From: Aromatoleum toluclasticum ATCC 700605
Lineage (GTDB): Bacteria > Pseudomonadota > Gammaproteobacteria > Burkholderiales > Rhodocyclaceae
Assembly (NCBI RefSeq): GCF_000378245.1
Contig: NZ_KB899506.1
Location: forward strand, 1 to 64,000
Length of the DNA stretch: 64,000 bases
Direction of reading: 5' to 3'
Shown here: piece after piece, positions 1-64,000 of the stretch
Numbering within the stretch: the stretch's first letter is position 1
Layout: each line of letters begins with the position of its first letter
The notes under the pieces: generated by a model
The model's database searches: none
The model's input: only the letters and a program-made list of their open reading frames with translations
What the model was told of the DNA's origin: nothing
Program-made: the position numbers and the translations under genes

Positions 1-630
1 GACGAACACCCCGAACTCCTCCGCCGCATCGAGGATCCAGCGGTACAGGTAATCGGCGAAGCTGCGGCGGATCACGAGTTCCCAGCGCTCTTCATCGACG
101 CGGCGGATGACTGCCGAGCTCTTCGCGAAGACGCTGGAGACGCCCTTGCCGACCGGGAAGGCGCGCGGATGCACGTCGTAGGGGGTGCACTTCATCAAGA
201 GCTCGCGCACCTTCGGGCCCGTGAGCTCCAGCACCGTCTGGCCGCCGCTGGTGTTCATCACCGCGTAGTGACCGGTGAGCTCGCGCCGCAGCGCCGCCTC
301 GGCGTCGAACTCGAGCCCGGCCGGCACGACGATCAGCCACTCGTCGGGCGACATCCACTGCAGGCTCACGCCGCGCGCCTCGTCGCGCGCGACCGGACCG
401 AGCGCGAGCGGCAGCGCCAGACCCAGCACGCGCTCGACACCGGCGCGGAAGGCTTCGTCCTCGGCGCGCCCACGCAGCACGAGATGCCCGAGGAAGGGTT
501 TCTCGCGCACCACCACGCCGGCGTCACGCGCCGACGCGGCGAGCACGACGTTCACGCGCGTCATCGCCAGCGGCGACTCGGACTTCACCGCGCCACGCGG
601 ATTCAGGTCCATCTGTGCAATCTCAGACAT
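1..630 (-). CDS. soxG: Sarcosine oxidase gamma subunit SoxG (3' end cut by window edge)
   Basis: Gamma subunit of heterotetrameric sarcosine oxidase, which oxidatively demethylates sarcosine to glycine and passes the one-carbon unit to tetrahydrofolate. The frame opens with MSEIAQMDLN at 630 and stays open for 210 codons to the edge; since the family is about 200-210 residues, only a few residues and the stop are probably missing. The start overlaps the soxA stop by 8 bases, as usual for translationally coupled sox genes. The protein has GcvT-like character (segments such as SPDEWLIVVP and MNTSGGQTVLELTGP). It is the last visible gene of glyA-sdaA-soxB-soxD-soxA-soxG. Identity rests on both sequence and this gene order. 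Confidence 0.93.
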   Translation of the reverse strand, partial: MSEIAQMDLNPRGAVKSESPLAMTRVNVVLAASARDAGVVVREKPFLGHLVLRGRAEDEAFRAGVERVLGLALPLALGPVARDEARGVSLQWMSPDEWLIVVPAGLEFDAEAALRRELTGHYAVMNTSGGQTVLELTGPKVRELLMKCTPYDVHPRAFPVGKGVSSVFAKSSAVIRRVDEERWELVIRRSFADYLYRWILDAAEEFGVFV

Positions 631-3600
631 TTTGGCGTGCTCCTTCTGCATCCAGGAAGACCGGGCTCACGACCTCGGCCGCATGCACCCGGCCGTCGGC
701 CATCGGCAGATAAACGGTTTGCCCGATGCGCTGGCTGCCGCCCTTGACGACCGCGAGCGCGAACGAGTGGCCCAGGTTGGGGCTGTAATAGCTCGACGTG
801 ACGTGCCCGACCATGGGCATCGGGATGCGGATCTCCTTCTCGAGCACGATCTGCGCACCCTCGTCGAGCACCAGCTGCGGGTCGAGGGGCTTGAGGCCGA
901 CGAGCTGCTTGCGGTCCTCGCGCTTGGTGTCCGGGCGCGTCAGCGCGCGCCGCCCGATCCACGAGAAGGGCTTCTTGTAGCCCACGCACCACTGCATGCC
1001 CAGATCCTCGGGCGTCATCGAGCCGTCGGTTTCCTGGCCGACGATGATGAAGCCCTTCTCGGCGCGCAGCACGTGCATGGTCTCGGTGCCGTAGGGCGTC
1101 AGGCCGTACTTCTCGCCCTTCTCGAACAGCGCCTTCCACACATGCAGCGCGTGGTTGGCCTGCACGTTGATCTCGTAGGAGAGCTCGCCGGTGAAGGAGA
1201 TGCGATACACGCGCGCCGGGACGCCCGCGACCGTGCCTTCGCGCATGTCCATGAACTTGAAGTTGTCGCGCGCGAGGTCGATGTCGTCGGTGAGCTCCGC
1301 GAGGAGCTTCCGCGCGTTGGGGCCGTTGATCGCCATCGCCGCCCAGTGGTCGGTCACCGAGTTGAAATACACCTCCAGCTCGGGCCACTCGGTCTGGTGC
1401 CACAGCTCCATCCAGTCCAGCACCGCCGCGGCGCCGCCGGTCGTCGTGGTCATGTGGAAGTGGTTGTCGCCGATGCACGCGGTCACGCCGTCGTCCATCA
1501 CCATGCCGTCGTCCTTGCACATGAGGCCATAGCGGCACTTGCCGACGTCGAGCTTGGTCCAGGCGTTGGTGTAGATGCGGTTGAGGAACTCGCGCGCGTC
1601 CTTGCCCTGGATCTCGATCTTGCCCAGCGTCGAGGCGTCGAGGATGCCGACGCCTTCGCGCACGGCGCGGCATTCGCGCTGCACCGCCTCGTGCATGGTC
1701 TCGTTGCCGCGCGGGAAGTACCACGGACGCATCCACTGGCCCACTTCCTCGAACTTCGCGCCGTGCTCGACGTGCCACGCGTGCAGTGCCGTGAACCGAC
1801 GCGGGTCGAAGAACTCGCGGCAGTGGCGCCCGGCGATCGCGCCGAAGGTGATCGGCGTGTAGTTCGGGCGGAACACCGTGGTGCCGGTCTGCGGGATGGT
1901 CTGCTTCAGGCAGCGCGCGGCGATCGCCATGCCGTTGATGTTGCCGAGCTTGCCCTGGTCGGTGCCGAAGCCCATGCCGGTGTAGCGCTTGACGTGCTCG
2001 ATCGACTCGAAGCCTTCGCGCGTGGCGAGCTCGATGCCGGCCGCGGTGACGTCGTTCTGCGGATCGACGAACTGCTTCGGGGCGCGCATCGCGGGTTTCA
2101 CGTGCGGCACCTGGTAGAGCGCCGCGGCCTTGCCTTCGCGCACCTTGGCGACCTTGGGCAGCGCGGGCGCTTCGACCTTGAAGCCGGTGCGCTGGGCCGC
2201 GGCCACGCCGGCCGCGGCGCCGTCGGCGAGCGCTTCGGCAATCGCGCTCTTGCCGTGCACGCCGCCCACCGGGGTCATGCCCGGCACCTTGCCGGGCACG
2301 AAGCCGAGGATGTCATCGCGCCACTCGGGACGCGCACCGGTGTGCGCCGCCAGATGCACGACGGGGCTGTAGCCGCCCGAGCTCGCGATGGTGTCGCAGG
2401 ACAAGGTTTCGACGCGACCGGCGACCTTGAAGCCGCCGATGTCGATGCGCGCGACCTGCGCGCCCGTGACACGCTTCTTGCCGTTCGCTTCGATCACCGC
2501 GGAGCCGGGGATGATGCGGATGTTGCGCGCACGCGCTTCGTTGACGAGGTCGCCCTCGGGATGCTCGCGGGCATCGACGATCGCGACCACTTCGCGGCCG
2601 GCGTCCGCCCAGTCGAGCGCGGCGCGGTAGGCGTGGTCGTTGGCGGTCGACAGCACCAGGCGGCGGCCCGGGACGACGGCGTAGCGGCGGATGTAGGTCG
2701 ACACCGCACCGGCCACCATGCTGCCCGGCACATCGTTGTTGGCGAAGACGAGCGGACGCTCGTGCGTGCCGGTGGCGAGGATCACCTCGCCGGCGCGCAC
2801 GCGGTGCATGCGGGCGCGCACCTGGCGGCGGCCGTTGATGCTCGGCGCGAGATCCGCGAGATGCTCGGTGCGGCGCTCGTGCAGCGTCACGAAGTTGTGG
2901 TCGTGGTAGCCGTTGGCGGTGGTGCGCGGCAGCACCAGCACTTCGGGCAGGGTCGCGAGCTCGGCGAGCACGCTGGCGACCCACGCGGACGCCGGGCGGC
3001 CGTCGACGAGTTCGCGCGCATCGAGCAGCGATCCGCCCATCTCGTCCTGTTCGTCGCACACGATCACGCGTGCGCCGGAACGGCCCGCCGCCAAGGCTGC
3101 GGCCAATCCCGCCGGGCCCGCGCCGATCACCAGCACGTCGCAGTGGCGGTTGATGTGATCGTAGATGTCCGGGTCCTTCTCCTTCGGCGTGCGCCCGAGG
3201 CCGGCGGCCTTGCGGATGTACTTTTCGTACTTCGGCCACAGCGAGGCCGGTGCCATGAAGGTCTTGTAGTAGAAGCCCGGGGGCATCATGCGCCCGCCGA
3301 CGCTGCCGATCACGCCCAGCAGGTCGCGGTCGACGTTCGGCCAGCCGTTGGTGCTCGCGGCCACCAGCCCGCCGTAGAGCGCCTGTTGCGTCGCACGCAC
3401 GTTGGGCACCTGGCCCGCTTCGGTGGCCCCGAGCTGCACGATCGCATTCGGCTCCTCGGCGCCCGCGGCAACGATGCCGCGCGGGCGTGAGTACTTGAAG
3501 CTGCGGCCCACGACATCGACGCCGTTGGCGAGCAAGGCGGAGGCGAGCGTGTCGCCGGCGAAGCCCTCAAGGGTCTGGCCGTTGAAGCTGAAGCGCAGCG

Positions 3601-3652
3601 GGCGGCTGCGGTCGATGCGCCCGCCCGTACCGAGACGATTCTGCTGGCTCAT
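623..3652 (-). CDS. soxA: Sarcosine oxidase alpha subunit SoxA
   Basis: Large subunit (1009 aa) of tetrameric sarcosine oxidase. The N-terminal ~100 residues form the 2Fe-2S-ferredoxin-like domain (FSFNGQTLEGFAGDTLASAL). A dinucleotide-binding segment with VIGAGPAGLAAALAAGRSG follows at about residues 175-195. The C-terminal ~400 residues are a GcvT-like folate-binding domain (WMRPWYFPRG, GVGILDASTLGKIEIQGKDA, SFTGELSYEINV). In the family this subunit binds NAD+ and passes the methylene group to THF, giving 5,10-methylene-THF plus glycine and H2O2. The length matches the family. The start MSQQNRLGTGGRID overlaps the soxD stop by 4 bases (ATGA), indicating coupling. The + strand frame opposite it is an antisense shadow. 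Confidence 0.97.
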   Translation of the reverse strand: MSQQNRLGTGGRIDRSRPLRFSFNGQTLEGFAGDTLASALLANGVDVVGRSFKYSRPRGIVAAGAEEPNAIVQLGATEAGQVPNVRATQQALYGGLVAASTNGWPNVDRDLLGVIGSVGGRMMPPGFYYKTFMAPASLWPKYEKYIRKAAGLGRTPKEKDPDIYDHINRHCDVLVIGAGPAGLAAALAAGRSGARVIVCDEQDEMGGSLLDARELVDGRPASAWVASVLAELATLPEVLVLPRTTANGYHDHNFVTLHERRTEHLADLAPSINGRRQVRARMHRVRAGEVILATGTHERPLVFANNDVPGSMVAGAVSTYIRRYAVVPGRRLVLSTANDHAYRAALDWADAGREVVAIVDAREHPEGDLVNEARARNIRIIPGSAVIEANGKKRVTGAQVARIDIGGFKVAGRVETLSCDTIASSGGYSPVVHLAAHTGARPEWRDDILGFVPGKVPGMTPVGGVHGKSAIAEALADGAAAGVAAAQRTGFKVEAPALPKVAKVREGKAAALYQVPHVKPAMRAPKQFVDPQNDVTAAGIELATREGFESIEHVKRYTGMGFGTDQGKLGNINGMAIAARCLKQTIPQTGTTVFRPNYTPITFGAIAGRHCREFFDPRRFTALHAWHVEHGAKFEEVGQWMRPWYFPRGNETMHEAVQRECRAVREGVGILDASTLGKIEIQGKDAREFLNRIYTNAWTKLDVGKCRYGLMCKDDGMVMDDGVTACIGDNHFHMTTTTGGAAAVLDWMELWHQTEWPELEVYFNSVTDHWAAMAINGPNARKLLAELTDDIDLARDNFKFMDMREGTVAGVPARVYRISFTGELSYEINVQANHALHVWKALFEKGEKYGLTPYGTETMHVLRAEKGFIIVGQETDGSMTPEDLGMQWCVGYKKPFSWIGRRALTRPDTKREDRKQLVGLKPLDPQLVLDEGAQIVLEKEIRIPMPMVGHVTSSYYSPNLGHSFALAVVKGGSQRIGQTVYLPMADGRVHAAEVVSPVFLDAEGARQNV

Positions 3653-3948
3653 TTGGCCGCTCCTTTGTCAGCGGTGACCGAAGGCTTCTGGCCGACCTTG
3701 TAGGTTTCGTGAATCTGGTAGCTCACGGTGTCACGCGTCACGTTGAAGAACTTGCGGCAGCCCGCGGCGTGGTACCACAGCTCGTGGTGCAGGCCGCGCG
3801 GGTTCTTGCGGAAGAAGAGGTAGTTGCCCCAGTCTTCGTCGCTCGTGGCTTCCGGTTCCACCGGGCGCGCGATGTGCGCTTCGCCCTTCGGCCGGAACTC
3901 TTCCTCTTCGCGGGTTTCCGCGCAGTGCGGGCAGTAGATGTGCAGCAT
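3649..3948 (-). CDS. soxD: Sarcosine oxidase delta subunit SoxD
   Basis: Small zinc-binding subunit (99 aa). MLHIYCPHCAETREEEEF gives the Cys-x2-Cys pair near the N-terminus, and HAAGCRKFFNVTRDT gives the downstream His/Cys ligands, as in SoxD of known tetrameric enzymes. The longer upstream open frame is rejected because it only reads into soxB in another frame; the ATG at 3948 gives the family length. It lies 14 bases after soxB and overlaps soxA by 4 bases. No catalysis is expected; the role is structural. Confidence 0.95.
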   Translation of the reverse strand: MLHIYCPHCAETREEEEFRPKGEAHIARPVEPEATSDEDWGNYLFFRKNPRGLHHELWYHAAGCRKFFNVTRDTVSYQIHETYKVGQKPSVTADKGAAK

Positions 3949-3962
3949 GGGTGCGGCTCCTG

Positions 3963-5213
3963 TCAGTGCGCGACGCCCGCGGCGCCGTGCTCGTCGATGA
4001 GTTTTCCGGAGATGAAGCGGTCGATGGAGAACGGCGCGGCGAGCGGATGCGCCTTGCCCGCGGCCAAGGTCGCCGCAAAGACGTTGCCCGAGCCCGGGGT
4101 GGCCTTGAAGCCGCCGGTGCCCCAGCCGCAGTTGAAGAAGAGCCCCCCCACCGGGGTGGCCGAGATGATCGGGCACGCGTCCGGGCAGGTATCGACGATG
4201 CCGCCCCACTGGCGGTTCATGCGCACGCGCGAGAAGATCGGGAACATCTCGACGATGGCCTGCAGCGTGTGTTCGATGGTCGCGTAGCTGCCGCGCTGGC
4301 CGTAGCCGTTGTAGCCGTCGATGCCCGCGCCGATCACGAGGTCGCCCTTGTCCGACTGGCTCACGTAGCCGTGCACCTTGTTCGACATCACGACGGTGTC
4401 GAGGATGGGCTTCATCGGCTCGGACACCAGCGCCTGCAGCGGGTGCGATTCGATCGGCAGCTGGAAGCCCGCCATCTTCGCGAGCACACCGGAGTTGCCG
4501 GCAGTCACGACCCCCACCGTGTCGGCGGCGATGAAGCCGCGGTTGGTCTCGACGCCGACGACCTTGTTGCCGTTCTTGCGGATGCCGGTGACTTCGGTCT
4601 GCTGCAGCATGTCCACGCCCAGCGCGTCCGCGCCGCGGGCGAAGCCCCAGGCCACCGCATCATGGCGCGCCACGCCGCCGCGCGGCTGCCAGGAGGCGCC
4701 CATCACCGGATAGCGCGTGTTCTTCGACAGGTCCATGATCGGCACGATCTCCTGGATCTGCTTGACGTCCAGCACTTCGCCGTCGATGCCGTTGAGGCGG
4801 TTGGCATTGACGCGGCGGTGGATGTCGCGCATGTCCTGCAGCGTGTGGCCGAGGTTCATCACGCCGCGCTGGGAGTACATCACGTTGTAGTTCAGATCCT
4901 GGGAGAGGCCTTCCCACAGCTTCATCGCGTGCTCGTACAGCCACGCGGCCTCGTCCCACAGGTAGTTCGAGCGCACGATGGTGGTGTTGCGCGCGGTGTT
5001 GCCCCCGCCCAGCCAGCCCTTCTCGACCACCGCGACGTTGGTGATGCCGTGTTCCTTGGCGAGGTAATAGGCGGTGGCGAGCCCGTGGCCGCCGCCGCCG
5101 ACGATCACGATGTCGTATTTCTTCTTCGGCGTCGGGTTGCGCCACGCGCGCTGCCAGTTCTCGTGGTAGGTGAGCGCGTGCTTGACGAGCCCGAATCCCG
5201 AGTAATGCTGCAT
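3963..5213 (-). CDS. soxB: Sarcosine oxidase beta subunit SoxB
   Basis: Catalytic FAD/FMN subunit (416 aa) that oxidises sarcosine. The N-terminus [20 protein letters not shown] is typical of SoxB, followed by the FAD-binding Rossmann motif [20 protein letters not shown]. It belongs to the D-amino-acid oxidase (DAO) superfamily; the distal part has [20 protein letters not shown] near the C-terminus, the region that packs on the flavin. It follows sdaA by 17 bases and precedes soxD by 14, so it is in the glyA-sdaA-soxBDAG operon. In this locus it receives sarcosine from creatinase and from N-carbamoylsarcosine amidohydrolase. Confidence 0.97.
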
Positions 5214-5230
5214 GTCCTATCTCCTCGTCT

Positions 5231-6610
<1,380 letters not shown>

Positions 6611-6632
6611 GACGTGTCGCTCCGCGGGCCGT

Positions 6633-7907
6633 TCAGCGGCTGGCCGGATAGACCGGGAAGCGCGCGCACAGGGCCGAGACCTTCTCGCGTACCGCGGCGA
6701 TCACCGACTCGATTTGGTCACCCCGGTCGATGTGGTCGAGCACGTCGCAGATCCAGTGCGTCAGCTCCTTCGCCTCGGCTTCCTTCAGGCCACGCGTGGT
6801 GATCGCGGGCGTGCCGATGCGGATGCCGCTGGTGACGAAGGGCGATTGCGGGTCGTTGGGCACGGCGTTCTTGTTCACCGTGATGTGGGCCGCACCGAGT
6901 GCCGCATCGGCCTGCTTGCCGGTGAGGCCCTTGGCGACCAGATCGACGAGGAAGAGGTGATCGTCCGTGCCGCCCGAGACGATCTTGTAGCCGCGCTCGA
7001 TGAACACGCCCGCCATCGTGCGCGCGTTCTTCAGCACCTGCTGCTGGTAGGCGCGGAACTCGGGCTGCAGCGCTTCCTTCAGCGCCACCGCCTTGGCGGC
7101 GATCACGTGCATCAGCGGGCCACCCTGGATGCCGGGGAACACCACCGCGTTGAGCTTCTTCTCGAGCTCCGCGTTGGCGCGCGCCAGGATCAGGCCGCCG
7201 CGCGGGCCGCGCAGGGTCTTGTGCGTGGTCGTCGTGACGACGTCGGCGAAGGGGATGGGGTTGGGATAGAGACCCGCGGCGACCAGCCCCGCGACGTGCG
7301 CCATGTCGACGAAGAGCTTGGCGCCGACGAGGTCGGCGATCTCGCGGAAGCGCTTCCAGTCGACCACGCGCGAGTACGCGGAGAAGCCGGCGACGATCAT
7401 CCTGGGCTTGTGCTCCTTCGCGAGCGCCTCGACCTGGTCGTAGTCGATCTCGCCGGTCGCTTCATCGAGGCCGTACTGCACCGCGTTGTAGAGCTTGCCG
7501 GAGAAGTTCACCTTGGCGCCGTGCGTGAGGTGACCGCCATGCGCGAGACTCATGCCCAGCACCGTGTCGTGCGGCTCCAGGAGCGCCATGTACACCGCGG
7601 CGTTCGCCTGCGAGCCCGAGTGCGGCTGCACATTCGCGTAGTCCGCGCCGAAGAGGCGCTTGGCGCGGTCGATCGCGAGCTGCTCGACGACATCCACATG
7701 CTCGCAGCCGCCGTAGTAGCGCTTGGCGGGGTAGCCTTCCGCGTACTTGTTGGTGAGCACGCTGCCCTGCGCCTCGAGCACCCGCGGGCTGGTGTAGTTC
7801 TCGGAGGCGATCAGTTCGATGTGCGATTCCTGGCGCTCGAACTCGGCGTCCATCGCCGCCTTCAGTTCGTCGTCAAAATCGGCAATGCGGTCGCTCAGTG
7901 CAAACAT
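6633..7907 (-). CDS. glyA: Serine hydroxymethyltransferase
   Basis: PLP enzyme (424 aa) joining glycine and 5,10-methylene-THF to serine plus THF. The start is [12 protein letters not shown] at 7907, preceded by a GAGGAGAC ribosome site. The PLP-lysine motif [15 protein letters not shown] is intact, and [20 protein letters not shown] is the hallmark N-terminal motif. It is the first gene of the operon glyA-sdaA-soxBDAG. A biosynthetic glyA probably exists elsewhere in the genome (inference); this copy looks dedicated to sarcosine catabolism, where it recycles folate loaded by sarcosine oxidase. Confidence 0.97.
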
Positions 7908-8092
7908 GGGATCCTGTCTCCTCGGTTTATCGGCTGTCGTAAAAGCCTTGTGTCGCCGCAACATCACGGCTTCTTGGGAGGAGATGGTAGAAACTCTCGC
8001 CAACTCCCCTTTGCCTGTATCCGTCATGCTCTTGCTTGATACGGACCGGGGCGGCGGGCCGGCGGGAATTCTGAACGTGCGGCGCATTGGGT
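7908..8092. other. Leader/promoter region of the glyA-sox operon
   Basis: Untranslated stretch upstream of glyA. On the minus strand it has a GAGGAGAC Shine-Dalgarno site next to glyA and a G/C-rich upstream part. I see no convincing sigma-70 hexamers and no riboswitch I could defend. It does not contain the 54-bp motif found before the amidohydrolase and dipeptidase genes, so the sox operon is probably under another regulator, for example one of the GlxA-type proteins in the window (inference). Confidence 0.5.
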
Positions 8093-8215
8093 CTCGCTAA
8101 CGAGAAGTTCATCCTCGGTTCAAAAGATGCTTGGGAGACCTTTAGCGTTACTTCTTCGCGCTGTGCGACGCGGCAAATTTCTCGCCCTTCATTGCGCAGG
8201 AAGACTCGACCGGAA
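8093..8215 (+). pseudogene. Frameshifted remnant of a second lysR gene
   Basis: About 120 bases match the effector-domain part of the intact lysR at 18426-18545. The first part reads [17 protein letters not shown] against [17 protein letters not shown]. After a one-base deletion the next frame reads FFALCDAANFSPFIAQEDST against FFALCHAANFSPLVAQEAST. Nothing recognisable of the rest of a LysR protein flanks it. It is therefore a decayed fragment of a close paralogue, lying between glyA and amidohydrolase copy 1 in the same orientation as the intact gene. It supports the view that a lysR-amidohydrolase module was duplicated and one regulator then lost. Confidence 0.8.
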
Positions 8216-8219
8216 CGCG

Positions 8220-8259
8220 AAAAAAAGCGACCCGCAAGCCTGGAGCGCCTGCGGATCGC
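8220..8259 (-). terminator. Rho-independent terminator after amidohydrolase copy 1
   Basis: On the minus strand a long stem (arms 8227-8239 and 8247-8259, two mismatches, 7-base loop) is followed by seven U residues (plus-strand A run 8220-8226). It lies about 80 bases past the amidohydrolase stop and separates that gene from the lysR remnant and glyA. Confidence 0.85.
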
Positions 8260-8339
8260 GAGGGGGAGACACAATTCCCGCTGGGCGGGTCAAGCGCGGT
8301 AAGCCGGCAGAGGTAACCGCGCCCCCGCCACGAGCACGA

Positions 8340-9026
8340 TCAGCCCTTCATCGAGTACAGGTAATCGACGCAGCGGTCGACCGACTCGACGTCGGCGAAC
8401 TTCGCATCGATGTCGAACAGGTTCCACTCGACCGCGCCGGGCACGCGGTCGCCGATGCACTCGCGCACGGCGATGGTGCGGAAGCCTTCGGCGAGGCCGT
8501 CGCACAGCGTCGTGCGCACGCAGGCCGAGGCGGTCACGCCGGTCACGAGGATGGTGTCGACACCGGCCGCGCGCAGGAAACCCGCGAGGTAGGTGCCATG
8601 GAAGGAACTCGCGCGCTTCTTGATCAGCACCTGCTCACCGGCGATCGGCGCGATGCGCGAGTCGATCGCCCAGATGTTCTCGTCTTCCTGATTGACGACA
8701 TCGACCGGGATCTTGTTGTGCCACAGACCCATATCGGTGTGCGGATTCTTGCGATCCGTGACCTGGTAGCAGGTCGTCACGTGGATCACCGGGTGGTTGT
8801 TCTCGCGGCAGGCCTTCAGCAGCCGCTGCACGCCGGGGATGATCTCGTCGTCGATCTTCTCGCAGGTGAAGGGATTGCCCGGCCGGGTCCAGGCGTTGGC
8901 GAGGTCGACGTTGATCAGCGCCGGCTTCTTGCCGAAGCCCACGCGGCGCTGGAAGCCGCGTTCCTGGTAGAGCTTGGTGGCTTCGGCGAAGGCTTGCTTG
9001 AGCATGTCGTTGAGTTGGGTGTCCAT
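8340..9026 (-). CDS. N-carbamoylsarcosine amidohydrolase, copy 1
   Basis: Isochorismatase-like cysteine hydrolase (228 aa from MDTQLNDMLK) that splits N-carbamoylsarcosine into sarcosine, CO2 and ammonia. The family triad is visible: Asp41 in LINVDLANAW, Lys in LIKKRASSFHGT (136 or 137), and Cys169 in VTASACVRTT. An upstream in-frame ATG at 9044 is less likely because the GGAG site at about 9034-9038 suits 9026. A copy at 23904-24590 differs at only four residues, all within the first 34. It is transcribed alone: a promoter motif lies upstream and a terminator downstream. It completes N-methylhydantoin breakdown after HyuAB. Confidence 0.93.
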   Translation of the reverse strand: MDTQLNDMLKQAFAEATKLYQERGFQRRVGFGKKPALINVDLANAWTRPGNPFTCEKIDDEIIPGVQRLLKACRENNHPVIHVTTCYQVTDRKNPHTDMGLWHNKIPVDVVNQEDENIWAIDSRIAPIAGEQVLIKKRASSFHGTYLAGFLRAAGVDTILVTGVTASACVRTTLCDGLAEGFRTIAVRECIGDRVPGAVEWNLFDIDAKFADVESVDRCVDYLYSMKG

Positions 9027-9033
9027 GTGATCG

Positions 9034-9085
9034 TCTCCAGACAATGATTTCGGGGGTGAGCGACAAGAAGTTCTCTGTCTGGAGA
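9034..9085 (-). promoter_or_regulatory. Inverted repeat in amidohydrolase leader overlapping the RBS (copy 1)
   Basis: A perfect 10-bp inverted repeat (TCTCCAGACA at 9034-9043, TGTCTGGAGA at 9076-9085, 32-base spacer). On the minus strand the start-proximal arm contains the GGAG ribosome site 8 bases before ATG. The same repeat is kept at copy 2 although much of the spacer differs. It could be an RNA hairpin hiding the RBS, or a DNA operator around the transcription start; the sequence does not decide between them. Confidence 0.6.
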
Positions 9086-9139
9086 AATACTATTCTTTAT
9101 TGTTTCCTCATCTATTTACAGTTTCGCTTAGATAATTGC
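9086..9139 (-). promoter_or_regulatory. 54-bp shared promoter motif, site 1 (amidohydrolase copy 1)
   Basis: In plus-strand order it has AATACTAT at 9086, TATTTACAG at 9113 and ATAATTGC at 9132. The same three blocks occur with identical spacing (27 and 19 bases) at 17771, 23647 and 24650. Read on the minus strand this puts a -10-like ATAGTATT next to the gene and two upstream blocks at about -40 and -60, the usual layout of a LysR-activated promoter with a poor -35. Confidence 0.75.
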
Positions 9140-9185
9140 TCAAAATTGCAATAGCGACAGACAAGCCCCCTCTGTGCGGCGGACA

Positions 9186-9235
9186 AAGAAAACGCGGGCG
9201 CAATGCGCCGGCAAATCGCCGCACATTGCGCCCGC
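9186..9235 (-). terminator. Rho-independent terminator after the first Tsx-like gene
   Basis: A perfect 12-bp stem (9194-9205 and 9224-9235) with a further inner stem, followed on the minus strand by a U-rich tract (plus AAAGAAAA at about 9185-9192). It lies 45 bases past the stop at 9280 and separates the hyuA-hyuB-permease-porin unit from the amidohydrolase promoter. Confidence 0.85.
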
Positions 9236-9279
9236 AGAGGCCGCAGCGCAAACGCCGCGGCCGTGCTACTCAATACGGA

Positions 9280-10089
9280 TCAGAACTTCACGACGGCCAT
9301 GATGTTGGGGAAGCTCTCGTCGAGCCCGTCAATGCCGTACTTGTTGTGCCAGTACTGGTATTCGGTACCGATAAAGAATGCATCGCGGCGTCCCGAAACG
9401 AGTTCGCCCACGTCCAGCCGCAGCTGTGGCTGGCATAGCAGCTGGTTCACCGTGCCCTGCCCGCGCGCACCGATGTAGTCGCAGAAGCCCTCGAAACTCC
9501 AGTGTGTGGGGCCGATGCTGAACGGCAGTTGCCATACCGGCGTCACCTGGTAACTCTTGCGGTAATGGGTCGGGGCGCCGTCGAACTGCGAACGGTCGTC
9601 GTAGGCCAGCAGATCGACGTTGAAGTAGTTGAAACCGGGAAGCGCGAGATCCAGGGTCACGCCATACAGCAGGATCCGCGTCGCCGCGCCGCCGGTCGAC
9701 GAGCCTGCGTTCACCCCGGCCGTCAGGCTCACGTCCTTCAGCATCCCGCCGCCGAAGGTTGCGCCGCTTGTCTTGCCCAGGCTGAGGTAGTGGTAATACT
9801 CCCCGTAGATGTCGTTCGAACGCGGCGCATTCTTCGTTCCCCAGTAGGAATCGACGAAGAAGTAGTTGCGCCCGTAGGCATACCCGCTCACGTGTTGCAG
9901 GGTGACCGTCGTCTTCGTCACGTCGTCGTGAATGCCCGGATCGCGAAAGCCCGTTCCGTTCATGACCTGCACGTCGGTCTGGCTCCAGTCGGCTGCCGTC
10001 GCCTGCCCCGCTCCGGCTGCCAGCGCGAAGGCCAGGACGCTCGCCGCTGCGCTGCCGGCGGACTTGTGGTTCGTGGAAAACTGCTTCAT
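9280..10089 (-). CDS. Tsx-like outer-membrane channel protein 1
   Basis: Predicted outer-membrane beta-barrel (269 aa). The N-terminal signal peptide has a hydrophobic core SAAASVLAFALAAGAGQ with cleavage near ATAADW. The mature part alternates aromatic/polar residues (YGRNYFFVDSYWG, YHYLSLGKTSG) and ends in Phe (NIMAVVKF), the sorting signature of bacterial barrels. It resembles the nucleoside-specific channel Tsx family. It lies 39 bases after the NCS1 permease gene, suggesting outer-membrane entry of N-methylhydantoin or creatinine for that permease (inference). A second such protein is at 41348-42175. Confidence 0.8.
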   Translation of the reverse strand: MKQFSTNHKSAGSAAASVLAFALAAGAGQATAADWSQTDVQVMNGTGFRDPGIHDDVTKTTVTLQHVSGYAYGRNYFFVDSYWGTKNAPRSNDIYGEYYHYLSLGKTSGATFGGGMLKDVSLTAGVNAGSSTGGAATRILLYGVTLDLALPGFNYFNVDLLAYDDRSQFDGAPTHYRKSYQVTPVWQLPFSIGPTHWSFEGFCDYIGARGQGTVNQLLCQPQLRLDVGELVSGRRDAFFIGTEYQYWHNKYGIDGLDESFPNIMAVVKF

Positions 10090-10128
10090 TCCAGATGCTC
10101 CTTTTGTCGTTTTGGTAGCTGCCGGGAA

Positions 10129-11640
10129 TTACAGGTCGTTGCGGTGCGTCGAGGCCTCGCCCAACTGGTGCGACGGCAGGCGCGAAAAGCCGCGATCGGG
10201 GTGGTAGGTCCAGCTGTGGCTCATGCTGGTGGCGAGGAAGCGGTCGCTGTAGCGGGACGTGATCTCGGCCTGCGGGTAGCGCGGCAGCACCCACAGCCAC
10301 ATCAGCAGCAGATAGAGCGCGAAGCCGAGCGCGAAGCCCACGACGAAGGCCCAGGAGCCCGAGTAGAAGGCGGCCGCGCCACCGACGAGCCAGGTGACGA
10401 GACCCGCCGGATTGACGCCGCCGAGGAAGCGGAACTGGCCGTCGGCCTCGTAGAGATCGGGCACGTTGAGCCGACGGCGGCGGATCACGAAATAATCCGC
10501 AACCATGATCCCGCCGATCGTCGCCAGGAAGGACCCGTACGAGAACAGGAAGCTGAACAGGTTGTCGAGGATCAGCCAGGGCATCGACAGCGTGCCGATG
10601 ATGCCGGCGAGCACGATCGCCGTGCGGTAGCCGACCCACGGCGTGCCGGCATTCACGAAGGTGAGCGCGGCGGGAATCAGGTTCGCCGCATTGTTCGTCG
10701 ACCATTGCGCGAGAATCACCATCACCAGCAGGATGATCAGCGAGAAGCCGGTCGCACTGCCCTGGATCACCGTGATCGGATCCCAGTTGCCCGCTGCGAT
10801 GAAGGCGGCCGCGCCGATCACTGCCACCCAGGTCTGCGTCGCGGGCAGCGCGATGAGCTGCGCGAGGAAGACGTGACGGTTGCGCCGCACGAAGCTCTTC
10901 GTGCCTTCCTCGACCTTCAGGAAGCGGGTGATGTTGGGGATGTCGATCGCGAGCGTCGACCAGAAGGCCATGTTGGCGAGGAACAGCGTCAGGATCGTCG
11001 TGTCCTTGCCGCCGACCCAGTTCCAGATGTTGAGGCCCTTGGTCTGCGCCATCACGTCGAGCGTGTAATACATCCAGATCGAGATCGCGATGATCGCCGG
11101 CGCGGCGATGTCGGCAAGCTTCTCGACCGCCTTGATGCCGCAGGCGGTGTTCCAGATCTGCACGACCGCGAACAGCGCGTACCACAACGGCCAGCTCGAG
11201 AAGCCGGTCAGGTACTCGACGATGCCGTTGATCGCCAGCGCACCGAGGTAGGTCTGGATGCCGAACCAGATCGCCGCGACTACGCCACGGAAAAGCGCCG
11301 GCAGGTGCGTGCCGGATGTCCCGAAAGGCGCGCGCAGATAGACCGCGAACGACAGTCCATGCTCGGTGCCGATGTCGGCGGTGAGCGTCATCAGCAGCGC
11401 CAGCGCGACGTTGGCCGCGAGGATCACGCCGACGACCTGCCATAGCGGGAGCGATTCGACACCAGCCGCGCCGAGCTGGAAGGTGGCGATGATGACCGCG
11501 AGGCCGATCCAGATCCACACGAAACCCAGCGTACCGATGCTGCGCTGGGTATGCAGGACGGGCAGGATGGATTCTTCGAGAAGGTGGGACCGGGTGGCCC
11601 CCCCGGCAATCGGCGCGGTGGCCGTTTCGACATTGCTCAT
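10129..11640 (-). CDS. NCS1-family permease, probable N-methylhydantoin/creatinine importer
   Basis: Inner-membrane transporter (503 aa from MSNVETATAP) with about 12 hydrophobic segments. N-terminal features such as IGTLGFVWIWIGLAVIIATF match nucleobase-cation-symport 1 proteins (CodB, allantoin permease, hydantoin permease Mhp1). It follows hyuB by 162 bases and precedes the Tsx-like gene, so hydantoin-type substrates are likely. The exact substrate cannot be read from sequence. The start is set by the GGAG-like site upstream of 11640; the longer frame would run into unrelated upstream sequence. Confidence 0.87.
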   Translation of the reverse strand: MSNVETATAPIAGGATRSHLLEESILPVLHTQRSIGTLGFVWIWIGLAVIIATFQLGAAGVESLPLWQVVGVILAANVALALLMTLTADIGTEHGLSFAVYLRAPFGTSGTHLPALFRGVVAAIWFGIQTYLGALAINGIVEYLTGFSSWPLWYALFAVVQIWNTACGIKAVEKLADIAAPAIIAISIWMYYTLDVMAQTKGLNIWNWVGGKDTTILTLFLANMAFWSTLAIDIPNITRFLKVEEGTKSFVRRNRHVFLAQLIALPATQTWVAVIGAAAFIAAGNWDPITVIQGSATGFSLIILLVMVILAQWSTNNAANLIPAALTFVNAGTPWVGYRTAIVLAGIIGTLSMPWLILDNLFSFLFSYGSFLATIGGIMVADYFVIRRRRLNVPDLYEADGQFRFLGGVNPAGLVTWLVGGAAAFYSGSWAFVVGFALGFALYLLLMWLWVLPRYPQAEITSRYSDRFLATSMSHSWTYHPDRGFSRLPSHQLGEASTHRNDL

Positions 11641-11736
11641 GATGCGACTCCTCCTTGGTGACGACACGTTTTTCTTGGAAGGACGAACAGAAACCCGAAA
11701 GGCAGGCACCGGTACGCGCGCGCATGCCTCCCCGCA

Positions 11737-11754
11737 CCCGGCCTTGCGGCCGGG
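11737..11754 (-). terminator. Stem-loop between hyuB and permease gene
   Basis: A perfect 7-bp G/C stem with 4-base loop in the 162-base gap after hyuB. There is no U tract, so it is more likely a partial terminator or mRNA-stabilising hairpin that sets the permease below hyuAB. Confidence 0.4.
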
Positions 11755-11802
11755 CGGGTTGCGGAGCTACTGACTACGGGGAGACGGTACTGGCCGTGCC
11801 GC

Positions 11803-13611
11803 TCAGGCGGGCGCCGGCTCGGAAGACTGCGGGCTTGCAGCGACCTGCCGCTCCAGGCGGAGCAGCGTGCGGCGGGCATGGGTGGCCGCCACGTCGAGGA
11901 CGAGATCCTCGGAAATCACGACGCCATAGACCTCGCGGGCGTGCTCAAGTGTGCAGAAGTCGTCCATCACGTCTTCCAGCACCTGGCCCGCGGGACGATC
12001 GAGCGGATCGCCGTAGCCGCCGCCGCAGGGCGCGTAGTACGACATGCCGCCGCCCGCCGCCACGCGCAGGTTCGAGAACTTCGCGTAGGTGTCGTACTTC
12101 GTACCGTTCGCATGGAAGATCTCGACCCGCCCCGGGACCCCCTCCCTGCCGCCGAACGCGCCCCAGGGCACGTCGAGGTGACGTTCGGATTCGTGCGTGA
12201 TCGCGCCCTCGGTGAGCAGCCGCTGGCTCTTGACGACACCGATGCCGCCGCGGAACTGCCCCGCCCCCGGCATCACGTCGTCGCGCAGCTCGTAGCGATC
12301 ACACACCATCGGCAGGTGCATGCCCAGATCCTCGATCGGATTGTTGCGCGTGTTGGCCATCAGGTTGTCGATCGAGTCGGGGCCGTCCGAGCTGGGGCGT
12401 CCGCCATAGGCGCCCTCATTGACTTCGAGGAACACCCAGTAATCGCCATCCGGCTTGATGCCCGAGTACGCGGCGAAGGACAGCGTCGCGGAGTTGCCGG
12501 CGGTGACCCGCTTCGGGATCACCGGCGAGAGCGCCTTGATGATGAGGTCGATCATCCGGTTGCACTGAGTGAAGCGCGCCTCGGCTGCGGCCGGGTAGAT
12601 CGGATTGAAGATCGAGCCCTTGGGCGCCGTGACCTTGATCGGACGGAAGGAACCTTCGTTCGGCGGCAGCTTCACCTCCATCAGCGCGCTGTCGGTGAGC
12701 ATCGCGCGGAAGGCGCAGTAGCAGGCGGGTTTCGTCGAACCTTCGAAGGGCACGTTGAAGCCGGTCGGTACCTGGTCGGCCGAGCCGGTGAGGTCGACCT
12801 CCACGCTGTCGCCCGTGACACGCACGCACACCTTGATCGGCAGGCGTTTGTCGCGGTTCGCGCCATCGTCGTCGAGGTAGCCTTCGGCGAAGTATTCGCC
12901 GTCGGGGATCTCGGCGATGCGGCTACGCATCATCGACTCGGTGTAGTCCATCAGCTGGTCGGCAGCGCCGAACACGACTTCCTTGCCATAGGTGTCGAGC
13001 AGCTCCTGCATGCGCTGCGCGCCGAGCATCGCCGAGGCGATCTGCGCGTCGATGTCGTCCTTGGTCTGCTTCGCGGTGCGGCTGTTGTGACTGATGTACT
13101 GCCACAGGCCTTCGTTGCGCTTGCCCTGCTCGTAGAGCTTGATGCCGGCGAAGAGCATGCCTTCCGCGAACACATCCGGGATGTCGATGATCAGGCCCGG
13201 CGTCGCCGCGCCGATGTCGACGTGGTGCGCGGTGTTGGCCGCAAACGCCACGAGCTCGCCGCGCCAGAACACCGGCACCACGATGCACAGGTCGGGGCTG
13301 TGGCTCGAGCCGTAATACGGGTGGTTGTGAATGACGACGTCGCCCTCGTTCCACGTACCGCCCTGCAGGCAGGCGTCGATGCCGCGCAGGTAGGCGGGAA
13401 TGGAGCCGATGTGCAGCGGCGAGCCTTCGGACTCGGTCAGCGTGTTGAATTGCAGGTCGAAGAGCCCCGCGCCGATGTCCTGCGACTCGCGGATGATCGA
13501 CGAGAAGGACATGCGGTAGAGGACGTGGCCCATCTCTTCGGCGATGGTGTGCAGCGCGCCGCTGATGACCTGGAGGGTGATCGGGTCGACCTTGGTGTTC
13601 GACGGGTTCAT
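11803..13611 (-). CDS. hyuB: N-methylhydantoinase (ATP-hydrolysing) subunit B
   Basis: HyuB/oxoprolinase-B family protein (602 aa from MNPSNTKVDPITLQVISGAL). Family motifs visible: IIRESQDIGAGLFD, VVIHNHPYYGSSHSPDLCIV, ANTAHHVDIGAATPG and the C-terminal GGGYGDPLDRP. With HyuA it opens the hydantoin ring using ATP. The neighbours (N-carbamoylsarcosine amidohydrolase, creatininase, sarcosine oxidase) make N-methylhydantoin the likely substrate, yielding N-carbamoylsarcosine. It starts 10 bases after hyuA. Homologues also serve 5-oxoproline and acetone/acetophenone metabolism, so substrate assignment rests on context. Confidence 0.88.
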   Translation of the reverse strand: MNPSNTKVDPITLQVISGALHTIAEEMGHVLYRMSFSSIIRESQDIGAGLFDLQFNTLTESEGSPLHIGSIPAYLRGIDACLQGGTWNEGDVVIHNHPYYGSSHSPDLCIVVPVFWRGELVAFAANTAHHVDIGAATPGLIIDIPDVFAEGMLFAGIKLYEQGKRNEGLWQYISHNSRTAKQTKDDIDAQIASAMLGAQRMQELLDTYGKEVVFGAADQLMDYTESMMRSRIAEIPDGEYFAEGYLDDDGANRDKRLPIKVCVRVTGDSVEVDLTGSADQVPTGFNVPFEGSTKPACYCAFRAMLTDSALMEVKLPPNEGSFRPIKVTAPKGSIFNPIYPAAAEARFTQCNRMIDLIIKALSPVIPKRVTAGNSATLSFAAYSGIKPDGDYWVFLEVNEGAYGGRPSSDGPDSIDNLMANTRNNPIEDLGMHLPMVCDRYELRDDVMPGAGQFRGGIGVVKSQRLLTEGAITHESERHLDVPWGAFGGREGVPGRVEIFHANGTKYDTYAKFSNLRVAAGGGMSYYAPCGGGYGDPLDRPAGQVLEDVMDDFCTLEHAREVYGVVISEDLVLDVAATHARRTLLRLERQVAASPQSSEPAPA

Positions 13612-13621
13612 CTGCTTCTCC

Positions 13622-15718
13622 TTAGACGCGCTGCGCATTGATGTGGATGTTGCCCTTGCCCGAAACCTTGGCGACATAGCCCGGGGGCACCAGGGTCGTG
13701 GAGTCGTGCTGGACGATGATCGCGGGACCGGGGAGTTCATGGCCGGCTTTGAGTTTCTTGCGGTCGTAGCGCGGCGTGGCGTAGGTCTGCCGGTCGTCGA
13801 AGATCGTCGGGCGCTCGTACATCAGGGCCACTTCGGGCCCGCTGCCGGCGGCGTCCTCCAGTTCGGGCCAGGCCAGCGGCCGGGTGTGGGCGATGCCGAT
13901 GATACGGATCGTCACGATCTCGACATCCACGTCGTCGAAGGCCCAGCCGTAGTCGCGCTTGTGCTGCGCCTGGAAGTTCGCCTTCACCGCAGCGAGCTTC
14001 TCGCCGTCGATCCGGCCCTCGGGAATGTCCGCGCGCAGTTCGAAACCCTGGCCGTGATAGCGGCATTCAGCGATGCGCACGAAGTGCTGGTTGTCCGCCG
14101 GCACACCGTCGTCGTCCAGACGCTCGCGGCACAGCGCCGTGAGCTCGTCGATCACGCGGTTGAGCCTGTCGAGCGCGGGCTGTTCGACGTCCTTCAGCAG
14201 CGTCGGCACGGAGCGCGTGAACTCGTACTGCATGTCGGTGACGAGCAGCCCGATCGCCGCGGTGATCCCCGGCGCGGGCGGCACGATCACCTCGCGCGCC
14301 GACACCGCCTCGGCCAGGGCGACGCCGTTGAGCGGCCCCGCGCCGCCGAAAGGCGCGAGCGCGAACTTGCGCGGATCGAAGCCCTTGGCGACGGAGTTCG
14401 CACGGATCGCGAGCGACATGTTGGAGTTGAGGATGCGGATGATGCCCAGCGCCGCCTCTTCGACCGTGAGCCCGAGCGGCTCGGCGACCTTCGTGCGGAT
14501 CGCTTCGCGCGCCAGCTCGGCGTCGATCTCGATGCCGCCACCGAGGAAATGGTCGGGGTCGAGACGTCCGAGCACGACCTGGGCGTCGGTCACCGTCGGC
14601 TCCGTGCCACCCTTGCCGTAGCACGCCGGCCCCGGATCGGCACCCGCCGAACGCGGACCGACGCGGAAGGCGCCGCCCTCGTCGATGTACGCGATGGAGC
14701 CGCCCCCCGCCCCCATCGTCGCCAGGTCGATCATCGGCGCGAGGATCGGATAGGCACCGACGTAGGTGTCGCGCGGGTTCATGATCTTCACCTTACCGTC
14801 GGGGATCGTGCTGAAGTCCGCCGAGGTGCCGCCGATATCGACGGTGATGATGTTCTTCTCGTCCGACAGCGACCCGGCCCAGCGGCCACCCATCACGCCG
14901 CCGGCGAGCCCCGACATCAGGATTGAAACGGCCTCCGACGAACATTTCTCGACCGTCGACACGCCGCCGTTCGACTGCATGATGCGCAGGTGCGCCTTGA
15001 TCCCCGCATCGAGGAGCTTCTCCTCCAGATTCTTCAGATAGAGCGAGGTCTTGGGGCCGACATAGGCGTTCATCGCGGTCGTCGAGAAGCGCTCGTACTC
15101 GCGGATCACGTTGGCGACCTCGGACGAGCACGACACGTAGGCGTCGGGCAGCACCTCCCGAATGATCTCCTTGGCCCGGCGCTCGTGCGTGTTGTTGAGG
15201 AAGGAGTAAAGGAAGCAGACGATGACCGACTTGATGCCGCGGGCCTTGAACAGCTCCGCCGCCGCGCGCACCTCGTCCTCGTCCAGCGCCTGCGCCACGT
15301 CGCCGTGCGGCGGCATGACACGCTCGCTGATCGCGATGCGGTTGCGCCGCTTCACCAGCGGCCGAGACTGCCACGGGACGTCGAACTGCAGCGAGAAATT
15401 CTCCGGGCGCTTGTGCCGGCCGATATGCAGGATGTCGCGGAAGCCGCGCGTGGTGAGCATCCCGACTTCGGCGCCGTTGTGCTCGATGGTGATGTTCGTC
15501 GCCACCGTCGTCCCGTGCACGATCAGACGCACATCGCTCGGATAGATGCCGCCGATGCGGCAGATCTCCAGGATGCCGCGCAGCACCCCTTCCGATTGAT
15601 CCCACGGGGTGCTAGGCACCTTATGAACGTACACCCGATGCTTGCCCTGTTCCTCACCTTCGACCTCGAGCACCAGGTCCGTGAAGGTCCCTCCGACGTC
15701 AACTCCGATTCTTGCCAT
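13622..15718 (-). CDS. hyuA: N-methylhydantoinase (ATP-hydrolysing) subunit A
   Basis: HyuA/oxoprolinase-A family ATPase subunit (698 aa). The phosphate-binding motif IGVDVGGTFTDLVLE is at the N-terminus; a second nucleotide segment TVDIGGTSADFSTI and APFGGAGPLNGVALAE follow. It activates the hydantoin ring by ATP-dependent phosphorylation, with HyuB doing the hydrolysis (family knowledge). I chose ATG 15718 because GGAGA lies 7 bases upstream; the ATG at 15733 would overlap that site. A degenerate copy of the locus promoter motif lies at 15843-15898. Confidence 0.9.
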   Translation of the reverse strand: MARIGVDVGGTFTDLVLEVEGEEQGKHRVYVHKVPSTPWDQSEGVLRGILEICRIGGIYPSDVRLIVHGTTVATNITIEHNGAEVGMLTTRGFRDILHIGRHKRPENFSLQFDVPWQSRPLVKRRNRIAISERVMPPHGDVAQALDEDEVRAAAELFKARGIKSVIVCFLYSFLNNTHERRAKEIIREVLPDAYVSCSSEVANVIREYERFSTTAMNAYVGPKTSLYLKNLEEKLLDAGIKAHLRIMQSNGGVSTVEKCSSEAVSILMSGLAGGVMGGRWAGSLSDEKNIITVDIGGTSADFSTIPDGKVKIMNPRDTYVGAYPILAPMIDLATMGAGGGSIAYIDEGGAFRVGPRSAGADPGPACYGKGGTEPTVTDAQVVLGRLDPDHFLGGGIEIDAELAREAIRTKVAEPLGLTVEEAALGIIRILNSNMSLAIRANSVAKGFDPRKFALAPFGGAGPLNGVALAEAVSAREVIVPPAPGITAAIGLLVTDMQYEFTRSVPTLLKDVEQPALDRLNRVIDELTALCRERLDDDGVPADNQHFVRIAECRYHGQGFELRADIPEGRIDGEKLAAVKANFQAQHKRDYGWAFDDVDVEIVTIRIIGIAHTRPLAWPELEDAAGSGPEVALMYERPTIFDDRQTYATPRYDRKKLKAGHELPGPAIIVQHDSTTLVPPGYVAKVSGKGNIHINAQRV

Positions 15719-15842
15719 TCCAGTCTCCTTCATTTTCTGTTTATTGCGAATCGTGTCGCCAAGCGGCGCTGTGCAATTAGGCGATATCGAACCTCTCTAC
15801 TGCATGTTTGCTTACCCGGACAAGGAAACGCTTGCCGAACTG

Positions 15843-15898
15843 GATACTAGGCGCTGCACTATTGCTGGTCTATTGAGAATTTATCCTCGACTATTTTC
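15843..15898 (-). promoter_or_regulatory. Degenerate copy of the shared promoter motif (hyuA)
   Basis: GATACTAG at 15843, CACTATTGC at about 15857 and TCTATTGAGAATTT at about 15869 resemble sites 1-4 with a one- or two-base insertion; the distal block is weak. It lies 125 bases before the hyuA start, a plausible leader length. Confidence 0.45.
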
Positions 15899-16225
15899 TT
15901 TTGAGTCAACAATAAATATCGAGCAGCCGCTCGCGCAGGCCTTCCGCATAGGCAAAGGGCATAGCGCGAGCAAGGGCATTTCTGGTGGGGCACGGGGCCC
16001 GATTCGCGCGGCAAGGGGCGACGCACGCAGCCCATGCCGGCAGCACCGGGCGGCCGGGAACGCGGTTGAACTCATGCTGGGGGCAGGAACGGGCGTGCGG
16101 AGGCGACGCGGGACGCGCAGCGCCCCGGGCGGAAGCCGTTCGGGCGGGCAACGCACCGGCCGATGAACGTATCGCTCTCGCCCAGCGAACGGTCCTGCAC
16201 AGACCTGCGTCCGGCGGCAGGCCGC
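15899..16225. other. Gene-free stretch between fabF and hyuA
   Basis: G/C-rich sequence with no reading frame that looks protein-coding. Only the short A/T-rich upstream flank of hyuA (to about 15920) looks regulatory. Confidence 0.5.
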
Positions 16226-16279
16226 TCAGGTCGCGCCGGGTGAGGGGCTGATGAGTACTGCGGCTGCTGTTCCGGTCAT
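16226..16279 (-). CDS. Possible 17-residue peptide with strong RBS
   Basis: ATG at 16279 is preceded by GAGGAGACAGCA, a near-ideal Shine-Dalgarno at good spacing. It encodes MTGTAAAVLISPSPGAT and then stops. It sits downstream of fabF on the same strand. It may be a leader peptide, the first codons of a decayed gene, or chance; I do not recognise it. Confidence 0.25.
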   Translation of the reverse strand: MTGTAAAVLISPSPGAT

Positions 16280-16360
16280 TGCTGTCTCCTCGTTCGAATA
16301 TGTTTTCGAATCGTTGTGGGCGTGTGGGCCGGCACGCCCTCCGGTGCAGGATCTGCGGTC

Positions 16361-16386
16361 GGGCCGGTGCGCTCGCGCCCCGGCCC
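16361..16386 (-). terminator. Strong stem-loop downstream of fabF
   Basis: A 12-bp G/C stem with one mismatch and a 2-base loop, starting 15 bases past the fabF stop. It lacks a U tract on the minus strand, so it is terminator-like rather than a textbook intrinsic terminator. Confidence 0.5.
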
Positions 16387-16401
16387 TTCGCTCACAAGCG
16401 C

Positions 16402-17715
16402 TCAGTTCGTGACGGCACCGACGACCAGCGCGGCGTTGGTGCCACCGAAGCCGAAGGAATTCGACAGTGCGACACGCACGGAGCGCTTCCGGGCCGAACC
16501 GGGCACGAGATCGAAGCGCTCGAAGCCTTCCGGCGGCGCACCGAGGTTGAGCGTCGGAGGAACCACCTGGTCCCGCAAGGCGAGCATGCACAGGATCGCC
16601 TCGACCGCGCCGGCGGCGCCGAGCAGGTGTCCCATCGCCGACTTGGTGGACGACACCGACAGCCCGCCTTCGCCCGCACGCTCCGCGTGCGCCCCGAAGA
16701 CTTCACGCAGGGCACGCAGCTCGACGAGGTCCCCAAGCGGAGTGGAGGTCGCGTGCGCATTCACGTAGTCGACCTCCTCCGGGGCGACCCCCGCCCATGC
16801 CAACGCTGCACGCATCGCCCGCACGGCGCCACCGCCGTCCTCGGGCGGCGCGGCGACGTGGTAACCGTCACCCGACAGCCCGTAGCCCAACACCTCGGCA
16901 TGGATGTGCGCGCCGCGCGCACGGGCGTGCTCGTAGTCTTCGAGGACGACGATACCGGCACCCTCGCCGATCACGAAACCGTCGCGCCCGGCATCCCAGG
17001 GACGCGAAGCAGCCTTGGGATCATCATTGAAGCCGGTCGACAGCGCGCGTGCCGCGGCGAAGCCCGCAATGCCCAGGCGTGACACCGCCCCCTCGGTGCC
17101 GCCGGCGACCATCACGTCGGCGTCGCCCAGCATCACCATGCGCGCCGCGTCGCCTATCGCATGGGCGCCGCTCGCGCAGGCGGTCGCGACACCGTGCGTG
17201 GGCCCCTGAAGGCCGTGGCGGATCGCAACCTGACCGGCCGCCAGATTCACGAGTGCGGAGGGGATGAAGAAAGGCGAGATGCGCCGTGCGCCCTGCCGTT
17301 CGAGCGTCACCGCACCCTCGGCCAGGGCAGGCAAGCCGCCTATGCCCGAGCCGATCAGCACGCCGGTCCGCTCACGCGATTCACGCGTCGCGGGATGCCA
17401 GCCGGCGTCCTGCAACGCCTGTTCGGCGGCACACAGCGCATACATCGCGAAGCGGTCCATTTTGCGCTGGTCCTTCGCCGGCACCCATTCGCCCGCGTCG
17501 AAACCGCCCTCGGCCCGGGATCCCGCCGGCAGCAGGCCTGCGATGCGCGACGGCAGGTCGGCAACCTCGAAGCGATCGATAGCGCGAATGCCCGATTCGC
17601 CAGCAAGGAGCCGACCCCACGTGTGCTCGACGCCGACGCCGAGCGGCGTCGCCAGCCCCCAGCCAGTCACCACTACGCGCCGCAGACCGTTCCGTCCTGC
17701 TCTCTGTCCCGCCAT
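16402..17715 (-). CDS. fabF: Beta-ketoacyl-ACP synthase II-like condensing enzyme
   Basis: Full-length KAS II type enzyme (437 aa). The Cys-His-His triad is intact: Cys180 in VATACASGAH, His321 in VNAHATSTPLGD and His363 in STKSAMGHLLGAAGA; the C-terminal SNSFGFGGTNAALV is also typical. It would extend acyl-ACP by decarboxylative condensation with malonyl-ACP. No acp, fabD or fabG is adjacent. It lies divergent from lysR behind the same 54-bp promoter motif as the amidohydrolase genes, so it looks part of the locus regulon. Its role there is unknown to me; it could modify lipids or make a specialised acyl product. Confidence 0.9.
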   Translation of the reverse strand: MAGQRAGRNGLRRVVVTGWGLATPLGVGVEHTWGRLLAGESGIRAIDRFEVADLPSRIAGLLPAGSRAEGGFDAGEWVPAKDQRKMDRFAMYALCAAEQALQDAGWHPATRESRERTGVLIGSGIGGLPALAEGAVTLERQGARRISPFFIPSALVNLAAGQVAIRHGLQGPTHGVATACASGAHAIGDAARMVMLGDADVMVAGGTEGAVSRLGIAGFAAARALSTGFNDDPKAASRPWDAGRDGFVIGEGAGIVVLEDYEHARARGAHIHAEVLGYGLSGDGYHVAAPPEDGGGAVRAMRAALAWAGVAPEEVDYVNAHATSTPLGDLVELRALREVFGAHAERAGEGGLSVSSTKSAMGHLLGAAGAVEAILCMLALRDQVVPPTLNLGAPPEGFERFDLVPGSARKRSVRVALSNSFGFGGTNAALVVGAVTN

Positions 17716-17770
17716 CTCGTCCCCTTTTCGTCTTCGTCGCGGCCAATAGCCCGACAGTGAGTCCAGCGTG

Positions 17771-17824
17771 AATCCTAGTCGACACTATTGCGAAGATTAT
17801 TTACAGTTCTAGTTTAATTATTGC
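17771..17824 (-). promoter_or_regulatory. 54-bp shared promoter motif, site 2 (fabF/lysR divergent region)
   Basis: Blocks AATCCTAG (17771), TATTTACAG (17798) and ATTATTGC (17817) have the same spacing as sites 1, 3 and 4. The site lies between the fabF start (17715) and the lysR start (17866), the classic place for a LysR protein to control its neighbour and itself. Confidence 0.8.
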
Positions 17825-17865
17825 TGAAAATGATTATTATCCCGTTCAACCATCGTGAGGCATCC

Positions 17866-18777
17866 ATGCGTTTCGAAATCCGCCACATGCGCGCCTTCAT
17901 TGCCGTCGCAGAAGAACTGCAGTTCCGCCCGGCCGCCGAGCGGCTTCACATGACGCAGTCGGCGCTCACGCGCACCATCCAGCATCTGGAGGAAGCCGTC
18001 GGGGCGGAGTTGCTGTCACGCACGACGCGCGTGGTGCATCTCACCGACGCCGGCCGCACCTTCCTGTACGAGTGCCGTCTCGCGCTCGGGCACATCGAAA
18101 AGGCCTCGCTCCTCGCGCAGGCCGCCGCCGACGGCAAGGTCGGCTACCTGCGCATCGCGTACATGGACTTCGCGATAAACGGCAAGCTGCCCATGATCAT
18201 CGAGCGGTTCCTGCAGACCCATCCCGGCATCAAGGTCGAGCTCTTCCACTTTCCGAGCTCCAAGCAGAAGGAGGCCCTGCTCGAATCTCGGATCGATGTC
18301 GGCTTCCTGATCGGCCCCTTCGAATCCCCGTCGGTGCGCCAGTTCATGATCGAGCGCGAGGACCTCGTGGTGCTGTTGCCGGCCGCCCATCCGCTCGCGG
18401 CCAAGCCTTCGATCTCCATCCGCGACCTCGCCAACGAGAAATTCATCCTCGGTTCCAAGGACTCGTGGGAAGCGTTCCGGACCCATTTCTTCGCGCTGTG
18501 CCACGCGGCCAACTTTTCCCCCCTCGTCGCGCAAGAGGCATCCACGAGCGACGGCATCTTCGGACTGGTCGCCGCGAACATCGGCGTGGCACTGTACGCG
18601 CGCTGCGCGGAGAACATCCAGCGCAAGGGCCTCGTGATCCGCCCGCTCGCGGGTCGGCAGAAGCCCCTGGAAACCATGGTGTGCTGGCGCAAGGACATTC
18701 CAACCCCCACCGTCGAGCGCTTCGCCGAGTTCCTGCACGACAACGCGGACGAATTCGGCATCGCGCAGGAGGCATGA
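17866..18777 (+). CDS. LysR-family transcriptional regulator
   Basis: Regulator of 303 aa from MRFEIRHMRAFIAVAEELQF. The N-terminal winged helix-turn-helix (FRPAAERLHMTQSALTRTIQHLEEAVGAELLSR, residues ~18-50) is followed by a periplasmic-binding-like effector domain. An upstream TTG at 17821 would keep the frame open, but ATG 17866 has GTGAGG before it and starts exactly where family members do. Divergent from fabF across promoter site 2, it is the best candidate to bind the 54-bp motif. A broken paralogue lies at 8093-8215. Confidence 0.93.
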   Translation: MRFEIRHMRAFIAVAEELQFRPAAERLHMTQSALTRTIQHLEEAVGAELLSRTTRVVHLTDAGRTFLYECRLALGHIEKASLLAQAAADGKVGYLRIAYMDFAINGKLPMIIERFLQTHPGIKVELFHFPSSKQKEALLESRIDVGFLIGPFESPSVRQFMIEREDLVVLLPAAHPLAAKPSISIRDLANEKFILGSKDSWEAFRTHFFALCHAANFSPLVAQEASTSDGIFGLVAANIGVALYARCAENIQRKGLVIRPLAGRQKPLETMVCWRKDIPTPTVERFAEFLHDNADEFGIAQEA

Positions 18778-18862
18778 GGATAGCGGGGGGCGCGGACCTC
18801 ACTATTGCAGTTTGCGACGCCATTGTTGCCCTTGTTCGCAACAGTCTCATTCATCATGCGGC

Positions 18863-18898
18863 AATAAAGGCGCCCCGCCGCCCGGGGGGGGCAGCGGG
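18863..18898 (-). terminator. Terminator after the TRAP transporter operon
   Basis: Stem 18874-18883 / 18889-18898 (one mismatch, 5-base loop), followed on the minus strand by GGGGCGCCTTTATT. It is 25 bases past the dctM stop and faces the end of lysR. Confidence 0.55.
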
Positions 18899-18923
18899 TT
18901 GCAAGCAGAGAACGATGCGCCGG

Positions 18924-20213
18924 TCAGAAGAAGTGCTCGGGCACGAAGGTCACGATTTGCGGGAAGGCCGTGAACAGCGCGATCACGCTGAGCATGATCA
19001 GCCAGTACGGCACGGTGGCCCACGACGCCTCGCCGAGGCTCACCTTGCGCCTGGAGATCGTCACGAGCACGAAGAGGTTGAGCCCCACCGGCGGCGTGAT
19101 CATGCCGACCTCCATCAGGATCGTGACGATGATGCCGAACCAGACCGGATCGAACTGCATCGACATCATCAGCGGGAAGGCGATCGGCAGCGTCATCAGC
19201 AGTAGCGAGATGCCGTCGAAGAAGCAGCCCAGCACCAGATACACGAGCACGATCGCGAACAGCACCTCGTAGCGGCTCAGACCCATCTTCGCGACCCAGT
19301 CGACGAGCTCCTTGGGCAGGCCAAGGACGCTGATCGCCTGCGCGAGGATCAGCGTGCCGAGCAGAACCATCGCGATCGTGCCGAACATCAGCACCGAGGT
19401 CTTGAACGACTGCCACAGCTTCGGCAACGTCAGGTCACCCCACACGAAGCCCAGCACCGTCGCCGCGACCACGCCCAGTGCGGCGGCCTCGGTGGTCGTC
19501 GCGAGCCCCATGTAGATCGTGCCGAGCACGAAGAAGATCAGGATGGGCAGCGGCCAGATAGCGCGCAGGCCGGTGAAGATCTCGCCCCAGCTCGGCCGCT
19601 CGTCTTCCTTCGGCACCAGATCCTTGCGGAAGTAGCACAGGCCCGCGATGTAAGCCGAGAACAGGCCGGCGATGAGCAGGCCCGGCACGATGCCGGCGAG
19701 GAATAGCTTGCCGATCGACACGTCCTGCGTCGCGCCGTAGATCAGCAGCGACAGACTGGGCGGGATCAGCAGGCCCAGCGTGCCGCCGGCCGCGAGCGAG
19801 GCGATGACGGTCGCCGGGTCGTAGCCGCGCTTGACCAGCTCGGGATAACCGACCGAGCCGATCGCCGCTGCGGTCGACGAGCTCGACCCGCTGACCGCGC
19901 CGAACACCGTGCATACCGCGATGTTGGTGTGCAGCAGCTTGCCCGAGCAGCGGTGGAACAGCGGCGTGAGGCCGTTGTAGATGCGCCCGGAGATGCCGCT
20001 CGCCATCAGGATGTCACCGAGGAAGATGAACAGCGGCACGGCGCTCAGCGTGAAGTCGGTGAAGGTGTTCCACACCGCCTGCACCGCGAGCGAGCTCGCG
20101 TCGCCCACCTGGAACTGCAGCAGGATCAGGCCGGTGAGCCCGAGCGCGGCGCCCAGCACCGCCCCGGTGACCATCAGCACGAGCATGCTGGTCGAAAGGA
20201 TGCCCCAGGTCAT
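18924..20213 (-). CDS. dctM: TRAP transporter large permease subunit (DctM family)
   Basis: Membrane protein (429 aa, about 12 hydrophobic segments) forming the transport channel of a tripartite ATP-independent importer driven by an ion gradient. Family motifs include VFLGDILMASGISGRIYNGL, AIGSVGYPELVKRGYD and ITPPVGLNLFVL. The start MTWGILSTSM overlaps the dctQ stop by 4 bases. The TRAP operon dctP-dctQ-dctM sits between lysR and the M19-family gene. The substrate is probably an organic acid linked to the pathway, such as N-carbamoylsarcosine or sarcosine (inference). Confidence 0.93.
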   Translation of the reverse strand: MTWGILSTSMLVLMVTGAVLGAALGLTGLILLQFQVGDASSLAVQAVWNTFTDFTLSAVPLFIFLGDILMASGISGRIYNGLTPLFHRCSGKLLHTNIAVCTVFGAVSGSSSSTAAAIGSVGYPELVKRGYDPATVIASLAAGGTLGLLIPPSLSLLIYGATQDVSIGKLFLAGIVPGLLIAGLFSAYIAGLCYFRKDLVPKEDERPSWGEIFTGLRAIWPLPILIFFVLGTIYMGLATTTEAAALGVVAATVLGFVWGDLTLPKLWQSFKTSVLMFGTIAMVLLGTLILAQAISVLGLPKELVDWVAKMGLSRYEVLFAIVLVYLVLGCFFDGISLLLMTLPIAFPLMMSMQFDPVWFGIIVTILMEVGMITPPVGLNLFVLVTISRRKVSLGEASWATVPYWLIMLSVIALFTAFPQIVTFVPEHFF

Positions 20214-20737
20214 AGCACTTCCTCCTCGCCCGCGAGGGAGAACAGCGACGGCCGGCCGGCGAGCTGGCGCAGGCTGTCGAAGAGCTGGCCGAGGCTGACG
20301 AGCACCATCACCACGGTGCACAGCGGCAGCATCGCCATCCACGGCCACAGCAGCATCGAGCCGATGTCCGAACGCGCGTCGAGCAGGCGCGAGTAGTCGG
20401 CGAAATCGTAGGAGAGCGCGAGGAACCACGCACAGAAGGTAGTGAGGATCACGGTGGCGCCTATGTCGACGAAGTGGCGCAGCGGCCCCTGCAGGCCGCG
20501 CGTGACGATGTCGAGGATGATGTGACGGCGCATCACGAGGCCCAGCGGCATCGCGAGGAAGGCCATCGTGGCGAACAGCAGGCCGATGAATTCATCGGAA
20601 AAGGCGAAGGGTGCGCCGACGAAGTAGCGCATCACGACGCCCAGGAACACGAACAGGCTCATCAGCACGGCGGCCACGGCCGCGAGCCGGTTCATGCCGA
20701 GCGCGAGCCATTCCAGGCAGCGGATCAGGACTTGCAT
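20210..20737 (-). CDS. dctQ: TRAP transporter small permease subunit (DctQ family)
   Basis: Four-helix membrane protein (175 aa from MQVLIRCLEWLALGMNRLAA). FVFLGVVMRYFVGAPFAFSDE in helix 2 and the MPLGLVMRRHIILDIVTRGL loop are typical. It pairs with DctM in the inner membrane. A longer open frame upstream is rejected since 20737 gives the family length. It starts 79 bases after dctP ends and overlaps dctM. Confidence 0.9.
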   Translation of the reverse strand: MQVLIRCLEWLALGMNRLAAVAAVLMSLFVFLGVVMRYFVGAPFAFSDEFIGLLFATMAFLAMPLGLVMRRHIILDIVTRGLQGPLRHFVDIGATVILTTFCAWFLALSYDFADYSRLLDARSDIGSMLLWPWMAMLPLCTVVMVLVSLGQLFDSLRQLAGRPSLFSLAGEEEVL

Positions 20738-20816
20738 CTTGGACTCCAGCGAGAGGTACGGAAACGATCGGGGCGGCCGCTGCCGCAAGCTTGGCCGGCC
20801 GCCCAGGCGACACCGC

Positions 20817-21839
20817 TCAGGGTGTCAGCTTTGCAATCGCCTCCTTCATTCGCTGGTAGTACTCGGTGCCCTTGGGGCCCGCCGATTTCGCCATGTCCGC
20901 CCAGGCCTTGTCGGATGCGGCCGCGAAAGCACTCACGTCACCCTCGGGGAAGGGCTGCAGCATGGTGATGCCGAGCGCCTTGCGTTCCTCGATGGCGGCG
21001 CTCTCGCGCTGCGGACTGACGGCTGCCTCGCGCGTCTTGGCCCACATCGCCTCGCCCGCTTCGGCAAGCACCGCCTGCAGATCCTTGGGCAGGCGCGACC
21101 ACGCCTTGTCGCTCACGCCGAACATCCACGGCACGGCGGCCCACGGGTGCAGGTAAGCCTCGTACTTCGCGACTTCCTGCAGCGATACCGTCTTGGCCAC
21201 CGTCGACAGGTAGTAGGCGCAGTCGACCACGCCGGTCTGCAGGGCCATGTACATGCTGTTCTGCGGAATGACCTGCGCCGCCACGTCCAGCCCCTGGAAA
21301 GTGCTCACCAGGTGGCTGCCCCACACGCGCAGCTTCTTCCCTTTAAGCTGGGACAGGTTGTTGATCGGCTCCTTGCAGTGCACGCCGACGTTGAACACCG
21401 GGCTCACGACACCGCCAACGGTATGGATGTGCCACTTCGAGTAGCCCTCCTCGTAGATCGCGCGCATTGTCGGCAGCAGCTGGAGATGCTGCTGGGGCGT
21501 GCGGATGGCGCCCTGCACATACACAACGCCCAGCTCGGGGGCGTCGCGCGTGAAGTACTCTCCATACAGCATCGCCATGTCCACCGCCCCGGCCTGCATG
21601 ATGCGCAGCAGATCCGTGTCCTTCAGGCCCAGCGATCCTGCGTGGAACACGTTGATCTTCAGGCGACCGTTCGAGCGCGCCGCCACGTCGTCGGCGAACT
21701 GCTGCAGATATTTCGCCTCAGGGCGGGATTCGACGATCTGGCTGTGCATCTTCAATTCGATCGTATCGGCCGCCGCTGCGACACCTGCGACCGCCAGCAT
21801 TGCTGCGGCAACGATCCTTTTCAACATCAAGATATTCAC
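20817..21839 (-). CDS. dctP: TRAP transporter substrate-binding protein (DctP family)
   Basis: Periplasmic ligand-binding subunit (340 aa). It starts at a GTG (21839), chosen because AAAGGAGA lies 8 bases upstream; the signal peptide VNILMLKRIVAAAMLAVAGV follows with cleavage near AAADTIELKM. The DctP fold shows in SLGLKDTDLLRIMQAGAVDM and VVDCAYYLSTVAKTVSLQEV. The ligand-binding arginine position could not be fixed by eye. First gene of the dctPQM operon. Its ligand would be informative for the pathway. Confidence 0.92.
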   Translation of the reverse strand: MNILMLKRIVAAAMLAVAGVAAAADTIELKMHSQIVESRPEAKYLQQFADDVAARSNGRLKINVFHAGSLGLKDTDLLRIMQAGAVDMAMLYGEYFTRDAPELGVVYVQGAIRTPQQHLQLLPTMRAIYEEGYSKWHIHTVGGVVSPVFNVGVHCKEPINNLSQLKGKKLRVWGSHLVSTFQGLDVAAQVIPQNSMYMALQTGVVDCAYYLSTVAKTVSLQEVAKYEAYLHPWAAVPWMFGVSDKAWSRLPKDLQAVLAEAGEAMWAKTREAAVSPQRESAAIEERKALGITMLQPFPEGDVSAFAAASDKAWADMAKSAGPKGTEYYQRMKEAIAKLTP

Positions 21840-22414
21840 GGGCACTTCTCCTTTGGTATTCGAATAGCCACGAACGTCAGACCGCGTTTCATTGCACGAC
21901 TCCCTGGCCGACCTCGTCACCGTTGATGCGGGCAATTCGCACGCAACATCCTTTGCACGATCCATCATTGAATTAAATGAATTGGCAATCAGGTTCTAGC
22001 AATTACGATGCCAGATTAGAACGAGAAGCAAATGACCCATATCCGGCACATTGCCACTGAATCGGCAGCTTTTTTCGGTTCTTATTATTGTTTCGTAGCC
22101 ATCGTCTTTGTCTCCTGCACCAGGCGAGTGCAGATCATGGTTATTGTGATTCCTTTTGGGGCGTTGCTTTATTAGTCGTTTATTTGATTTTCTCCATTCC
22201 GGGTTATTGACAGATCGCACATTCTGTCCGCGCAATGCACCTTTTGAATTTCCCCGAGTTTCCTCCCTGCGGACATCCTGGAATGCGTGGCATCGCGAGA
22301 TACGGACGATCGACGTCTGTTGAATCCGCGAGTAGCTGAAAAATGGTGGCATTTCGCGGCAACCTGATGCCGCGCCGGGTTATGCCAAACTGGAAAACCG
22401 CACCGCGAGCGTGC
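21840..22414. other. Gene-free region upstream of dctP
   Basis: 575 bases, clearly more A/T-rich than the surroundings, especially 21960-22200. The frame at 21996-22352 has no family resemblance, no good RBS and odd composition, so I do not call it. The part next to dctP presumably holds its promoter. I looked for the three-block motif here and did not find it. Confidence 0.5.
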
Positions 22415-23485
22415 TTATTCGCCCCACACGTCTTTCAGCAAGCGCAGCCAGTTTTCGCCCATGATCCGCCGCGTCTGCGTCGGAGTGAATCCGCCTTTCA
22501 GCAAAGCGGCGGTCAGATTGGGATATTCGGCGACGGTACGAATTCCGCGAGGATTGACGATTTCGCCGAAATTGGTCAGGCGGCGCGCATAGCCCTTGTC
22601 ATGAACGAGGCGCGCAAAAAACGCCGCGTCGTGGCCTTGCGTGAAATCCGTGCCGATGCCGACATTCTCTTCGCCCACGAGATCGAATACGTAGCGAATG
22701 GCTTCGACATAGTCATCGACCGTGGAGTTCACGCCGTTTTTCAGGAATGGCGTAAACATCGTCACGCCGACGAAGCCGCCATGGTCCGCGATGAATTTCA
22801 ATTCGGAGTCCGATTTGTTTCGCGGATGATCCTTGAGGCCGCTCGGCAGGCAATGCGAATAGCAAACCGGCTTGCGCGATTCGGCTATTGCTTCGCGCGC
22901 GGTATTCGGGCCGACATGCGACAGATCGCAAAGAATTCCCACTCGGTTCATTTCGACGAGGATCTCGCGCCCGAATCCCGACAAGCCGCCATCCCGTTCG
23001 TAGCAGCCGGTCCCGACGAGGTTCTGCGTGTTGTAGCACAGCTGCACGACCCCGACGCCGAGGTCCTTGAATATCTGCACGTATCCCAGGCGGTCCTCGA
23101 AGGCCGTCGCGTTCTGGAACCCGAGGATGACGCCCGTCCGGCCTTCACGCTTGGCCCGCTCGATATCCGCGGTCGTGCGCACCTTCAGCAGGCAGTCGGC
23201 GTTCGCTTCGATCAGCGCGTTCATCTGCGCGATCTGGTCCACGGTGTCACCAAACCCTTCCCAGATCGACACCGTGCAGTTTGCCGCAGAGAGGCCGCCT
23301 CGCCGCATGTCCTCGAAGAGATCGCGATCCCACTTCGCGACAATCAGACCGTCAATCACGACGGCGTCGCGGTGCAGCTGCGCGGCCACGTCGCCCGGGT
23401 CCGCAAGCGGCTGATGGCCGGTCAGGCCGCCTTCGCCGGGAGACAGGGAATCGAGGAAAGAGGTGGAACCGTTCGTCGCGGACAT
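22415..23485 (-). CDS. Peptidase M19 (renal dipeptidase) family protein with altered metal site
   Basis: TIM-barrel protein (356 aa) of the membrane dipeptidase family. His190 (CDLSHVG), His211 (CYSHCLPSG) and Asp280 (GIGTDFTQG) match conserved ligands. The N-terminal His-x-Asp of classical members reads DGLIV (residues 45-49), and the bridging Glu is Gln124 (GFQNATAFE). A binuclear zinc peptidase is thus doubtful; it may be a mononuclear amidohydrolase. Proteins like this are known beside glycine betaine/dimethylglycine genes, from memory. It has promoter site 3 upstream, placing it in the amidohydrolase regulon. Activity on a sarcosine-containing or carbamoyl compound is an inference. Confidence 0.82.
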   Translation of the reverse strand: MSATNGSTSFLDSLSPGEGGLTGHQPLADPGDVAAQLHRDAVVIDGLIVAKWDRDLFEDMRRGGLSAANCTVSIWEGFGDTVDQIAQMNALIEANADCLLKVRTTADIERAKREGRTGVILGFQNATAFEDRLGYVQIFKDLGVGVVQLCYNTQNLVGTGCYERDGGLSGFGREILVEMNRVGILCDLSHVGPNTAREAIAESRKPVCYSHCLPSGLKDHPRNKSDSELKFIADHGGFVGVTMFTPFLKNGVNSTVDDYVEAIRYVFDLVGEENVGIGTDFTQGHDAAFFARLVHDKGYARRLTNFGEIVNPRGIRTVAEYPNLTAALLKGGFTPTQTRRIMGENWLRLLKDVWGE

Positions 23486-23646
23486 GCTTCCGATCTCCCG
23501 TTCGTGCCCTCGCGCCTCAGGACGGCGATGGCGGCGTGAATGAACCCTGTACGCTCAGGCTGAAGGGATATCGCAGCCGAGCTGCTTGCCAGCATGGGCG
23601 AGATATTGTCTGTGCAGACCGTCCGTCCGACGCTCCCTCTCACCCG
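23486..23646. other. Leader of the M19-family gene
   Basis: 161 bases between promoter site 3 and the start codon. No structure or reading frame stands out; the leader is longer than at the two amidohydrolase genes. Confidence 0.4.
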
Positions 23647-23700
23647 AATCCTAGTCGAAGCCATTTCCGGATCTATTTACAGTTCGGTCATGATTATTGC
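23647..23700 (-). promoter_or_regulatory. 54-bp shared promoter motif, site 3 (M19-family gene)
   Basis: AATCCTAG (23647), TATTTACAG (23674) and ATTATTGC (23693), spaced as in sites 1, 2 and 4. The first eleven bases are identical to site 2. Confidence 0.78.
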
Positions 23701-23848
23701 GATCCGTGCGAACTATCCGAACACCATTGGGACATTTGCATACGCAGCACCGTCCTGCCCGTCCATCACCGGAAAAATGCACGACCTGAGGTAGGTCACA
23801 AGGAGGGAGAACACTGCGCACGGCCACGAGAACGCCGCACGGGCGAGT

Positions 23849-23903
23849 TCGGGGCACACGGGCCGGCGACGGGGGGACGGCCACCCCCCCGCCGCGTGCC
23901 CGA
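23849..23903 (-). terminator. Large stem-loop after amidohydrolase copy 2
   Basis: Outer arms 23849-23857 and 23896-23903 plus inner G/C arms (23864-23867 with 23891-23894; G run 23871-23876 with C run 23884-23890), starting right at the stop codon. No U tract; probably a terminator or 3' protecting hairpin. Confidence 0.5.
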
Positions 23904-24590
23904 TCAGCCCTTCATCGAGTACAGGTAATCGACGCAGCGATCGACCGACTCGACGTCGGCGAACTTGGCATCGATGTCGAACAGGTTCCACTCGACCGCG
24001 CCGGGTACGCGGTCGCCGATGCACTCGCGCACGGCGATGGTGCGGAAGCCTTCGGCCAGGCCGTCGCACAGCGTCGTGCGCACGCAGGCCGACGCGGTCA
24101 CGCCGGTCACGAGGATGGTGTCGACACCCGCCGCGCGCAGGAAGCCCGCGAGGTAGGTGCCATGGAAGGAGCTCGCGCGCTTCTTGATCAGCACCTGCTC
24201 ACCGGCGATCGGCGCGATGCGCGAGTCGATTGCCCAGATGTTCTCGTCTTCCTGATTGACGACATCGACCGGGATCTTGTTGTGCCACAGACCCATGTCG
24301 GTGTGCGGATTCTTGCGGTCCGTGACCTGGTAGCAGGTCGTCACGTGGATCACCGGATGGTTGTTCTCGCGGCAGGCTTTCAGCAGGCGCTGCACGCCGG
24401 GGATGATCTCGTCGTCGATCTTCTCGCAGGTGAAGGGGTTGCCGGGACGGGTCCAGGCGTTGGCGAGGTCGACGTTGATCAGCGCCGGCCTCTTGCCGAA
24501 GCCCACGCGGCGCTGGAAGCCGCGGTCCTGGTACAGCTTGGTGGCTTCGGCGAAGGCTTGCTTGAGCATGTCGTTGAGTTGGCTTTCCAT
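23904..24590 (-). CDS. N-carbamoylsarcosine amidohydrolase, copy 2
   Basis: Second 228-residue isochorismatase-like amidase, identical to copy 1 except at residues 2, 3, 22 and 34 (E/D, S/T, D/E, R/K). The triad Asp41, Lys136/137, Cys169 is intact, so both copies should be active. DNA differences are few and mostly silent, implying a recent duplication or gene conversion. The match covers the gene, the RBS-overlapping inverted repeat and the promoter motif, then fades quickly past the stop codon. It makes sarcosine, CO2 and ammonia from N-carbamoylsarcosine. Expression is monocistronic by layout. Confidence 0.93.
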   Translation of the reverse strand: MESQLNDMLKQAFAEATKLYQDRGFQRRVGFGKRPALINVDLANAWTRPGNPFTCEKIDDEIIPGVQRLLKACRENNHPVIHVTTCYQVTDRKNPHTDMGLWHNKIPVDVVNQEDENIWAIDSRIAPIAGEQVLIKKRASSFHGTYLAGFLRAAGVDTILVTGVTASACVRTTLCDGLAEGFRTIAVRECIGDRVPGAVEWNLFDIDAKFADVESVDRCVDYLYSMKG

Positions 24591-24596
24591 GTGTCG

Positions 24597-24649
24597 TCTC
24601 CAGACAGTGTGGGTTTCGGGGTTGCGACAAAGGCGTCTTTGTCTGGAGG
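24597..24649 (-). promoter_or_regulatory. Inverted repeat in amidohydrolase leader overlapping the RBS (copy 2)
   Basis: Arms TCTCCAGACA (24597-24606) and TGTCTGGAGG (24640-24649): nine Watson-Crick pairs plus one G-U. The 33-base spacer differs from copy 1 except for TTTCGGGG and GCGACAA (plus strand). The RBS GGAG lies in the start-proximal arm. Confidence 0.6.
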
Positions 24650-24703
24650 AATACTAGCCAATACTATTGATCTGAATATTTACAATTATCATTCGATTAT
24701 TGC
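24650..24703 (-). promoter_or_regulatory. 54-bp shared promoter motif, site 4 (amidohydrolase copy 2)
   Basis: AATACTAG (24650), TATTTACAA (24677) and ATTATTGC (24696), with the same 27- and 19-base spacing as the other sites. Confidence 0.78.
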
Positions 24704-24984
24704 CGTTTGTGCACATAAAGCGATAGACGCGGCTTCGTATGCCCCTACCCGGCACGGGACGAGCATCGGGCGTCGCGGCGAGTCAGCGCGGCGCAGCACC
24801 GACCGGATTGCAGGGCGCAATGGCGCGGAATGTAAAGGCGCACATGACAAGCCATCACAAATCTGCACAAACGCTCGAAACCCCGTTTACAACTGCTTGC
24901 TAGCCTCCGAATCGGCAGCGAAGAAATCCTGCTGTCCTCGACGGTCCCGGACGATCGTCGGGTCATATATTCGGAGACAAAACA
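24704..24984. other. Divergent intergenic region, amidohydrolase copy 2 / nhaC
   Basis: No coding frame convinces. The nhaC ribosome site CGGAGA lies 8-9 bases before 24985. An nhaC promoter must be here but I cannot place its hexamers with confidence. Confidence 0.45.
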
Positions 24985-26493
24985 ATGAGTGATCTGCGCA
25001 CCGAGAGGCCCTCGCTCGGCCTCGCCCTGCTGCCCATCGTCCTCACGCTCGGCGTGCTGGGCGTGCAACTCTTCTACTACAAGGACTTCACCCCCCACGT
25101 ACCGCTGGCGATCGGTCTTGCGATCACCACGGCGATTGGCTGGCTGCAGGGCCATCGCTGGCAGCAGATGGAACAGGGGGTGCTGCGCATCGTCAGCATC
25201 GGGCTGCAGTCGATTGCGATCCTGATCGTCGTCGGCATGATCATCGGTACGTGGATCGCGAGCGGCACGGTGCCCTATATCATCCACGCGGGACTCAACC
25301 TCCTGACCCCGCAGTGGTTCCTTGCCGCGGGGATGCTGCTGTGTTCCCTGGTGTCGGTGTCCCTGGGGACGTCCTGGGGCACGACCGGCACGGTGGGCCT
25401 CGCGCTGATGGGCATTGGCGCGGGTTTCGACATCCCGCCGTACTGGACTGCCGGCGCCGTGGTATCGGGCGCGTTCTTCGGCGACAAGGTATCGCCGCTA
25501 TCGGACACGACGAACCTCGCTCCCGCGGTAGCCGGCGTGGGCCTGTTCGATCACATCCGCAACATGATGCCCACGACGATCCCGTCGATGCTGATCGCGT
25601 TCGCAATCTACCTCGTTGCGGGCTTCAGCCTGATCGGCGGCCAGGCAGTCGACTTTAGCAAGGTCGAGATGATCACGACCGGCATCGAGAAGCACTTCAC
25701 GCTGTCGTGGACGGTCCTGCTGCCTGCCGCCCTCGTGCTGTTCCTCGCGCTTCGCAAGATGCCCGCGATCCCGTCCTTGTTCGCCGGCGCCATCGCCGGA
25801 GCGCTGGTCGCCATGGTGGTACAGGGTGCCAGCCTGCACGACGTGTTCGCCTACATGCAAAACGGCTACAAGCTCGAGTCCGGGGTGAAGGACATCGACA
25901 GCCTGCTCAACCGCGGCGGCATCCAGTCGATGACCTGGGTCATCACGCTGGTCATGATCGCGCTGGGTTTCGGCGGCGCGCTCGAACACACGCGCTGCCT
26001 CGAAGTGATCGTCGACGCGATGCTCAAGCGTACGCGCCGCTTCGGCTCGATGCACGCTGCGGCTACGGGCACCGCGATCGCGACGAACCTGGTTGCGGGC
26101 GACCCCTACCTCTCGATCGCCCTGCCCGGCCGCATGTACGCCCCTGCGTATCGCGGCAAGGGTTATTCGACGCTGAACCTGTCACGCGCGCTTGAAGAGG
26201 GTGGCACCCTCGTGTCCCCGCTGGTGCCCTGGAACGCCGGCGGCGCCATCGTCATCACCGCGCTCGGACTGGGCGTGGCCGAAGGCAATTTCCAGAACCT
26301 GCTGTATATTCCTCTGTCGTTCGCATGCTGGATGTCGCCGGTGATCGGCATCTTCTACGCCTACATGGGCTGGTTCTCGCCACGCGCCAGCGCGGCGGAA
26401 AAAGCGCGGTGGCATGCTAACGGCGAAGCGATCCAGACCTTCGACCACGATGAACCGCTGGGCGGCCTGAAGCCGAGTCCGGCGGCGGCCTGA
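24985..26493 (+). CDS. nhaC: NhaC-family Na+/H+ antiporter-like transporter
   Basis: Membrane protein of 502 aa with about 12 hydrophobic segments. The conserved core GTSWGTTGTVGLALMGIGAG and FFGDKVSPLSDTTNLAPAVAG is the NhaC hallmark, with the Asp/Ser/Thr residues proposed for cation binding. Family members exchange Na+ for H+ or for organic substrates (for example malate/lactate). In this locus a substrate/product or sodium-balance role beside sodium-coupled uptake is plausible (inference). Plus strand, divergent from amidohydrolase copy 2, with its own terminator at 26537-26570. Confidence 0.88.
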   Translation: MSDLRTERPSLGLALLPIVLTLGVLGVQLFYYKDFTPHVPLAIGLAITTAIGWLQGHRWQQMEQGVLRIVSIGLQSIAILIVVGMIIGTWIASGTVPYIIHAGLNLLTPQWFLAAGMLLCSLVSVSLGTSWGTTGTVGLALMGIGAGFDIPPYWTAGAVVSGAFFGDKVSPLSDTTNLAPAVAGVGLFDHIRNMMPTTIPSMLIAFAIYLVAGFSLIGGQAVDFSKVEMITTGIEKHFTLSWTVLLPAALVLFLALRKMPAIPSLFAGAIAGALVAMVVQGASLHDVFAYMQNGYKLESGVKDIDSLLNRGGIQSMTWVITLVMIALGFGGALEHTRCLEVIVDAMLKRTRRFGSMHAAATGTAIATNLVAGDPYLSIALPGRMYAPAYRGKGYSTLNLSRALEEGGTLVSPLVPWNAGGAIVITALGLGVAEGNFQNLLYIPLSFACWMSPVIGIFYAYMGWFSPRASAAEKARWHANGEAIQTFDHDEPLGGLKPSPAAA

Positions 26494-26536
26494 CGGCAAT
26501 CCGGCAAGGCGGCGCCCCGGTGCGCCGCAAGCCCCG

Positions 26537-26570
26537 GGCACGGCCCCTCTTCGAGGGGGTCGTGCCTTTA
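26537..26570 (+). terminator. Rho-independent terminator of nhaC
   Basis: GGCACGGCCCCTC / GAGGGGGTCGTGCC stem (one bulge, 3-base loop), followed by TTTATAATTT. It lies 44 bases after the nhaC stop and before the AraC-family gene. Confidence 0.88.
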
Positions 26571-26618
26571 TAATTTGATCTTTCCTGCAGACACGAGCGT
26601 CGACACGACGGGACCGGC

Positions 26619-27680
26619 ATGGCTGACAAACCGCTCCAGCACCAGCGCAAGTTCGACAGTCGCCTGCGTCACAGCAATCAGGCCCACCTGCCCGGACAAC
26701 ACGCCGAAGGCGTCCCCACGACGATCTGCAGGCGCATCGGTTTCCTGTTGCTCGAACATTTCTCGATGATGGCGTTTACCGGCGCCGTCGACGCCATCGT
26801 CACCGCCAACCTCGTCAGCGGCAAGCCGCTATACAGCTTCGAGACGTACAGCCTCGAAGGATCGACGGTTCGCAGCGACCTCGCGATCAATATCTCGGTC
26901 GATGGCGACTTGCCATCCATCCCCGTGAAGACACTCGACGTCCTGATCGTGTGCGGCGGTTACCGCTCGAAGCTCGAGCCCGCGCGTCCGACCGTCGAAA
27001 AACTCCGCGAGGCTGCACGGCATCGCATCATGCTGGGCGGCCTGTGGAACGGCAGCTACCTGCTCGCGCACGCGGGGCTCCTCGACGGCTACGCCTGCAC
27101 GGTGCACCCCGACAGTCGCGCCGGGCTGGAGGAAGTGTGTCCGCAGGTCAAGCTCCTTGCGCATCCTTTTGTCATCGATCGCGACCGCATTTCATCTGCC
27201 GGCGCCAACAGCGCCCTGAGCATGATGCTGGCCGTGATCCGCAACCATCACGGCGAGGAGGTGGTGCGCGGCGTGGAGGAGATCCTCTCCTGCGACCGCA
27301 CCCTCGATGACCTGCCCGACCTTCCGATGACGGCGCTGGCGGACGATCCCACGCTGCCCGCGGCGCTCCGCACGGTCCTGCAGCTGATGAAGAACAACAT
27401 CGAGGAACCCCTCAGCATCGACGACCTGGCGCAGCACGCCCAGGTGTCGCGCCGCCAGATCGACAGGATGTTCCAGCACTACATGAATGCCACGCCGGCG
27501 CGCTATTACCTCGAGACCCGCATCACGCGCGCCCGGCGCCTCCTGCAGCAGACGAACGAGCCGATCACCAGCATCGCGATCGCCTGCGGCTTCAGCGGCG
27601 CGCCGCACTTCAGCCGTTGCTACCGGGAATTTTTCGGCGTCTCCCCGTCGCAGGTCGGCGCGCGGCGGCGTCGCCCCTGA
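26619..27680 (+). CDS. GlxA-type AraC-family regulator 1 (DJ-1/PfpI-like domain plus AraC HTH)
   Basis: 353 aa. Residues ~38-220 form a class-I glutamine-amidotransferase-like ligand domain (RRIGFLLLEHFSMMAFTGAV, LIVCGGYRSK, LGGLWNGSYLLAHAGLLDG). The last ~105 residues are an AraC DNA-binding domain with two HTH units (LSIDDLAQHAQVSRRQIDRM and ITSIAIACGFSGAPHFSRCY). This architecture is shared with GbdR and SouR, activators of glycine betaine and sarcosine catabolism, so a pathway-specific activator responding to a methylated amine is likely. About 35 N-terminal residues precede the usual domain start. Convergent with the kinase gene, 6 bases apart. Confidence 0.9.
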   Translation: MADKPLQHQRKFDSRLRHSNQAHLPGQHAEGVPTTICRRIGFLLLEHFSMMAFTGAVDAIVTANLVSGKPLYSFETYSLEGSTVRSDLAINISVDGDLPSIPVKTLDVLIVCGGYRSKLEPARPTVEKLREAARHRIMLGGLWNGSYLLAHAGLLDGYACTVHPDSRAGLEEVCPQVKLLAHPFVIDRDRISSAGANSALSMMLAVIRNHHGEEVVRGVEEILSCDRTLDDLPDLPMTALADDPTLPAALRTVLQLMKNNIEEPLSIDDLAQHAQVSRRQIDRMFQHYMNATPARYYLETRITRARRLLQQTNEPITSIAIACGFSGAPHFSRCYREFFGVSPSQVGARRRRP

Positions 27681-27686
27681 CGGGAT

Positions 27687-30074
27687 CTATGCTGCCCGGC
27701 CCTGCATCTCGTCCCGGCCGGACGCAGCAGGGGCGGGCTCGTCGGGTTGCAGGCAATCCCCGGCCTCATCAAGCTCACGCGCCAGAATGATTCCGAGCCC
27801 GTCGTGCGTGCTGCGGCAACCGGCGACGTCATCTGCGCCGGCCTTCCCCTCCAACGCGCGCAAGCGCTCGCTGCTGTCCCGCAGGCCCAGCATTTCGCAT
27901 GCGCCGGCGAGTTTGTGCGCCAGTTCCTGCACTTCGAACAGATCCCCCTGCTCGAGCGCCTCGGTGAATTGCGGCAGGGTGGCGTTAGCCTGCTCGCGCA
28001 GCAGCGCCACCAGGCTCCGGACACGGGCGCAGCCGAACACCCGCGCATGGGCCACCAGCAAGCGCCTGTCCACCGTCACAGAGCGCTCAGCCTCGTTCTC
28101 GCGCATCGGGGCCGGGATGAATGGCTCCTTTAGCCCGAGCACTTCGGCGAGGGTCTGCAGCAGATGTTCGATCCGGACGGGCTTGGCCACGACGGCGTCC
28201 ATGCCGTGACCGAGGCAGTGCCGGATGTCTTCGGGGCTCACGCTGGCGGTCAGCGCAATGATCGGCGTGGCCCCGTTCAGGTTGCCGGGGTCGCTTCGGA
28301 TCTCCCGGCTCACTTCGCTTCCGCTCATGATCGGCAGGTGCATGTCCATGAGGATCGCGTCGAACCCCTGCTGCCTGCAGATATCGAGCGCCTGCCGGCC
28401 GTCCACGGCCGTGCACACCAGATGCCCGGCATGTTCGAGCAGGCCGCACAGGACCAGACGATTCACCTCGACATCCTCGACGAGGAGCAGGCTCAGGCTC
28501 GGCAGGTCTGCCGCGGCCACCGACCGCGTCACGGATGCCTCCGGCGGCAAGGCCCGTACCGGCACCTCGAGCCGGAAGCGACTCCCCTCTCCCGGCACGC
28601 TCGTCACGCCGATCGTTCCGCCCAGGCCTTCGACCAGCTTCCTGCATATCGCCAATCCGAGGCCGGATCCGCCGAAACGCCGCGTGATCGTGTCGTCGGC
28701 CTGGGTGAAGCGCTCGAAGATGCGCGCCTGCTGTGTTTCGTCGATGCCGATGCCGGTGTCGGAAACCTCGAAGCGTAGGCGGCTCGCGGCTCCCGCCTTG
28801 TCATCGGCGTCGACACGCAGCCTGACCTCGCCCTCGAGGGTAAATTTGATCGCATTCGACAGCAGGTTGCCGAGGATCTGCCGCAGGCTCCCCGCGCCGC
28901 CGATATACCGCCCCGCCAGCCCCGGCGCGATCTCGGCCGCCAGCGTCAGTCCCTTTGCACCGGCCGCGGCGGCCACGAGCAGGAGCTGGTTGTCGACCAG
29001 CTCCTGAAGGTCGAAGGCCTCCTCCTGCGGTATCTCCGCCCCTTCCTCGATGCGGGCGTAGTCAAGGACGTGATTGAGCGTCGCGAGCAGCAATTCCCCC
29101 GACCGCTGCAGGATATCGAGCTGGGTTCGGGACTTTTCCGGCATCTCGCTGTGACGCAGGAGCTGCAGCATTCCGAGCATGCCGTTCATCGGCGTGCGGA
29201 TCTCGTGGCTCATCGTGGCGAGGAAGGCCGATTTCGCGCGGTTCGCCGCCTCGGCCGCATCCTTGGCCGCCTGCAGGCTGCGTGTGCGCTTCTCGACCAT
29301 TTCCTTGAACTGGTCGCGGCTGTACAGCAGCCGTTCGTGAGCAAGCTGGCGCCGGCTGATGTCCTGGCGGATCGCCAGCTGCATGTCGTTGAGGGCCGCG
29401 ACCACGGCGTCGAGCTCGTCGGGCACGGCCGCAGGCGGACGCGCCAGCTTCAGCGGCGCATCCAGGCGTCCTTCGCCGAGCAGCCGGGCGAAGCGCGCCA
29501 TGCCCTCGAGGTGGCGCGTGACGAACCACTGGAACACCACGACCAGCGCCGCCGCGATCAGCAGGACGGTGAGCGTCTGGCTCAACAGGATGATGAGCCC
29601 GCTCCAGCCGAGCCGCGCGAACACCGCCCCGCGGTCGGTCTGCACGACCAGCCGCCCCAGGCTCCGGTCGCCTTCCGGCGCGGGATAGACGAGCTCGAAG
29701 CCGTGCTCGATCGGCACGATGACCTGTCGGCGGGCGGGGATCTGGAACGGTGTCAGGAAGCCGGCACCATCCAGCCGCAGGCCGCCGATGTCGGGAAAAT
29801 CGGAGATCCCCTGCAACTGCAGGCGCAACTGCTCCTCGTCGAGATCCCACACGCTGCGTGCGAGGCTCGCGAGATAGCTGCTGCGGATCAGCTCGATCCG
29901 TTCCTCGATCGAACGCATCTCGCGCCGGTACTCGATCGCGACCTGCAGGGCGGTCGACAGCAGCGCGAAGCCCAGGCTGCAGGCCAGCACATAGATCGTC
30001 ACGCGATGCGCGAGCGGATGCTCACGGCGGTAGCCGGGAAGGTGCCGCAGCCAGCGTTCAGCGGCGCGCAGCAT
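27687..30074 (-). CDS. Hybrid sensor histidine kinase (HisKA-HATPase-REC-Hpt), TorS/ArcB-like
   Basis: 795 aa from MLRAAERWLRHLPGYRREHP. Two membrane segments (residues ~24-46 and ~160-183) bracket a periplasmic sensor region and are followed by HAMP. Phosphotransfer sites in order: His290 (ATMSHEIRTPMNG), N-box Asn407 (NLLSNAIKF), G-boxes DTGIGID and GGSGLGLAICR, receiver Asp577 (ILMDMHLPIMSG) and Hpt His720 (ELAHKLAGACEMLG), giving a four-step relay. The start overlaps the upstream periplasmic binding protein gene by 17 bases; the OmpR-type regulator is first in the same operon. What it senses is unknown; its place in the locus suggests a pathway compound. Confidence 0.93.
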   Translation of the reverse strand: MLRAAERWLRHLPGYRREHPLAHRVTIYVLACSLGFALLSTALQVAIEYRREMRSIEERIELIRSSYLASLARSVWDLDEEQLRLQLQGISDFPDIGGLRLDGAGFLTPFQIPARRQVIVPIEHGFELVYPAPEGDRSLGRLVVQTDRGAVFARLGWSGLIILLSQTLTVLLIAAALVVVFQWFVTRHLEGMARFARLLGEGRLDAPLKLARPPAAVPDELDAVVAALNDMQLAIRQDISRRQLAHERLLYSRDQFKEMVEKRTRSLQAAKDAAEAANRAKSAFLATMSHEIRTPMNGMLGMLQLLRHSEMPEKSRTQLDILQRSGELLLATLNHVLDYARIEEGAEIPQEEAFDLQELVDNQLLLVAAAAGAKGLTLAAEIAPGLAGRYIGGAGSLRQILGNLLSNAIKFTLEGEVRLRVDADDKAGAASRLRFEVSDTGIGIDETQQARIFERFTQADDTITRRFGGSGLGLAICRKLVEGLGGTIGVTSVPGEGSRFRLEVPVRALPPEASVTRSVAAADLPSLSLLLVEDVEVNRLVLCGLLEHAGHLVCTAVDGRQALDICRQQGFDAILMDMHLPIMSGSEVSREIRSDPGNLNGATPIIALTASVSPEDIRHCLGHGMDAVVAKPVRIEHLLQTLAEVLGLKEPFIPAPMRENEAERSVTVDRRLLVAHARVFGCARVRSLVALLREQANATLPQFTEALEQGDLFEVQELAHKLAGACEMLGLRDSSERLRALEGKAGADDVAGCRSTHDGLGIILARELDEAGDCLQPDEPAPAASGRDEMQGRAA

Positions 30075-30843
30075 GCGGCTCCGTTCCTTCGAGTTCCGCC
30101 AGGTAGGCGTCGGCGTGCGCGCGCTCCAGTCGCTGCAGGCTGCCGTCCGCATGCATTTCAGCGAGCCGCCGGTCGATGTGCGGAAGCAGCGGTTCGAGCG
30201 GCGAGCCCCGGCGCACGGCGACGTAGTAGTGCTCGGTGACCAGCGGCGCGGGCAGGCGCATGATCTCGTCGGCGTACCCCAGCCGCTGCCCCTGCAGACG
30301 CCACGTGCGGAGCCCGACGGGCATGAAGTCGATGCGCCCGAGCGCGAGCTTGCGCACGTTCTGCTCACTGCGCGACACCCGCTCGACCTTCAGGCGGGCC
30401 TCGGCGAAACGGTCGAAGCGCTCGCCGAAGCTGTCGCCCAGCAGCAAACCGACGGTCCTGCCCTCCAGGTCGCTCCAGCGCGAGAACGCGAATTGCCGGT
30501 CGCGCCGGACGAAGAGGACGATCGGGTCGGCGACGAGGTATTGCGTCGAGAACGCGAGCCGCCGCTCCCGCTCCGATGTGCGGTAGGCCGCGACGACGAC
30601 GTCGATGCGCCCCTCCTGCGCTTCCAGCAGGCAGCGCTTCCAGTTGCCCAGCGGCTCGGTGCGCAGCTCGTGCCCCATCTCGCGGAAGATCTCGCTTACG
30701 ACCTCGGGCGCGAGTCCGCGCAACTGGCCCTGCGTGACCCACGACACCGGCGGATAGGCGGGATGACCGCAGGCGCTGAACGTTGCCCCCTGCGCACCGG
30801 CGGCGAGCCCGCACAGGGCCAGCGCCACGCTCGCGCACCTCAT
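30058..30843 (-). CDS. Periplasmic solute-binding protein, family 3, partner of the hybrid kinase
   Basis: 261 aa from MRCASVALALCGLAAGAQGA (signal peptide; cleavage near AQGATF). Two-lobe SBP_bac_3 fold with YRTSERERRLAFSTQYLVADPIVLFV and LEGRTVGLLLGDSFGERFDRF. It overlaps the response-regulator stop (ATGA) and the kinase start (17 bases) and has no ABC permease next to it, so it probably presents a ligand to the kinase sensor domain rather than feeding a transporter. TorT in TorTSR is a functional parallel, though from a different binding-protein family. Confidence 0.87.
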   Translation of the reverse strand: MRCASVALALCGLAAGAQGATFSACGHPAYPPVSWVTQGQLRGLAPEVVSEIFREMGHELRTEPLGNWKRCLLEAQEGRIDVVVAAYRTSERERRLAFSTQYLVADPIVLFVRRDRQFAFSRWSDLEGRTVGLLLGDSFGERFDRFAEARLKVERVSRSEQNVRKLALGRIDFMPVGLRTWRLQGQRLGYADEIMRLPAPLVTEHYYVAVRRGSPLEPLLPHIDRRLAEMHADGSLQRLERAHADAYLAELEGTEPHAARR

Positions 30844-31565
30844 GGGCGTTCGCGTGGAACCGGAGTGAAGCGGTATCCGGCCCCGTGCACGGTCAGGATG
30901 ACTTTCGGGCTCGCCGGGTCGTCCTTCAGCTTGCGGCGCAGGCGGCCGACCAGCACGTCCACGGTACGGTCGCTCGGCACCCATTCGCGGTTGCGGATCT
31001 GGTCGAGCAGCTGGTCGCGGCTCATCGTCTGACCGGGATGACGGAGAAACGCCTTCAGAAGCTGGAACTCGCCTTCGGTGAGCTCGGCCTCGACGCCTGA
31101 CGCATCGACTAGCTGGCGGCGGTCCGGGTGCAGCGTCCAGTCGCCGAACGCCACCTCCTTCCCGCGTGCGGAGCCGGCGGTCATCGACCCGGAGCGTTTC
31201 ACGCGCCGGATGAGGTTCTTCGCCCGCGCAAGGATCTCCCGCGGGTTGAACGGCTTGGTCACGTACTCGTCCGCCCCGCACTCGAGGCCGACGATGCGTT
31301 CGATCTCGTCCTGCTTGCCCGACACGAGGATGATGCCGACTTCGCTATTCACGCGGAGCTCGCGCGTCAGGGTCAGCCCGTCCTTGCCCGGGAGCCGGAT
31401 GTCGAGCAACACGAGGTCCATCTTCTCGGCTGCGACGATATCCCCGGCCATCTCCGCCGTCTCCGCGCAGAAGACGCGATAGTCCTCGGCCGCGAAGTAT
31501 TCCGCGAGCAGGTTTCTCGTCACCGGGTCGTCATCGACGACCAACACCCTTGCTTCATCGGCCAT
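30840..31565 (-). CDS. OmpR/TorR-type response regulator
   Basis: 241 aa. Receiver domain with acidic pocket VVDDDP, phospho-acceptor Asp55 (LVLLDIRLPGKDG) and Lys in YVTKPFNPRE. C-terminal winged helix with LTEGEFQLLKAFLRHPGQ and DRTVDVLVGRLRRKLKDDP. The start MADEARVLVV (31565) is preferred over 31598 from domain boundaries. First gene of the three-gene sensory operon; phosphate should come from the Hpt of the downstream hybrid kinase. A 16-bp palindrome lies 58 bases upstream. Confidence 0.93.
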   Translation of the reverse strand: MADEARVLVVDDDPVTRNLLAEYFAAEDYRVFCAETAEMAGDIVAAEKMDLVLLDIRLPGKDGLTLTRELRVNSEVGIILVSGKQDEIERIVGLECGADEYVTKPFNPREILARAKNLIRRVKRSGSMTAGSARGKEVAFGDWTLHPDRRQLVDASGVEAELTEGEFQLLKAFLRHPGQTMSRDQLLDQIRNREWVPSDRTVDVLVGRLRRKLKDDPASPKVILTVHGAGYRFTPVPRERP

Positions 31566-31884
31566 GCCGCCACGCTCCTGCAACGTCCGTGATCGCACCG
31601 TTTTCCTTGTGCACGGGCGCGTGCGAGAACGTTCTCGCGTGTTGCGCCACGTGCGACGGAAATGGAAGCGGCGCCGAGCGCGGCCCGCTGCGACGCGCGC
31701 CGCACCGAGTCGGCGAGCGTCTGCGCCTTGCCTACGCCCGATCTTAGTCAGACCCTCCGCCTGTTACTTGTCGCCTCGCGCCATGCGCTTATCCACCTGC
31801 GACGCGTCTGGCTGTGTACTGTCCGATACGCCGGGCACTCGTTCGTCGCGTCCGGATCCAACTCGGGTTGGTGCGCAACCCTCA
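31566..31884. other. Promoter region of the sensory operon
   Basis: No protein-coding frame. It contains the palindrome at 31623-31638; the rest has no structure I can interpret. Confidence 0.45.
31623..31638. promoter_or_regulatory. 16-bp perfect palindrome upstream of the response regulator
   Basis: GCGAGAACGTTCTCGC reads the same on both strands, 58 bases before the response-regulator start. OmpR-type regulators usually bind direct repeats, so if it is an operator it may serve a different protein. Confidence 0.45.
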
Positions 31885-32034
31885 GACTTCACCGCCCACG
31901 CCCTGCCCGGCACCTACGGCCCGGTCAGCGGCATCACGCCTTATCTCAATTACGGCGCGGTCACGAAGGACAAGTCCGGCTACAGGGACTCGCAGCGCAT
32001 CATCGCCGGCGCCCACTCCGGCGCGGTGAACGCA
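31885..32034 (+). pseudogene. Possible remnant of an outer-membrane porin gene
   Basis: On the plus strand this stretch reads DFTAHALPGTYGPVSGITPY, LNYGAVTKDKSGYRDSQR and IIAGAHSGAVNA. The pattern (alternating strand, loop, DSQR-IIAG) resembles the distal part of OprO/P-like porins. There is no start, no signal peptide and no continuation on either side, so if real it is a fragment. Similarity is from memory only. Confidence 0.45.
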
Positions 32035-32087
32035 CCGGCGGCCGGCCCGTCAGTCCGCGACCGGGAACGCGAGGCGGGCCATGCTCC

Positions 32088-33968
32088 TCAATGCGCCCAC
32101 GAAAACCCGGCCGTCCACTCCGCATACTGCGCCACCGGCATCGGCCGACTGATGCAGTAGCCCTGCGCTGCCTCGCAGCCGAGCCGGGCGAGCTGGTCGG
32201 CGATCGCGTGGGTTTCGACCCCCTCGGCCACGACACGCAGGCCGAGGTTGTGCGCCATCTCGATCGTCGAGCGCACGATCACGGCGGAGTCCTCGTCGCT
32301 GGCCATGCTGCCGACGAAGGACTGGTCGATCTTGATCGAGTCGATCGGGAGCTTCTGCAGGTAGGCGAGCGAAGAGTAGCCGGTGCCGAAATCGTCGATG
32401 AAGAGCTCGACCCCGAGGTCCTTCAGCTGCGCAAGTCGGCTGCGTGCGCCGCCGGGGTCGTCCATCAGCGCGCCCTCCGTGATCTCGAAGGCGATCCAGT
32501 CGGGCTGGGCGCCCCACGTTGCGAGCGCGCCGCGGACGCGGTCGAGGAGTTGCGGATCGCGCAGGTCGTGCGGCGACAGGTTCACCGCCAGCGGCACCGC
32601 GAGTCCCGCCGAATGCCACGCGTAACTCTGGCGCAGCGCGGCGCCGAGCACCCAGTAGGTGAGCGGCGTGATGAGGCCGGCGCTTTCGGCCAGCGCGATG
32701 AAGCCGCCGGGGTCGATCATGCCCAGGCGCGGATGTTCCCAGCGCACCAAGGCCTCGACGCCGGACACCAGTCCGGAGCTGATCTCCACCTTGGGCTGGC
32801 AGAAGAGGCGCAGCTCCTCGCCCTCGATCGCGCGGCGCAGCTCGCCCATCAGCGCAAGCCGGCGCGTGCACTCGCTGTCCAGCCCGCCAGCGTAGAAGGC
32901 GTGGCGCTGCCCGGTCTGGCGTGCCTGGAAGTTCGCGACGGCGGCGCGGCGCAGCAGCGCCTCGGGGTCGTCGCCGTGGCCAGGGTAGAGCGTGATGCCG
33001 ATGCTGGCGCGCGCATCGAGCAGCAGGCCCGAGAGCTCGACCGGCACCGCGAGGCTCGCAAGGATGCGTTGTGCGAGCCCGCGCGCGGCCTCCGAATCGC
33101 CGCGCGCGAGCACAATCACGAAGGCATCGTCGCCGACGCGCGCGAGGGTGCCGCCGGCATCGAAACTGCCGAGCCGCCGTGCGATTTCCTGCAACAGCAG
33201 GTCGCTCTCGCGGTAGCCGAGCGCCTCGGTGATCTCGCGAAAGCTGCCGATCTGCAGGTAGAGCACCGCGAGCGGCCGGTTCGCACCCTTGGCCTCGTCA
33301 AGCGCAGCGTGCAGGCGTTCGTCCAGCTGCACGCGGTTGGGCAGGCCCGTGAGGGAGTCGAACCAGGCCATGCGGTGTATCGTTTCCTCGGCAGCGCGGT
33401 GACGCGCGCGCATGCGCAGCGTCTCGATGCCGAACGCGAGGTCCTCGGCCGTCTCGCCGAGCAGCGCGAACTCGTCCGCGCCGAAGGCATCCGGCTCGGG
33501 CGCGGCGATGCTGATCGCGCCGATGACCACGCCCTCGACGCGCAGCGGCATCGACAGCAGCGAGCCGTAGCCGCGCGCAACGCTCGCCGCGCGCCACGGC
33601 GCCTCGCGCGGATCGGTCTGGATGTTCTGGATCACTGAGGGCTTGCCGGTGCGGATCGCGGTGCCCGTCGGCCCCTGGCCCAACAGCGTATCGGCCCACG
33701 TGACCTGGATCGACTCCAGGTAGCCCTCATTCACGCCGGCGCAGGCGATCGGCCGTACCGTCTTCGCCTCGTCATGCTCGGCACGCGTCACCCATGCGAG
33801 CCGATACCCACCCTCTTCCACCGCGATGCGGCAGAACTCGTGGAACAGCGCATCCTCGTCCTCGGCGCGCAGCAGCGCGCGATTGCTCGCGCTGAGCGTT
33901 CGCAGCGCGCGGTGCACGCGCTGCAGTTCGCTCGCGTCGCACGCAGCCACTCCAGCAGTCGCTGTCAT
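32088..33968 (-). CDS. GAF-GGDEF(degenerate)-EAL protein, probable c-di-GMP phosphodiesterase
   Basis: 626 aa from MTATAGVAACDASELQRVHR. An N-terminal GAF-like domain (residues ~25-190; YRLAWVTRAEHDEAKTVRPI, GTAIRTGKPSVIQNIQTDP) precedes a GGDEF domain whose signature reads VGDDAF, so cyclase activity is doubtful. The EAL domain is intact: GVEALVRWEHP, VNLSPHDLRD, DDFGTGYSSLAYLQKLPID and VVAEGVET. Hydrolysis of c-di-GMP under control of the GAF domain is expected. Soluble; no membrane segments. Between the sensory operon and the MFS gene, same strand; a link to the catabolic pathway is not evident. Confidence 0.9.
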   Translation of the reverse strand: MTATAGVAACDASELQRVHRALRTLSASNRALLRAEDEDALFHEFCRIAVEEGGYRLAWVTRAEHDEAKTVRPIACAGVNEGYLESIQVTWADTLLGQGPTGTAIRTGKPSVIQNIQTDPREAPWRAASVARGYGSLLSMPLRVEGVVIGAISIAAPEPDAFGADEFALLGETAEDLAFGIETLRMRARHRAAEETIHRMAWFDSLTGLPNRVQLDERLHAALDEAKGANRPLAVLYLQIGSFREITEALGYRESDLLLQEIARRLGSFDAGGTLARVGDDAFVIVLARGDSEAARGLAQRILASLAVPVELSGLLLDARASIGITLYPGHGDDPEALLRRAAVANFQARQTGQRHAFYAGGLDSECTRRLALMGELRRAIEGEELRLFCQPKVEISSGLVSGVEALVRWEHPRLGMIDPGGFIALAESAGLITPLTYWVLGAALRQSYAWHSAGLAVPLAVNLSPHDLRDPQLLDRVRGALATWGAQPDWIAFEITEGALMDDPGGARSRLAQLKDLGVELFIDDFGTGYSSLAYLQKLPIDSIKIDQSFVGSMASDEDSAVIVRSTIEMAHNLGLRVVAEGVETHAIADQLARLGCEAAQGYCISRPMPVAQYAEWTAGFSWAH

Positions 33969-34139
33969 CGAGGTCGCCTCCGCCAGGCCGCGCGTCTGCT
34001 GCGCAGCGCGCTGTTCTCCTGATATTAGACAGCGCGGGCGACAATTTCGCGCCGTCGGGCGCGAATGTCCTCGTGACCCGACCGGCGCGTTGCCGCCGGA
34101 CTGCGACAAGCGCTTGTCCGCCAGCAACGCGATTCCCGC

Positions 34140-35468
34140 TCAGGTTCTCGCTTCGATGAAGTCGTCGCCCGAGTGCGCGCGGGTGGCGAGGATCGCGACC
34201 AGCGAAACCGCCGCGGCGACGACCAGGTACCAGGCCGGCGCGAAGGGATTGCCGGTGTTCTTGATCAGCCACGTGCAGATGAACGGGGCCGTGCCGCCGA
34301 AGAGCGTGTTCGCGAGGTTGAAGCTCAACGCGAAGCCGCTGTAGCGCACCGAGGTCGGGAAGGTCTCGGCGAGGAAGCACGCGAGCGTCCCGTCGTTCAT
34401 CGCGAGCAGCAGTCCGAACATGATCTGGATCATCAACATCGTCTCGAAACTGGCGCCCGGCAAAGCCTGGAACAAGGTGACGCTCATCGCCATGAAACTC
34501 ATCGCAGCGACGACCAGCATGGTCTTGCGCCCGAAGATGTCGGAGAGCTTGCCCATCAGGAAGATGAAGCCGATGTAGGCGACCAGGGCGATCGTCGCGG
34601 CCCTGAACGACGCCGCTTCGCTGAGGCCCTGTTCGGTACTGAGGTAGGTCGGCATATAGGACAGCAGCACGTAGAAACCGACCGCGTTGAGGCTTGAGAC
34701 GCCGAGCGCGACGATCACCGTCCTGCGGTAGCGGGTGAGCAGTAGCCGGATCGGCGCAGCCTCCTTGTGGGCGTGTTTCGACTCCATCGCGCGGAATGCC
34801 GGCGTGTCTTCAAGGTTCGTGCGGATCCAGCGACCGATCAGGCCGAAGGGCGCTGCGAGCAGGAAGGGCAGGCGCCAGCCCCACGAGTGCATTTCCTCGG
34901 TCGTCAGCACCGTATACATCCACGCAACGAGCAGCGAGCCGAAGAGCAGCCCGACCGCCGTGCTGGCGGGGACCAGGCTGGTGTACAAACCACGGCTCTT
35001 CGGCGGTGCGTACTCGGCGATGAAGGCCGAAGCGCCGGCATATTCACCCGAAGCCGAAAACCCCTGCACCAGGCGGACGAGCAGCAGGAGCACCGGCGCC
35101 CAGATACCGACCATCTCGTAACTCGGCAGGAAGGCGATCAGGAAGGTCGAACCCGACATGATCAGGATGGACAGCGACAGCGCATCGCGACGGCCGATGC
35201 GGTCCCCGATGTGCCCCCAGATCACGCCACCGACGGGGCGGATGAAGAACGAGATCGCGAACACGGCGAAGGTCGACATCAGTGCCGTCGCGCGGTCCTC
35301 GCTCGGAAAGAACACCGCCGCGATGATGGTGGCGAGATAGCCATAGGCCGCGTAGTCGAACCATTCGACGAAGTTGCCGATGAAGCTTCCGGCAGCGGCG
35401 CGACGCACGAGACGCTTTTCGCTATCCACGGCGAACTCGCTCCTCAATACGGCTTGTTGTGTATTCAT
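34140..35468 (-). CDS. MFS transporter, metabolite:H+ symporter (ProP-like) family
   Basis: 442 aa from MNTQQAVLRSEF with 12 predicted helices. FIGNFVEWFDYAAYGYLATI in helix 1 and the loop motif GHIGDRIGRRDALSLSI are hallmarks of the MHS subfamily (ProP, KgtP, ShiA). ProP-type members carry betaines and related osmolytes, so uptake of creatine, sarcosine or a betaine fits the location, but the substrate cannot be read from sequence. Monocistronic by spacing: 303 bases after creatinase and 171 before the EAL gene. Confidence 0.88.
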   Translation of the reverse strand: MNTQQAVLRSEFAVDSEKRLVRRAAAGSFIGNFVEWFDYAAYGYLATIIAAVFFPSEDRATALMSTFAVFAISFFIRPVGGVIWGHIGDRIGRRDALSLSILIMSGSTFLIAFLPSYEMVGIWAPVLLLLVRLVQGFSASGEYAGASAFIAEYAPPKSRGLYTSLVPASTAVGLLFGSLLVAWMYTVLTTEEMHSWGWRLPFLLAAPFGLIGRWIRTNLEDTPAFRAMESKHAHKEAAPIRLLLTRYRRTVIVALGVSSLNAVGFYVLLSYMPTYLSTEQGLSEAASFRAATIALVAYIGFIFLMGKLSDIFGRKTMLVVAAMSFMAMSVTLFQALPGASFETMLMIQIMFGLLLAMNDGTLACFLAETFPTSVRYSGFALSFNLANTLFGGTAPFICTWLIKNTGNPFAPAWYLVVAAAVSLVAILATRAHSGDDFIEART

Positions 35469-35771
35469 GTTGTCTCCACGAAACCTGGTGTGAATGCGTC
35501 CGACGCGCACGGCAAGCCACGGCAGGCCCGAAAGGTGCGGGCGCGCGGAACGGTAAATCCGGGTGAGCAGGCAGCGTCGGTCCGGCCGCGGTCGTGCGGC
35601 ACGGAAGGCGGGTCGTCAGGGACCTCTTGGGAAGCGACGCGAAGGGGCCTCTAGGACGAGACCCTGCAGCTTTTTTTCATGAACGTGTCTCCGGTGTAAT
35701 CGCCGCCCTCTTCCGGGGCAGTCATCGTTTTGGCGGCCTGCCGCGGGCGCGGCAGGCCGGATTCCGTCGGC
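35469..35771. other. Region between creatinase and MFS gene
   Basis: No coding frame is credible. It holds a perfect hairpin next to creatinase (35734-35759) and presumably the MFS promoter. Confidence 0.5.
35734..35759 (-). terminator. Perfect 11-bp stem-loop after creatinase
   Basis: CGGCCTGCCGC / GCGGCAGGCCG with a 4-base loop, 12 bases past the creatinase stop. The minus-strand tail GCCAAAACG has no U run, so it is a terminator-like or stabilising hairpin. Confidence 0.55.
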
Positions 35772-37016
35772 TTAGCGGCGGATGATGTTGTGCTCCGGCC
35801 CGTACTTGAAGCCGGTGATGTTGTCGGCGCCATTCTCGGTCACGACGAGGATGTCGTGCTCGCGGTAGCCGCCCGCGCCGGGCATGCCTTGGGGCAGCAT
35901 GATCATCGGCTCGATCGACACCACCATGTTCGGCTCCAGCACGGTCTCGATGTCCTCGCGGAATTCAAGGCCCGCCTCGCGCCCATAGTAGTGCGAGAGC
36001 ACGCCGAAGGAGTGCCCGTAGCCGAAGGTGCGGTACTGCAGCAGGCCGTGCTCGGCGAAGATCTCGTTCAACTGCGCGGCAACGTCGCAGCAGCGCACGC
36101 CCGGCTTCACCAGCTTGAGGCCGGCTTCGTGCACTTTCACGTTCACTTCCCACAGCTTGAGCGAGGCGTCGTCACAATGATCGTAGAACATCGTGCGCTC
36201 GAGCGCCGTGTAGTAGCCCGAGATCATCGAGAAGCAGTTCAGCGACAGGATGTCGCCCTTCTGCACCTTGCGGGTCGTCACGGGGTTGTGCGCACCGTCG
36301 GTGTTGATGCCCGACTGGAACCAGGTCCAGGTGTCCATCAGCTCCGAATCGGGGAAGCGCTTGGCGATCTCGCGGATCATCGCCTGGGTCGAAGCCAGCG
36401 CCACCTCATGCTCGGGCACGCCCTCATGCACCGCCGCCGCGAGCGCCGCACCGCCGACGTCGCACACCTGCGCGCCGTGCTTGATCAGCGCGATCTCCTC
36501 GTCCGACTTGATCATGCGCATGCGCATGGTCGGCGCGCCGATGTCGGTCAGCGCGACCGCCGGCAACGCCGCCTTCAGCTTCTCCAGACGCTCGAACGGG
36601 ATGTGGTCGTACTCGACGCCGACGCGGCCCTTGTTGGGGATCTCCTGCTGGATCGCGCGGAAGTAGTTGTCGCGGCGCCAGTCGGTGTAGACGATGTTGT
36701 AGTCGCCGACGGTGCGGCGCCACGGCTGGCCGCCATCGATGTTGGCGCTGATCGACACGACCTTCTCCTGCGTCACGACGAGGGCGTAGGGGCGGCCGAA
36801 GGAGCAGTACAGGAAGTCGCTGTAGTAGTTGATGTTGTGCATCGACGTGAACAGCACCGCGTCGATGTCGTTGGCCGCCATGTAGGCGCGCAGCTTCGCC
36901 TGGCGGTTGTGGAATTCCTGCTCGGAGAAGGTGTGCTTCACCTTCTCGCCGTTCTCGATGCGCAGCAGGTCCTTCATGTCCTTGATCGACTGAATGCCGG
37001 TAACCAGATTCGTCAT
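35772..37016 (-). CDS. Creatinase (creatine amidinohydrolase)
   Basis: Hydrolyses creatine to sarcosine and urea (EC 3.5.3.3). 414 aa in the pita-bread (M24) fold but metal-free by family knowledge. Long stretches are as in the well-studied Pseudomonas enzyme: HNINYYSDFLYCSFGRPYAL, DGGQPWRRTVGDYNIVYTDW, MDTWTWFQSGINTDGAHNP (catalytic His in GAHNP) and GYGHSFGVLSHYYGREAGLE. I start at MTNLVTGIQS because GGAG lies 9 bases before it; ATG 37022 would be too close. The N-terminus is ~10 residues longer than the Pseudomonas protein. It lies 183 bases downstream of the ABC transporter operon, same strand. Confidence 0.97.
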   Translation of the reverse strand: MTNLVTGIQSIKDMKDLLRIENGEKVKHTFSEQEFHNRQAKLRAYMAANDIDAVLFTSMHNINYYSDFLYCSFGRPYALVVTQEKVVSISANIDGGQPWRRTVGDYNIVYTDWRRDNYFRAIQQEIPNKGRVGVEYDHIPFERLEKLKAALPAVALTDIGAPTMRMRMIKSDEEIALIKHGAQVCDVGGAALAAAVHEGVPEHEVALASTQAMIREIAKRFPDSELMDTWTWFQSGINTDGAHNPVTTRKVQKGDILSLNCFSMISGYYTALERTMFYDHCDDASLKLWEVNVKVHEAGLKLVKPGVRCCDVAAQLNEIFAEHGLLQYRTFGYGHSFGVLSHYYGREAGLEFREDIETVLEPNMVVSIEPMIMLPQGMPGAGGYREHDILVVTENGADNITGFKYGPEHNIIRR

Positions 37017-37199
37017 GTCCATCCGCTCCTGTTTATTGTGGGGTGTTCGGGAAACCATCGCCGGACGCCTGGAAATTCGCGCATCGGCAACGTGAGTCCA
37101 TGCTAAAGAAGGGGCGGGGCCACTAATTTCCGCACTTCGACGGGCGTTTGCGTGAAAACGACGACGGCGAAAATACGCACGGAACGCGGCCCGCCGGGG

Positions 37200-38288
37200 T
37201 CAGGCGTTGGCGCCGAAAAAGTGCGCGGCAGCCGCCGGCCAGGACGCCACGACCGAGTCGCCGGGCTGCATGCCGAGGCAGTCGTAGGTCCTTTCGGGCA
37301 GGATGACCTTGAGGTCGTCGTCAATTCCAGGCACCTCTAGGAACAGCGTGACCATGTTGCCGATGAACTTGTGGCTCAGGAAACGCGCGCGCACGTGGTT
37401 CTCGTGCCGGGGCTCGTCGGCGATCGCGATCTGGTCGGCATTGACGTAGAAATCCACCTGCGCGCCATGCGATGCCGCGAAGTTGCCGCGCGACACGCTC
37501 ATTCCCCCGGTGGCCGTGTCCAGCCGCACCGCCTGCTCCCCGACGTCCGCAACCGTCCCGCGCAGGATCGTCACGTTGCCGATGAACTCGGCGACGAAGC
37601 GATTCGCGGGATGGCGGTAGATCGCCTGCGGCGAGCCGATCTGCTCCACCTTGCCGCGGCTCATGATCACGACGCGGTCGGCCATCGAGAAGGCTTCCGT
37701 CTGGCTGTGCGTCACATAGATGAAGGTGATGCCCAGCTCGCGCTGCAAGGAGCGCAGCAAGGCCTGCATGCGCACGCTGAGGTGGGCGTCGAGCGCGCTC
37801 AGCGGCTCGTCGAGCAGCAGCACCTTGGGCTCGGTGACGAGCGCACGCGCCAGCGCGACCCGCTGCCGCTGCCCCCCGGAGAGCTGCGTCACGTTGCGGC
37901 TCGCGAACTCGCCGAGTTCGAGCTTGTGCAGCCAGGCGAGCGAGCGCCGGTCGCGCTCGGCCTTCGCCACGCCGCGCATCTTCAGGCCGAAGCCGACGTT
38001 GTCGAGCACGCTCAAGAAGGGGAAGAGCGCGAGGCTCTGCCACACCAGCGGCAAGTCCCGCCCCCATGCCGGCAGACCCTTCTGCGAGCGCCCTTCAAGA
38101 CGGATCTCGCCGGCGCTCGGTTCCTCCAGCCCCGCGAGCATGCGCAGCATGGTCGTCTTGCCGCAGCCGCTCGACCCCATGATGGCGACGAATTCACCCT
38201 GCCCGATGCTGAACGAGGTTTCGGTCACCGCCGTATAGTCGCCGAATCTCTTCGATACGCGATCGATCTCTACCAGTGCTTCAGTCAT
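37200..38288 (-). CDS. ABC transporter ATP-binding protein, PotA-like
   Basis: 362 aa. Walker A GSSGCGKTT, Q-loop VWQSLALFPFLSV, signature QLSGGQRQRVALARAL, Walker B VLLLDEPLSALD, H-loop VTHSQTEA, and a C-terminal TOBE-type regulatory domain after residue ~240. It powers uptake by the two permeases upstream (8-base gap). Within the spermidine/putrescine-opine-phosphonate class of importers. Given creatinase next door, creatine or another guanidino compound is a sensible substrate (inference). Confidence 0.92.
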   Translation of the reverse strand: MTEALVEIDRVSKRFGDYTAVTETSFSIGQGEFVAIMGSSGCGKTTMLRMLAGLEEPSAGEIRLEGRSQKGLPAWGRDLPLVWQSLALFPFLSVLDNVGFGLKMRGVAKAERDRRSLAWLHKLELGEFASRNVTQLSGGQRQRVALARALVTEPKVLLLDEPLSALDAHLSVRMQALLRSLQRELGITFIYVTHSQTEAFSMADRVVIMSRGKVEQIGSPQAIYRHPANRFVAEFIGNVTILRGTVADVGEQAVRLDTATGGMSVSRGNFAASHGAQVDFYVNADQIAIADEPRHENHVRARFLSHKFIGNMVTLFLEVPGIDDDLKVILPERTYDCLGMQPGDSVVASWPAAAAHFFGANA

Positions 38289-38296
38289 GATCACCC

Positions 38297-39151
38297 TCAC
38301 AAAGACAAACCGTTGTTGGTTACCAGCGCTCCGCCCACAGGCTGCGCGGGGGTGTCGGCGGCGGCGCGTTTCGCCTTGCCCATGCCGGAAAACGCCATGC
38401 CGATCGCGACGAGGAGAATCGACGAGGTGAATACCGCTGTGCCGATCGCATTGATCACGGGACTAACCTGCCCTTGCAGGAACACCAGCACGCGCACCGG
38501 AACGGTTTCGTTCAGGCCCGACACGAACCACGCGACGGCGAACTCATCGAAGGACACCGCGGCGGTGATCAGGAAGGCCGCGACCAGGCTCTGCTTGCAG
38601 AAAGGCAGGACGACGTGCCACAGGGTCTGCGCCGGCGAAGCGCGCAGGTTCCACGACGCCTCCTCCAGCGCGCTGTCCATCTGCGCGAGACGCAGCCGGA
38701 TCATCGCCATCGCGAACGGCAGCGCGATCACGACATGGCTGATCAGCACCGCCCACACCTCGCCGGCGAGGCCGATGCGTGAGAGATAGGACAGCATCCC
38801 CAGTCCCATGATCACCGCGGGAATCGTCGGCGGCAGCAGCATCAGCAGGCTGAACAGCGACTTGCCGCGGAAATCGAAGCGGAAGTCGCAGTAGGCGGCG
38901 CAGAAGCCGAGGATCGTCGACAGCAGCGCCACCGGGACCGACACCATCACGCTGCGCTGGAAGGCCTCGATGACCAGCGGATCGGTGAAGGTGCCGCCGT
39001 ACCAGTCCGTCGTGAATCCCTTCAGCGGCAGGGACGGGAAGCGATCCGCGTTGAACGAGAACACCAGGCTGGCGGCGATCGGCGCCAGGATGAAGAGGAA
39101 GGTGTAGCCCGTGTAGGCCCACCCGAACCAACGTCCGATTTTGAGCATCAT
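38297..39151 (-). CDS. ABC transporter permease, PotC-like
   Basis: 284 aa, six predicted membrane helices. The EAA loop EEASWNLRASPAQTLWHVVLP contacts the ATPase. Two adjacent ATGs (39151, 39148) follow GAGGCGCAA; I take the first, which overlaps the upstream permease stop by 4 bases. Partner of the PotB-like protein in the inner membrane. Confidence 0.9.
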   Translation of the reverse strand: MMLKIGRWFGWAYTGYTFLFILAPIAASLVFSFNADRFPSLPLKGFTTDWYGGTFTDPLVIEAFQRSVMVSVPVALLSTILGFCAAYCDFRFDFRGKSLFSLLMLLPPTIPAVIMGLGMLSYLSRIGLAGEVWAVLISHVVIALPFAMAMIRLRLAQMDSALEEASWNLRASPAQTLWHVVLPFCKQSLVAAFLITAAVSFDEFAVAWFVSGLNETVPVRVLVFLQGQVSPVINAIGTAVFTSSILLVAIGMAFSGMGKAKRAAADTPAQPVGGALVTNNGLSL

Positions 39152-39987
39152 TTGCGCCTCCCGTAGGCAAGCCGCACCGCCGCGATGGAGGTGAGGACGA
39201 GGGTCAGGATCATCACGATCGCGACCACCGCCGCGCGCGGCCACTGCTGGCCGGACTTGGTGGTGTCGATGATCAGGTTGCTCAGCGTTGGCGGCGCACC
39301 GCCGCCGAGATAGGTCGGCGCGACGAAGTCGCCGAAGGCGAGGATGAACGCGAAGAGCGCGCCTACGACCAGCGAAGGCTTGGCGAGCGGGATGATCACC
39401 TCGAACAGCGTGCGCACCGGCCCGGCGCGCAGGTTATGCGCCGCCTCGATCAGGTTGCGGTCGATCTGCGCCAGCCCCATCGTCTGCACCAGGGTCACCA
39501 GCGGCAGCGCCAGCGTCACGTAACCGACGAGCGATCCGAAGTCGGAGTTCAGCATCGGCAGCCCGTCGATGCCGACAACCGCAAGCAGGGCATTGACGAT
39601 ACCGTTGTCGGCCAGGAAGGCCTGCCACGAATACACGCGCACGAGATAGCTGGTGAAGAACGGCACCACCAGGAACATCAGCGCGAGCTTGCGCGTGCGC
39701 TCCGACACCGTGAACGCCAGGCTGCAGGCGGCCGGAAACGAGCAGCAGGTCGTCACAACCGCCGCCCCCAAGGCCAGGGACCAGGTATGCCCATAGGCCG
39801 ACCAGAAGGAACTGCGACTCAGCATGAAGTCCCAGTTCTTCAGGGTCATGTCCGGCTCCAGCCGGAAATTGACGACGCTCCAGAACGAGATGACGAAAAG
39901 GAAAAGCAGCGGCAGCAGGAAGAAGGTCAGCTGCCACAGCAGGGGCGGCAGCAGCAGCGGCCACCGCCGACGGCTGGTGTTCGACAT
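39148..39987 (-). CDS. ABC transporter permease, PotB-like
   Basis: 279 aa from MSNTSRRRWPLLLPPLLWQL with six predicted helices. EAA loop IEAAHNLRAGPVRTLFEVIIP and FGDFVAPTYLGGGAPPTLSN are typical of PotB. It is 58 bases after the binding-protein gene and overlaps the PotC-like gene. Longer upstream frame rejected: it would overlap the binding-protein gene. Confidence 0.9.
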   Translation of the reverse strand: MSNTSRRRWPLLLPPLLWQLTFFLLPLLFLFVISFWSVVNFRLEPDMTLKNWDFMLSRSSFWSAYGHTWSLALGAAVVTTCCSFPAACSLAFTVSERTRKLALMFLVVPFFTSYLVRVYSWQAFLADNGIVNALLAVVGIDGLPMLNSDFGSLVGYVTLALPLVTLVQTMGLAQIDRNLIEAAHNLRAGPVRTLFEVIIPLAKPSLVVGALFAFILAFGDFVAPTYLGGGAPPTLSNLIIDTTKSGQQWPRAAVVAIVMILTLVLTSIAAVRLAYGRRK

Positions 39988-40045
39988 GGGATGGCTCCGG
40001 AATGTCGCCGGGCGGACGCAGGCCCGCCCGGCGTTGCGGGAAGGC

Positions 40046-41203
40046 TCAGGCCTTTTCCTTGTACTCGGACCAGAAGTCGTTCCAGTCCTCGATGCTCTGC
40101 TGCACGGGCAGCTGGCGGAAAGTGATCTTCCCGGAGCGGATGTCATCCATGACGTTGTGCCCTTGCAGCACCATGCCCTGGCGGCGCGCCTCGGCCGGGT
40201 CGCTCTGCCCCAGCAGCTCCCAGCCCTTGCGGTTCGGAATCAGCGCCGGATACGCCGCCATCTTCGCGGACTTGACCTGCCCCTGTGCGGAGGAGATGTA
40301 CTGGATGAAGGCCTTCGCGAGATCAGGGTTGCGCGTGCCCTTGCCGATCGACAGCGACTCGGTCCATTGCAGACCGCCCTCGTCCGGAACAACCGAACTC
40401 ACCTTGGCGCCGGAGCGCGCCAGCGTGCCGGTGATCCAGTCGCCGATGCCGCACACCAACTGCAGCTGCCCGTTCTTGAGGCCGCTGAAGGTGCCACCGT
40501 AGTCGAAGAAGCCGGCAACCTGGGGACGCAGGGACTTCATGACGCCTTTCAGCTTGGCGAACTGCTCCTTTTCCAGCTTGTAGGGCGCCTTGTGGCCGGC
40601 GTAGAGACTGATCTCGCCCATGTTCGGCAGATACCAGTCGAAGTGCCCGACCTTGCCCTTGTAGGCCGGATCCCAGTACACCTTGAACGAGCGCGCCTTG
40701 CTCTCCGGAACCGCCTCCGTGTTGTACGCCACGCCGAGGAAGCCGAAGCGCACCATCACCGCGTAGAGGTCGTTGCCGTCCCAGTGCCCGGGGAACTTCT
40801 GGAACTCGGGGAAATAGTCGTCGAACGCATAGTCCTTCGCGTCGAGGCGTTCGAGGTAACCCGCCTTGCGCAGCTGCGGCACGTACTCCGCATCGGACAG
40901 GATCAGGTCATAGGTACCGGCCGGCGACTGCGAGATCAGCGCCAGCATGTTGTCGCCGCCCGTGTAGTACTTCGGCTTCACCTTGCAGTTGTACTTCGCC
41001 TCGAACTCGGCAGCGATGTCCGGCTCGGCATGGCCGTACCACGCCAGCATCGTCAGCGTGCGCGGCTGACCGCCCGACGACTGCGCCCAACTGTTTGCTG
41101 ACGTCAGCGCAAACGGCAGCGCACTGCCCGCAGCCAGGGCAGTGCTGCCCTGGAGAAAGCGGCGGCGGAACGGCGACTGCAGGGTCTTGTCTTCGTCTTT
41201 CAT
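40046..41203 (-). CDS. ABC transporter periplasmic binding protein, PotD-like, Tat-type signal
   Basis: 385 aa from MKDEDKTLQSPFRRRFLQGS. The RRRFLQG motif followed by a weakly hydrophobic stretch (STALAAGSALPFALTSANSWAQ) looks like a twin-arginine signal, so the protein may be exported folded. The mature part has the PotD/PotF fold (MLAWYGHAEPDIAAEFEAKY, YDLILSDAEYVPQL, VAYNTEAVPESKARSFKVYW, DEGGLQWTESLSIGKGTRNP). First gene of the binding protein-permease-permease-ATPase operon, with creatinase last. Its pocket probably suits creatine/creatinine rather than polyamines (inference). Confidence 0.9.
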   Translation of the reverse strand: MKDEDKTLQSPFRRRFLQGSTALAAGSALPFALTSANSWAQSSGGQPRTLTMLAWYGHAEPDIAAEFEAKYNCKVKPKYYTGGDNMLALISQSPAGTYDLILSDAEYVPQLRKAGYLERLDAKDYAFDDYFPEFQKFPGHWDGNDLYAVMVRFGFLGVAYNTEAVPESKARSFKVYWDPAYKGKVGHFDWYLPNMGEISLYAGHKAPYKLEKEQFAKLKGVMKSLRPQVAGFFDYGGTFSGLKNGQLQLVCGIGDWITGTLARSGAKVSSVVPDEGGLQWTESLSIGKGTRNPDLAKAFIQYISSAQGQVKSAKMAAYPALIPNRKGWELLGQSDPAEARRQGMVLQGHNVMDDIRSGKITFRQLPVQQSIEDWNDFWSEYKEKA

Positions 41204-41347
41204 TTCGATCTCCTTTGGTACGAACGGATCGGCAGGCAGCGGCTGCTCGGCCACTTCTTGCCTCGCCGACGAAACATCGCGAACACGCCCGCAACCGGCC
41301 GCCGGCCCCGACAGGAGCCCGGCAGGCCGATCACGGCTGAAGGGAAA

Positions 41348-42175
41348 TCAGAAGTTCCAGCGCACCAGCAGCGTCGGCGTCGTGCGCGAGTACGTGCCGC
41401 CGCCCTCGCCCGCCGTCTTGCTGTAAGTCGCGTATTCGTGGCGGTAGCCGACGTCGAAATGCTTGTTGAGTTTCAGCCACAGGTCGGGCTGGACGAAGAC
41501 CGTGTTGTCGCGCTCCTTGTTGTTGAAATTCACCAGTAGCAGCGGAGACCAGGTGAATTTGAGCCCGGCCACCTCGAACGGCAGCATGGCGAAGGTGCGC
41601 CAGAACAGGGTGTGGATGTCCTTTCCGCCGTCGCCGGTAAACCTTGCGCTGCGGGCGTAAAGGTCGGTTTCGAAGAAGCTGAAACCGGGCACTTTCAGGT
41701 CGAACGCAACGCCGAAATTGTTCGCGCGGAAGTTCGCATAGGAGCCCCGTTCGAGGCGCATCGCGAGATTCACGTCCTGGATGAATCCGAACGAGAGATT
41801 CGCGCCGGTCATTTTCGACAGACTCAGGCGCGGATTCCACACCCCGAAGTACTGATCCTTGGTCTGCTCGCCGAAGGAGCCCGCACCGAACCCGAAGAAG
41901 CTGCCGACTTCCTTGCCGTGATAGGTATCGTAGAAGAAATAATTGTCGCCGTATTCATGAACGCCGAAATGCTCGAGGCGCACGGTGGTCAATTTCTTGT
42001 CGGCCGTACCGGTGCCGAACACGGGGTCGAACTTCGATTCCGTCGTATATCCGACGGTAAGGTTGGTGTTCTGCCAGCTTTCCGTCGCGAACGCACTTTT
42101 CCCTGCGACCATCCCCAGAGCAACACAGCAGCCCGCCATAAAGGCGGAGCCGGATTTCCTTCCAATGCTCTTCAT
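41348..42175 (-). CDS. Tsx-like outer-membrane channel protein 2
   Basis: 275 aa; signal peptide with core AFMAGCCVALGMVAGKSAFA, then a barrel-like mature part (DNYFFYDTYHGKEVGSFFGF, NLSFGFIQDVNLAMRLERGS, FDVGYRHEYATYSK) ending in Phe (TLLVRWNF). It belongs with the protein at 9280-10089 but is only distantly alike (both have EHF/QHV..YG.NYFF followed by an aromatic stretch). Located between creatininase and the ABC importer, 144 bases before the binding-protein gene; likely the outer-membrane pore for creatinine/creatine. Confidence 0.8.
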   Translation of the reverse strand: MKSIGRKSGSAFMAGCCVALGMVAGKSAFATESWQNTNLTVGYTTESKFDPVFGTGTADKKLTTVRLEHFGVHEYGDNYFFYDTYHGKEVGSFFGFGAGSFGEQTKDQYFGVWNPRLSLSKMTGANLSFGFIQDVNLAMRLERGSYANFRANNFGVAFDLKVPGFSFFETDLYARSARFTGDGGKDIHTLFWRTFAMLPFEVAGLKFTWSPLLLVNFNNKERDNTVFVQPDLWLKLNKHFDVGYRHEYATYSKTAGEGGGTYSRTTPTLLVRWNF

Positions 42176-42543
42176 TAGCTTTCCTTTGGTGTGAATTCAT
42201 TGTTTTGATTTCCGTGGCGCGACTGCTCATGCAATTCTCGATGGCCATCCGGATTTTCTTGTTCGACATGCGAATCGATCTGCGCAAATCCCTCCTCATC
42301 AAACGAGAGTCTCCCGGCGCCTGCGCGCACCCTTCCCGATCCGAATTACTTGTTGCTGTACTTTTCGGGATCTGGTGGAGGCAAGTATGGAAATGCGCAG
42401 CCCCGCAGCATTTCCTGATATCGACAAGCCTTGTCGCGCTGACGACATCGGACGAATTGTCGAAAATGCGCACACCAGACTGATTCAGCGACCCATCGTT
42501 GAATCAGCGGAAGACGAGCGACATTGCGTCGGACGTAAACGCC
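42176..42543. other. Upstream region of the second Tsx-like gene
   Basis: No credible gene. It should contain the promoter of the porin-ABC-creatinase group. A/T-rich around 42180-42280. The 54-bp motif is absent. Confidence 0.45.
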
Positions 42544-42588
42544 AATCGGCCCTGTCTGCGTCGTCGCACGACGCAGACAGGGCCGATT
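42544..42588 (-). terminator. 21-bp perfect hairpin downstream of creatininase
   Basis: Arms 42544-42564 and 42568-42588 pair without mismatch around a 3-base loop, 41 bases past the creatininase stop. Minus-strand tail is GGCGTTTACG, so a weak U tract. Likely the terminator of the permease-creatininase operon; its symmetry would also act on the other strand. Confidence 0.75.
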
Positions 42589-42629
42589 TCAATTCAGCGG
42601 CAACGCCGGGGCGGCGCGCCGCGGCGGGA

Positions 42630-43400
42630 TCACTCGAAGGCGGACATCAATTCCCTGCTGATGCCGTCGACGCACACCTTCAGCAAGGTCTCGCCATGTT
42701 GTGCGCTCGCTCGCTTCGCGGACGACAGGCAACCGGAATCCGGCGTCCACTCGGGCTTGATCGGGAAGAAGTCATAGGGCGGGAATTGCGCCGGCGCATG
42801 GTCGCAGACCTTTTCCATATCCACGAGCTGAGGATGCAGATGCAGCATCAGCGAGGTTTCCAATACCCCGCCATGCTCCACGGCCCAACCCGGGAATTCG
42901 CCCTGGTAAATATCGTCGATCGCCTCCTGCGTGACGAAATCCCAATACGACAAAACCACCGTGGAAAAATCTCGGATTCCGTCCCAGCGCAACTCCCGTT
43001 GTGCGAGATCGACGCCCTCCACAATGAAGGCGGAATTCTCGTAATGGCCATTGACCAGCACCGTGCGGCGCACGCCATGACGCGCGAGTTCCTTGAGCAC
43101 ATCGCGGATCGTGCACGTCACCGTCATGCCGTCGAGGCTGGTCGTGCCCGGCATGTGGTTGCCGCCCCCGCTTTTCTGCTGCGACTTGTAGCCGTATGCG
43201 ATCGGGGGCGCGACGAGTGCGCCGATGCGCTCGGCGACCCGTTCCGAGATGGCGGTGGGAAGCAGCACGTCCGGATTCATCGACATGTGGGGACCGTGCT
43301 GCTCGAGCGCGCCGACGGGAATCAATACCGCGGTCCGGCCGTCGCGGACCCGGGCATCGTATTCCGGCCAGGCGAGCTCGGAAATGTGAACACTCTTCAT
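42630..43400 (-). CDS. Creatininase (creatinine amidohydrolase)
   Basis: Interconverts creatinine and creatine (EC 3.5.2.10). 256 aa from MKSVHISELAWPEYDARVRD. Metal ligands of the family are present: Glu and His in GALEQHGPHMSMNPDVLLPT (with the following Asp), and His and Glu in VLVNGHYENSAFIVEG. YGYKSQQKSGGGNHMPGTTS and LSYWDFV match the Pseudomonas enzyme closely, including the substrate-site Trp/Tyr region. The start at 43400 gives the family length. It follows the NCS1 permease gene by 80 bases, forming a creatinine uptake-opening pair. Confidence 0.96.
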   Translation of the reverse strand: MKSVHISELAWPEYDARVRDGRTAVLIPVGALEQHGPHMSMNPDVLLPTAISERVAERIGALVAPPIAYGYKSQQKSGGGNHMPGTTSLDGMTVTCTIRDVLKELARHGVRRTVLVNGHYENSAFIVEGVDLAQRELRWDGIRDFSTVVLSYWDFVTQEAIDDIYQGEFPGWAVEHGGVLETSLMLHLHPQLVDMEKVCDHAPAQFPPYDFFPIKPEWTPDSGCLSSAKRASAQHGETLLKVCVDGISRELMSAFE

Positions 43401-43480
43401 GCAATCGTCTCCTTGTGCCGGCCCGACCACCTGCCTTTCCTGCAATCGGGTGTCGGGCCGTATCGGTCAATCAATGCCGC

Positions 43481-44863
43481 TCAGGCGCGTTTCAGCACCC
43501 GCGGCTGTGCTGGAACGCCCTTCACGGCGACCAGCAGCAGATACGTCACCGCGGTGATCGCAATGGCGGGCAACGAGGCCGTCGTGACGATGGCGATTTC
43601 CTTGAACCCGTAGTGCAGCAGATAGAACACCGCCAGTCCGGCGATCATTGCCACCCACCCGCAGATGTTCCAGTCGCCCAGCGCACTCAGCGTACGCCCG
43701 AGACGGTCCTCGCCGGCAAAGAGATCCTCGTCGCGCACGCGCGCACGCCGCACCACAAAATAATCGAGCACCACGAGGGTCCACAAGGGGATGAAGACGC
43801 CACCCACGATACCGAGGAAGAACTCGAAGTAGTGGATGAAGCTGTCGAACACCAGCGGCAGGAAGCACATCACCAGCTGAAGGATCGCGATGAAGTACAG
43901 GAATTTGCGCGGATTCGACGTGCGCGCGGCCCCGACCAGCCCCATGCCTGCGCCGTAAAGAACCGTGACGTTGGTGCTCACCGTGGCGAAGAAGACCACG
44001 AGGAAGGCCACCATGCCGAGGCCGAGCGAAGCGATGGTCGAACTCGGGTCGGCGTTGTTCGGATCGAACACGCCGGTTTCGAGGACCACGCCGATGACGC
44101 CGATGGCGCCGACAAGCATGAACCACCCCTGCCCCAGGTTCACGCCGATCCAGCTGCCGACGGTGGCCGAGGCCGAACTCTTCGAGAAACGCGAGAAGTC
44201 GCAGATCTGCGCCCACCCCCAGCAGAACCCGAACGCCAGATCGACGTAGAACGCCGGCGAATGCTGCGCGACGGGCAAGGTGAAGTTGGCGATCTTGTCG
44301 TAGTCCCAGTGCTCGAGCACGACCTTGGTTTCCCAGATGCCGAGGACCAGCAGCAGCACCACTGCCAGCCATTCCAGGTACTTGATCGCGCTGTGGCCGA
44401 TACACACGATAAGGCCCTGCAGCAGCGCCGTGACGAGGATACCGGCGACCAGCGGCCAGGTGGAGCCGGGCGAGCCGTACGCCGGCCAGTCGAACATCGC
44501 ATGGAACACATGCGTCAGCGAGATTGCGGCAATGAAGGTGTTGATGCTGGGCCAGCCGATGAGTCCGAGGAATTCGCCCACACCCATGAAACGGGCGCCC
44601 TTCACACCCAGCGCAGGAATCGAGGAGGTCACCGTGGACGCGCCGTGCTTCCACCCGATCCAGGCCACCATCGCCCACGGGATCATCATCAGCGGCAGGT
44701 ACACGGCGCTGTACCACCACACGAAGGACATCCCCAGCGCGGCCGCCATGCCGCCGAACACCCACGAACCTGTGTTGACGCCGGATCCGAACCACGTGAA
44801 TACCGTGTCGACGAACCCGTATTCCCGCTTGTCATGCGGAATTCTCGCTGTACCGTACTCCAT
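43481..44863 (-). CDS. NCS1/CodB-like permease, probable creatinine importer
   Basis: 460 aa from MEYGTARIPHDKREYGFVDT, preceded by AAAGGAGGCGGCAAG. About 12 membrane helices; FTWFGSGVNTGSWVFGGMAA in helix 1 and GFCWGWAQICDFSRFSKSS mid-protein are as in cytosine permeases. Upstream of creatininase on the same strand, so the likely cargo is creatinine, which resembles cytosine in shape. Distinct from the NCS1 protein at 10129-11640, with little identity by eye. Confidence 0.9.
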   Translation of the reverse strand: MEYGTARIPHDKREYGFVDTVFTWFGSGVNTGSWVFGGMAAALGMSFVWWYSAVYLPLMMIPWAMVAWIGWKHGASTVTSSIPALGVKGARFMGVGEFLGLIGWPSINTFIAAISLTHVFHAMFDWPAYGSPGSTWPLVAGILVTALLQGLIVCIGHSAIKYLEWLAVVLLLVLGIWETKVVLEHWDYDKIANFTLPVAQHSPAFYVDLAFGFCWGWAQICDFSRFSKSSASATVGSWIGVNLGQGWFMLVGAIGVIGVVLETGVFDPNNADPSSTIASLGLGMVAFLVVFFATVSTNVTVLYGAGMGLVGAARTSNPRKFLYFIAILQLVMCFLPLVFDSFIHYFEFFLGIVGGVFIPLWTLVVLDYFVVRRARVRDEDLFAGEDRLGRTLSALGDWNICGWVAMIAGLAVFYLLHYGFKEIAIVTTASLPAIAITAVTYLLLVAVKGVPAQPRVLKRA

Positions 44864-45111
44864 CTTGCCGCCTCCTTTGTAGTGTGCTGCTGTCTTGTAT
44901 TTGTTATGCCGCGTCGCCCCCGAAGGGGCGATACGGGGATGCCTGGAGTCTTTGTGAACCCGCTCCCTGGTCATCCTGCACTGCTGGCATGGCTCGTCAC
45001 GCTAGACCGCGCTCGGCACCGCCACCAGACCGGCTGTATTTAACCCTATCCTAGTGACGGGCGCCCCGCGTTGATATCCGGCTGCCGACAATCTGTTTCG
45101 TGAAAACGACG
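44864..45111. other. Upstream region of the permease-creatininase operon
   Basis: No gene. A possible -10 (TAGGAT on the minus strand, plus 45048-45053) is visible, without a good -35. An activator is therefore likely; the adjacent GlxA-type gene is the natural candidate. Confidence 0.4.
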
Positions 45112-45143
45112 AAAAAAAACCTCCGACCGAAACCGGCCGGAGG
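45112..45143 (-). terminator. Rho-independent terminator of GlxA-type regulator 2
   Basis: A 9-bp stem with one mismatch (45120-45129 / 45134-45143), followed on the minus strand by eight U residues (plus A run 45112-45119). It lies 58 bases after the regulator stop. Confidence 0.92.
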
Positions 45144-45200
45144 CGTGCAACCCGGTCGTTAAACGACCGTGGGAGAGGGAGACGGAGAACGCAACGCGAC

Positions 45201-46232
45201 TCAGGTCGGCTTGCTCGGCCCTGCCGCGTCGGAGGTGTGACGCCGGCGCTCGGCGCTCGGCGAGATGCCGAAGCCGGCGTGGTAGCGGTGCGAGAAATGC
45301 GCGAAAGACACGAAACCGCAGGCCATCACGATGTCGGCGATCGGGCGGTTGGTGCGTGTGAGGAGCTGGCGCGCGCGCTCGAGGCGGATCTGCAGGTAGT
45401 ACTGGCGCGGCGTGCAGTTGAGCGTTTCGCGGAACAGGCGTTCGAGCTGGCGCGCCGAGAACTGCATGTGCGCCGCCAGCTCCTCCATCGACAGCGGCTC
45501 CTCGATGTTGCACTCCATCAGCTTGATCGCCTCGACGAGCTTGGGATGCGATGCATTCGACACATCGCGCAGCGAGGTCTTCTGTTTCTCGTCCGGGCCG
45601 CGGCACTCGTAGATCAAGAGTTCGGCCACGGCCTTTGCGATCTTGCGCCCTCCTCCGCCGAGGCCGATCAGATGGATCATCATCTCCACCGGCGCGATGC
45701 CGCCGCTGCACGAACAACGGTTGCGGTCGACCTCGTAGAGCTTGTTCGACACCACCAGGCGCGGGAAGCGATCGAGCAGCGCGTCCATGTCTTCCCAATG
45801 GATCGTGCTGCGATGGCCGTCGAGCAACCCCGCACAGGCGAGGAAATAGCTGCCCGTGTCCACCCCGCCGATCGCGACGCCGCGCCCCGCAAGCGTGCGC
45901 AGCCAGCGCAGAATCGGTTCGGTGCCGGTGATCGGCAGCGGATTCGGGCCGACGACGAAAACGCCGTCGAGATCGGCCGCGTCGGCCGCCGCGCAGTCGG
46001 GCTTCACGCAAATGCCGGCGCTGGAGCGCACCGGCTCGCCATCCATCGTGATGGTGACGAACTCATACAGCTTCCTGCGCGCCACCATGTTCGCAAGACG
46101 CAAGGGATCGACCGCCGCGCCGAAGCCGATCAGCGTGAAGTCGGGAACAAGAAGAAAACCGAAGCGGATCGGGGCATCGCCGCCCCGCCCGGCCCAGTGG
46201 CCCGGCCCCTGGCCGGGAATCGCATTGCTCAT
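45201..46232 (-). CDS. GlxA-type AraC-family regulator 2 (GbdR/SouR-like)
   Basis: 343 aa. Ligand domain ~20-210 (IRFGFLLVPDFTLIGFGAAV, DLDGVFVVGPNPLP, GGVDTGSYFLACAGLLDGHR) and a C-terminal AraC domain (LSMEELAAHMQFSARQLERL, IADIVMACGFVSFAHFSHRY). Same architecture as the gene at 26619 but a separate lineage. It sits between the creatininase operon and purU on the same strand, so it is the best candidate activator for creatinine or sarcosine genes. It ends at a strong terminator and starts 87 bases after purU. Confidence 0.92.
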   Translation of the reverse strand: MSNAIPGQGPGHWAGRGGDAPIRFGFLLVPDFTLIGFGAAVDPLRLANMVARRKLYEFVTITMDGEPVRSSAGICVKPDCAAADAADLDGVFVVGPNPLPITGTEPILRWLRTLAGRGVAIGGVDTGSYFLACAGLLDGHRSTIHWEDMDALLDRFPRLVVSNKLYEVDRNRCSCSGGIAPVEMMIHLIGLGGGGRKIAKAVAELLIYECRGPDEKQKTSLRDVSNASHPKLVEAIKLMECNIEEPLSMEELAAHMQFSARQLERLFRETLNCTPRQYYLQIRLERARQLLTRTNRPIADIVMACGFVSFAHFSHRYHAGFGISPSAERRRHTSDAAGPSKPT

Positions 46233-46319
46233 CGAGATACCCTGAAAGTCGTAGTTCCTGCTCGAAGTCTATACGCACCGCCGGCGCCATCAAGACGCCG
46301 GCCGATGGAATCGACACGA

Positions 46320-47189
46320 TCAGGGCAGGACGACCGTACGGGTACCGTTAAGGAAGACGCGACGCTCGACGTGATACAGCACGGCGCGCGCGAGCGCCTG
46401 GCATTCCATGTCGCGACCGACCGAGAGCAATTGTTCGGCGCTGAGCGCATGCGTCACGCGGTCGACGACCTGCTCGATGATCGGCCCCTCGTCGAGATCC
46501 CCGGTCACGTAGTGGGCCGTCGCACCGATCAGCTTCACGCCGCGCGCATGCGCCTGGTGATAGGGCTTCGCGCCCTTGAAACCGGGCAGGAAGGAATGAT
46601 GGATGTTGATCGCGCGGCCGTGGAGGCGTCGGCACAGCTCGTCGGTCAGCACCTGCATGTAGCGCGCCAGCACCACCAGCTCGGTACCCGTTTCCTCGAC
46701 GATCTCCATCAATTTCGCTTCCTGCTGCGGCTTGGTCGCCTCGGTCACCGGCAGGTGATGGAAAGGCAGGCCATCGGCCACGGCAAGGAATTCGAGGTCG
46801 GGGTGATTCGACACGACGCCGACGATGTCGATGGGCAGCTCACCGATGCGCCAGCGGTACAGCAGATCGCGCAGGCAGTGATCGAGCTTCGACACCATGA
46901 TCAGGACCTTGGGCCGCTCGCGCAGCGCGTGCATCCCCCATTCCATGTCGAAGCGCTTCGCCAGCGGCGCGAACTCATGGCGCAGACTTGCCACGTCGAC
47001 CGCGGCCTCGGTTTCACGACCGAATACGCAGCGCACGAAGAAACGATCGCTGAGGTCGTCGTCGAAACACGAGAACTCGTTGATGTAGCATCCCTGACGA
47101 TCAAGGAAGCCGGAAATCGCGGCGACCTGGCCTGCGGCGCTGGGGCACGCGACGGTCAGTGTCCAACGCTTTTCTTTTGTATTGTGCAT
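46320..47189 (-). CDS. purU: Formyltetrahydrofolate deformylase
   Basis: 289 aa from MHNTKEKRWTLTVACPSAAG. N-terminal ACT domain (~8-85) and a formyltransferase-fold domain with the catalytic Asn-His-Asp set in INIHHSFLPGFKGAKPYHQA and THYVTGDLDEGPII-like sequence (here GATAHYVTGDLDEGP). It releases formate and THF from 10-formyl-THF. In this locus it prevents folate from being trapped as one-carbon adducts when sarcosine oxidase runs fast; purU near sox genes is known in other proteobacteria. Upstream ATG in the open frame rejected as outside the ACT domain. Confidence 0.95.
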   Translation of the reverse strand: MHNTKEKRWTLTVACPSAAGQVAAISGFLDRQGCYINEFSCFDDDLSDRFFVRCVFGRETEAAVDVASLRHEFAPLAKRFDMEWGMHALRERPKVLIMVSKLDHCLRDLLYRWRIGELPIDIVGVVSNHPDLEFLAVADGLPFHHLPVTEATKPQQEAKLMEIVEETGTELVVLARYMQVLTDELCRRLHGRAINIHHSFLPGFKGAKPYHQAHARGVKLIGATAHYVTGDLDEGPIIEQVVDRVTHALSAEQLLSVGRDMECQALARAVLYHVERRVFLNGTRTVVLP

Positions 47190-47363
47190 GTCTCTCCTCC
47201 TGTTATGCGCACTCAAGTTACGTGAGTCGCCAGGAGGCCACTTGTCTGCACGCGACAACAGCCCCTGGATTTTCGACGCGAGAATCGGAACCGGATCCCG
47301 ATGAAGCGATCGAATGACGTTCGGGACCGCCCTCTGCCCAATGACCGACCGACGAGCACGCAC

Positions 47364-48494
47364 ATGATCGAGCAGGTTGCCGACAAGATTGCCCGCCGAG
47401 CCATTCTTGGCTTCCTGCTCGGCGGCCTGCTGTTGCTCGGCTACGCCGTCCTGCACCTGTTCATCGTGCCGGTGGCCTGGGCGATCATCATTGCCTACGC
47501 GACCTGGCCCGTGTACCGGCAGTTGCGCGCAAGAATGCGGCGACGCCCCACCTTGAGCGCGTTGCTGATGACGCTCCTGCTCAGCACCGCGTTCATCCTA
47601 CCGGCGCTCTGGATGGGCATGCTGTTGCGGACCGAGGTCGGGGTTGCGATTGCGACGGTTACGACGCATCTCAAGGAGGGTTCGCTCGCGCTACCCGACT
47701 TCGTTCGATCGCTGCCCTGGCTGGGCGACACCTTGCAGGCATCGATCGATGAACTGGCCGGAGATCCCGACGCCTTCAAGACCCAGCTCACCGAATGGGT
47801 CCGGCAAGGCAGCGATCAACTCGTGGCCCTGATCGGCGATGTGGGACGCAATGCCGCCAAGCTCGGCTTCGCGCTGATCACGGTCTTCTTTCTCTACCGC
47901 GATGGCAATCGCGTGCTGACACAGGTCGAGGCCGTGCTGCACCGGTTTCTCGGCGCACGGGTGGACGCCTACCTTGCCGCAGTCGGCGTGATGACCAAGG
48001 CGGTTGTCTGGGGGCTGATCGCCACCGCACTCGGGCAAGGCATCGTCGCCGGACTCGGCTACTGGTGGGCCGGCCTGCCCGCCCCGGTCCTGCTCGGGGC
48101 GGTGACGGCGATCGTCGCGATGATCCCCTTCGGCACCCCGTTCGCGTGGGGCTCGCTGGGCATCTGGTTGCTGATGAGCGGGGATACCGCCAGCGGGATC
48201 GGCCTCTTGTTGTGGGGCACGCTGGTCGTGAGCTGGGTGGACAATCTCATTCGGCCACTCGTCATCAGCAACGCGACGCGGATACCTTTCCTGCTCGTGA
48301 TGTTTGGCGTCCTTGGCGGCCTGGCGGCGTTCGGCCTGATCGGACTCTTCCTTGGTCCGGTCGTGCTCGCGGTGCTGATGGCGGTGTGGCGGGAATGGCT
48401 GGAGGAATCGGATCTCGGCAACCCCGCTGCCACGCCGGCACCCGATGATTCATCCCTGGCGCCGGAGATGCGTCACGACCAGCAACGCGAATAG
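47364..48494 (+). CDS. AI-2E family transporter (PerM/YdiK-like)
   Basis: 376 aa with about eight membrane segments. LGYAVLHLFIVPVAWAIIIAYATWP early and FFLYRDGNRVLTQVEAVLHR, GTPFAWGSLGIWLLMSGD late are family features. The family includes TqsA and Na+/H+ antiporters; the function here is unknown. I start at MIEQVADKIARRAI; ATG 47301 would add 21 polar residues without family support. Its 3' end overlaps dsbB tail-to-tail by 45 bases. It marks the switch from catabolic locus to core genome. Confidence 0.85.
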   Translation: MIEQVADKIARRAILGFLLGGLLLLGYAVLHLFIVPVAWAIIIAYATWPVYRQLRARMRRRPTLSALLMTLLLSTAFILPALWMGMLLRTEVGVAIATVTTHLKEGSLALPDFVRSLPWLGDTLQASIDELAGDPDAFKTQLTEWVRQGSDQLVALIGDVGRNAAKLGFALITVFFLYRDGNRVLTQVEAVLHRFLGARVDAYLAAVGVMTKAVVWGLIATALGQGIVAGLGYWWAGLPAPVLLGAVTAIVAMIPFGTPFAWGSLGIWLLMSGDTASGIGLLLWGTLVVSWVDNLIRPLVISNATRIPFLLVMFGVLGGLAAFGLIGLFLGPVVLAVLMAVWREWLEESDLGNPAATPAPDDSSLAPEMRHDQQRE

Positions 48495-48905
48495 GGTCGA
48501 GAAGGCGATGACCGACAGCAACGGGATCGTGAGGAAGCCGAACCACTCGATGACGGTCTGTGAGCACGGGATCCCTTGCGTACACGGGCGGACTTCTTCG
48601 GGGATCACGCCAAGGACGAGGAGCTGGTGAAACACCGCGATCAGCCAGCCAACGACGACCAGCGGCAGCGCATAACGGACGACCTTGCGGTCGAACGGAA
48701 ACAGGCCCGCCGGCAGGATCAGTACGAGCGGGAACATGAAGATGCGCTGATACCAGCACAGCACGCAGGTCGGCAATTTCATCACTTCACCGAAGAACAG
48801 CGCGCCGAGCGTCGACATGCTGGCGATCACCCAGGCGGCGAAGATCAGGTTCCATCCGGTTGTGGTTTCGTTGCGCATGGGATGTGGGTATTCATTCGTG
48901 TTCAT
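48450..48905 (-). CDS. dsbB: Disulfide bond formation protein DsbB/BdbC-like
   Basis: 151 aa, four membrane helices. First redox pair in PTCVLCWYQRIFMFP (Cys47/Cys50), second in RPCTQGIPCSQ (Cys106/Cys112). It reoxidises a DsbA-type thiol oxidase using quinone. Start at ATG 48905 or 48878; neither has a strong RBS. Convergent with the AI-2E gene. Confidence 0.88.
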   Translation of the reverse strand: MNTNEYPHPMRNETTTGWNLIFAAWVIASMSTLGALFFGEVMKLPTCVLCWYQRIFMFPLVLILPAGLFPFDRKVVRYALPLVVVGWLIAVFHQLLVLGVIPEEVRPCTQGIPCSQTVIEWFGFLTIPLLSVIAFSTLFALLVVTHLRRQG

Positions 48906-48948
48906 TGATGGAGGGCCGTCAACGGCGACGGCCTTGCTTTGCGGGGTG

Positions 48949-49275
48949 TCACACGACATCGGACCGCCTGAGCTTCCCCACGAATTTTGCGGCCTTCGCC
49001 CGTGCAGCGGCAAGGTCCGGCAAACCTGCGACGTTACCGACGCTCGGCTGTACGAACTTCCCATTTACCTTGCGGCGAGGGATGGAGGTCTTCGTCGCAC
49101 CGACGCGAACGGCAAAGCCTCGCGGAGCCGGGTCCGCCGCGTCACGGACGATATGGCGCTCGCGCCCCGGCTTGTCTTCGAAGACAATACCGGCTTTGTC
49201 GTCGCCCTCCGCAATGCCATGAAGACCGGCAATAAATGACGAAACAATAACAAGAAGCCGCCGAAAGAATTTCAC
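48949..49275 (-). CDS. Hypothetical small secreted protein
   Basis: Open frame of 108 codons from a GTG. MKFFRRLLVIVSSFIAGLHG at the front could be a signal peptide, followed by a basic, low-complexity mature part with no family I recognise. No clear RBS; divergent from mutS with only 10 bases between. It may not be real. Confidence 0.3.
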   Translation of the reverse strand: MKFFRRLLVIVSSFIAGLHGIAEGDDKAGIVFEDKPGRERHIVRDAADPAPRGFAVRVGATKTSIPRRKVNGKFVQPSVGNVAGLPDLAAARAKAAKFVGKLRRSDVV

Positions 49276-49285
49276 AAGTTATTGA

Positions 49286-51889
49286 ATGAAAAAAGAAACG
49301 ATTCCGAGACCGCTGGACCAGGACGAGTTCGCCGGACACACCCCGATGATGGTCCAGTACCTCCGGATCAAGCAGCAGCACCCCGACACGCTGCTCTTCT
49401 ACCGGATGGGCGACTTCTACGAACTGTTCTTCGAAGACGCCGAGAAGGCCGCCCGGCTGCTCGACATCACGCTGACGACGCGCGGACAGTCTGCCGGCCA
49501 ACCGATCAAGATGGCCGGCGTGCCCTTCCACGCCGTCGAGCAATACCTCGCGCGGCTCGTGAAACTCGGCGAATCGGTCGTGATCGCCGAACAGGTCGGC
49601 GACCCCGGTGCGACGAAGGGCCCCATGGAGCGCGCGGTCAGCCGCATCGTGACCCCGGGCACGCTCACCGACGCAGCGCTCCTCGACGACCGTTCGGATT
49701 CGCTGCTGCTGGCGGCGAACCTGCATCGCGGCATCCTCGGCCTCGCCTGGCTGAACCTCGCCAACGGCGACCTGCGCGTCATGGAATGCCCCGCCGAGCA
49801 GCTGCAGGCCCAGTTCGAGCGTCTGCGTCCCGCCGAGGTGCTGGTGCCCGATGGCCTCGCGCTGCCGCTGGTCGAAGCGCTGTCGCCGGTGTTGCGCCGC
49901 CTCGCCGACTGGCAATTCGAAGGCGAGACCGGCGAGCGCCTGCTCACCACCCACTTCGGCACGCGCGACCTGAGCGGCTTCGGCGTCGAAGGCATGCCGG
50001 TCGCGCTGGGCGCCGCCGCGGCCCTGTTCGATTACGCACGCAGCACGCAGCGCCAGAGCCTCGAACACGTCACCGGCCTCAAGGTCGAGCGCGAATCGGA
50101 ATACCTCCGGCTCGATGCGGCGACACGGCGCAACCTCGAACTCACCGAGACGCTGCGCGGCGAATCCTCGCCCACCCTGCTCTCGCTGCTCGACTCCTGC
50201 GTGACCAGCATGGGCTCACGCTGGCTACGCCACGCCCTGCACCACCCGCTGCGCGACCGTCATCACGCCGCCGCGCGCCACGGCGCCGTCAGCGAGCTGA
50301 TCGGCAGCGACACCGGCGACGCACGCATGCTGGCGAACGCCCGCCAGGCCCTGCGCGGCGTCGCCGACGTGGATCGCATCACCGCGCGCATCGCACTGCG
50401 CAGCGCCCGCCCGCGCGACCTCGCCGCACTGCGCGACAGCCTCGCGCGACTGCCCGAACTGCACGACGCGCTTCAAAGTCCGCAGTCCGCCCTGCTCGCG
50501 CAGCTCCTCGCCGGGCTCGGCGTGCCGGAAGCCGCCCTCGACCTCCTCGTGCGCGCGGTCGCCGCCGAGCCGGCCGCCGCGGTGCGCGACGGCGGCGTGA
50601 TCGCGACGGGTTACGACGCCGAACTCGACGAGCTGCGCGGCATCCAGACCAACTGCGGCGAGTTCCTGATGGCGCTGGAAGCGCGCGAGCGCGAACGCAG
50701 CGGCATCGCGAACCTGAAAGTCGAGTTCAACAAGGTGCATGGCTTCTACATCGAGGTCAGCCACGCGAACGCCGGCAAGGTGCCCGACGACTACCGCCGC
50801 CGCCAGACGCTGAAGAACGCCGAGCGCTACATCACCCCCGAGCTGAAGGCCTTCGAGGACAAGGCGCTATCCGCGCAGGAGCGGGCGCTCGCGCGCGAGA
50901 AGATGCTCTACGAGGCCCTGCTCGAAGAGCTCGCCGCCCACATCCCCAAGCTGCAGCACATCGCCCGCTCGCTCGCCTGCCTCGACGGCCTCGGCGCCTT
51001 CGGCGAGGCCGCCGTGCGCTACGGCTACGTCTGCCCGCAGTTCTCGGACCAACCCGGCATGGACATCGTCGGCGGCCGTCACCCGGTCGTCGAGCGCCAG
51101 GTCGAGAACTTCATCGCCAACGACTGCAGCCTCGCGCCGACGCGCCGCATGCTGATGATCACCGGCCCGAACATGGGCGGTAAATCGACCTTCATGCGCC
51201 AGGTCGCACTCATCGCGCTGCTCGCCCACGTCGGCGCCTTCGTGCCCGCGCAGGCCGCGCGCATCGGTCCGCTGGACGCCATCTTCACGCGCATCGGCGC
51301 ATCCGACGACCTCGCGTCCGGCCGCTCGACCTTCATGGTCGAGATGACCGAAGCCTCGGCGATCCTGCACGGCGCCACCGACCAGAGCCTCGTGCTGATG
51401 GACGAGATCGGCCGCGGCACCTCGACCTTCGACGGCCTCGCGCTGGCCTTCGCGATCGCCCGCCACCTACTCGAGAAGAACCGCTGCCTCACGCTCTTCT
51501 CCACCCATTACTTCGAGCTCACGCGCCTCAACGCCGACTACCCGGAGTGCGCGAACGTACATCTGGACGCCGTCGAGCACGCGCACCGCATCGTCTTCCT
51601 GCACGCCGTCGAAGAAGGCCCCGCGAGCCAGAGTTACGGAATCGAGGTCGCGGCGCTGGCCGGAATTCCCGGCTCGGTGATCCGCGACGCCAAACGCCGC
51701 TTGCGCGCGCTGGAAAATCGCGAAGTCGGCGCCGGCCCGCAGGCCGACCTCTTCGCCGCGCTGCCCGAAGCGGACGACGAACCGCTGTCGCACCCCGCGC
51801 TGACGGCGCTGGCCGACATCGACCCGGACAGCCTCAGCCCGCGCGAGGCCCTCGAACAGCTTTACGCCCTCAAGAGATTGACGGTATGA
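49286..51889 (+). CDS. mutS: DNA mismatch repair protein MutS
   Basis: 867 aa, full length. Mismatch-contact motif in [14 protein letters not shown], clamp/core domains through the middle, Walker [15 protein letters not shown], Walker [18 protein letters not shown]-loop [10 protein letters not shown]. It binds mispairs and recruits MutL. The stop overlaps the start of the next gene (ATGA). Core housekeeping gene. Confidence 0.98.
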
Positions 51890-52641
51890 GCACGCCGATC
51901 GACATCAGCGAGGACGGTGGCGTCCGCTACCTGCACTTCGGCTCCGAGTGGGTCCAGGGCGCGATGCGCATCCGCCGCCCCAACGCACTGGAACTCGCCT
52001 ACACGCGCGAGATGATGGCGGGCCTGCTGCTGCGCGACGCCGACGACTGGCCGCGCACGGCGCTCGTGATAGGCCTGGGCGCCGCATCGCTGACGCGCTT
52101 CCTGCACCATCACTGCCCGCACACGCGCACCCAGGTCATCGAGATAGAGCCGCGCGTCGTCGCCGCGGCACGCCAGTTCTTCAAGCTGCCTGAAGAGGAC
52201 GAGCGCCTCGCGATCCACGTCGGCGACGGCGTGCGCTACGTGATGGAAACCGAGCGCAAGTTCGACCTCATCCTCGTCGACGGCTTCGACCGCAACGCCC
52301 GCGCCGGAGCGCTCGACACCGCCCCGTTCTATGCGGCGGCCCGGGCACGGCTGTCGGAACAGGGACTGATGTCGGTGAACCTGTTCGGACGCTCGCGCGG
52401 CTTCCGCGCCAGCGTCGAGCGCATCATCACGGCCTTCGACGATCGCGCGATCGCGTTCCCGTCGTGCGACAGCGGCAACGTTGTGGCCTTCGGCGCGGAA
52501 GGCGACCGGATCGACGTCCCGGTGGCCGAACTGCGCGAACGCGCCCGGACGCTGAAGGAGAAGACCGGCCTGGACCTCGGCCCCACAGTCACCCGGCTGG
52601 AGCAGGCCGGCAGCCTGCCGGGCGGCAGACTGATCCTCTAG
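51886..52641 (+). CDS. Spermidine-synthase-like protein (SAM-dependent fold)
   Basis: 251 aa. Rossmann motif [14 protein letters not shown], acidic residue in [18 protein letters not shown], and [16 protein letters not shown]. It resembles SpeE C-terminal domains but lacks a clear N-terminal beta domain and the full polyamine-site pattern, so aminopropyl transfer is not assured. Coupled to mutS by a 4-base overlap. Confidence 0.82.
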
Positions 52642-52649
52642 CCCACTGT

Positions 52650-53378
52650 TCAGACCGCCGGCACTTCCTCTGCCGGCGCCGGCGCAATCCACAGGCAGGC
52701 CCCCTTGTTGGCCTTGCTGATGTCCTGCAACACGCGGTCGTGCGCCGCCTGTTCGTCAGGAGTGGGCCGCAGCACGCGCAGCGGCGGCCGCTCGATCGGG
52801 CTGCCGCTCGCATCCACGCCTCCCATCGGCGAGTCGTCGTCGAGCAGCATCATCAGGCTTTCCTGCCCGCGGGTCATCGCCAGATAGACGTCGGCGAGCA
52901 GTTCCGCGTCGAGCAGCGCGCCGTGCAGGGTGCGCGCGGCGTTGTCGATCTCGAAACGGTCGCACAGCGCGTCGAGGGACGCCTTCTTGCCCGGGTTCAG
53001 CTCCTTGGCCATCTTGAGCGTGTCGATCACGCCCGTGCACAGCGCACCGAGCTTCGGGTGCCCCAGCCGCGACAGTTCGTGATCGAGGAAGCCGACGTCG
53101 AAGCTCGCGTTGTGGATCACTAGTTCCGAGTCGCGCACGAAATCCATGAAGTCGCCCGCAACATCGCAGAATTTCGGCTTGTCGACGAGGAATTCCTCGG
53201 TAATGCCGTGAACGGCCACCGCCTCGGCGTCGATCCCCCGTTCCGGGTTGATATAGACGTGGTAGTGCTTGCCGGTCAGGTTGCGGTTGAGCAGCTCCAC
53301 ACAGCCGATCTCGATCACGCGGTCGCCATTGCGCCAGTCGAGGCCCGTGGTTTCGGTATCCAGGACAATCTGTCTCAA
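52650..53378 (-). CDS. dnaQ: DNA polymerase III epsilon subunit (proofreading exonuclease)
   Basis: 242 aa DEDDh exonuclease. Exo I IVLDTETTGLDW (Asp-x-Glu), Exo II ELVIHNASFDVGFLDHEL, Exo III LHGALLDAELLADVYLAM (His and Asp). C-terminal tail after ~180 should bind the polymerase alpha subunit. 45 bases after rnhA, same strand, an order common in proteobacteria. Confidence 0.96.
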   Translation of the reverse strand: MRQIVLDTETTGLDWRNGDRVIEIGCVELLNRNLTGKHYHVYINPERGIDAEAVAVHGITEEFLVDKPKFCDVAGDFMDFVRDSELVIHNASFDVGFLDHELSRLGHPKLGALCTGVIDTLKMAKELNPGKKASLDALCDRFEIDNAARTLHGALLDAELLADVYLAMTRGQESLMMLLDDDSPMGGVDASGSPIERPPLRVLRPTPDEQAAHDRVLQDISKANKGACLWIAPAPAEEVPAV

Positions 53379-53423
53379 GGGTTCATCCCCGGTCGTTCGT
53401 TCGCGCCCTCGCGGGCCGGTTGA

Positions 53424-53885
53424 TCACATTTCCGCGACGGAACCACCGCGCGCGCGCACGGCATCGACGCCCCGGCGCGCGAGTTCGTCCGCGCGCTCGT
53501 TCTCCGCGTGCCCCGCATGGCCACGCACCCAGATCCACGCGACCTTGTGGCGGCTCGCCGCCTCGTCCAGCGCGCGCCACAGGTCCTCGTTCTTCACCGG
53601 CTCGCGCGAGGCGGTCTTCCAGCCGCGCTTCTTCCAGCCGTGGATCCACTCCGAGATGCCTTTCTGCACGTACTGGCTGTCGGTATGCACGCGCGCCGCG
53701 ACGGGCCGCTTGAGCGTTTCCAGCGCGCGGATCACCGCGAGCAGTTCCATGCGGTTGTTGGTCGTCTTCGGCTCGCCGCCCCAGATTTCCTTCTCGTGCG
53801 GGCCGCTGCGCAGGATCGCGCCCCAGCCGCCGGGTCCCGGGTTGCCGCTGCAGGCCCCGTCGGTGAATATCTCGACTTCTTCCAT
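53424..53885 (-). CDS. rnhA: Ribonuclease HI
   Basis: 153 aa. Catalytic Asp9 ([16 protein letters not shown]), Glu47 ([10 protein letters not shown]), Asp69 (VHTDSQYV), His123 ([13 protein letters not shown]) and Asp133. Removes RNA from RNA:DNA hybrids. The start [10 protein letters not shown] at 53885 lies 11 bases after the methyltransferase stop. Confidence 0.96.
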
Positions 53886-53896
53886 CCCTCTTCCGT

Positions 53897-54637
53897 CTAT
53901 TCCACTTTTTGTACGCCGCCCGTCACCTGCCGCCCGCGCTGGGCCACCGGTGAAAGGCGCTTTGCCGCGGCGCGCGCATCGCGCCAGTTCGGCGTTATCA
54001 GGCGCATCCCCTGCACCCGCTTGATGCCCTGGATGATGTAGGCACCGCCGCAGATCGGCCACCAGCGGTCGCCCGCCTTGTCCATGAAGCCCCAACGCTC
54101 CAGCCATTTCGTGCTCGCGAACGCCGGCGCGTAGCAGCCGAAGCTGCCCGCCTGGGTCTCGAAGCCGAGCAGCGCCAGCCAGTCCTTCGTGCGCCGCACC
54201 GACAGGTATTGCCCGCGCCACGGATAAGACCCCGAACGCCGCGCCACCAGGCGCCGCAATCCCCACAGGCTGAGCGGATTGAAGCCCGCGATGATCACGC
54301 TGCCCTCGGGCACCAGCACCCGCTCGACCTCGCGCAGCACCTGGTGCGGATTGCGCGAGAATTCCAGCACGTGCGGCAAGAGCACGAGATCGATGCTTGC
54401 CGACGCGAACGGCAACGCGCCGCCCTCCGCAACGACTGCGATATCGCCGGAGCGCGCGCAATGGAAACGGAAGGGAATGCGGTTGCCGCGCAGGAAGTCG
54501 TACTCCGGCAATCCAATCTGCACCGCGTTGTAGCCGAAAATGTCGGCTACCATGAGATCGAACTTGGCCTGCTCCCACCGCAGCAGATAACTTCCCTGCG
54601 GGGTTTCAAGCCAGTCCGACAGACTGAGGATGGACAT
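53897..54637 (-). CDS. Class I SAM-dependent methyltransferase (YafS-like)
   Basis: 246 aa with a Methyltransf_11-type core ([55 protein letters not shown]). The usual GxGxG motif I is poorly kept, as in YafS-like proteins located between rnhA and gloB in many proteobacteria. Substrate unknown. Divergent from gloB; the two starts nearly abut. Confidence 0.85.
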
Positions 54638-55427
54638 GGACGATCAGCACTCAAAAATCCGCAGCGCCGACATTATCCCCCTTCCGGCCTTCCGCGATAA
54701 CTATATCTGGCTGCTTCGCCGCGGCCCCTGGGCGGCGGTCGTCGACCCCGGCGACGCATCCGTCGTCGAAGCCGCGCTGCAGGAACACGACTTACGGCTC
54801 GTGGCGATACTGCTGACCCACCACCACGACGACCACATCGGCGGCGTGGCCGAACTCGCCGCGCGCCACCACCCGGCGGTGTTCGGTCCCGCCGGCGAGA
54901 ACATCCCCGGCCTCACGCGCCGCGTCGGCGAAGGCGACGAGGTCGTCCTCGACACCCTCGACCTCCGCTTCAGCGTGTTCGCGATCCCGGGCCACACGAC
55001 CACGCACATCGCTTACCACATGCCCGGCGTCCTGTTCGCGGGCGACACGCTGTTCAGCGCGGGCTGCGGCCGCCTCTTCGGCGGCACGGCCGCGCAACTG
55101 CATGCCTCGCTGCAGCGCCTGGCGCAGCTTCCGGGCGACACCGCCGTCTACTGCGCCCACGAATACACCCTGTCCAACCTCGCCTTCGCCCGCGCGGCCG
55201 AACCCGTCAACCCGGAACGCGATGCCTGGCTCGCCGAATGCGAAGCCCTGCGTGCCGCCGGCCGCCCGACCGTGCCCACCAGCATCGAGCGCGAACGCCG
55301 CATCAATCCCTTCCTGCGCACCGATTCGCCCGCCCTGCTCGACGCGGTCACCGCGCAAAGCGGTCAGCGTCCTGCAGACTCCGGCGAGTGCCTCGCCGCC
55401 CTGCGCAAGTGGAAGGACGTGTTCTGA
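54636..55427 (+). CDS. gloB: Hydroxyacylglutathione hydrolase (glyoxalase II)
   Basis: 263 aa metallo-beta-lactamase-fold enzyme. LTHHHDDHIGG binds the two metals; further ligands in IPGHTTTHIAYH, FAGDTLFSAGCGRLF and YCAHEYTLSNL. Hydrolyses S-lactoylglutathione in methylglyoxal detoxification. ATG 54636 fits the GAGG site better than 54630. Confidence 0.95.
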   Translation: MDDQHSKIRSADIIPLPAFRDNYIWLLRRGPWAAVVDPGDASVVEAALQEHDLRLVAILLTHHHDDHIGGVAELAARHHPAVFGPAGENIPGLTRRVGEGDEVVLDTLDLRFSVFAIPGHTTTHIAYHMPGVLFAGDTLFSAGCGRLFGGTAAQLHASLQRLAQLPGDTAVYCAHEYTLSNLAFARAAEPVNPERDAWLAECEALRAAGRPTVPTSIERERRINPFLRTDSPALLDAVTAQSGQRPADSGECLAALRKWKDVF

Positions 55428-55433
55428 GGCGCG

Positions 55434-56402
55434 TCACCGCGCCGCGGCAAGTTCGGACGCCACGGCAAGATGCCAGCGGTTGCGTCCGTCACGCTTGGCC
55501 CGGTACAGCGCCTCGTCGGCGCGCGTGAGCAGGGTCGCGAAGCCGCCGTCGTCGCTGCGCTCGGGTCTGGTCACCGCGATGCCGAGGCTCACCGTGACGA
55601 CCCGCGCCGCGGTCGAGTGCCGATGCGTGATCGCCAGCGCCTCGACCGCCCTGCGCATCGACTCGCCGACGATCGCGGCGCCCTGTGCGTCGGTGTCCGG
55701 CAGCACGACGGCGAATTCCTCGCCACCATAACGCGCCACCAGATCCACCGGCCGGCGCGTGTTGCCGGCCAGCGCGCGCGCGACGGCCTTGAGGCACTCG
55801 TCGCCCACCTGGTGACCGTACGCGTCGTTGAACTGCTTGAAGCAGTCGACGTCGACCACCATCAGCGAAATCGGCGCCCCACTGCGCGCGCTGCGCCGCC
55901 ATTCGCGCGACAGCGTCGCGTCGAAGGTGCGGCGGTTGGCGATCCCCGTCAGCCCGTCGAATGCCGACAGGCGCGTCAGTTCCCGGTTCGCCTCGTCCAG
56001 CTTGCGTGTCAGCGCCACGAGCGAGGCGCGCATATGGGCGATGCGCTGCATCGCCCGCACCTTGGCCTTGAGCACCGCCTCGGACACCGGCTTGACGAGA
56101 TAGTCGTCACCGCCCACGGCAATGCCGCGTTCGATGTCCTCGTCACGGGTCCGCGCAGAAAGAAAGATGATCGGCGTCCAGTCGCCGTCCGACTCGAGCT
56201 GGCGTATGCGCCGTGCGACCTCGAACCCGTCCATCCCGGGCATCACGACGTCGAGCATGACGAGATCGGGCCGGGATTGCCGGAACGCCTCGATGCCGCC
56301 TTCCCCGTCGCGCCGGAGCACGGTTTCGAGCCCCATTCCGCCGAGCATCCGGCAGGTCAGGGCGGCACTCGTCACGGTGTCTTCTATTACGAGAACCTTC
56401 AT
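55434..56402 (-). CDS. REC-GGDEF diguanylate cyclase response regulator
   Basis: 322 aa. Receiver domain (1-125) with phospho-acceptor in LVMLDVVMPGMDGFEV and YLVKPVS. GGDEF domain with intact active site ARYGGEEFAVVLPD and an inhibitory RxxD site five residues before it (RPVD), so c-di-GMP synthesis with product inhibition is expected. PleD/WspR-like logic. No kinase adjacent. Confidence 0.94.
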   Translation of the reverse strand: MKVLVIEDTVTSAALTCRMLGGMGLETVLRRDGEGGIEAFRQSRPDLVMLDVVMPGMDGFEVARRIRQLESDGDWTPIIFLSARTRDEDIERGIAVGGDDYLVKPVSEAVLKAKVRAMQRIAHMRASLVALTRKLDEANRELTRLSAFDGLTGIANRRTFDATLSREWRRSARSGAPISLMVVDVDCFKQFNDAYGHQVGDECLKAVARALAGNTRRPVDLVARYGGEEFAVVLPDTDAQGAAIVGESMRRAVEALAITHRHSTAARVVTVSLGIAVTRPERSDDGGFATLLTRADEALYRAKRDGRNRWHLAVASELAAAR

Positions 56403-56612
56403 GCCGATCGATATTCCAGCGGAACGAAAAACCCTATCATCGTATCAACTTAGTTCCGATATGTCGTCAAAAACGGCATCGACAGTGCAACGTCGGCCAG
56501 ATCCCCGACGCTGCCAGCCCCCGCCAGCCACCCGCCGCAAATTCCGGTTTGACGCACCTTCGCCCCTGCCATAGAGTCCACCCTCTTTTTTCCCGAACGA
56601 GGCGCCGGATTC

Positions 56613-58112
56613 ATGGCGATTCCTCTCCTGCGAATCTTCCTGCTGGTCATCTCGCTGGCTGCGGCGACATCGTCCGCAACGGCCGACGATGTCCCGGCTG
56701 CCGATGCCCGGCCCGCCGATGCGGCGCCCGCCGAATCCTTCGCGCGCTCGCTCGGGACCCTGCGCCCGCCCTCCGCCGCGCGCGCAACCGAAGGCCTCGC
56801 GGCCTCCCCCAACCAGGTGATCGAACTGCGGGATCCCGCCCCGCGCGTGCTCACGCTGGACCTCACGCGCGACGCGAACGACATCTGGGATCGCATCCGG
56901 CGCGGCTTCGGCATGCCCGATCTCGATACCGAAGCGGTCGCCGAACTGCAGCTCTTCTACCTCAACCGGCCGAGCTTCCTGAAGAAGGTGTTCGAGCGCG
57001 GGGGGCGTTACCTCTATCACATCGTCGACGAACTCGAACGCCGCGGCATGCCGACGGAACTCGCCCTGCTGCCGATGGTCGAGAGTAGCTACAACCCCAT
57101 GGCCTATTCGCGCGCGCGCGCCTCGGGCCTGTGGCAGTTCATCCCCTCGACGGGGCGCAATTACAACCTGACCCAGGACAAGTGGGTCGACGAACGGCGC
57201 GACGTCATCGCCTCGACCAACGCGGCACTGGACTACCTGCAGACCATCTACGAGATGCACGGCGACTGGCACCTCGCACTCGCCTCCTACAACTGGGGCG
57301 AAGGCGCCGTCGGGAGGGCCGTCCAGCGCAATCTCGCCGAAGGCCTGCCGGCCGAATACAGCCAGCTGCGCATGCCCGAGGAGACCCGCAACTACGTCCC
57401 GAAGCTGCAGGCGCTGAAGAACATCGTCGCCCAACCGGAACTCTTCCACTTCGAACTGCCCTACGTCCCGAACACGCGGCACTTCGTCACCGTCGAAACG
57501 CCCGCCGGCATCGACCTCGCGACCGCCGCGCGCCTCGCGGAAATGCCGCTCGACGAGTTCATCGCGCTCAACCCCTCGTACAACCGCCCCGCGATCGCGC
57601 AGGCCAACTCGCTGGTGATCCCGGTCGACCGCGCCGAACGCTTCCGCGAACGGCTCGCCGAGCAGCAGGGCAGTGGCAAGCAGTGGCGCACCTACGAGAT
57701 GCGGCGCGGCGACACCCTCGCGTCGGTCGCGCGCGATTTCGGCCTGTCGCTGAGCGAACTGCACCAGATCAACGGTCTCGACGCCCGCAGCCGGGTCAGC
57801 CCCGGCTACACGCTGCTCGTGCCCGAAGGCGCCGAGCTTGGCGGCGCACTGGCCGCGGCCCGGATGATCCCGCGCAACGCTGCGCTCGACACCAGCACGA
57901 TTCCGCCCCCGTCGGCAGCGAAGGCGGACGCGAAGAGCGGGCGCAAGGGCGCTCAGGCGAAAGGCAAGGGAAAATCGCGCGCTGGCAAGGTGTCGGGCGG
58001 CAGCCCGAGCCGTGCCGCGGCGAAGGCTCCGTCAGCAGGCGCCAAGGCGACGCCGAAGTCCTCCGGCAAGGCAGCCCCGGTCAAGCCCGCACCAAAGAAA
58101 CAGAAGCACTGA
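56613..58112 (+). CDS. mltD: Membrane-bound lytic murein transglycosylase D-like, LysM
   Basis: 499 aa. Signal peptide IPLLRIFLLVISLAAATSS, SLT catalytic domain (~120-280; LPMVESSYNPMAYSRARASG with the catalytic Glu in ESSYNP, and LASYNWGEGAVGRAV), then LysM repeats (clear one in YEMRRGDTLASVARDFGLSL) and a Lys/Ala-rich tail. Cleaves peptidoglycan strands. No lipobox Cys seen, so possibly periplasmic. Confidence 0.92.
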   Translation: MAIPLLRIFLLVISLAAATSSATADDVPAADARPADAAPAESFARSLGTLRPPSAARATEGLAASPNQVIELRDPAPRVLTLDLTRDANDIWDRIRRGFGMPDLDTEAVAELQLFYLNRPSFLKKVFERGGRYLYHIVDELERRGMPTELALLPMVESSYNPMAYSRARASGLWQFIPSTGRNYNLTQDKWVDERRDVIASTNAALDYLQTIYEMHGDWHLALASYNWGEGAVGRAVQRNLAEGLPAEYSQLRMPEETRNYVPKLQALKNIVAQPELFHFELPYVPNTRHFVTVETPAGIDLATAARLAEMPLDEFIALNPSYNRPAIAQANSLVIPVDRAERFRERLAEQQGSGKQWRTYEMRRGDTLASVARDFGLSLSELHQINGLDARSRVSPGYTLLVPEGAELGGALAAARMIPRNAALDTSTIPPPSAAKADAKSGRKGAQAKGKGKSRAGKVSGGSPSRAAAKAPSAGAKATPKSSGKAAPVKPAPKKQKH

Positions 58113-58130
58113 GGCCGATTCAGCCCCGGA

Positions 58131-58162
58131 GGCAGGCCCTCAGGCAGGCCCTCCGGCAGGCC
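58131..58162. repeat. Short 12-bp tandem repeat across a stop codon
   Basis: GGCAGGCCCTCA, GGCAGGCCCTCC, GGCAGGCC in a row (2.7 units). The stop codon of the ABC ATPase gene (58140-58142) falls inside the first unit, so unit number could change the C-terminus. Confidence 0.7.
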
Positions 58163-60236
58163 AGTGGCAGCGTACGCTGCGCCCGCCGCGCAGATCGGTG
58201 ACTGCGGGATACTGCGCGCGGCAGATGTCGGTCGCCCGGTCGCAGCGCGGGTGGAAATGGCAGCCTGGCGGGGGTGCCAGCGGCGACGGCAGGTCGCCTG
58301 CCACGGCCGGGCGCGCGGAGCCACCCTTGCCGCCTGCGCTCGCTGCTGTCTCGCGCTCGATGTCGGGAACCGCTGCGAGCAGCACGCGGGTGTAGGGATG
58401 CGCCGGCGCGGCCAGTACTTTCCCGACCGGCCCCTGCTCGACGATGCGTCCCAGATACATCACCGCGACCTCGTCCGCGAGCCAGCTCACCACGCCGATG
58501 TTGTGCGTGATGAAGAGGTAGGCGAGGCCGAACTCCGCCTGCAGCTCACGCATCAGGTTGAGGATCTGCGCCTGCACCGACACGTCCAGTGCGCTCGTCG
58601 GCTCGTCGCACACGATCAATTTCGGCCGCACCGCGAGCGCCCGGGCAATTGCGATGCGCTGCCGCTGGCCGCCGGAGAATTCGTGCGGGTAGCGCAACTT
58701 CATGTCCGGACGCAGGCCGACACGCTGCAGCAGCGCGTCGATGCGTTCGGCGCGCTTCAGCGGATCCGGCTCGACGCCCAGTGCGAGCATGCCCTCCTCG
58801 ATGATCTCGCCGACGCGCATGCGCGGGTTGAGCGACGCGAAGGGATCCTGGAACACCATCTGGAAGTCGCGCCGCAGCGCGCGCAAGGCCGGCCGGGACA
58901 GACCCGCGAGCGGCGTGCCGTCGAGGAACACCTCGCCGTCCGTGGGCGTCACGAGCTGCAGGATCGCCTTGCCGGCCGTCGTCTTGCCGCAGCCGGATTC
59001 ACCCACCAGTGCCAGCGTGCGACCCGGCGCGAGAGTGAGGCTCACGCCATCGACGGCACGCACGCGCGCCACCTCGCGCCGAAGGAGGCCCTTGCGCACC
59101 GGGAAATGCACCTGCAGGTCGCGCACATCGAGCAGCGGCACCGCCCTTGCACCAGCACGCGCGTCCGCCGCAACGGCCACGGGCGCCGCGGCCGCGGCCA
59201 TGTGCGCTTCCGTGCGACCTTCCGCGTACAGATGGCAGCGCACCGCCTGTGCCCCCACGGCCTGCCACGCCGGGGCCTCGTGCCGGCAACGGTCGAACAC
59301 GTCGGGGCAGCGTCCGGCGAAGCGGCAACCGGTGAAGACCTGATCGAGCGGCGGAACATGCCCACCCAGCGCTGCCAGCGGACGCCCGCGCTGGGCGTCG
59401 GTCGGCAGCGCGGCGAAGAGCTTGCGCGAATACGGATGCAGGGGCGCGCGGAAGAAATCGCCCCGCGCACCCGCCTCGACCAGCTCGCCCGCGTACATCA
59501 CGCCGATGCGCTGCGCCATGCGCGCCACCACGCCCAGGTCGTGGGTGATCAGCAGCATGCCCATGCCGCGCTCGGCCTGCAGGCGGGCGAGCAGGTCGAG
59601 CACCTGGGCCTGGATCGTCACGTCGAGTGCAGTCGTCGGTTCATCGGCGATCAGCAGTTCCGGCTCGCCCGCGAGCGCCATCGCGATCATCACGCGCTGC
59701 TTCATCCCGCCCGAGAACTGGAAGGGATAGTCGTCCAGCCGTCGGCCGGCATCCGGAATGCCCACCGCGTCGAGGAGGCGCTGCGCCTCGGCGCGCGCCG
59801 CCGCGCCGCGCAGGCCGCGGTGGCGCGCCAGCACCTCGCTGATCTGCGCCATCACCGTCATCACCGGGTTGAGGCTGGTCGAAGGCTCCTGGAAGATCAT
59901 CGCGATCCTCCCGCCGCGCACTTCGCGCATGCCCGCCTCGCTGCGCGCGAGGAGGTCGTCACCGGCGAAGCGCACCTCCCCCCCGACGATGCGTCCGGCG
60001 TCGGGCAGCAGGCGCAGCAACGCGAGCGCCGTCATCGACTTGCCGCAGCCCGATTCGCCCAGCAGCGCGAAGGTCTCCCCCGCCGCAATCGAGAAGCCGA
60101 CGCCGTCTACCGGTCGCACGGGCCGTGCGGCGGCACCGATGTGCACGCGCAGGTCCTTCACGTCCAGAAGCGGAGCGTCGATCGGTCGGTTCGGCTGCGC
60201 AGCCTGCGCTCGGTCGGTTCCTGCGAGTACGGTCAT
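58140..60236 (-). CDS. Fused dual ATPase of a peptide/nickel-type ABC transporter
   Basis: 698 aa from [16 protein letters not shown]. Two complete nucleotide-binding domains: [15 protein letters not shown] with [16 protein letters not shown] and [14 protein letters not shown] in the first, [15 protein letters not shown] with [16 protein letters not shown] and [15 protein letters not shown] in the second. Each has an oligopeptide C-terminal extension ([28 protein letters not shown]; Cys-rich, possibly metal-binding). Same layout as YejF/GsiA. No permease or binding protein lies beside it, so its partners are elsewhere. Confidence 0.92.
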
Positions 60237-60356
60237 CGGACGGGGATATCCGCGGAAGTGGATGGAGAGGGGCAAAAAGGAGCGAAAACGACTACAAACG
60301 GATGGAAAAAGGGCCGCTTACGCGGCCCTCTGACACTGCTGCGACCGGCCGGCCGA

Positions 60357-60836
60357 TCAGTGGTGGTGACCGCCCGCGCCGTGCACGTGGCCGTGCGCCA
60401 GCTCCTCGGCAGTCGCCGGACGCACTTCCGCGATGGTGACGTCGAACACCAGCGCAGTGCCGGCCAGCGGGTGATTGCCGTCGACGACGACCTTGCCGTC
60501 GGCGATGTCGGTGATGCGGAAGATCATTTCCTCCTCACCGTCGTCGGTGACGCGCTCGAAGGACATGCCGACCTCGATGTTCTCGGGGAACTGGCTGATA
60601 TCCTCGACCAGCACGAGTTCCTCGTCGTAATCGCCGAAGGCATCTTCGGGCTGCAGTTTGACCTTCAGCTGCTCGCCGACCTTCTTGCCGTGCAGCGCTT
60701 CCTCGATGGCGGGGAAGATGCCATCGTAGCCGCCGTGCAGGTAGACCAGCGGCTGCTGACCATCATCGATCATGTTGCCGTCCGGGTCGACGACGGTGTA
60801 CTTAAGCGTTACGACGCTGTTCTTGACGATTTCCAT
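60357..60836 (-). CDS. slyD: FKBP-type peptidyl-prolyl isomerase, SlyD-like
   Basis: 159 aa from MEIVKNSVVTLKYTVVDPDG. FKBP core with inserted chaperone flap (~70-130; QPEDAFGDYDEELVLVEDIS) and a His-rich tail HGHVHGAGGHHH that can bind Ni/Zn. Folding helper, possibly nickel storage. Its start overlaps the peroxiredoxin gene by 35 bases on the same strand. Confidence 0.95.
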   Translation of the reverse strand: MEIVKNSVVTLKYTVVDPDGNMIDDGQQPLVYLHGGYDGIFPAIEEALHGKKVGEQLKVKLQPEDAFGDYDEELVLVEDISQFPENIEVGMSFERVTDDGEEEMIFRITDIADGKVVVDGNHPLAGTALVFDVTIAEVRPATAEELAHGHVHGAGGHHH

Positions 60837-61314
60837 TAGCTTTCTCTGTTTCCAGTTTCCTGACCAGTTCGAAAACCCCCGCCGCATGGCCGCGGGGTGT
60901 AACGTCGCGGAGTGCGTGGCGAACGATACCTTCCTTGTCGATCACGAAGGTCGCCCGTGCCACGCCCATCTTCTTCACACCATCGACTTCCTTGGGCTGC
61001 CAGACATCGTAGAGCCGGCACACTTCGGTCTCGACGTCGGAAAGCAGACGTATCGACAGGCCGTGCTGGTCGCGGAATTCGGCGTGGGTCAGGCAATCGT
61101 CGGGACTGACGCCGACAATGATGCAGCCGTAGCGGGCAAAGTCGTCTTCATGATCGGAGAAGTCGGCCGCCTGCAGGGTGCATCCCGGCGTGTTGTCACG
61201 AGGGTAAAAGTAGAGGACCACATGGTGCCTGCCGCGTTCTGCGGCGAGGTCGAAATCCTCCATGTCCGCATCCGGCAGCGAAAACGTTGGCGCGATATCA
61301 CCGATCTGCAACAT
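60802..61314 (-). CDS. bcp: Thioredoxin-dependent peroxiredoxin, Bcp/PrxQ
   Basis: 170 aa. Peroxidatic Cys in YPRDNTPGCTLQAADF; later ATFVIDKEGIVRHAL. Reduces hydroperoxides. Because sarcosine oxidase makes H2O2, it could help this organism during growth on creatinine, but the location is a core-genome one. The C-terminal ~12 residues overlap slyD. Confidence 0.95.
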   Translation of the reverse strand: MLQIGDIAPTFSLPDADMEDFDLAAERGRHHVVLYFYPRDNTPGCTLQAADFSDHEDDFARYGCIIVGVSPDDCLTHAEFRDQHGLSIRLLSDVETEVCRLYDVWQPKEVDGVKKMGVARATFVIDKEGIVRHALRDVTPRGHAAGVFELVRKLETEKANGNRQEQRRNA

Positions 61315-61420
61315 GTGATCTCCCTGACGTCGTTGGATTCTAGCCGAGACACGAAGCGAACTCTACCTGCGTCTCCCCCGCTTGCGCTACACCGATTTAT
61401 TGCTTGCGGATCAGCGTAAG

Positions 61421-61436
61421 CTGTTTAAAATTACAG
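61421..61436 (+). promoter_or_regulatory. lexA: SOS box (LexA operator)
   Basis: CTGTTTAAAATTACAG is an exact CTGT-N8-ACAG LexA site, 18 bases before the lexA start. Implies autoregulation and DNA-damage control of lexA-imuA-imuB. Confidence 0.9.
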
Positions 61437-61453
61437 TTATCCTGGAGAACCCC

Positions 61454-62065
61454 ATGAGCAGCCGCGACCATAACCTGACCGCCCGCCAAGGCGAAATCCT
61501 CGACTTCATCCGCCAGACGGTCGAATCCGAGGGGCGCCCGCCCACGCGCGCCGAAGTGTGCAGCGCATTCGGCTTCCGCTCGCCGAACGCGGCCGAAAGC
61601 CATCTGCGCGCGCTCGCCGCGAAAGGCGCGATCCTGCTCGATGAAGGGCGGGCACGCGGCATCCGCCTTGCCGAAGCGCTCGGCCTGCCGCTGATCGGCC
61701 GGGTTGCGGCCGGCAGCCCGATCCTCGCGATCGAGCACATCGAGTCGCGCCACCAGATCGACCCGGCCCTGTTCTCGCCGCGCGCCGACTACCTGCTGCG
61801 CGTGCGCGGCCTGAGCATGCGCGACGCAGGCATCCTCGACGGCGACCTGCTCGCCGTACACCGCAGCCACGAAGCGCGTTCCGGGCAGGTGGTGGTCGCC
61901 CGCGTCGAGGACGAGGTGACCGTGAAGACCTTCACCAGCAAGGGGCCCATCGTCAGCCTGCTGCCGGCCAACCCCGATTTCGAGCCCATCGTCGTCGACA
62001 CCCGCAGCACCCCCCTGACGATAGAGGGGATCGCCGTCGGCCTGGTGCGCAACGGCTCGCTGTGA
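61454..62065 (+). CDS. lexA: LexA repressor
   Basis: 203 aa from [21 protein letters not shown]-terminal winged helix ([20 protein letters not shown]), Ala-Gly self-cleavage site in [11 protein letters not shown], catalytic Ser in [16 protein letters not shown] and Lys in EVTVKTF. SOS box just upstream. First of a lexA-imuA-imuB mutagenesis cassette. Confidence 0.95.
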
Positions 62066-62107
62066 AGCCTGGCGTCGTGCTCCCCCTTCTTCGGCCCCTC
62101 GCTCCCG

Positions 62108-62830
62108 ATGTCCGCCCTCGCCCAGACCGCCCTCGCTGCCCTGCCGCCCGGCCTCGTATGGCAGGCCGACCGGCTCGCGCAGCCGGTCGAGGCGGGCATC
62201 GCCACCGGCTTTGCGGCGCTCGATGCCCAGCTGCCGGGCGGCGGCTGGCCCCGTAATGCGCTGATCGAGCTGCTGTCCGACAGCCCCGGCATCGGCGAGA
62301 TCGGACTGCTGCTGCCCGTCCTGCACACCCTTCCGGCCGACCGCTGGATCGTCTGGGTCGCCCCGCCTCACCTGCCCTACGCCCCGGCTCTCGCTGCCGC
62401 GGGCATGCCGCTCGAACGCCTGCTGCTGCTCGAACCCGACAGCCATGCCGAGATCCTGTGGGCGGTCCGGCAGGCGCTGGCCTCGGGCGGCAGCAGCGCC
62501 GTGCTCGCGTGGCTGGCACGCGCGGACACCGCCGCGCTGCGGCGCCTGCAGCTCGCCGCCGAAACCTCCGCGACGCCGCTGTTCCTGTTCCGTCCCGCGT
62601 CCGCCGCACGTCAGCCGTCCCCCGCCGTCCTGCGCCTGCGGCTCGCGGCGCGCGACGGCGAGCTCGCGGTGGACATCCTCAAGCGACGCGGCCCCGGCCT
62701 TGCAGCCCCGCTGCGCCTGTCGCTCCCGCAACGTCCCGGCCTGCGCCGCACTCCCGCCCTCAACGATGCTCTGGTTCGCCCTGATCCTGTCCGACCTGCC
62801 GCTGCAGGTATTCACGCGCGGCGTAGATGA
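62108..62830 (+). CDS. imuA: ImuA (RecA/SulA-like translesion accessory protein)
   Basis: 240 aa. Starts MSALAQTALAALPPGLVWQA; GFAALDAQLPGGGWPRNALIELL and GIGEIGLLLPVLHTL match ImuA. Works with ImuB and DnaE2 in SOS mutagenesis. 42 bases after lexA; its end overlaps imuB by 65 bases. Confidence 0.92.
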   Translation: MSALAQTALAALPPGLVWQADRLAQPVEAGIATGFAALDAQLPGGGWPRNALIELLSDSPGIGEIGLLLPVLHTLPADRWIVWVAPPHLPYAPALAAAGMPLERLLLLEPDSHAEILWAVRQALASGGSSAVLAWLARADTAALRRLQLAAETSATPLFLFRPASAARQPSPAVLRLRLAARDGELAVDILKRRGPGLAAPLRLSLPQRPGLRRTPALNDALVRPDPVRPAAAGIHARRR

Positions 62831-64000
62831 GCCGGGCGAACTCGCGGTCGTCGAACACACGCCCGGTGCGCGCGTGGCGGCCGCGACGCCCGCTGCACTG
62901 GCGCGCGGCGTCGAACCCGGCCAGGGCGTGGCCGGCGCGCTCGCCGTAGCCCCGTCGCTGCAGCTGCGCGAACGCGACCCGGCACTCGAGGCCGCGACGC
63001 TGGCGGAGTTCGCCGTGTGGGCCGCACAATTCACGCCCTGCGTCAGCATCGACCCGCCCGATGCGCTGGTGCTGGAAACGAGCGGCAGCCTGCGCCTTTT
63101 CGGCGGCGTCACGGGGCTGGTACGGCGGATCCGTGCCGGACTCCTTCCGCTCGGCCTCGATGCCGCCATCGCCGCCGCCCCGACCCCGCTCGCGGCCCGC
63201 TGGCTCGCCCGCACGCACTCCGGACGGCAGATCCGGGCTGCCGCCGAATGGTGGCGCAAACTGGACGATCTGCCCGTCGAACTGCTCGGCGACGGCGCCG
63301 AAGTGTCCCGCACCACGCTCGACCTGCTGCACGGCATCGGTGCGCGGCGCATCGGCGACGTCGCCCGCCTGCCGCGCGACGGGCTGGCCCGCCGCCAGGC
63401 CTCCGTCGTGCTCGACACGCTCGCACGCGCACGCGGCGAACGCCCCGATCCGCGCCTCTGGTTCCTGCCGCCGGAACGCTTCGAATCGCGCCTCGTCCTG
63501 CCCACGAGCCTGTTGCACACCGAGCCGCTGCTGTTCGCCGCGGGAAGGCTGTTTTCCGGGCTTTCCGCCTGGCTTGCCGCCCGCCATGCCGGACTCGACC
63601 GCTGCCGCCTGCATCTGGAGCACGAGGATCGCCCAGACACCGTGCTCGAGATTGTCACCGGCGCACCGGGGCGCGACGACGGCCGGCTGCTGATGCTCGC
63701 CCGCGAGCATCTGGCCGCGCTGAAACTGCCCGCGCCGGTCGAGGCGCTGCGCCTTTTCGCCGACAATCCGGTCGTCACCCCCGGACGCACGCAGGACCTG
63801 TTCGGCGATCCCGACAGCGCGCGCGACGCCGCCGCCCTGCTGCTCGACCGCCTGCGCGCCCGCCTGGGGCGCGAGGCGGTACGCACCGTGCACCCGGTTT
63901 CCGAGCACCGCCCCGAACGCGCCTGGTGCCGCGCGGACCCCGGACGCCCCGCCCCCCGCAGCACCCCGGCGGCCGCCGGCCCCCGCCCCCTGTGGCTGAT
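62766..64000 (+). CDS. imuB: ImuB, catalytically inactive Y-family polymerase-like protein (cut by window edge)
   Basis: 411 codons visible from MLWFALILSDLPLQVFTRGV, no stop before the edge. Y-family fold (PLGLDAAIAAAPTPLAARWL, LHGIGARRIGDVARLPRDGL) but the place of the polymerase carboxylates reads SIDPPDALVLETSGSL, as in ImuB, which scaffolds DnaE2 to the beta clamp. dnaE2 would be expected just to the right. Confidence 0.92.
   Translation, partial: MLWFALILSDLPLQVFTRGVDEPGELAVVEHTPGARVAAATPAALARGVEPGQGVAGALAVAPSLQLRERDPALEAATLAEFAVWAAQFTPCVSIDPPDALVLETSGSLRLFGGVTGLVRRIRAGLLPLGLDAAIAAAPTPLAARWLARTHSGRQIRAAAEWWRKLDDLPVELLGDGAEVSRTTLDLLHGIGARRIGDVARLPRDGLARRQASVVLDTLARARGERPDPRLWFLPPERFESRLVLPTSLLHTEPLLFAAGRLFSGLSAWLAARHAGLDRCRLHLEHEDRPDTVLEIVTGAPGRDDGRLLMLAREHLAALKLPAPVEALRLFADNPVVTPGRTQDLFGDPDSARDAAALLLDRLRARLGREAVRTVHPVSEHRPERAWCRADPGRPAPRSTPAAAGPRPLWL

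Follow-up and report, generated by a model that had tools for sequence, protein, structure and literature searches.

Genes and repeated elements of the cluster

The stretch of DNA analysed here (the window) covers 64,000 nucleotides of Aromatoleum toluclasticum ATCC 700605 (contig NZ_KB899506.1, positions 1 to 64,000). We saw in it a cluster of catabolic genes together with a gene for a LysR-type regulator:

8340–9026, − strand: amidase copy 1, isochorismatase fold; closest solved relative 1nba, N-carbamoylsarcosine amidohydrolase
10129–11709, − strand: NCS1-type permease behind hyuB (domain search)
11803–13740, − strand: hyuB-type subunit, overlapping hyuA (domain search)
13622–15733, − strand: hyuA-type hydantoinase/oxoprolinase subunit (domain search)
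16402–17715, − strand: fabF-type beta-ketoacyl synthase (TIGR03150 above cut-off)
17866–18777, + strand: LysR-type regulator, proposed binder of the sites below (Pfam HTH_1 and LysR_substrate; orthologue searches)
18924–21968, − strand: TRAP transporter genes (DctP, DctM), without a site of their own and with a 446-bp gap to the M19 gene; membership uncertain
22415–23485, − strand: M19-family enzyme, close to 2i5g ‘amidohydrolase’ (E 6.5e-168)
23904–24590, − strand: amidase copy 2, 98% identical to copy 1

The product of 17866–18777 matched PF00126 and PF03466 above cut-off (75.1 and 147.8 bits); its nearest solved proteins were BenM, 7w06, CatM and 1ixc, the last of which we take to be CbnR. 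For the amidase, 1nba was the best of nine solved sequences at E ≤ 1e-10 (E 4.7e-71). Its best NCBIfam model, biuret amidohydrolase, gave 49.4 bits against a cut-off of 370, and HyuA and HyuB were also below the cut-offs of their best NCBIfam models (caprolactamase); the substrate and the enzyme specificities named here are, therefore, predicted ones. The genes soxB, glyA and sdaA adjoin the cluster and would handle sarcosine, glycine and serine. As the amidase is closest to 1nba, HyuA and HyuB are hydantoinase/oxoprolinase subunits and these three genes lie next door, the encoded pathway probably runs from N-methylhydantoin via N-carbamoylsarcosine to sarcosine, or is a close relative of this route.

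Amidase copies are 96–99% identical within and between genomes, with one to two intact copies per genome; this similarity may reflect gene conversion. The amidase of Azoarcus sp. KH32C is located on NC_020548.1 (plasmid collection; contig C2 of genome G008, 737,589 bases), and amidase relatives with 69–77% identity were seen on plasmid records of Mesorhizobium, Paracoccus and Ancylobacter. A fabF-type synthase is a repeated member of this catabolic regulon and is present in the loci of Caballeronia humi and Paraburkholderia franconis as well; the M19 protein is a frequent companion of the amidase/LysR pair, in some loci together with a transporter of the TRAP or ABC type.

Five copies of a repeated element, putative operator-promoters, were found in the cluster (all with offsets counted from the first base of block A; bits and match starts are those of profile R1, described below):

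9086–9155, − strand: operator-promoter of amidase copy 1 (B+C scan, logo; profile match at 9085, 43.6 bits); offsets 0–69 as written on the + strand, promoter pointing to lower coordinates
15844–15913, − strand: weaker hyuA operator (profile match at 15842, 25.1 bits, E 8.2e-5, outside the training set)
17771–17840, − strand: operator in the fabF/lysR divergent gap (exact pattern, logo; profile match at 17770, 60.3 bits)
23647–23716, − strand: operator of the M19 gene (exact pattern, logo; profile match at 23646, 52.8 bits)
24650–24719, − strand: operator of amidase copy 2 (B+C scan, logo; profile match at 24648, 64.6 bits)

A sequence-only reading of the window had described a 54-bp motif of three blocks (A, B and C) that recur at +0, +27 and +46 at four sites, with a weaker copy before hyuA. 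In pattern scans of the window all three blocks were present, equally spaced, at the four sites. The exact three-block pattern matched twice (17771 and 23647), with a mean of 0.00 matches expected from 100 shuffles of the window; blocks B and C, with up to three mismatches, matched exactly four times (9113, 17798, 23674 and 24677) against 0.01 expected, a count of four being reached in none of the 100 shuffles. The site of amidase copy 1 deviates from the consensus, with block A reading AATACTAT and block C reading ATAATTGC. The weaker hyuA copy proved real as well: its E-value of 8.2e-5 was obtained genome-wide with a profile made without any hyuA site, and the window-only profile scan gave E = 8.9e-7. 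Repetition and fixed spacing were borne out; the length was not, the element being ∼70 bp long, and the list of three blocks was incomplete: a fourth conserved block occupies +13 to +20, a fifth about +62 to +69. The motif had also been reported missing before glyA, dctP and creatinase; indeed, the unfiltered profile scan of the window showed no further match below E = 5.1, thus no site before glyA, sdaA, soxB, dctP or the M24/creatinase-type gene at 35772–37058. Among the reading frames tested, none was identified as a creatininase gene.

Distribution of the sites in the genome and in the genus

Stretches from eight genomes, the window included, contained 25 sites in total. Profile R1, derived from sequence only, was built from 22 sites of the eight congeneric genomes, with all three hyuA sites excluded; the 23-site matrices used below omit two hyuA sites (those of the window and of G008). 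We scanned the genome (5,924,795 bases in 46 contigs) with R1. The first four matches were training sites, the fifth, before hyuA, was not, and the sixth had an E-value of 5.1; with the hyuA copy real and the next match at this level, the regulon is local. Such a scan had been proposed earlier, with matches at many unrelated genes to speak against a regulon; it returned five sites, all in the cluster. We rejected a genome-wide regulator, since in the profile scan of the 5.9-Mb genome no match beyond the cluster sites fell below E = 5, and also a chance repeat, given shuffle expectations of about zero and the restriction of the genome-wide matches to the cluster. The genome scan with blocks B and C (up to three mismatches) produced five matches, the four sites and one on contig C15. 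The latter was not counted as a site: its supposedly variable spacer recurs unchanged in several congeners, indicating a conserved segment of another kind.

A LysR orthologue (E ≤ 1e-60) was present in 8 of 17 congeneric genomes, and exactly these eight had B+C matches with no more than one mismatch. Over the 17 genomes R1 gave 31 matches; 24 of them had E < 0.1, all in the eight lysR-bearing genomes and none in the other nine, with the remaining seven at E 4.4–5.3. The other hyuA sites were weak (E 0.07 in G012; in G008 the site was missed by the profile, though a position with five mismatches is present). By this correlation the sites are linked to the cluster. Among 297 sampled genomes of the family, a full-length amidase (E ≤ 1e-40) was found only in the five orthologue-bearing genomes; in G270, from the same sample, an amidase fragment is situated at a contig end and the neighbouring genes match the cluster. 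The LysR protein of G051 was not accepted as an orthologue (42% identity, with no amidase match there at E ≤ 1e-40). As LysR is co-inherited with the cluster, co-occurrence alone can neither name the binder nor exclude another cluster-borne regulator.

The gene order is shuffled among the eight genomes; despite this, the same genes are preceded by sites. A site was observed before lysR in all eight genomes, before each of the 13 intact amidase copies and before both M19 genes; fabF has its own site in six of eight genomes and stands behind an amidase in the other two (G008 and G012). Three of seven hyuA copies have a weak site of their own, with the other four located behind an amidase or an amidase remnant. 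As in distant species, G008 and G012 have the lysR site between the divergent amidase and lysR. Three relatives (G006, G007 and G015) have dctP behind a site-bearing amidase; there, the TRAP transporter probably belongs to the LysR circuit. No convincing site was found in the 446-bp M19–dctP gap of the window; a candidate dctP site was dismissed, as its best score with the mixed matrix (see below) was 15.0 in the window and 12.3 in locus L052, against maxima of 8.3–15.8 in five shuffled windows. This gap (21969–22414) is well conserved with G016, with a mean column identity of 89% in a two-sequence alignment, and has no recognisable site. The amidase remnant of G016 (L051:6977–7213) lacks its middle part, with operator and leader looking intact.

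One could think of the repeats as promoter pieces copied together with duplicated amidase genes, with no regulator in common. Amidase copies are indeed nearly identical (96–99%), and their sites have flanking sequence in common; however, the fabF/lysR, M19 and hyuA sites do not adjoin the amidase copies in the window, and over eight genomes the spacers vary with blocks and distances fixed. We consider such an origin highly improbable.

At 26619–27680, beside an NhaC-type antiporter, the window encodes an AraC-type regulator with a DJ-1/PfpI domain. A second regulator in or near the cluster, such as this one, could bind the sites in place of LysR, and an AraC-type gene is found near the cluster in the window as well as in G006, G007 and G012. 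On the other hand, no AraC match was seen in the fetched stretches of the site-bearing genomes G008, G011, G015 and G016 (the G015 contig ends early), lysR stands beside a site in eight of eight genomes, and related operators are present in amidase–lysR gaps elsewhere; we think this possibility quite improbable, even if less so than the copying of promoters. The attribution to the LysR protein of 17866–18777, made already in the sequence-only reading, gained support from the co-occurrence in the genus, from the site upstream of lysR in every genome and from related operators near orthologous lysR genes or their amidase genes in other taxa. The AraC/DJ-1 gene might be a candidate regulator of a second circuit, that of the site-free genes; two regulatory circuits side by side would be compatible with the lack of a site before glyA, soxB and the creatinase-type gene.

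Architecture of the putative operator

Two conserved features beside blocks A, B and C stood out in the 23-site logo: the block ACTATTGC, at +13 to +20, and the end of the element, at about +64 to +69. Block C and a partner arm at about +62 to +69 form an inverted repeat, which in Aromatoleum-type sites reads ATTATTGC-N8-RCAATAAT. Arm complementarity was 0.554 at placement 46 with gap 8 and 0.56 at two placements with the same centre (mean over all placements 0.282), a same-centre placement being the top of the dyad scan. Arms swapped between sequences paired as well as true pairs did (0.562 versus 0.554), thus the symmetry reflects a shared consensus, without covariation support; the outer arm is poor in several of the sites. 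The usual box of LysR-type operators is T-N11-A; the dyad of the Aromatoleum-type consensus is even-centred, T-N12-A, and does not have this form.

The first base of block A is 60 bp from the start codon in both amidase copies, 56 bp in fabF, 111 bp in hyuA and 162 bp in M19. The earlier placement of the blocks at −10, −40 and −60 holds relative to an inferred transcription start only, not from the start codons. If TAGNAT, the reverse of block A, serves as the −10 element, then the dyad (offsets 46–69) would be centred at about −63.5, near the −65 expected of a recognition dyad; block B would span about −43 to −33, near the −35 expected of an activation site; the +13 block would cover about −26 to −19. 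According to PMC8407307, LysR proteins contact an RBS at around −65 together with ABS parts at around −35 and −10. The layout fits a LysR-type operator with a −10 element, a proximal half-site, an activation site at ∼−35 and a recognition dyad at ∼−63.

The same layout bears on the direction of control. LysR could bind the sites and mainly repress, with relief by the inducer: the activation and proximal half-sites overlap the core promoter or sit inside it, and repression by LysR proteins in the uninduced state has been described (PMC8407307). Against this, no −35 hexamer was seen by eye at the expected distance from the −10 element, which fits a need for activation, and a dyad near −63 fits activators. 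We find predominant repression unlikely, though not as improbable as the two explanations above, and favour LysR as an activator.

Related operators in other bacteria

We scanned a collection holding one genome per species, using a LysR alignment and two peptide patterns, and obtained at least 56 loci. They included loci from Aromatoleum evansii, A. toluvorans, A. toluolicum and Azoarcus sp. Aa7 (∼89–94% LysR identity), from Caballeronia, Paraburkholderia and Pandoraea (58–60%) and from other Proteobacteria (∼43–53%); the last three loci of the scan, with 26–34% identity, are probably not orthologues. In 35 of the 54 loci with a LysR match an amidase gene is divergent from lysR within 500 bp, and M19, dctPM, hyuAB or soxB are nearby in many of them.

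Profile R1 found no match in 30 distant loci, thus Gibbs sampling and matrices were used there. The Gibbs set consisted of 28 non-redundant distant gaps with Aromatoleum types excluded (six of 34 were dropped, five for similarity and L114 for length; L116 was trimmed). The motif obtained, approximately RAT-ATCAATT-N8-ATTGATGC with a weaker mirror arm behind it, had a score of 834 versus at most 392 in six shuffled sets. Controls were mononucleotide shuffles with 3 starts of 40 rounds, compared with 12 starts of 60 rounds for the real set, two of which finished at only 451–487. When compared with the Aromatoleum logo, the motif had its best register at offset 0 (r = 0.54; next 0.42 at +18; other strand at most 0.37). 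The dyad scan of the 28 gaps also had its top at +46 with gap 8 (0.545, mean 0.265; swapped arms 0.513), again T-N12-A, with some gaps reading as gap 7 by eye.

The 23-site Aromatoleum-type matrix ranked the amidase–lysR gap first, out of all positions in a locus, in 15 of the 28 distant loci and within the top ten in 24, its best position being the exact Gibbs position in 17. With 60 column-permuted matrices the first ranks averaged 5.9 (maximum 12) and the top-ten ranks 19.5 (maximum 25), so that AT-richness explains much in these loci and the ordered signal is moderate. The signal was clearer in Caballeronia-type loci, with first rank in 8 of 12 (permuted mean 1.1, maximum 4) and top ten in 11 of 12 (permuted mean 6.8, maximum 11). 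When the B–C spacing was varied, the mean best score in these Caballeronia-type loci was highest for the distance seen in Aromatoleum (16.5, followed by 14.0 at +3); for the 28 distant loci the same test was flat (6.2 at 0, 6.1 at −1, 6.0 at −3).

The mixed matrix was trained on the 28 distant gaps; matches in L080–L083 are thus not independent, the Caballeronia-type loci being outside the training. In all eight amidase-bearing Caballeronia-type loci its top match was upstream of the amidase or hyuA, with scores of 25.9–33.0 versus at most 11.3 in four shuffled loci; no match was found in L071, L076 and L077, loci without an amidase. A match before lysR was seen in L107, L115 and L117 and a weak one in L098, with the best match of L088 located elsewhere. 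In the promoter direction L075 reads ATTAATAG-N8-GTAATAAA-N8-AACTGTAATTG-N6-CAATAATG-N5-CCTATAGT, close to the window series GCAATAAT / AACTGTAAATA / GCAATAGT / CTAGGATT, save for a one-base shift of the last two blocks. In the more distant loci no fixed register was seen for the −10 and proximal blocks.

A possible hairpin in the amidase leaders

The amidase leaders (9024–9085 and 24588–24649, − strand) carry CTCCAGACA...TGTCTGGAG, and a GGAG resembling a Shine-Dalgarno sequence lies in the 3′ arm, ahead of the ATG. Over 14 leaders, 12 of them distinct, pairing in the 9-bp stem amounts to 94.4%, compared with 23–41% when slid. Only one pair changes on both sides (in two sequences), a result reached by 52 of 500 shuffles; covariation support for the stem is, therefore, weak. 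Folding z-scores were −1.15 to −3.32 in six leaders. No two-sided change was found in a competing small leader hairpin, and no Rfam family reached the gathering threshold in the region 8000–25500.

Discussion

The sites, their confinement to the cluster, the co-occurrence with lysR and the related operators at orthologous loci were all computed here. In our view the repeats are likely to serve as operator-promoters for one dedicated regulator of the LysR type, the product of 17866–18777, which would act as an inducer-dependent activator at the five sites; we hold our confidence at this level because the choice between activation and repression is made from the layout. In the promoter direction, a site would consist of an outer recognition arm (∼−75 to −68), N8, the inner arm GCAATAAT (−59 to −52), N8, the activation site AAYTGTAAATA (−43 to −33), N6, the proximal half-site GCAATAGT (−26 to −19), N5 and the −10 element TAGNAT. 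We picture a LysR oligomer that is anchored on the dyad and extends to the activation half-sites; with an inducer bound, supposedly a pathway metabolite, it would help RNA polymerase at promoters that have no recognisable −35 hexamer. The five sites would place under its control the two amidase copies, hyuAB with the permease, the M19 gene, fabF and lysR itself, as the site before lysR suggests autoregulation.

The T-N12-A dyad, even-centred, sets this operator apart from the usual T-N11-A operators of LysR proteins. Otherwise the system resembles LysR-type activators with RBS/ABS operators, of which BenM, CatM and 1ixc are nearest, in its protein domains and its divergent or adjacent target gene, and also in having a dyad at ∼−63 with further sites at ∼−35 and −10 (layout according to PMC8407307). 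Unlike in those systems, the targets here are an N-carbamoylsarcosine-type amidase, hyuAB, M19 and fabF, with five sites in one cluster. This would be a classical LysR regulon, a new and well-conserved member rather than a new mechanism.

Glycine betaine and sarcosine are the province of GbdR/SouR-type AraC regulators; the neighbouring sarcosine metabolism is alike, but the regulator family is different (AraC versus LysR). In Corynebacterium glutamicum, AmtR of the TetR family controls the creatine/creatinine genes crnA, creT, cshA and hyuB, according to PMC8864220. The same kind of enzymes (cshA, hyuB) is under one regulator in that system; however, AmtR is described there as a global nitrogen repressor, whereas the regulator here is a dedicated, cluster-borne LysR. 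No LysR regulator of N-carbamoylsarcosine or N-methylhydantoin genes was found described in the open-access PMC subset.

One could speculate further, with a good deal of doubt, that an undescribed LysR subfamily with a T-N12-A operator is devoted to the N-carbamoylsarcosine-type amidase pathway in Alpha-, Beta- and Gammaproteobacteria, that in Aromatoleum types the leader hairpin hides the ribosome-binding site of the amidase, and that the M19 enzyme, the beta-ketoacyl synthase and the TRAP transporter take part in an uncharted branch of creatinine/hydantoin breakdown.

The analysis offers a candidate regulator for a creatinine-related pathway, along with its operator model and regulon; our searches of the open-access PMC subset showed only a TetR-family nitrogen repressor in Corynebacterium for such a pathway. 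Through the shared operator, the M19 enzyme and the fabF-type synthase are linked with the amidase, which predicts new members of the pathway; a small, local regulon with a defined operator would make a clean system for inducer discovery.
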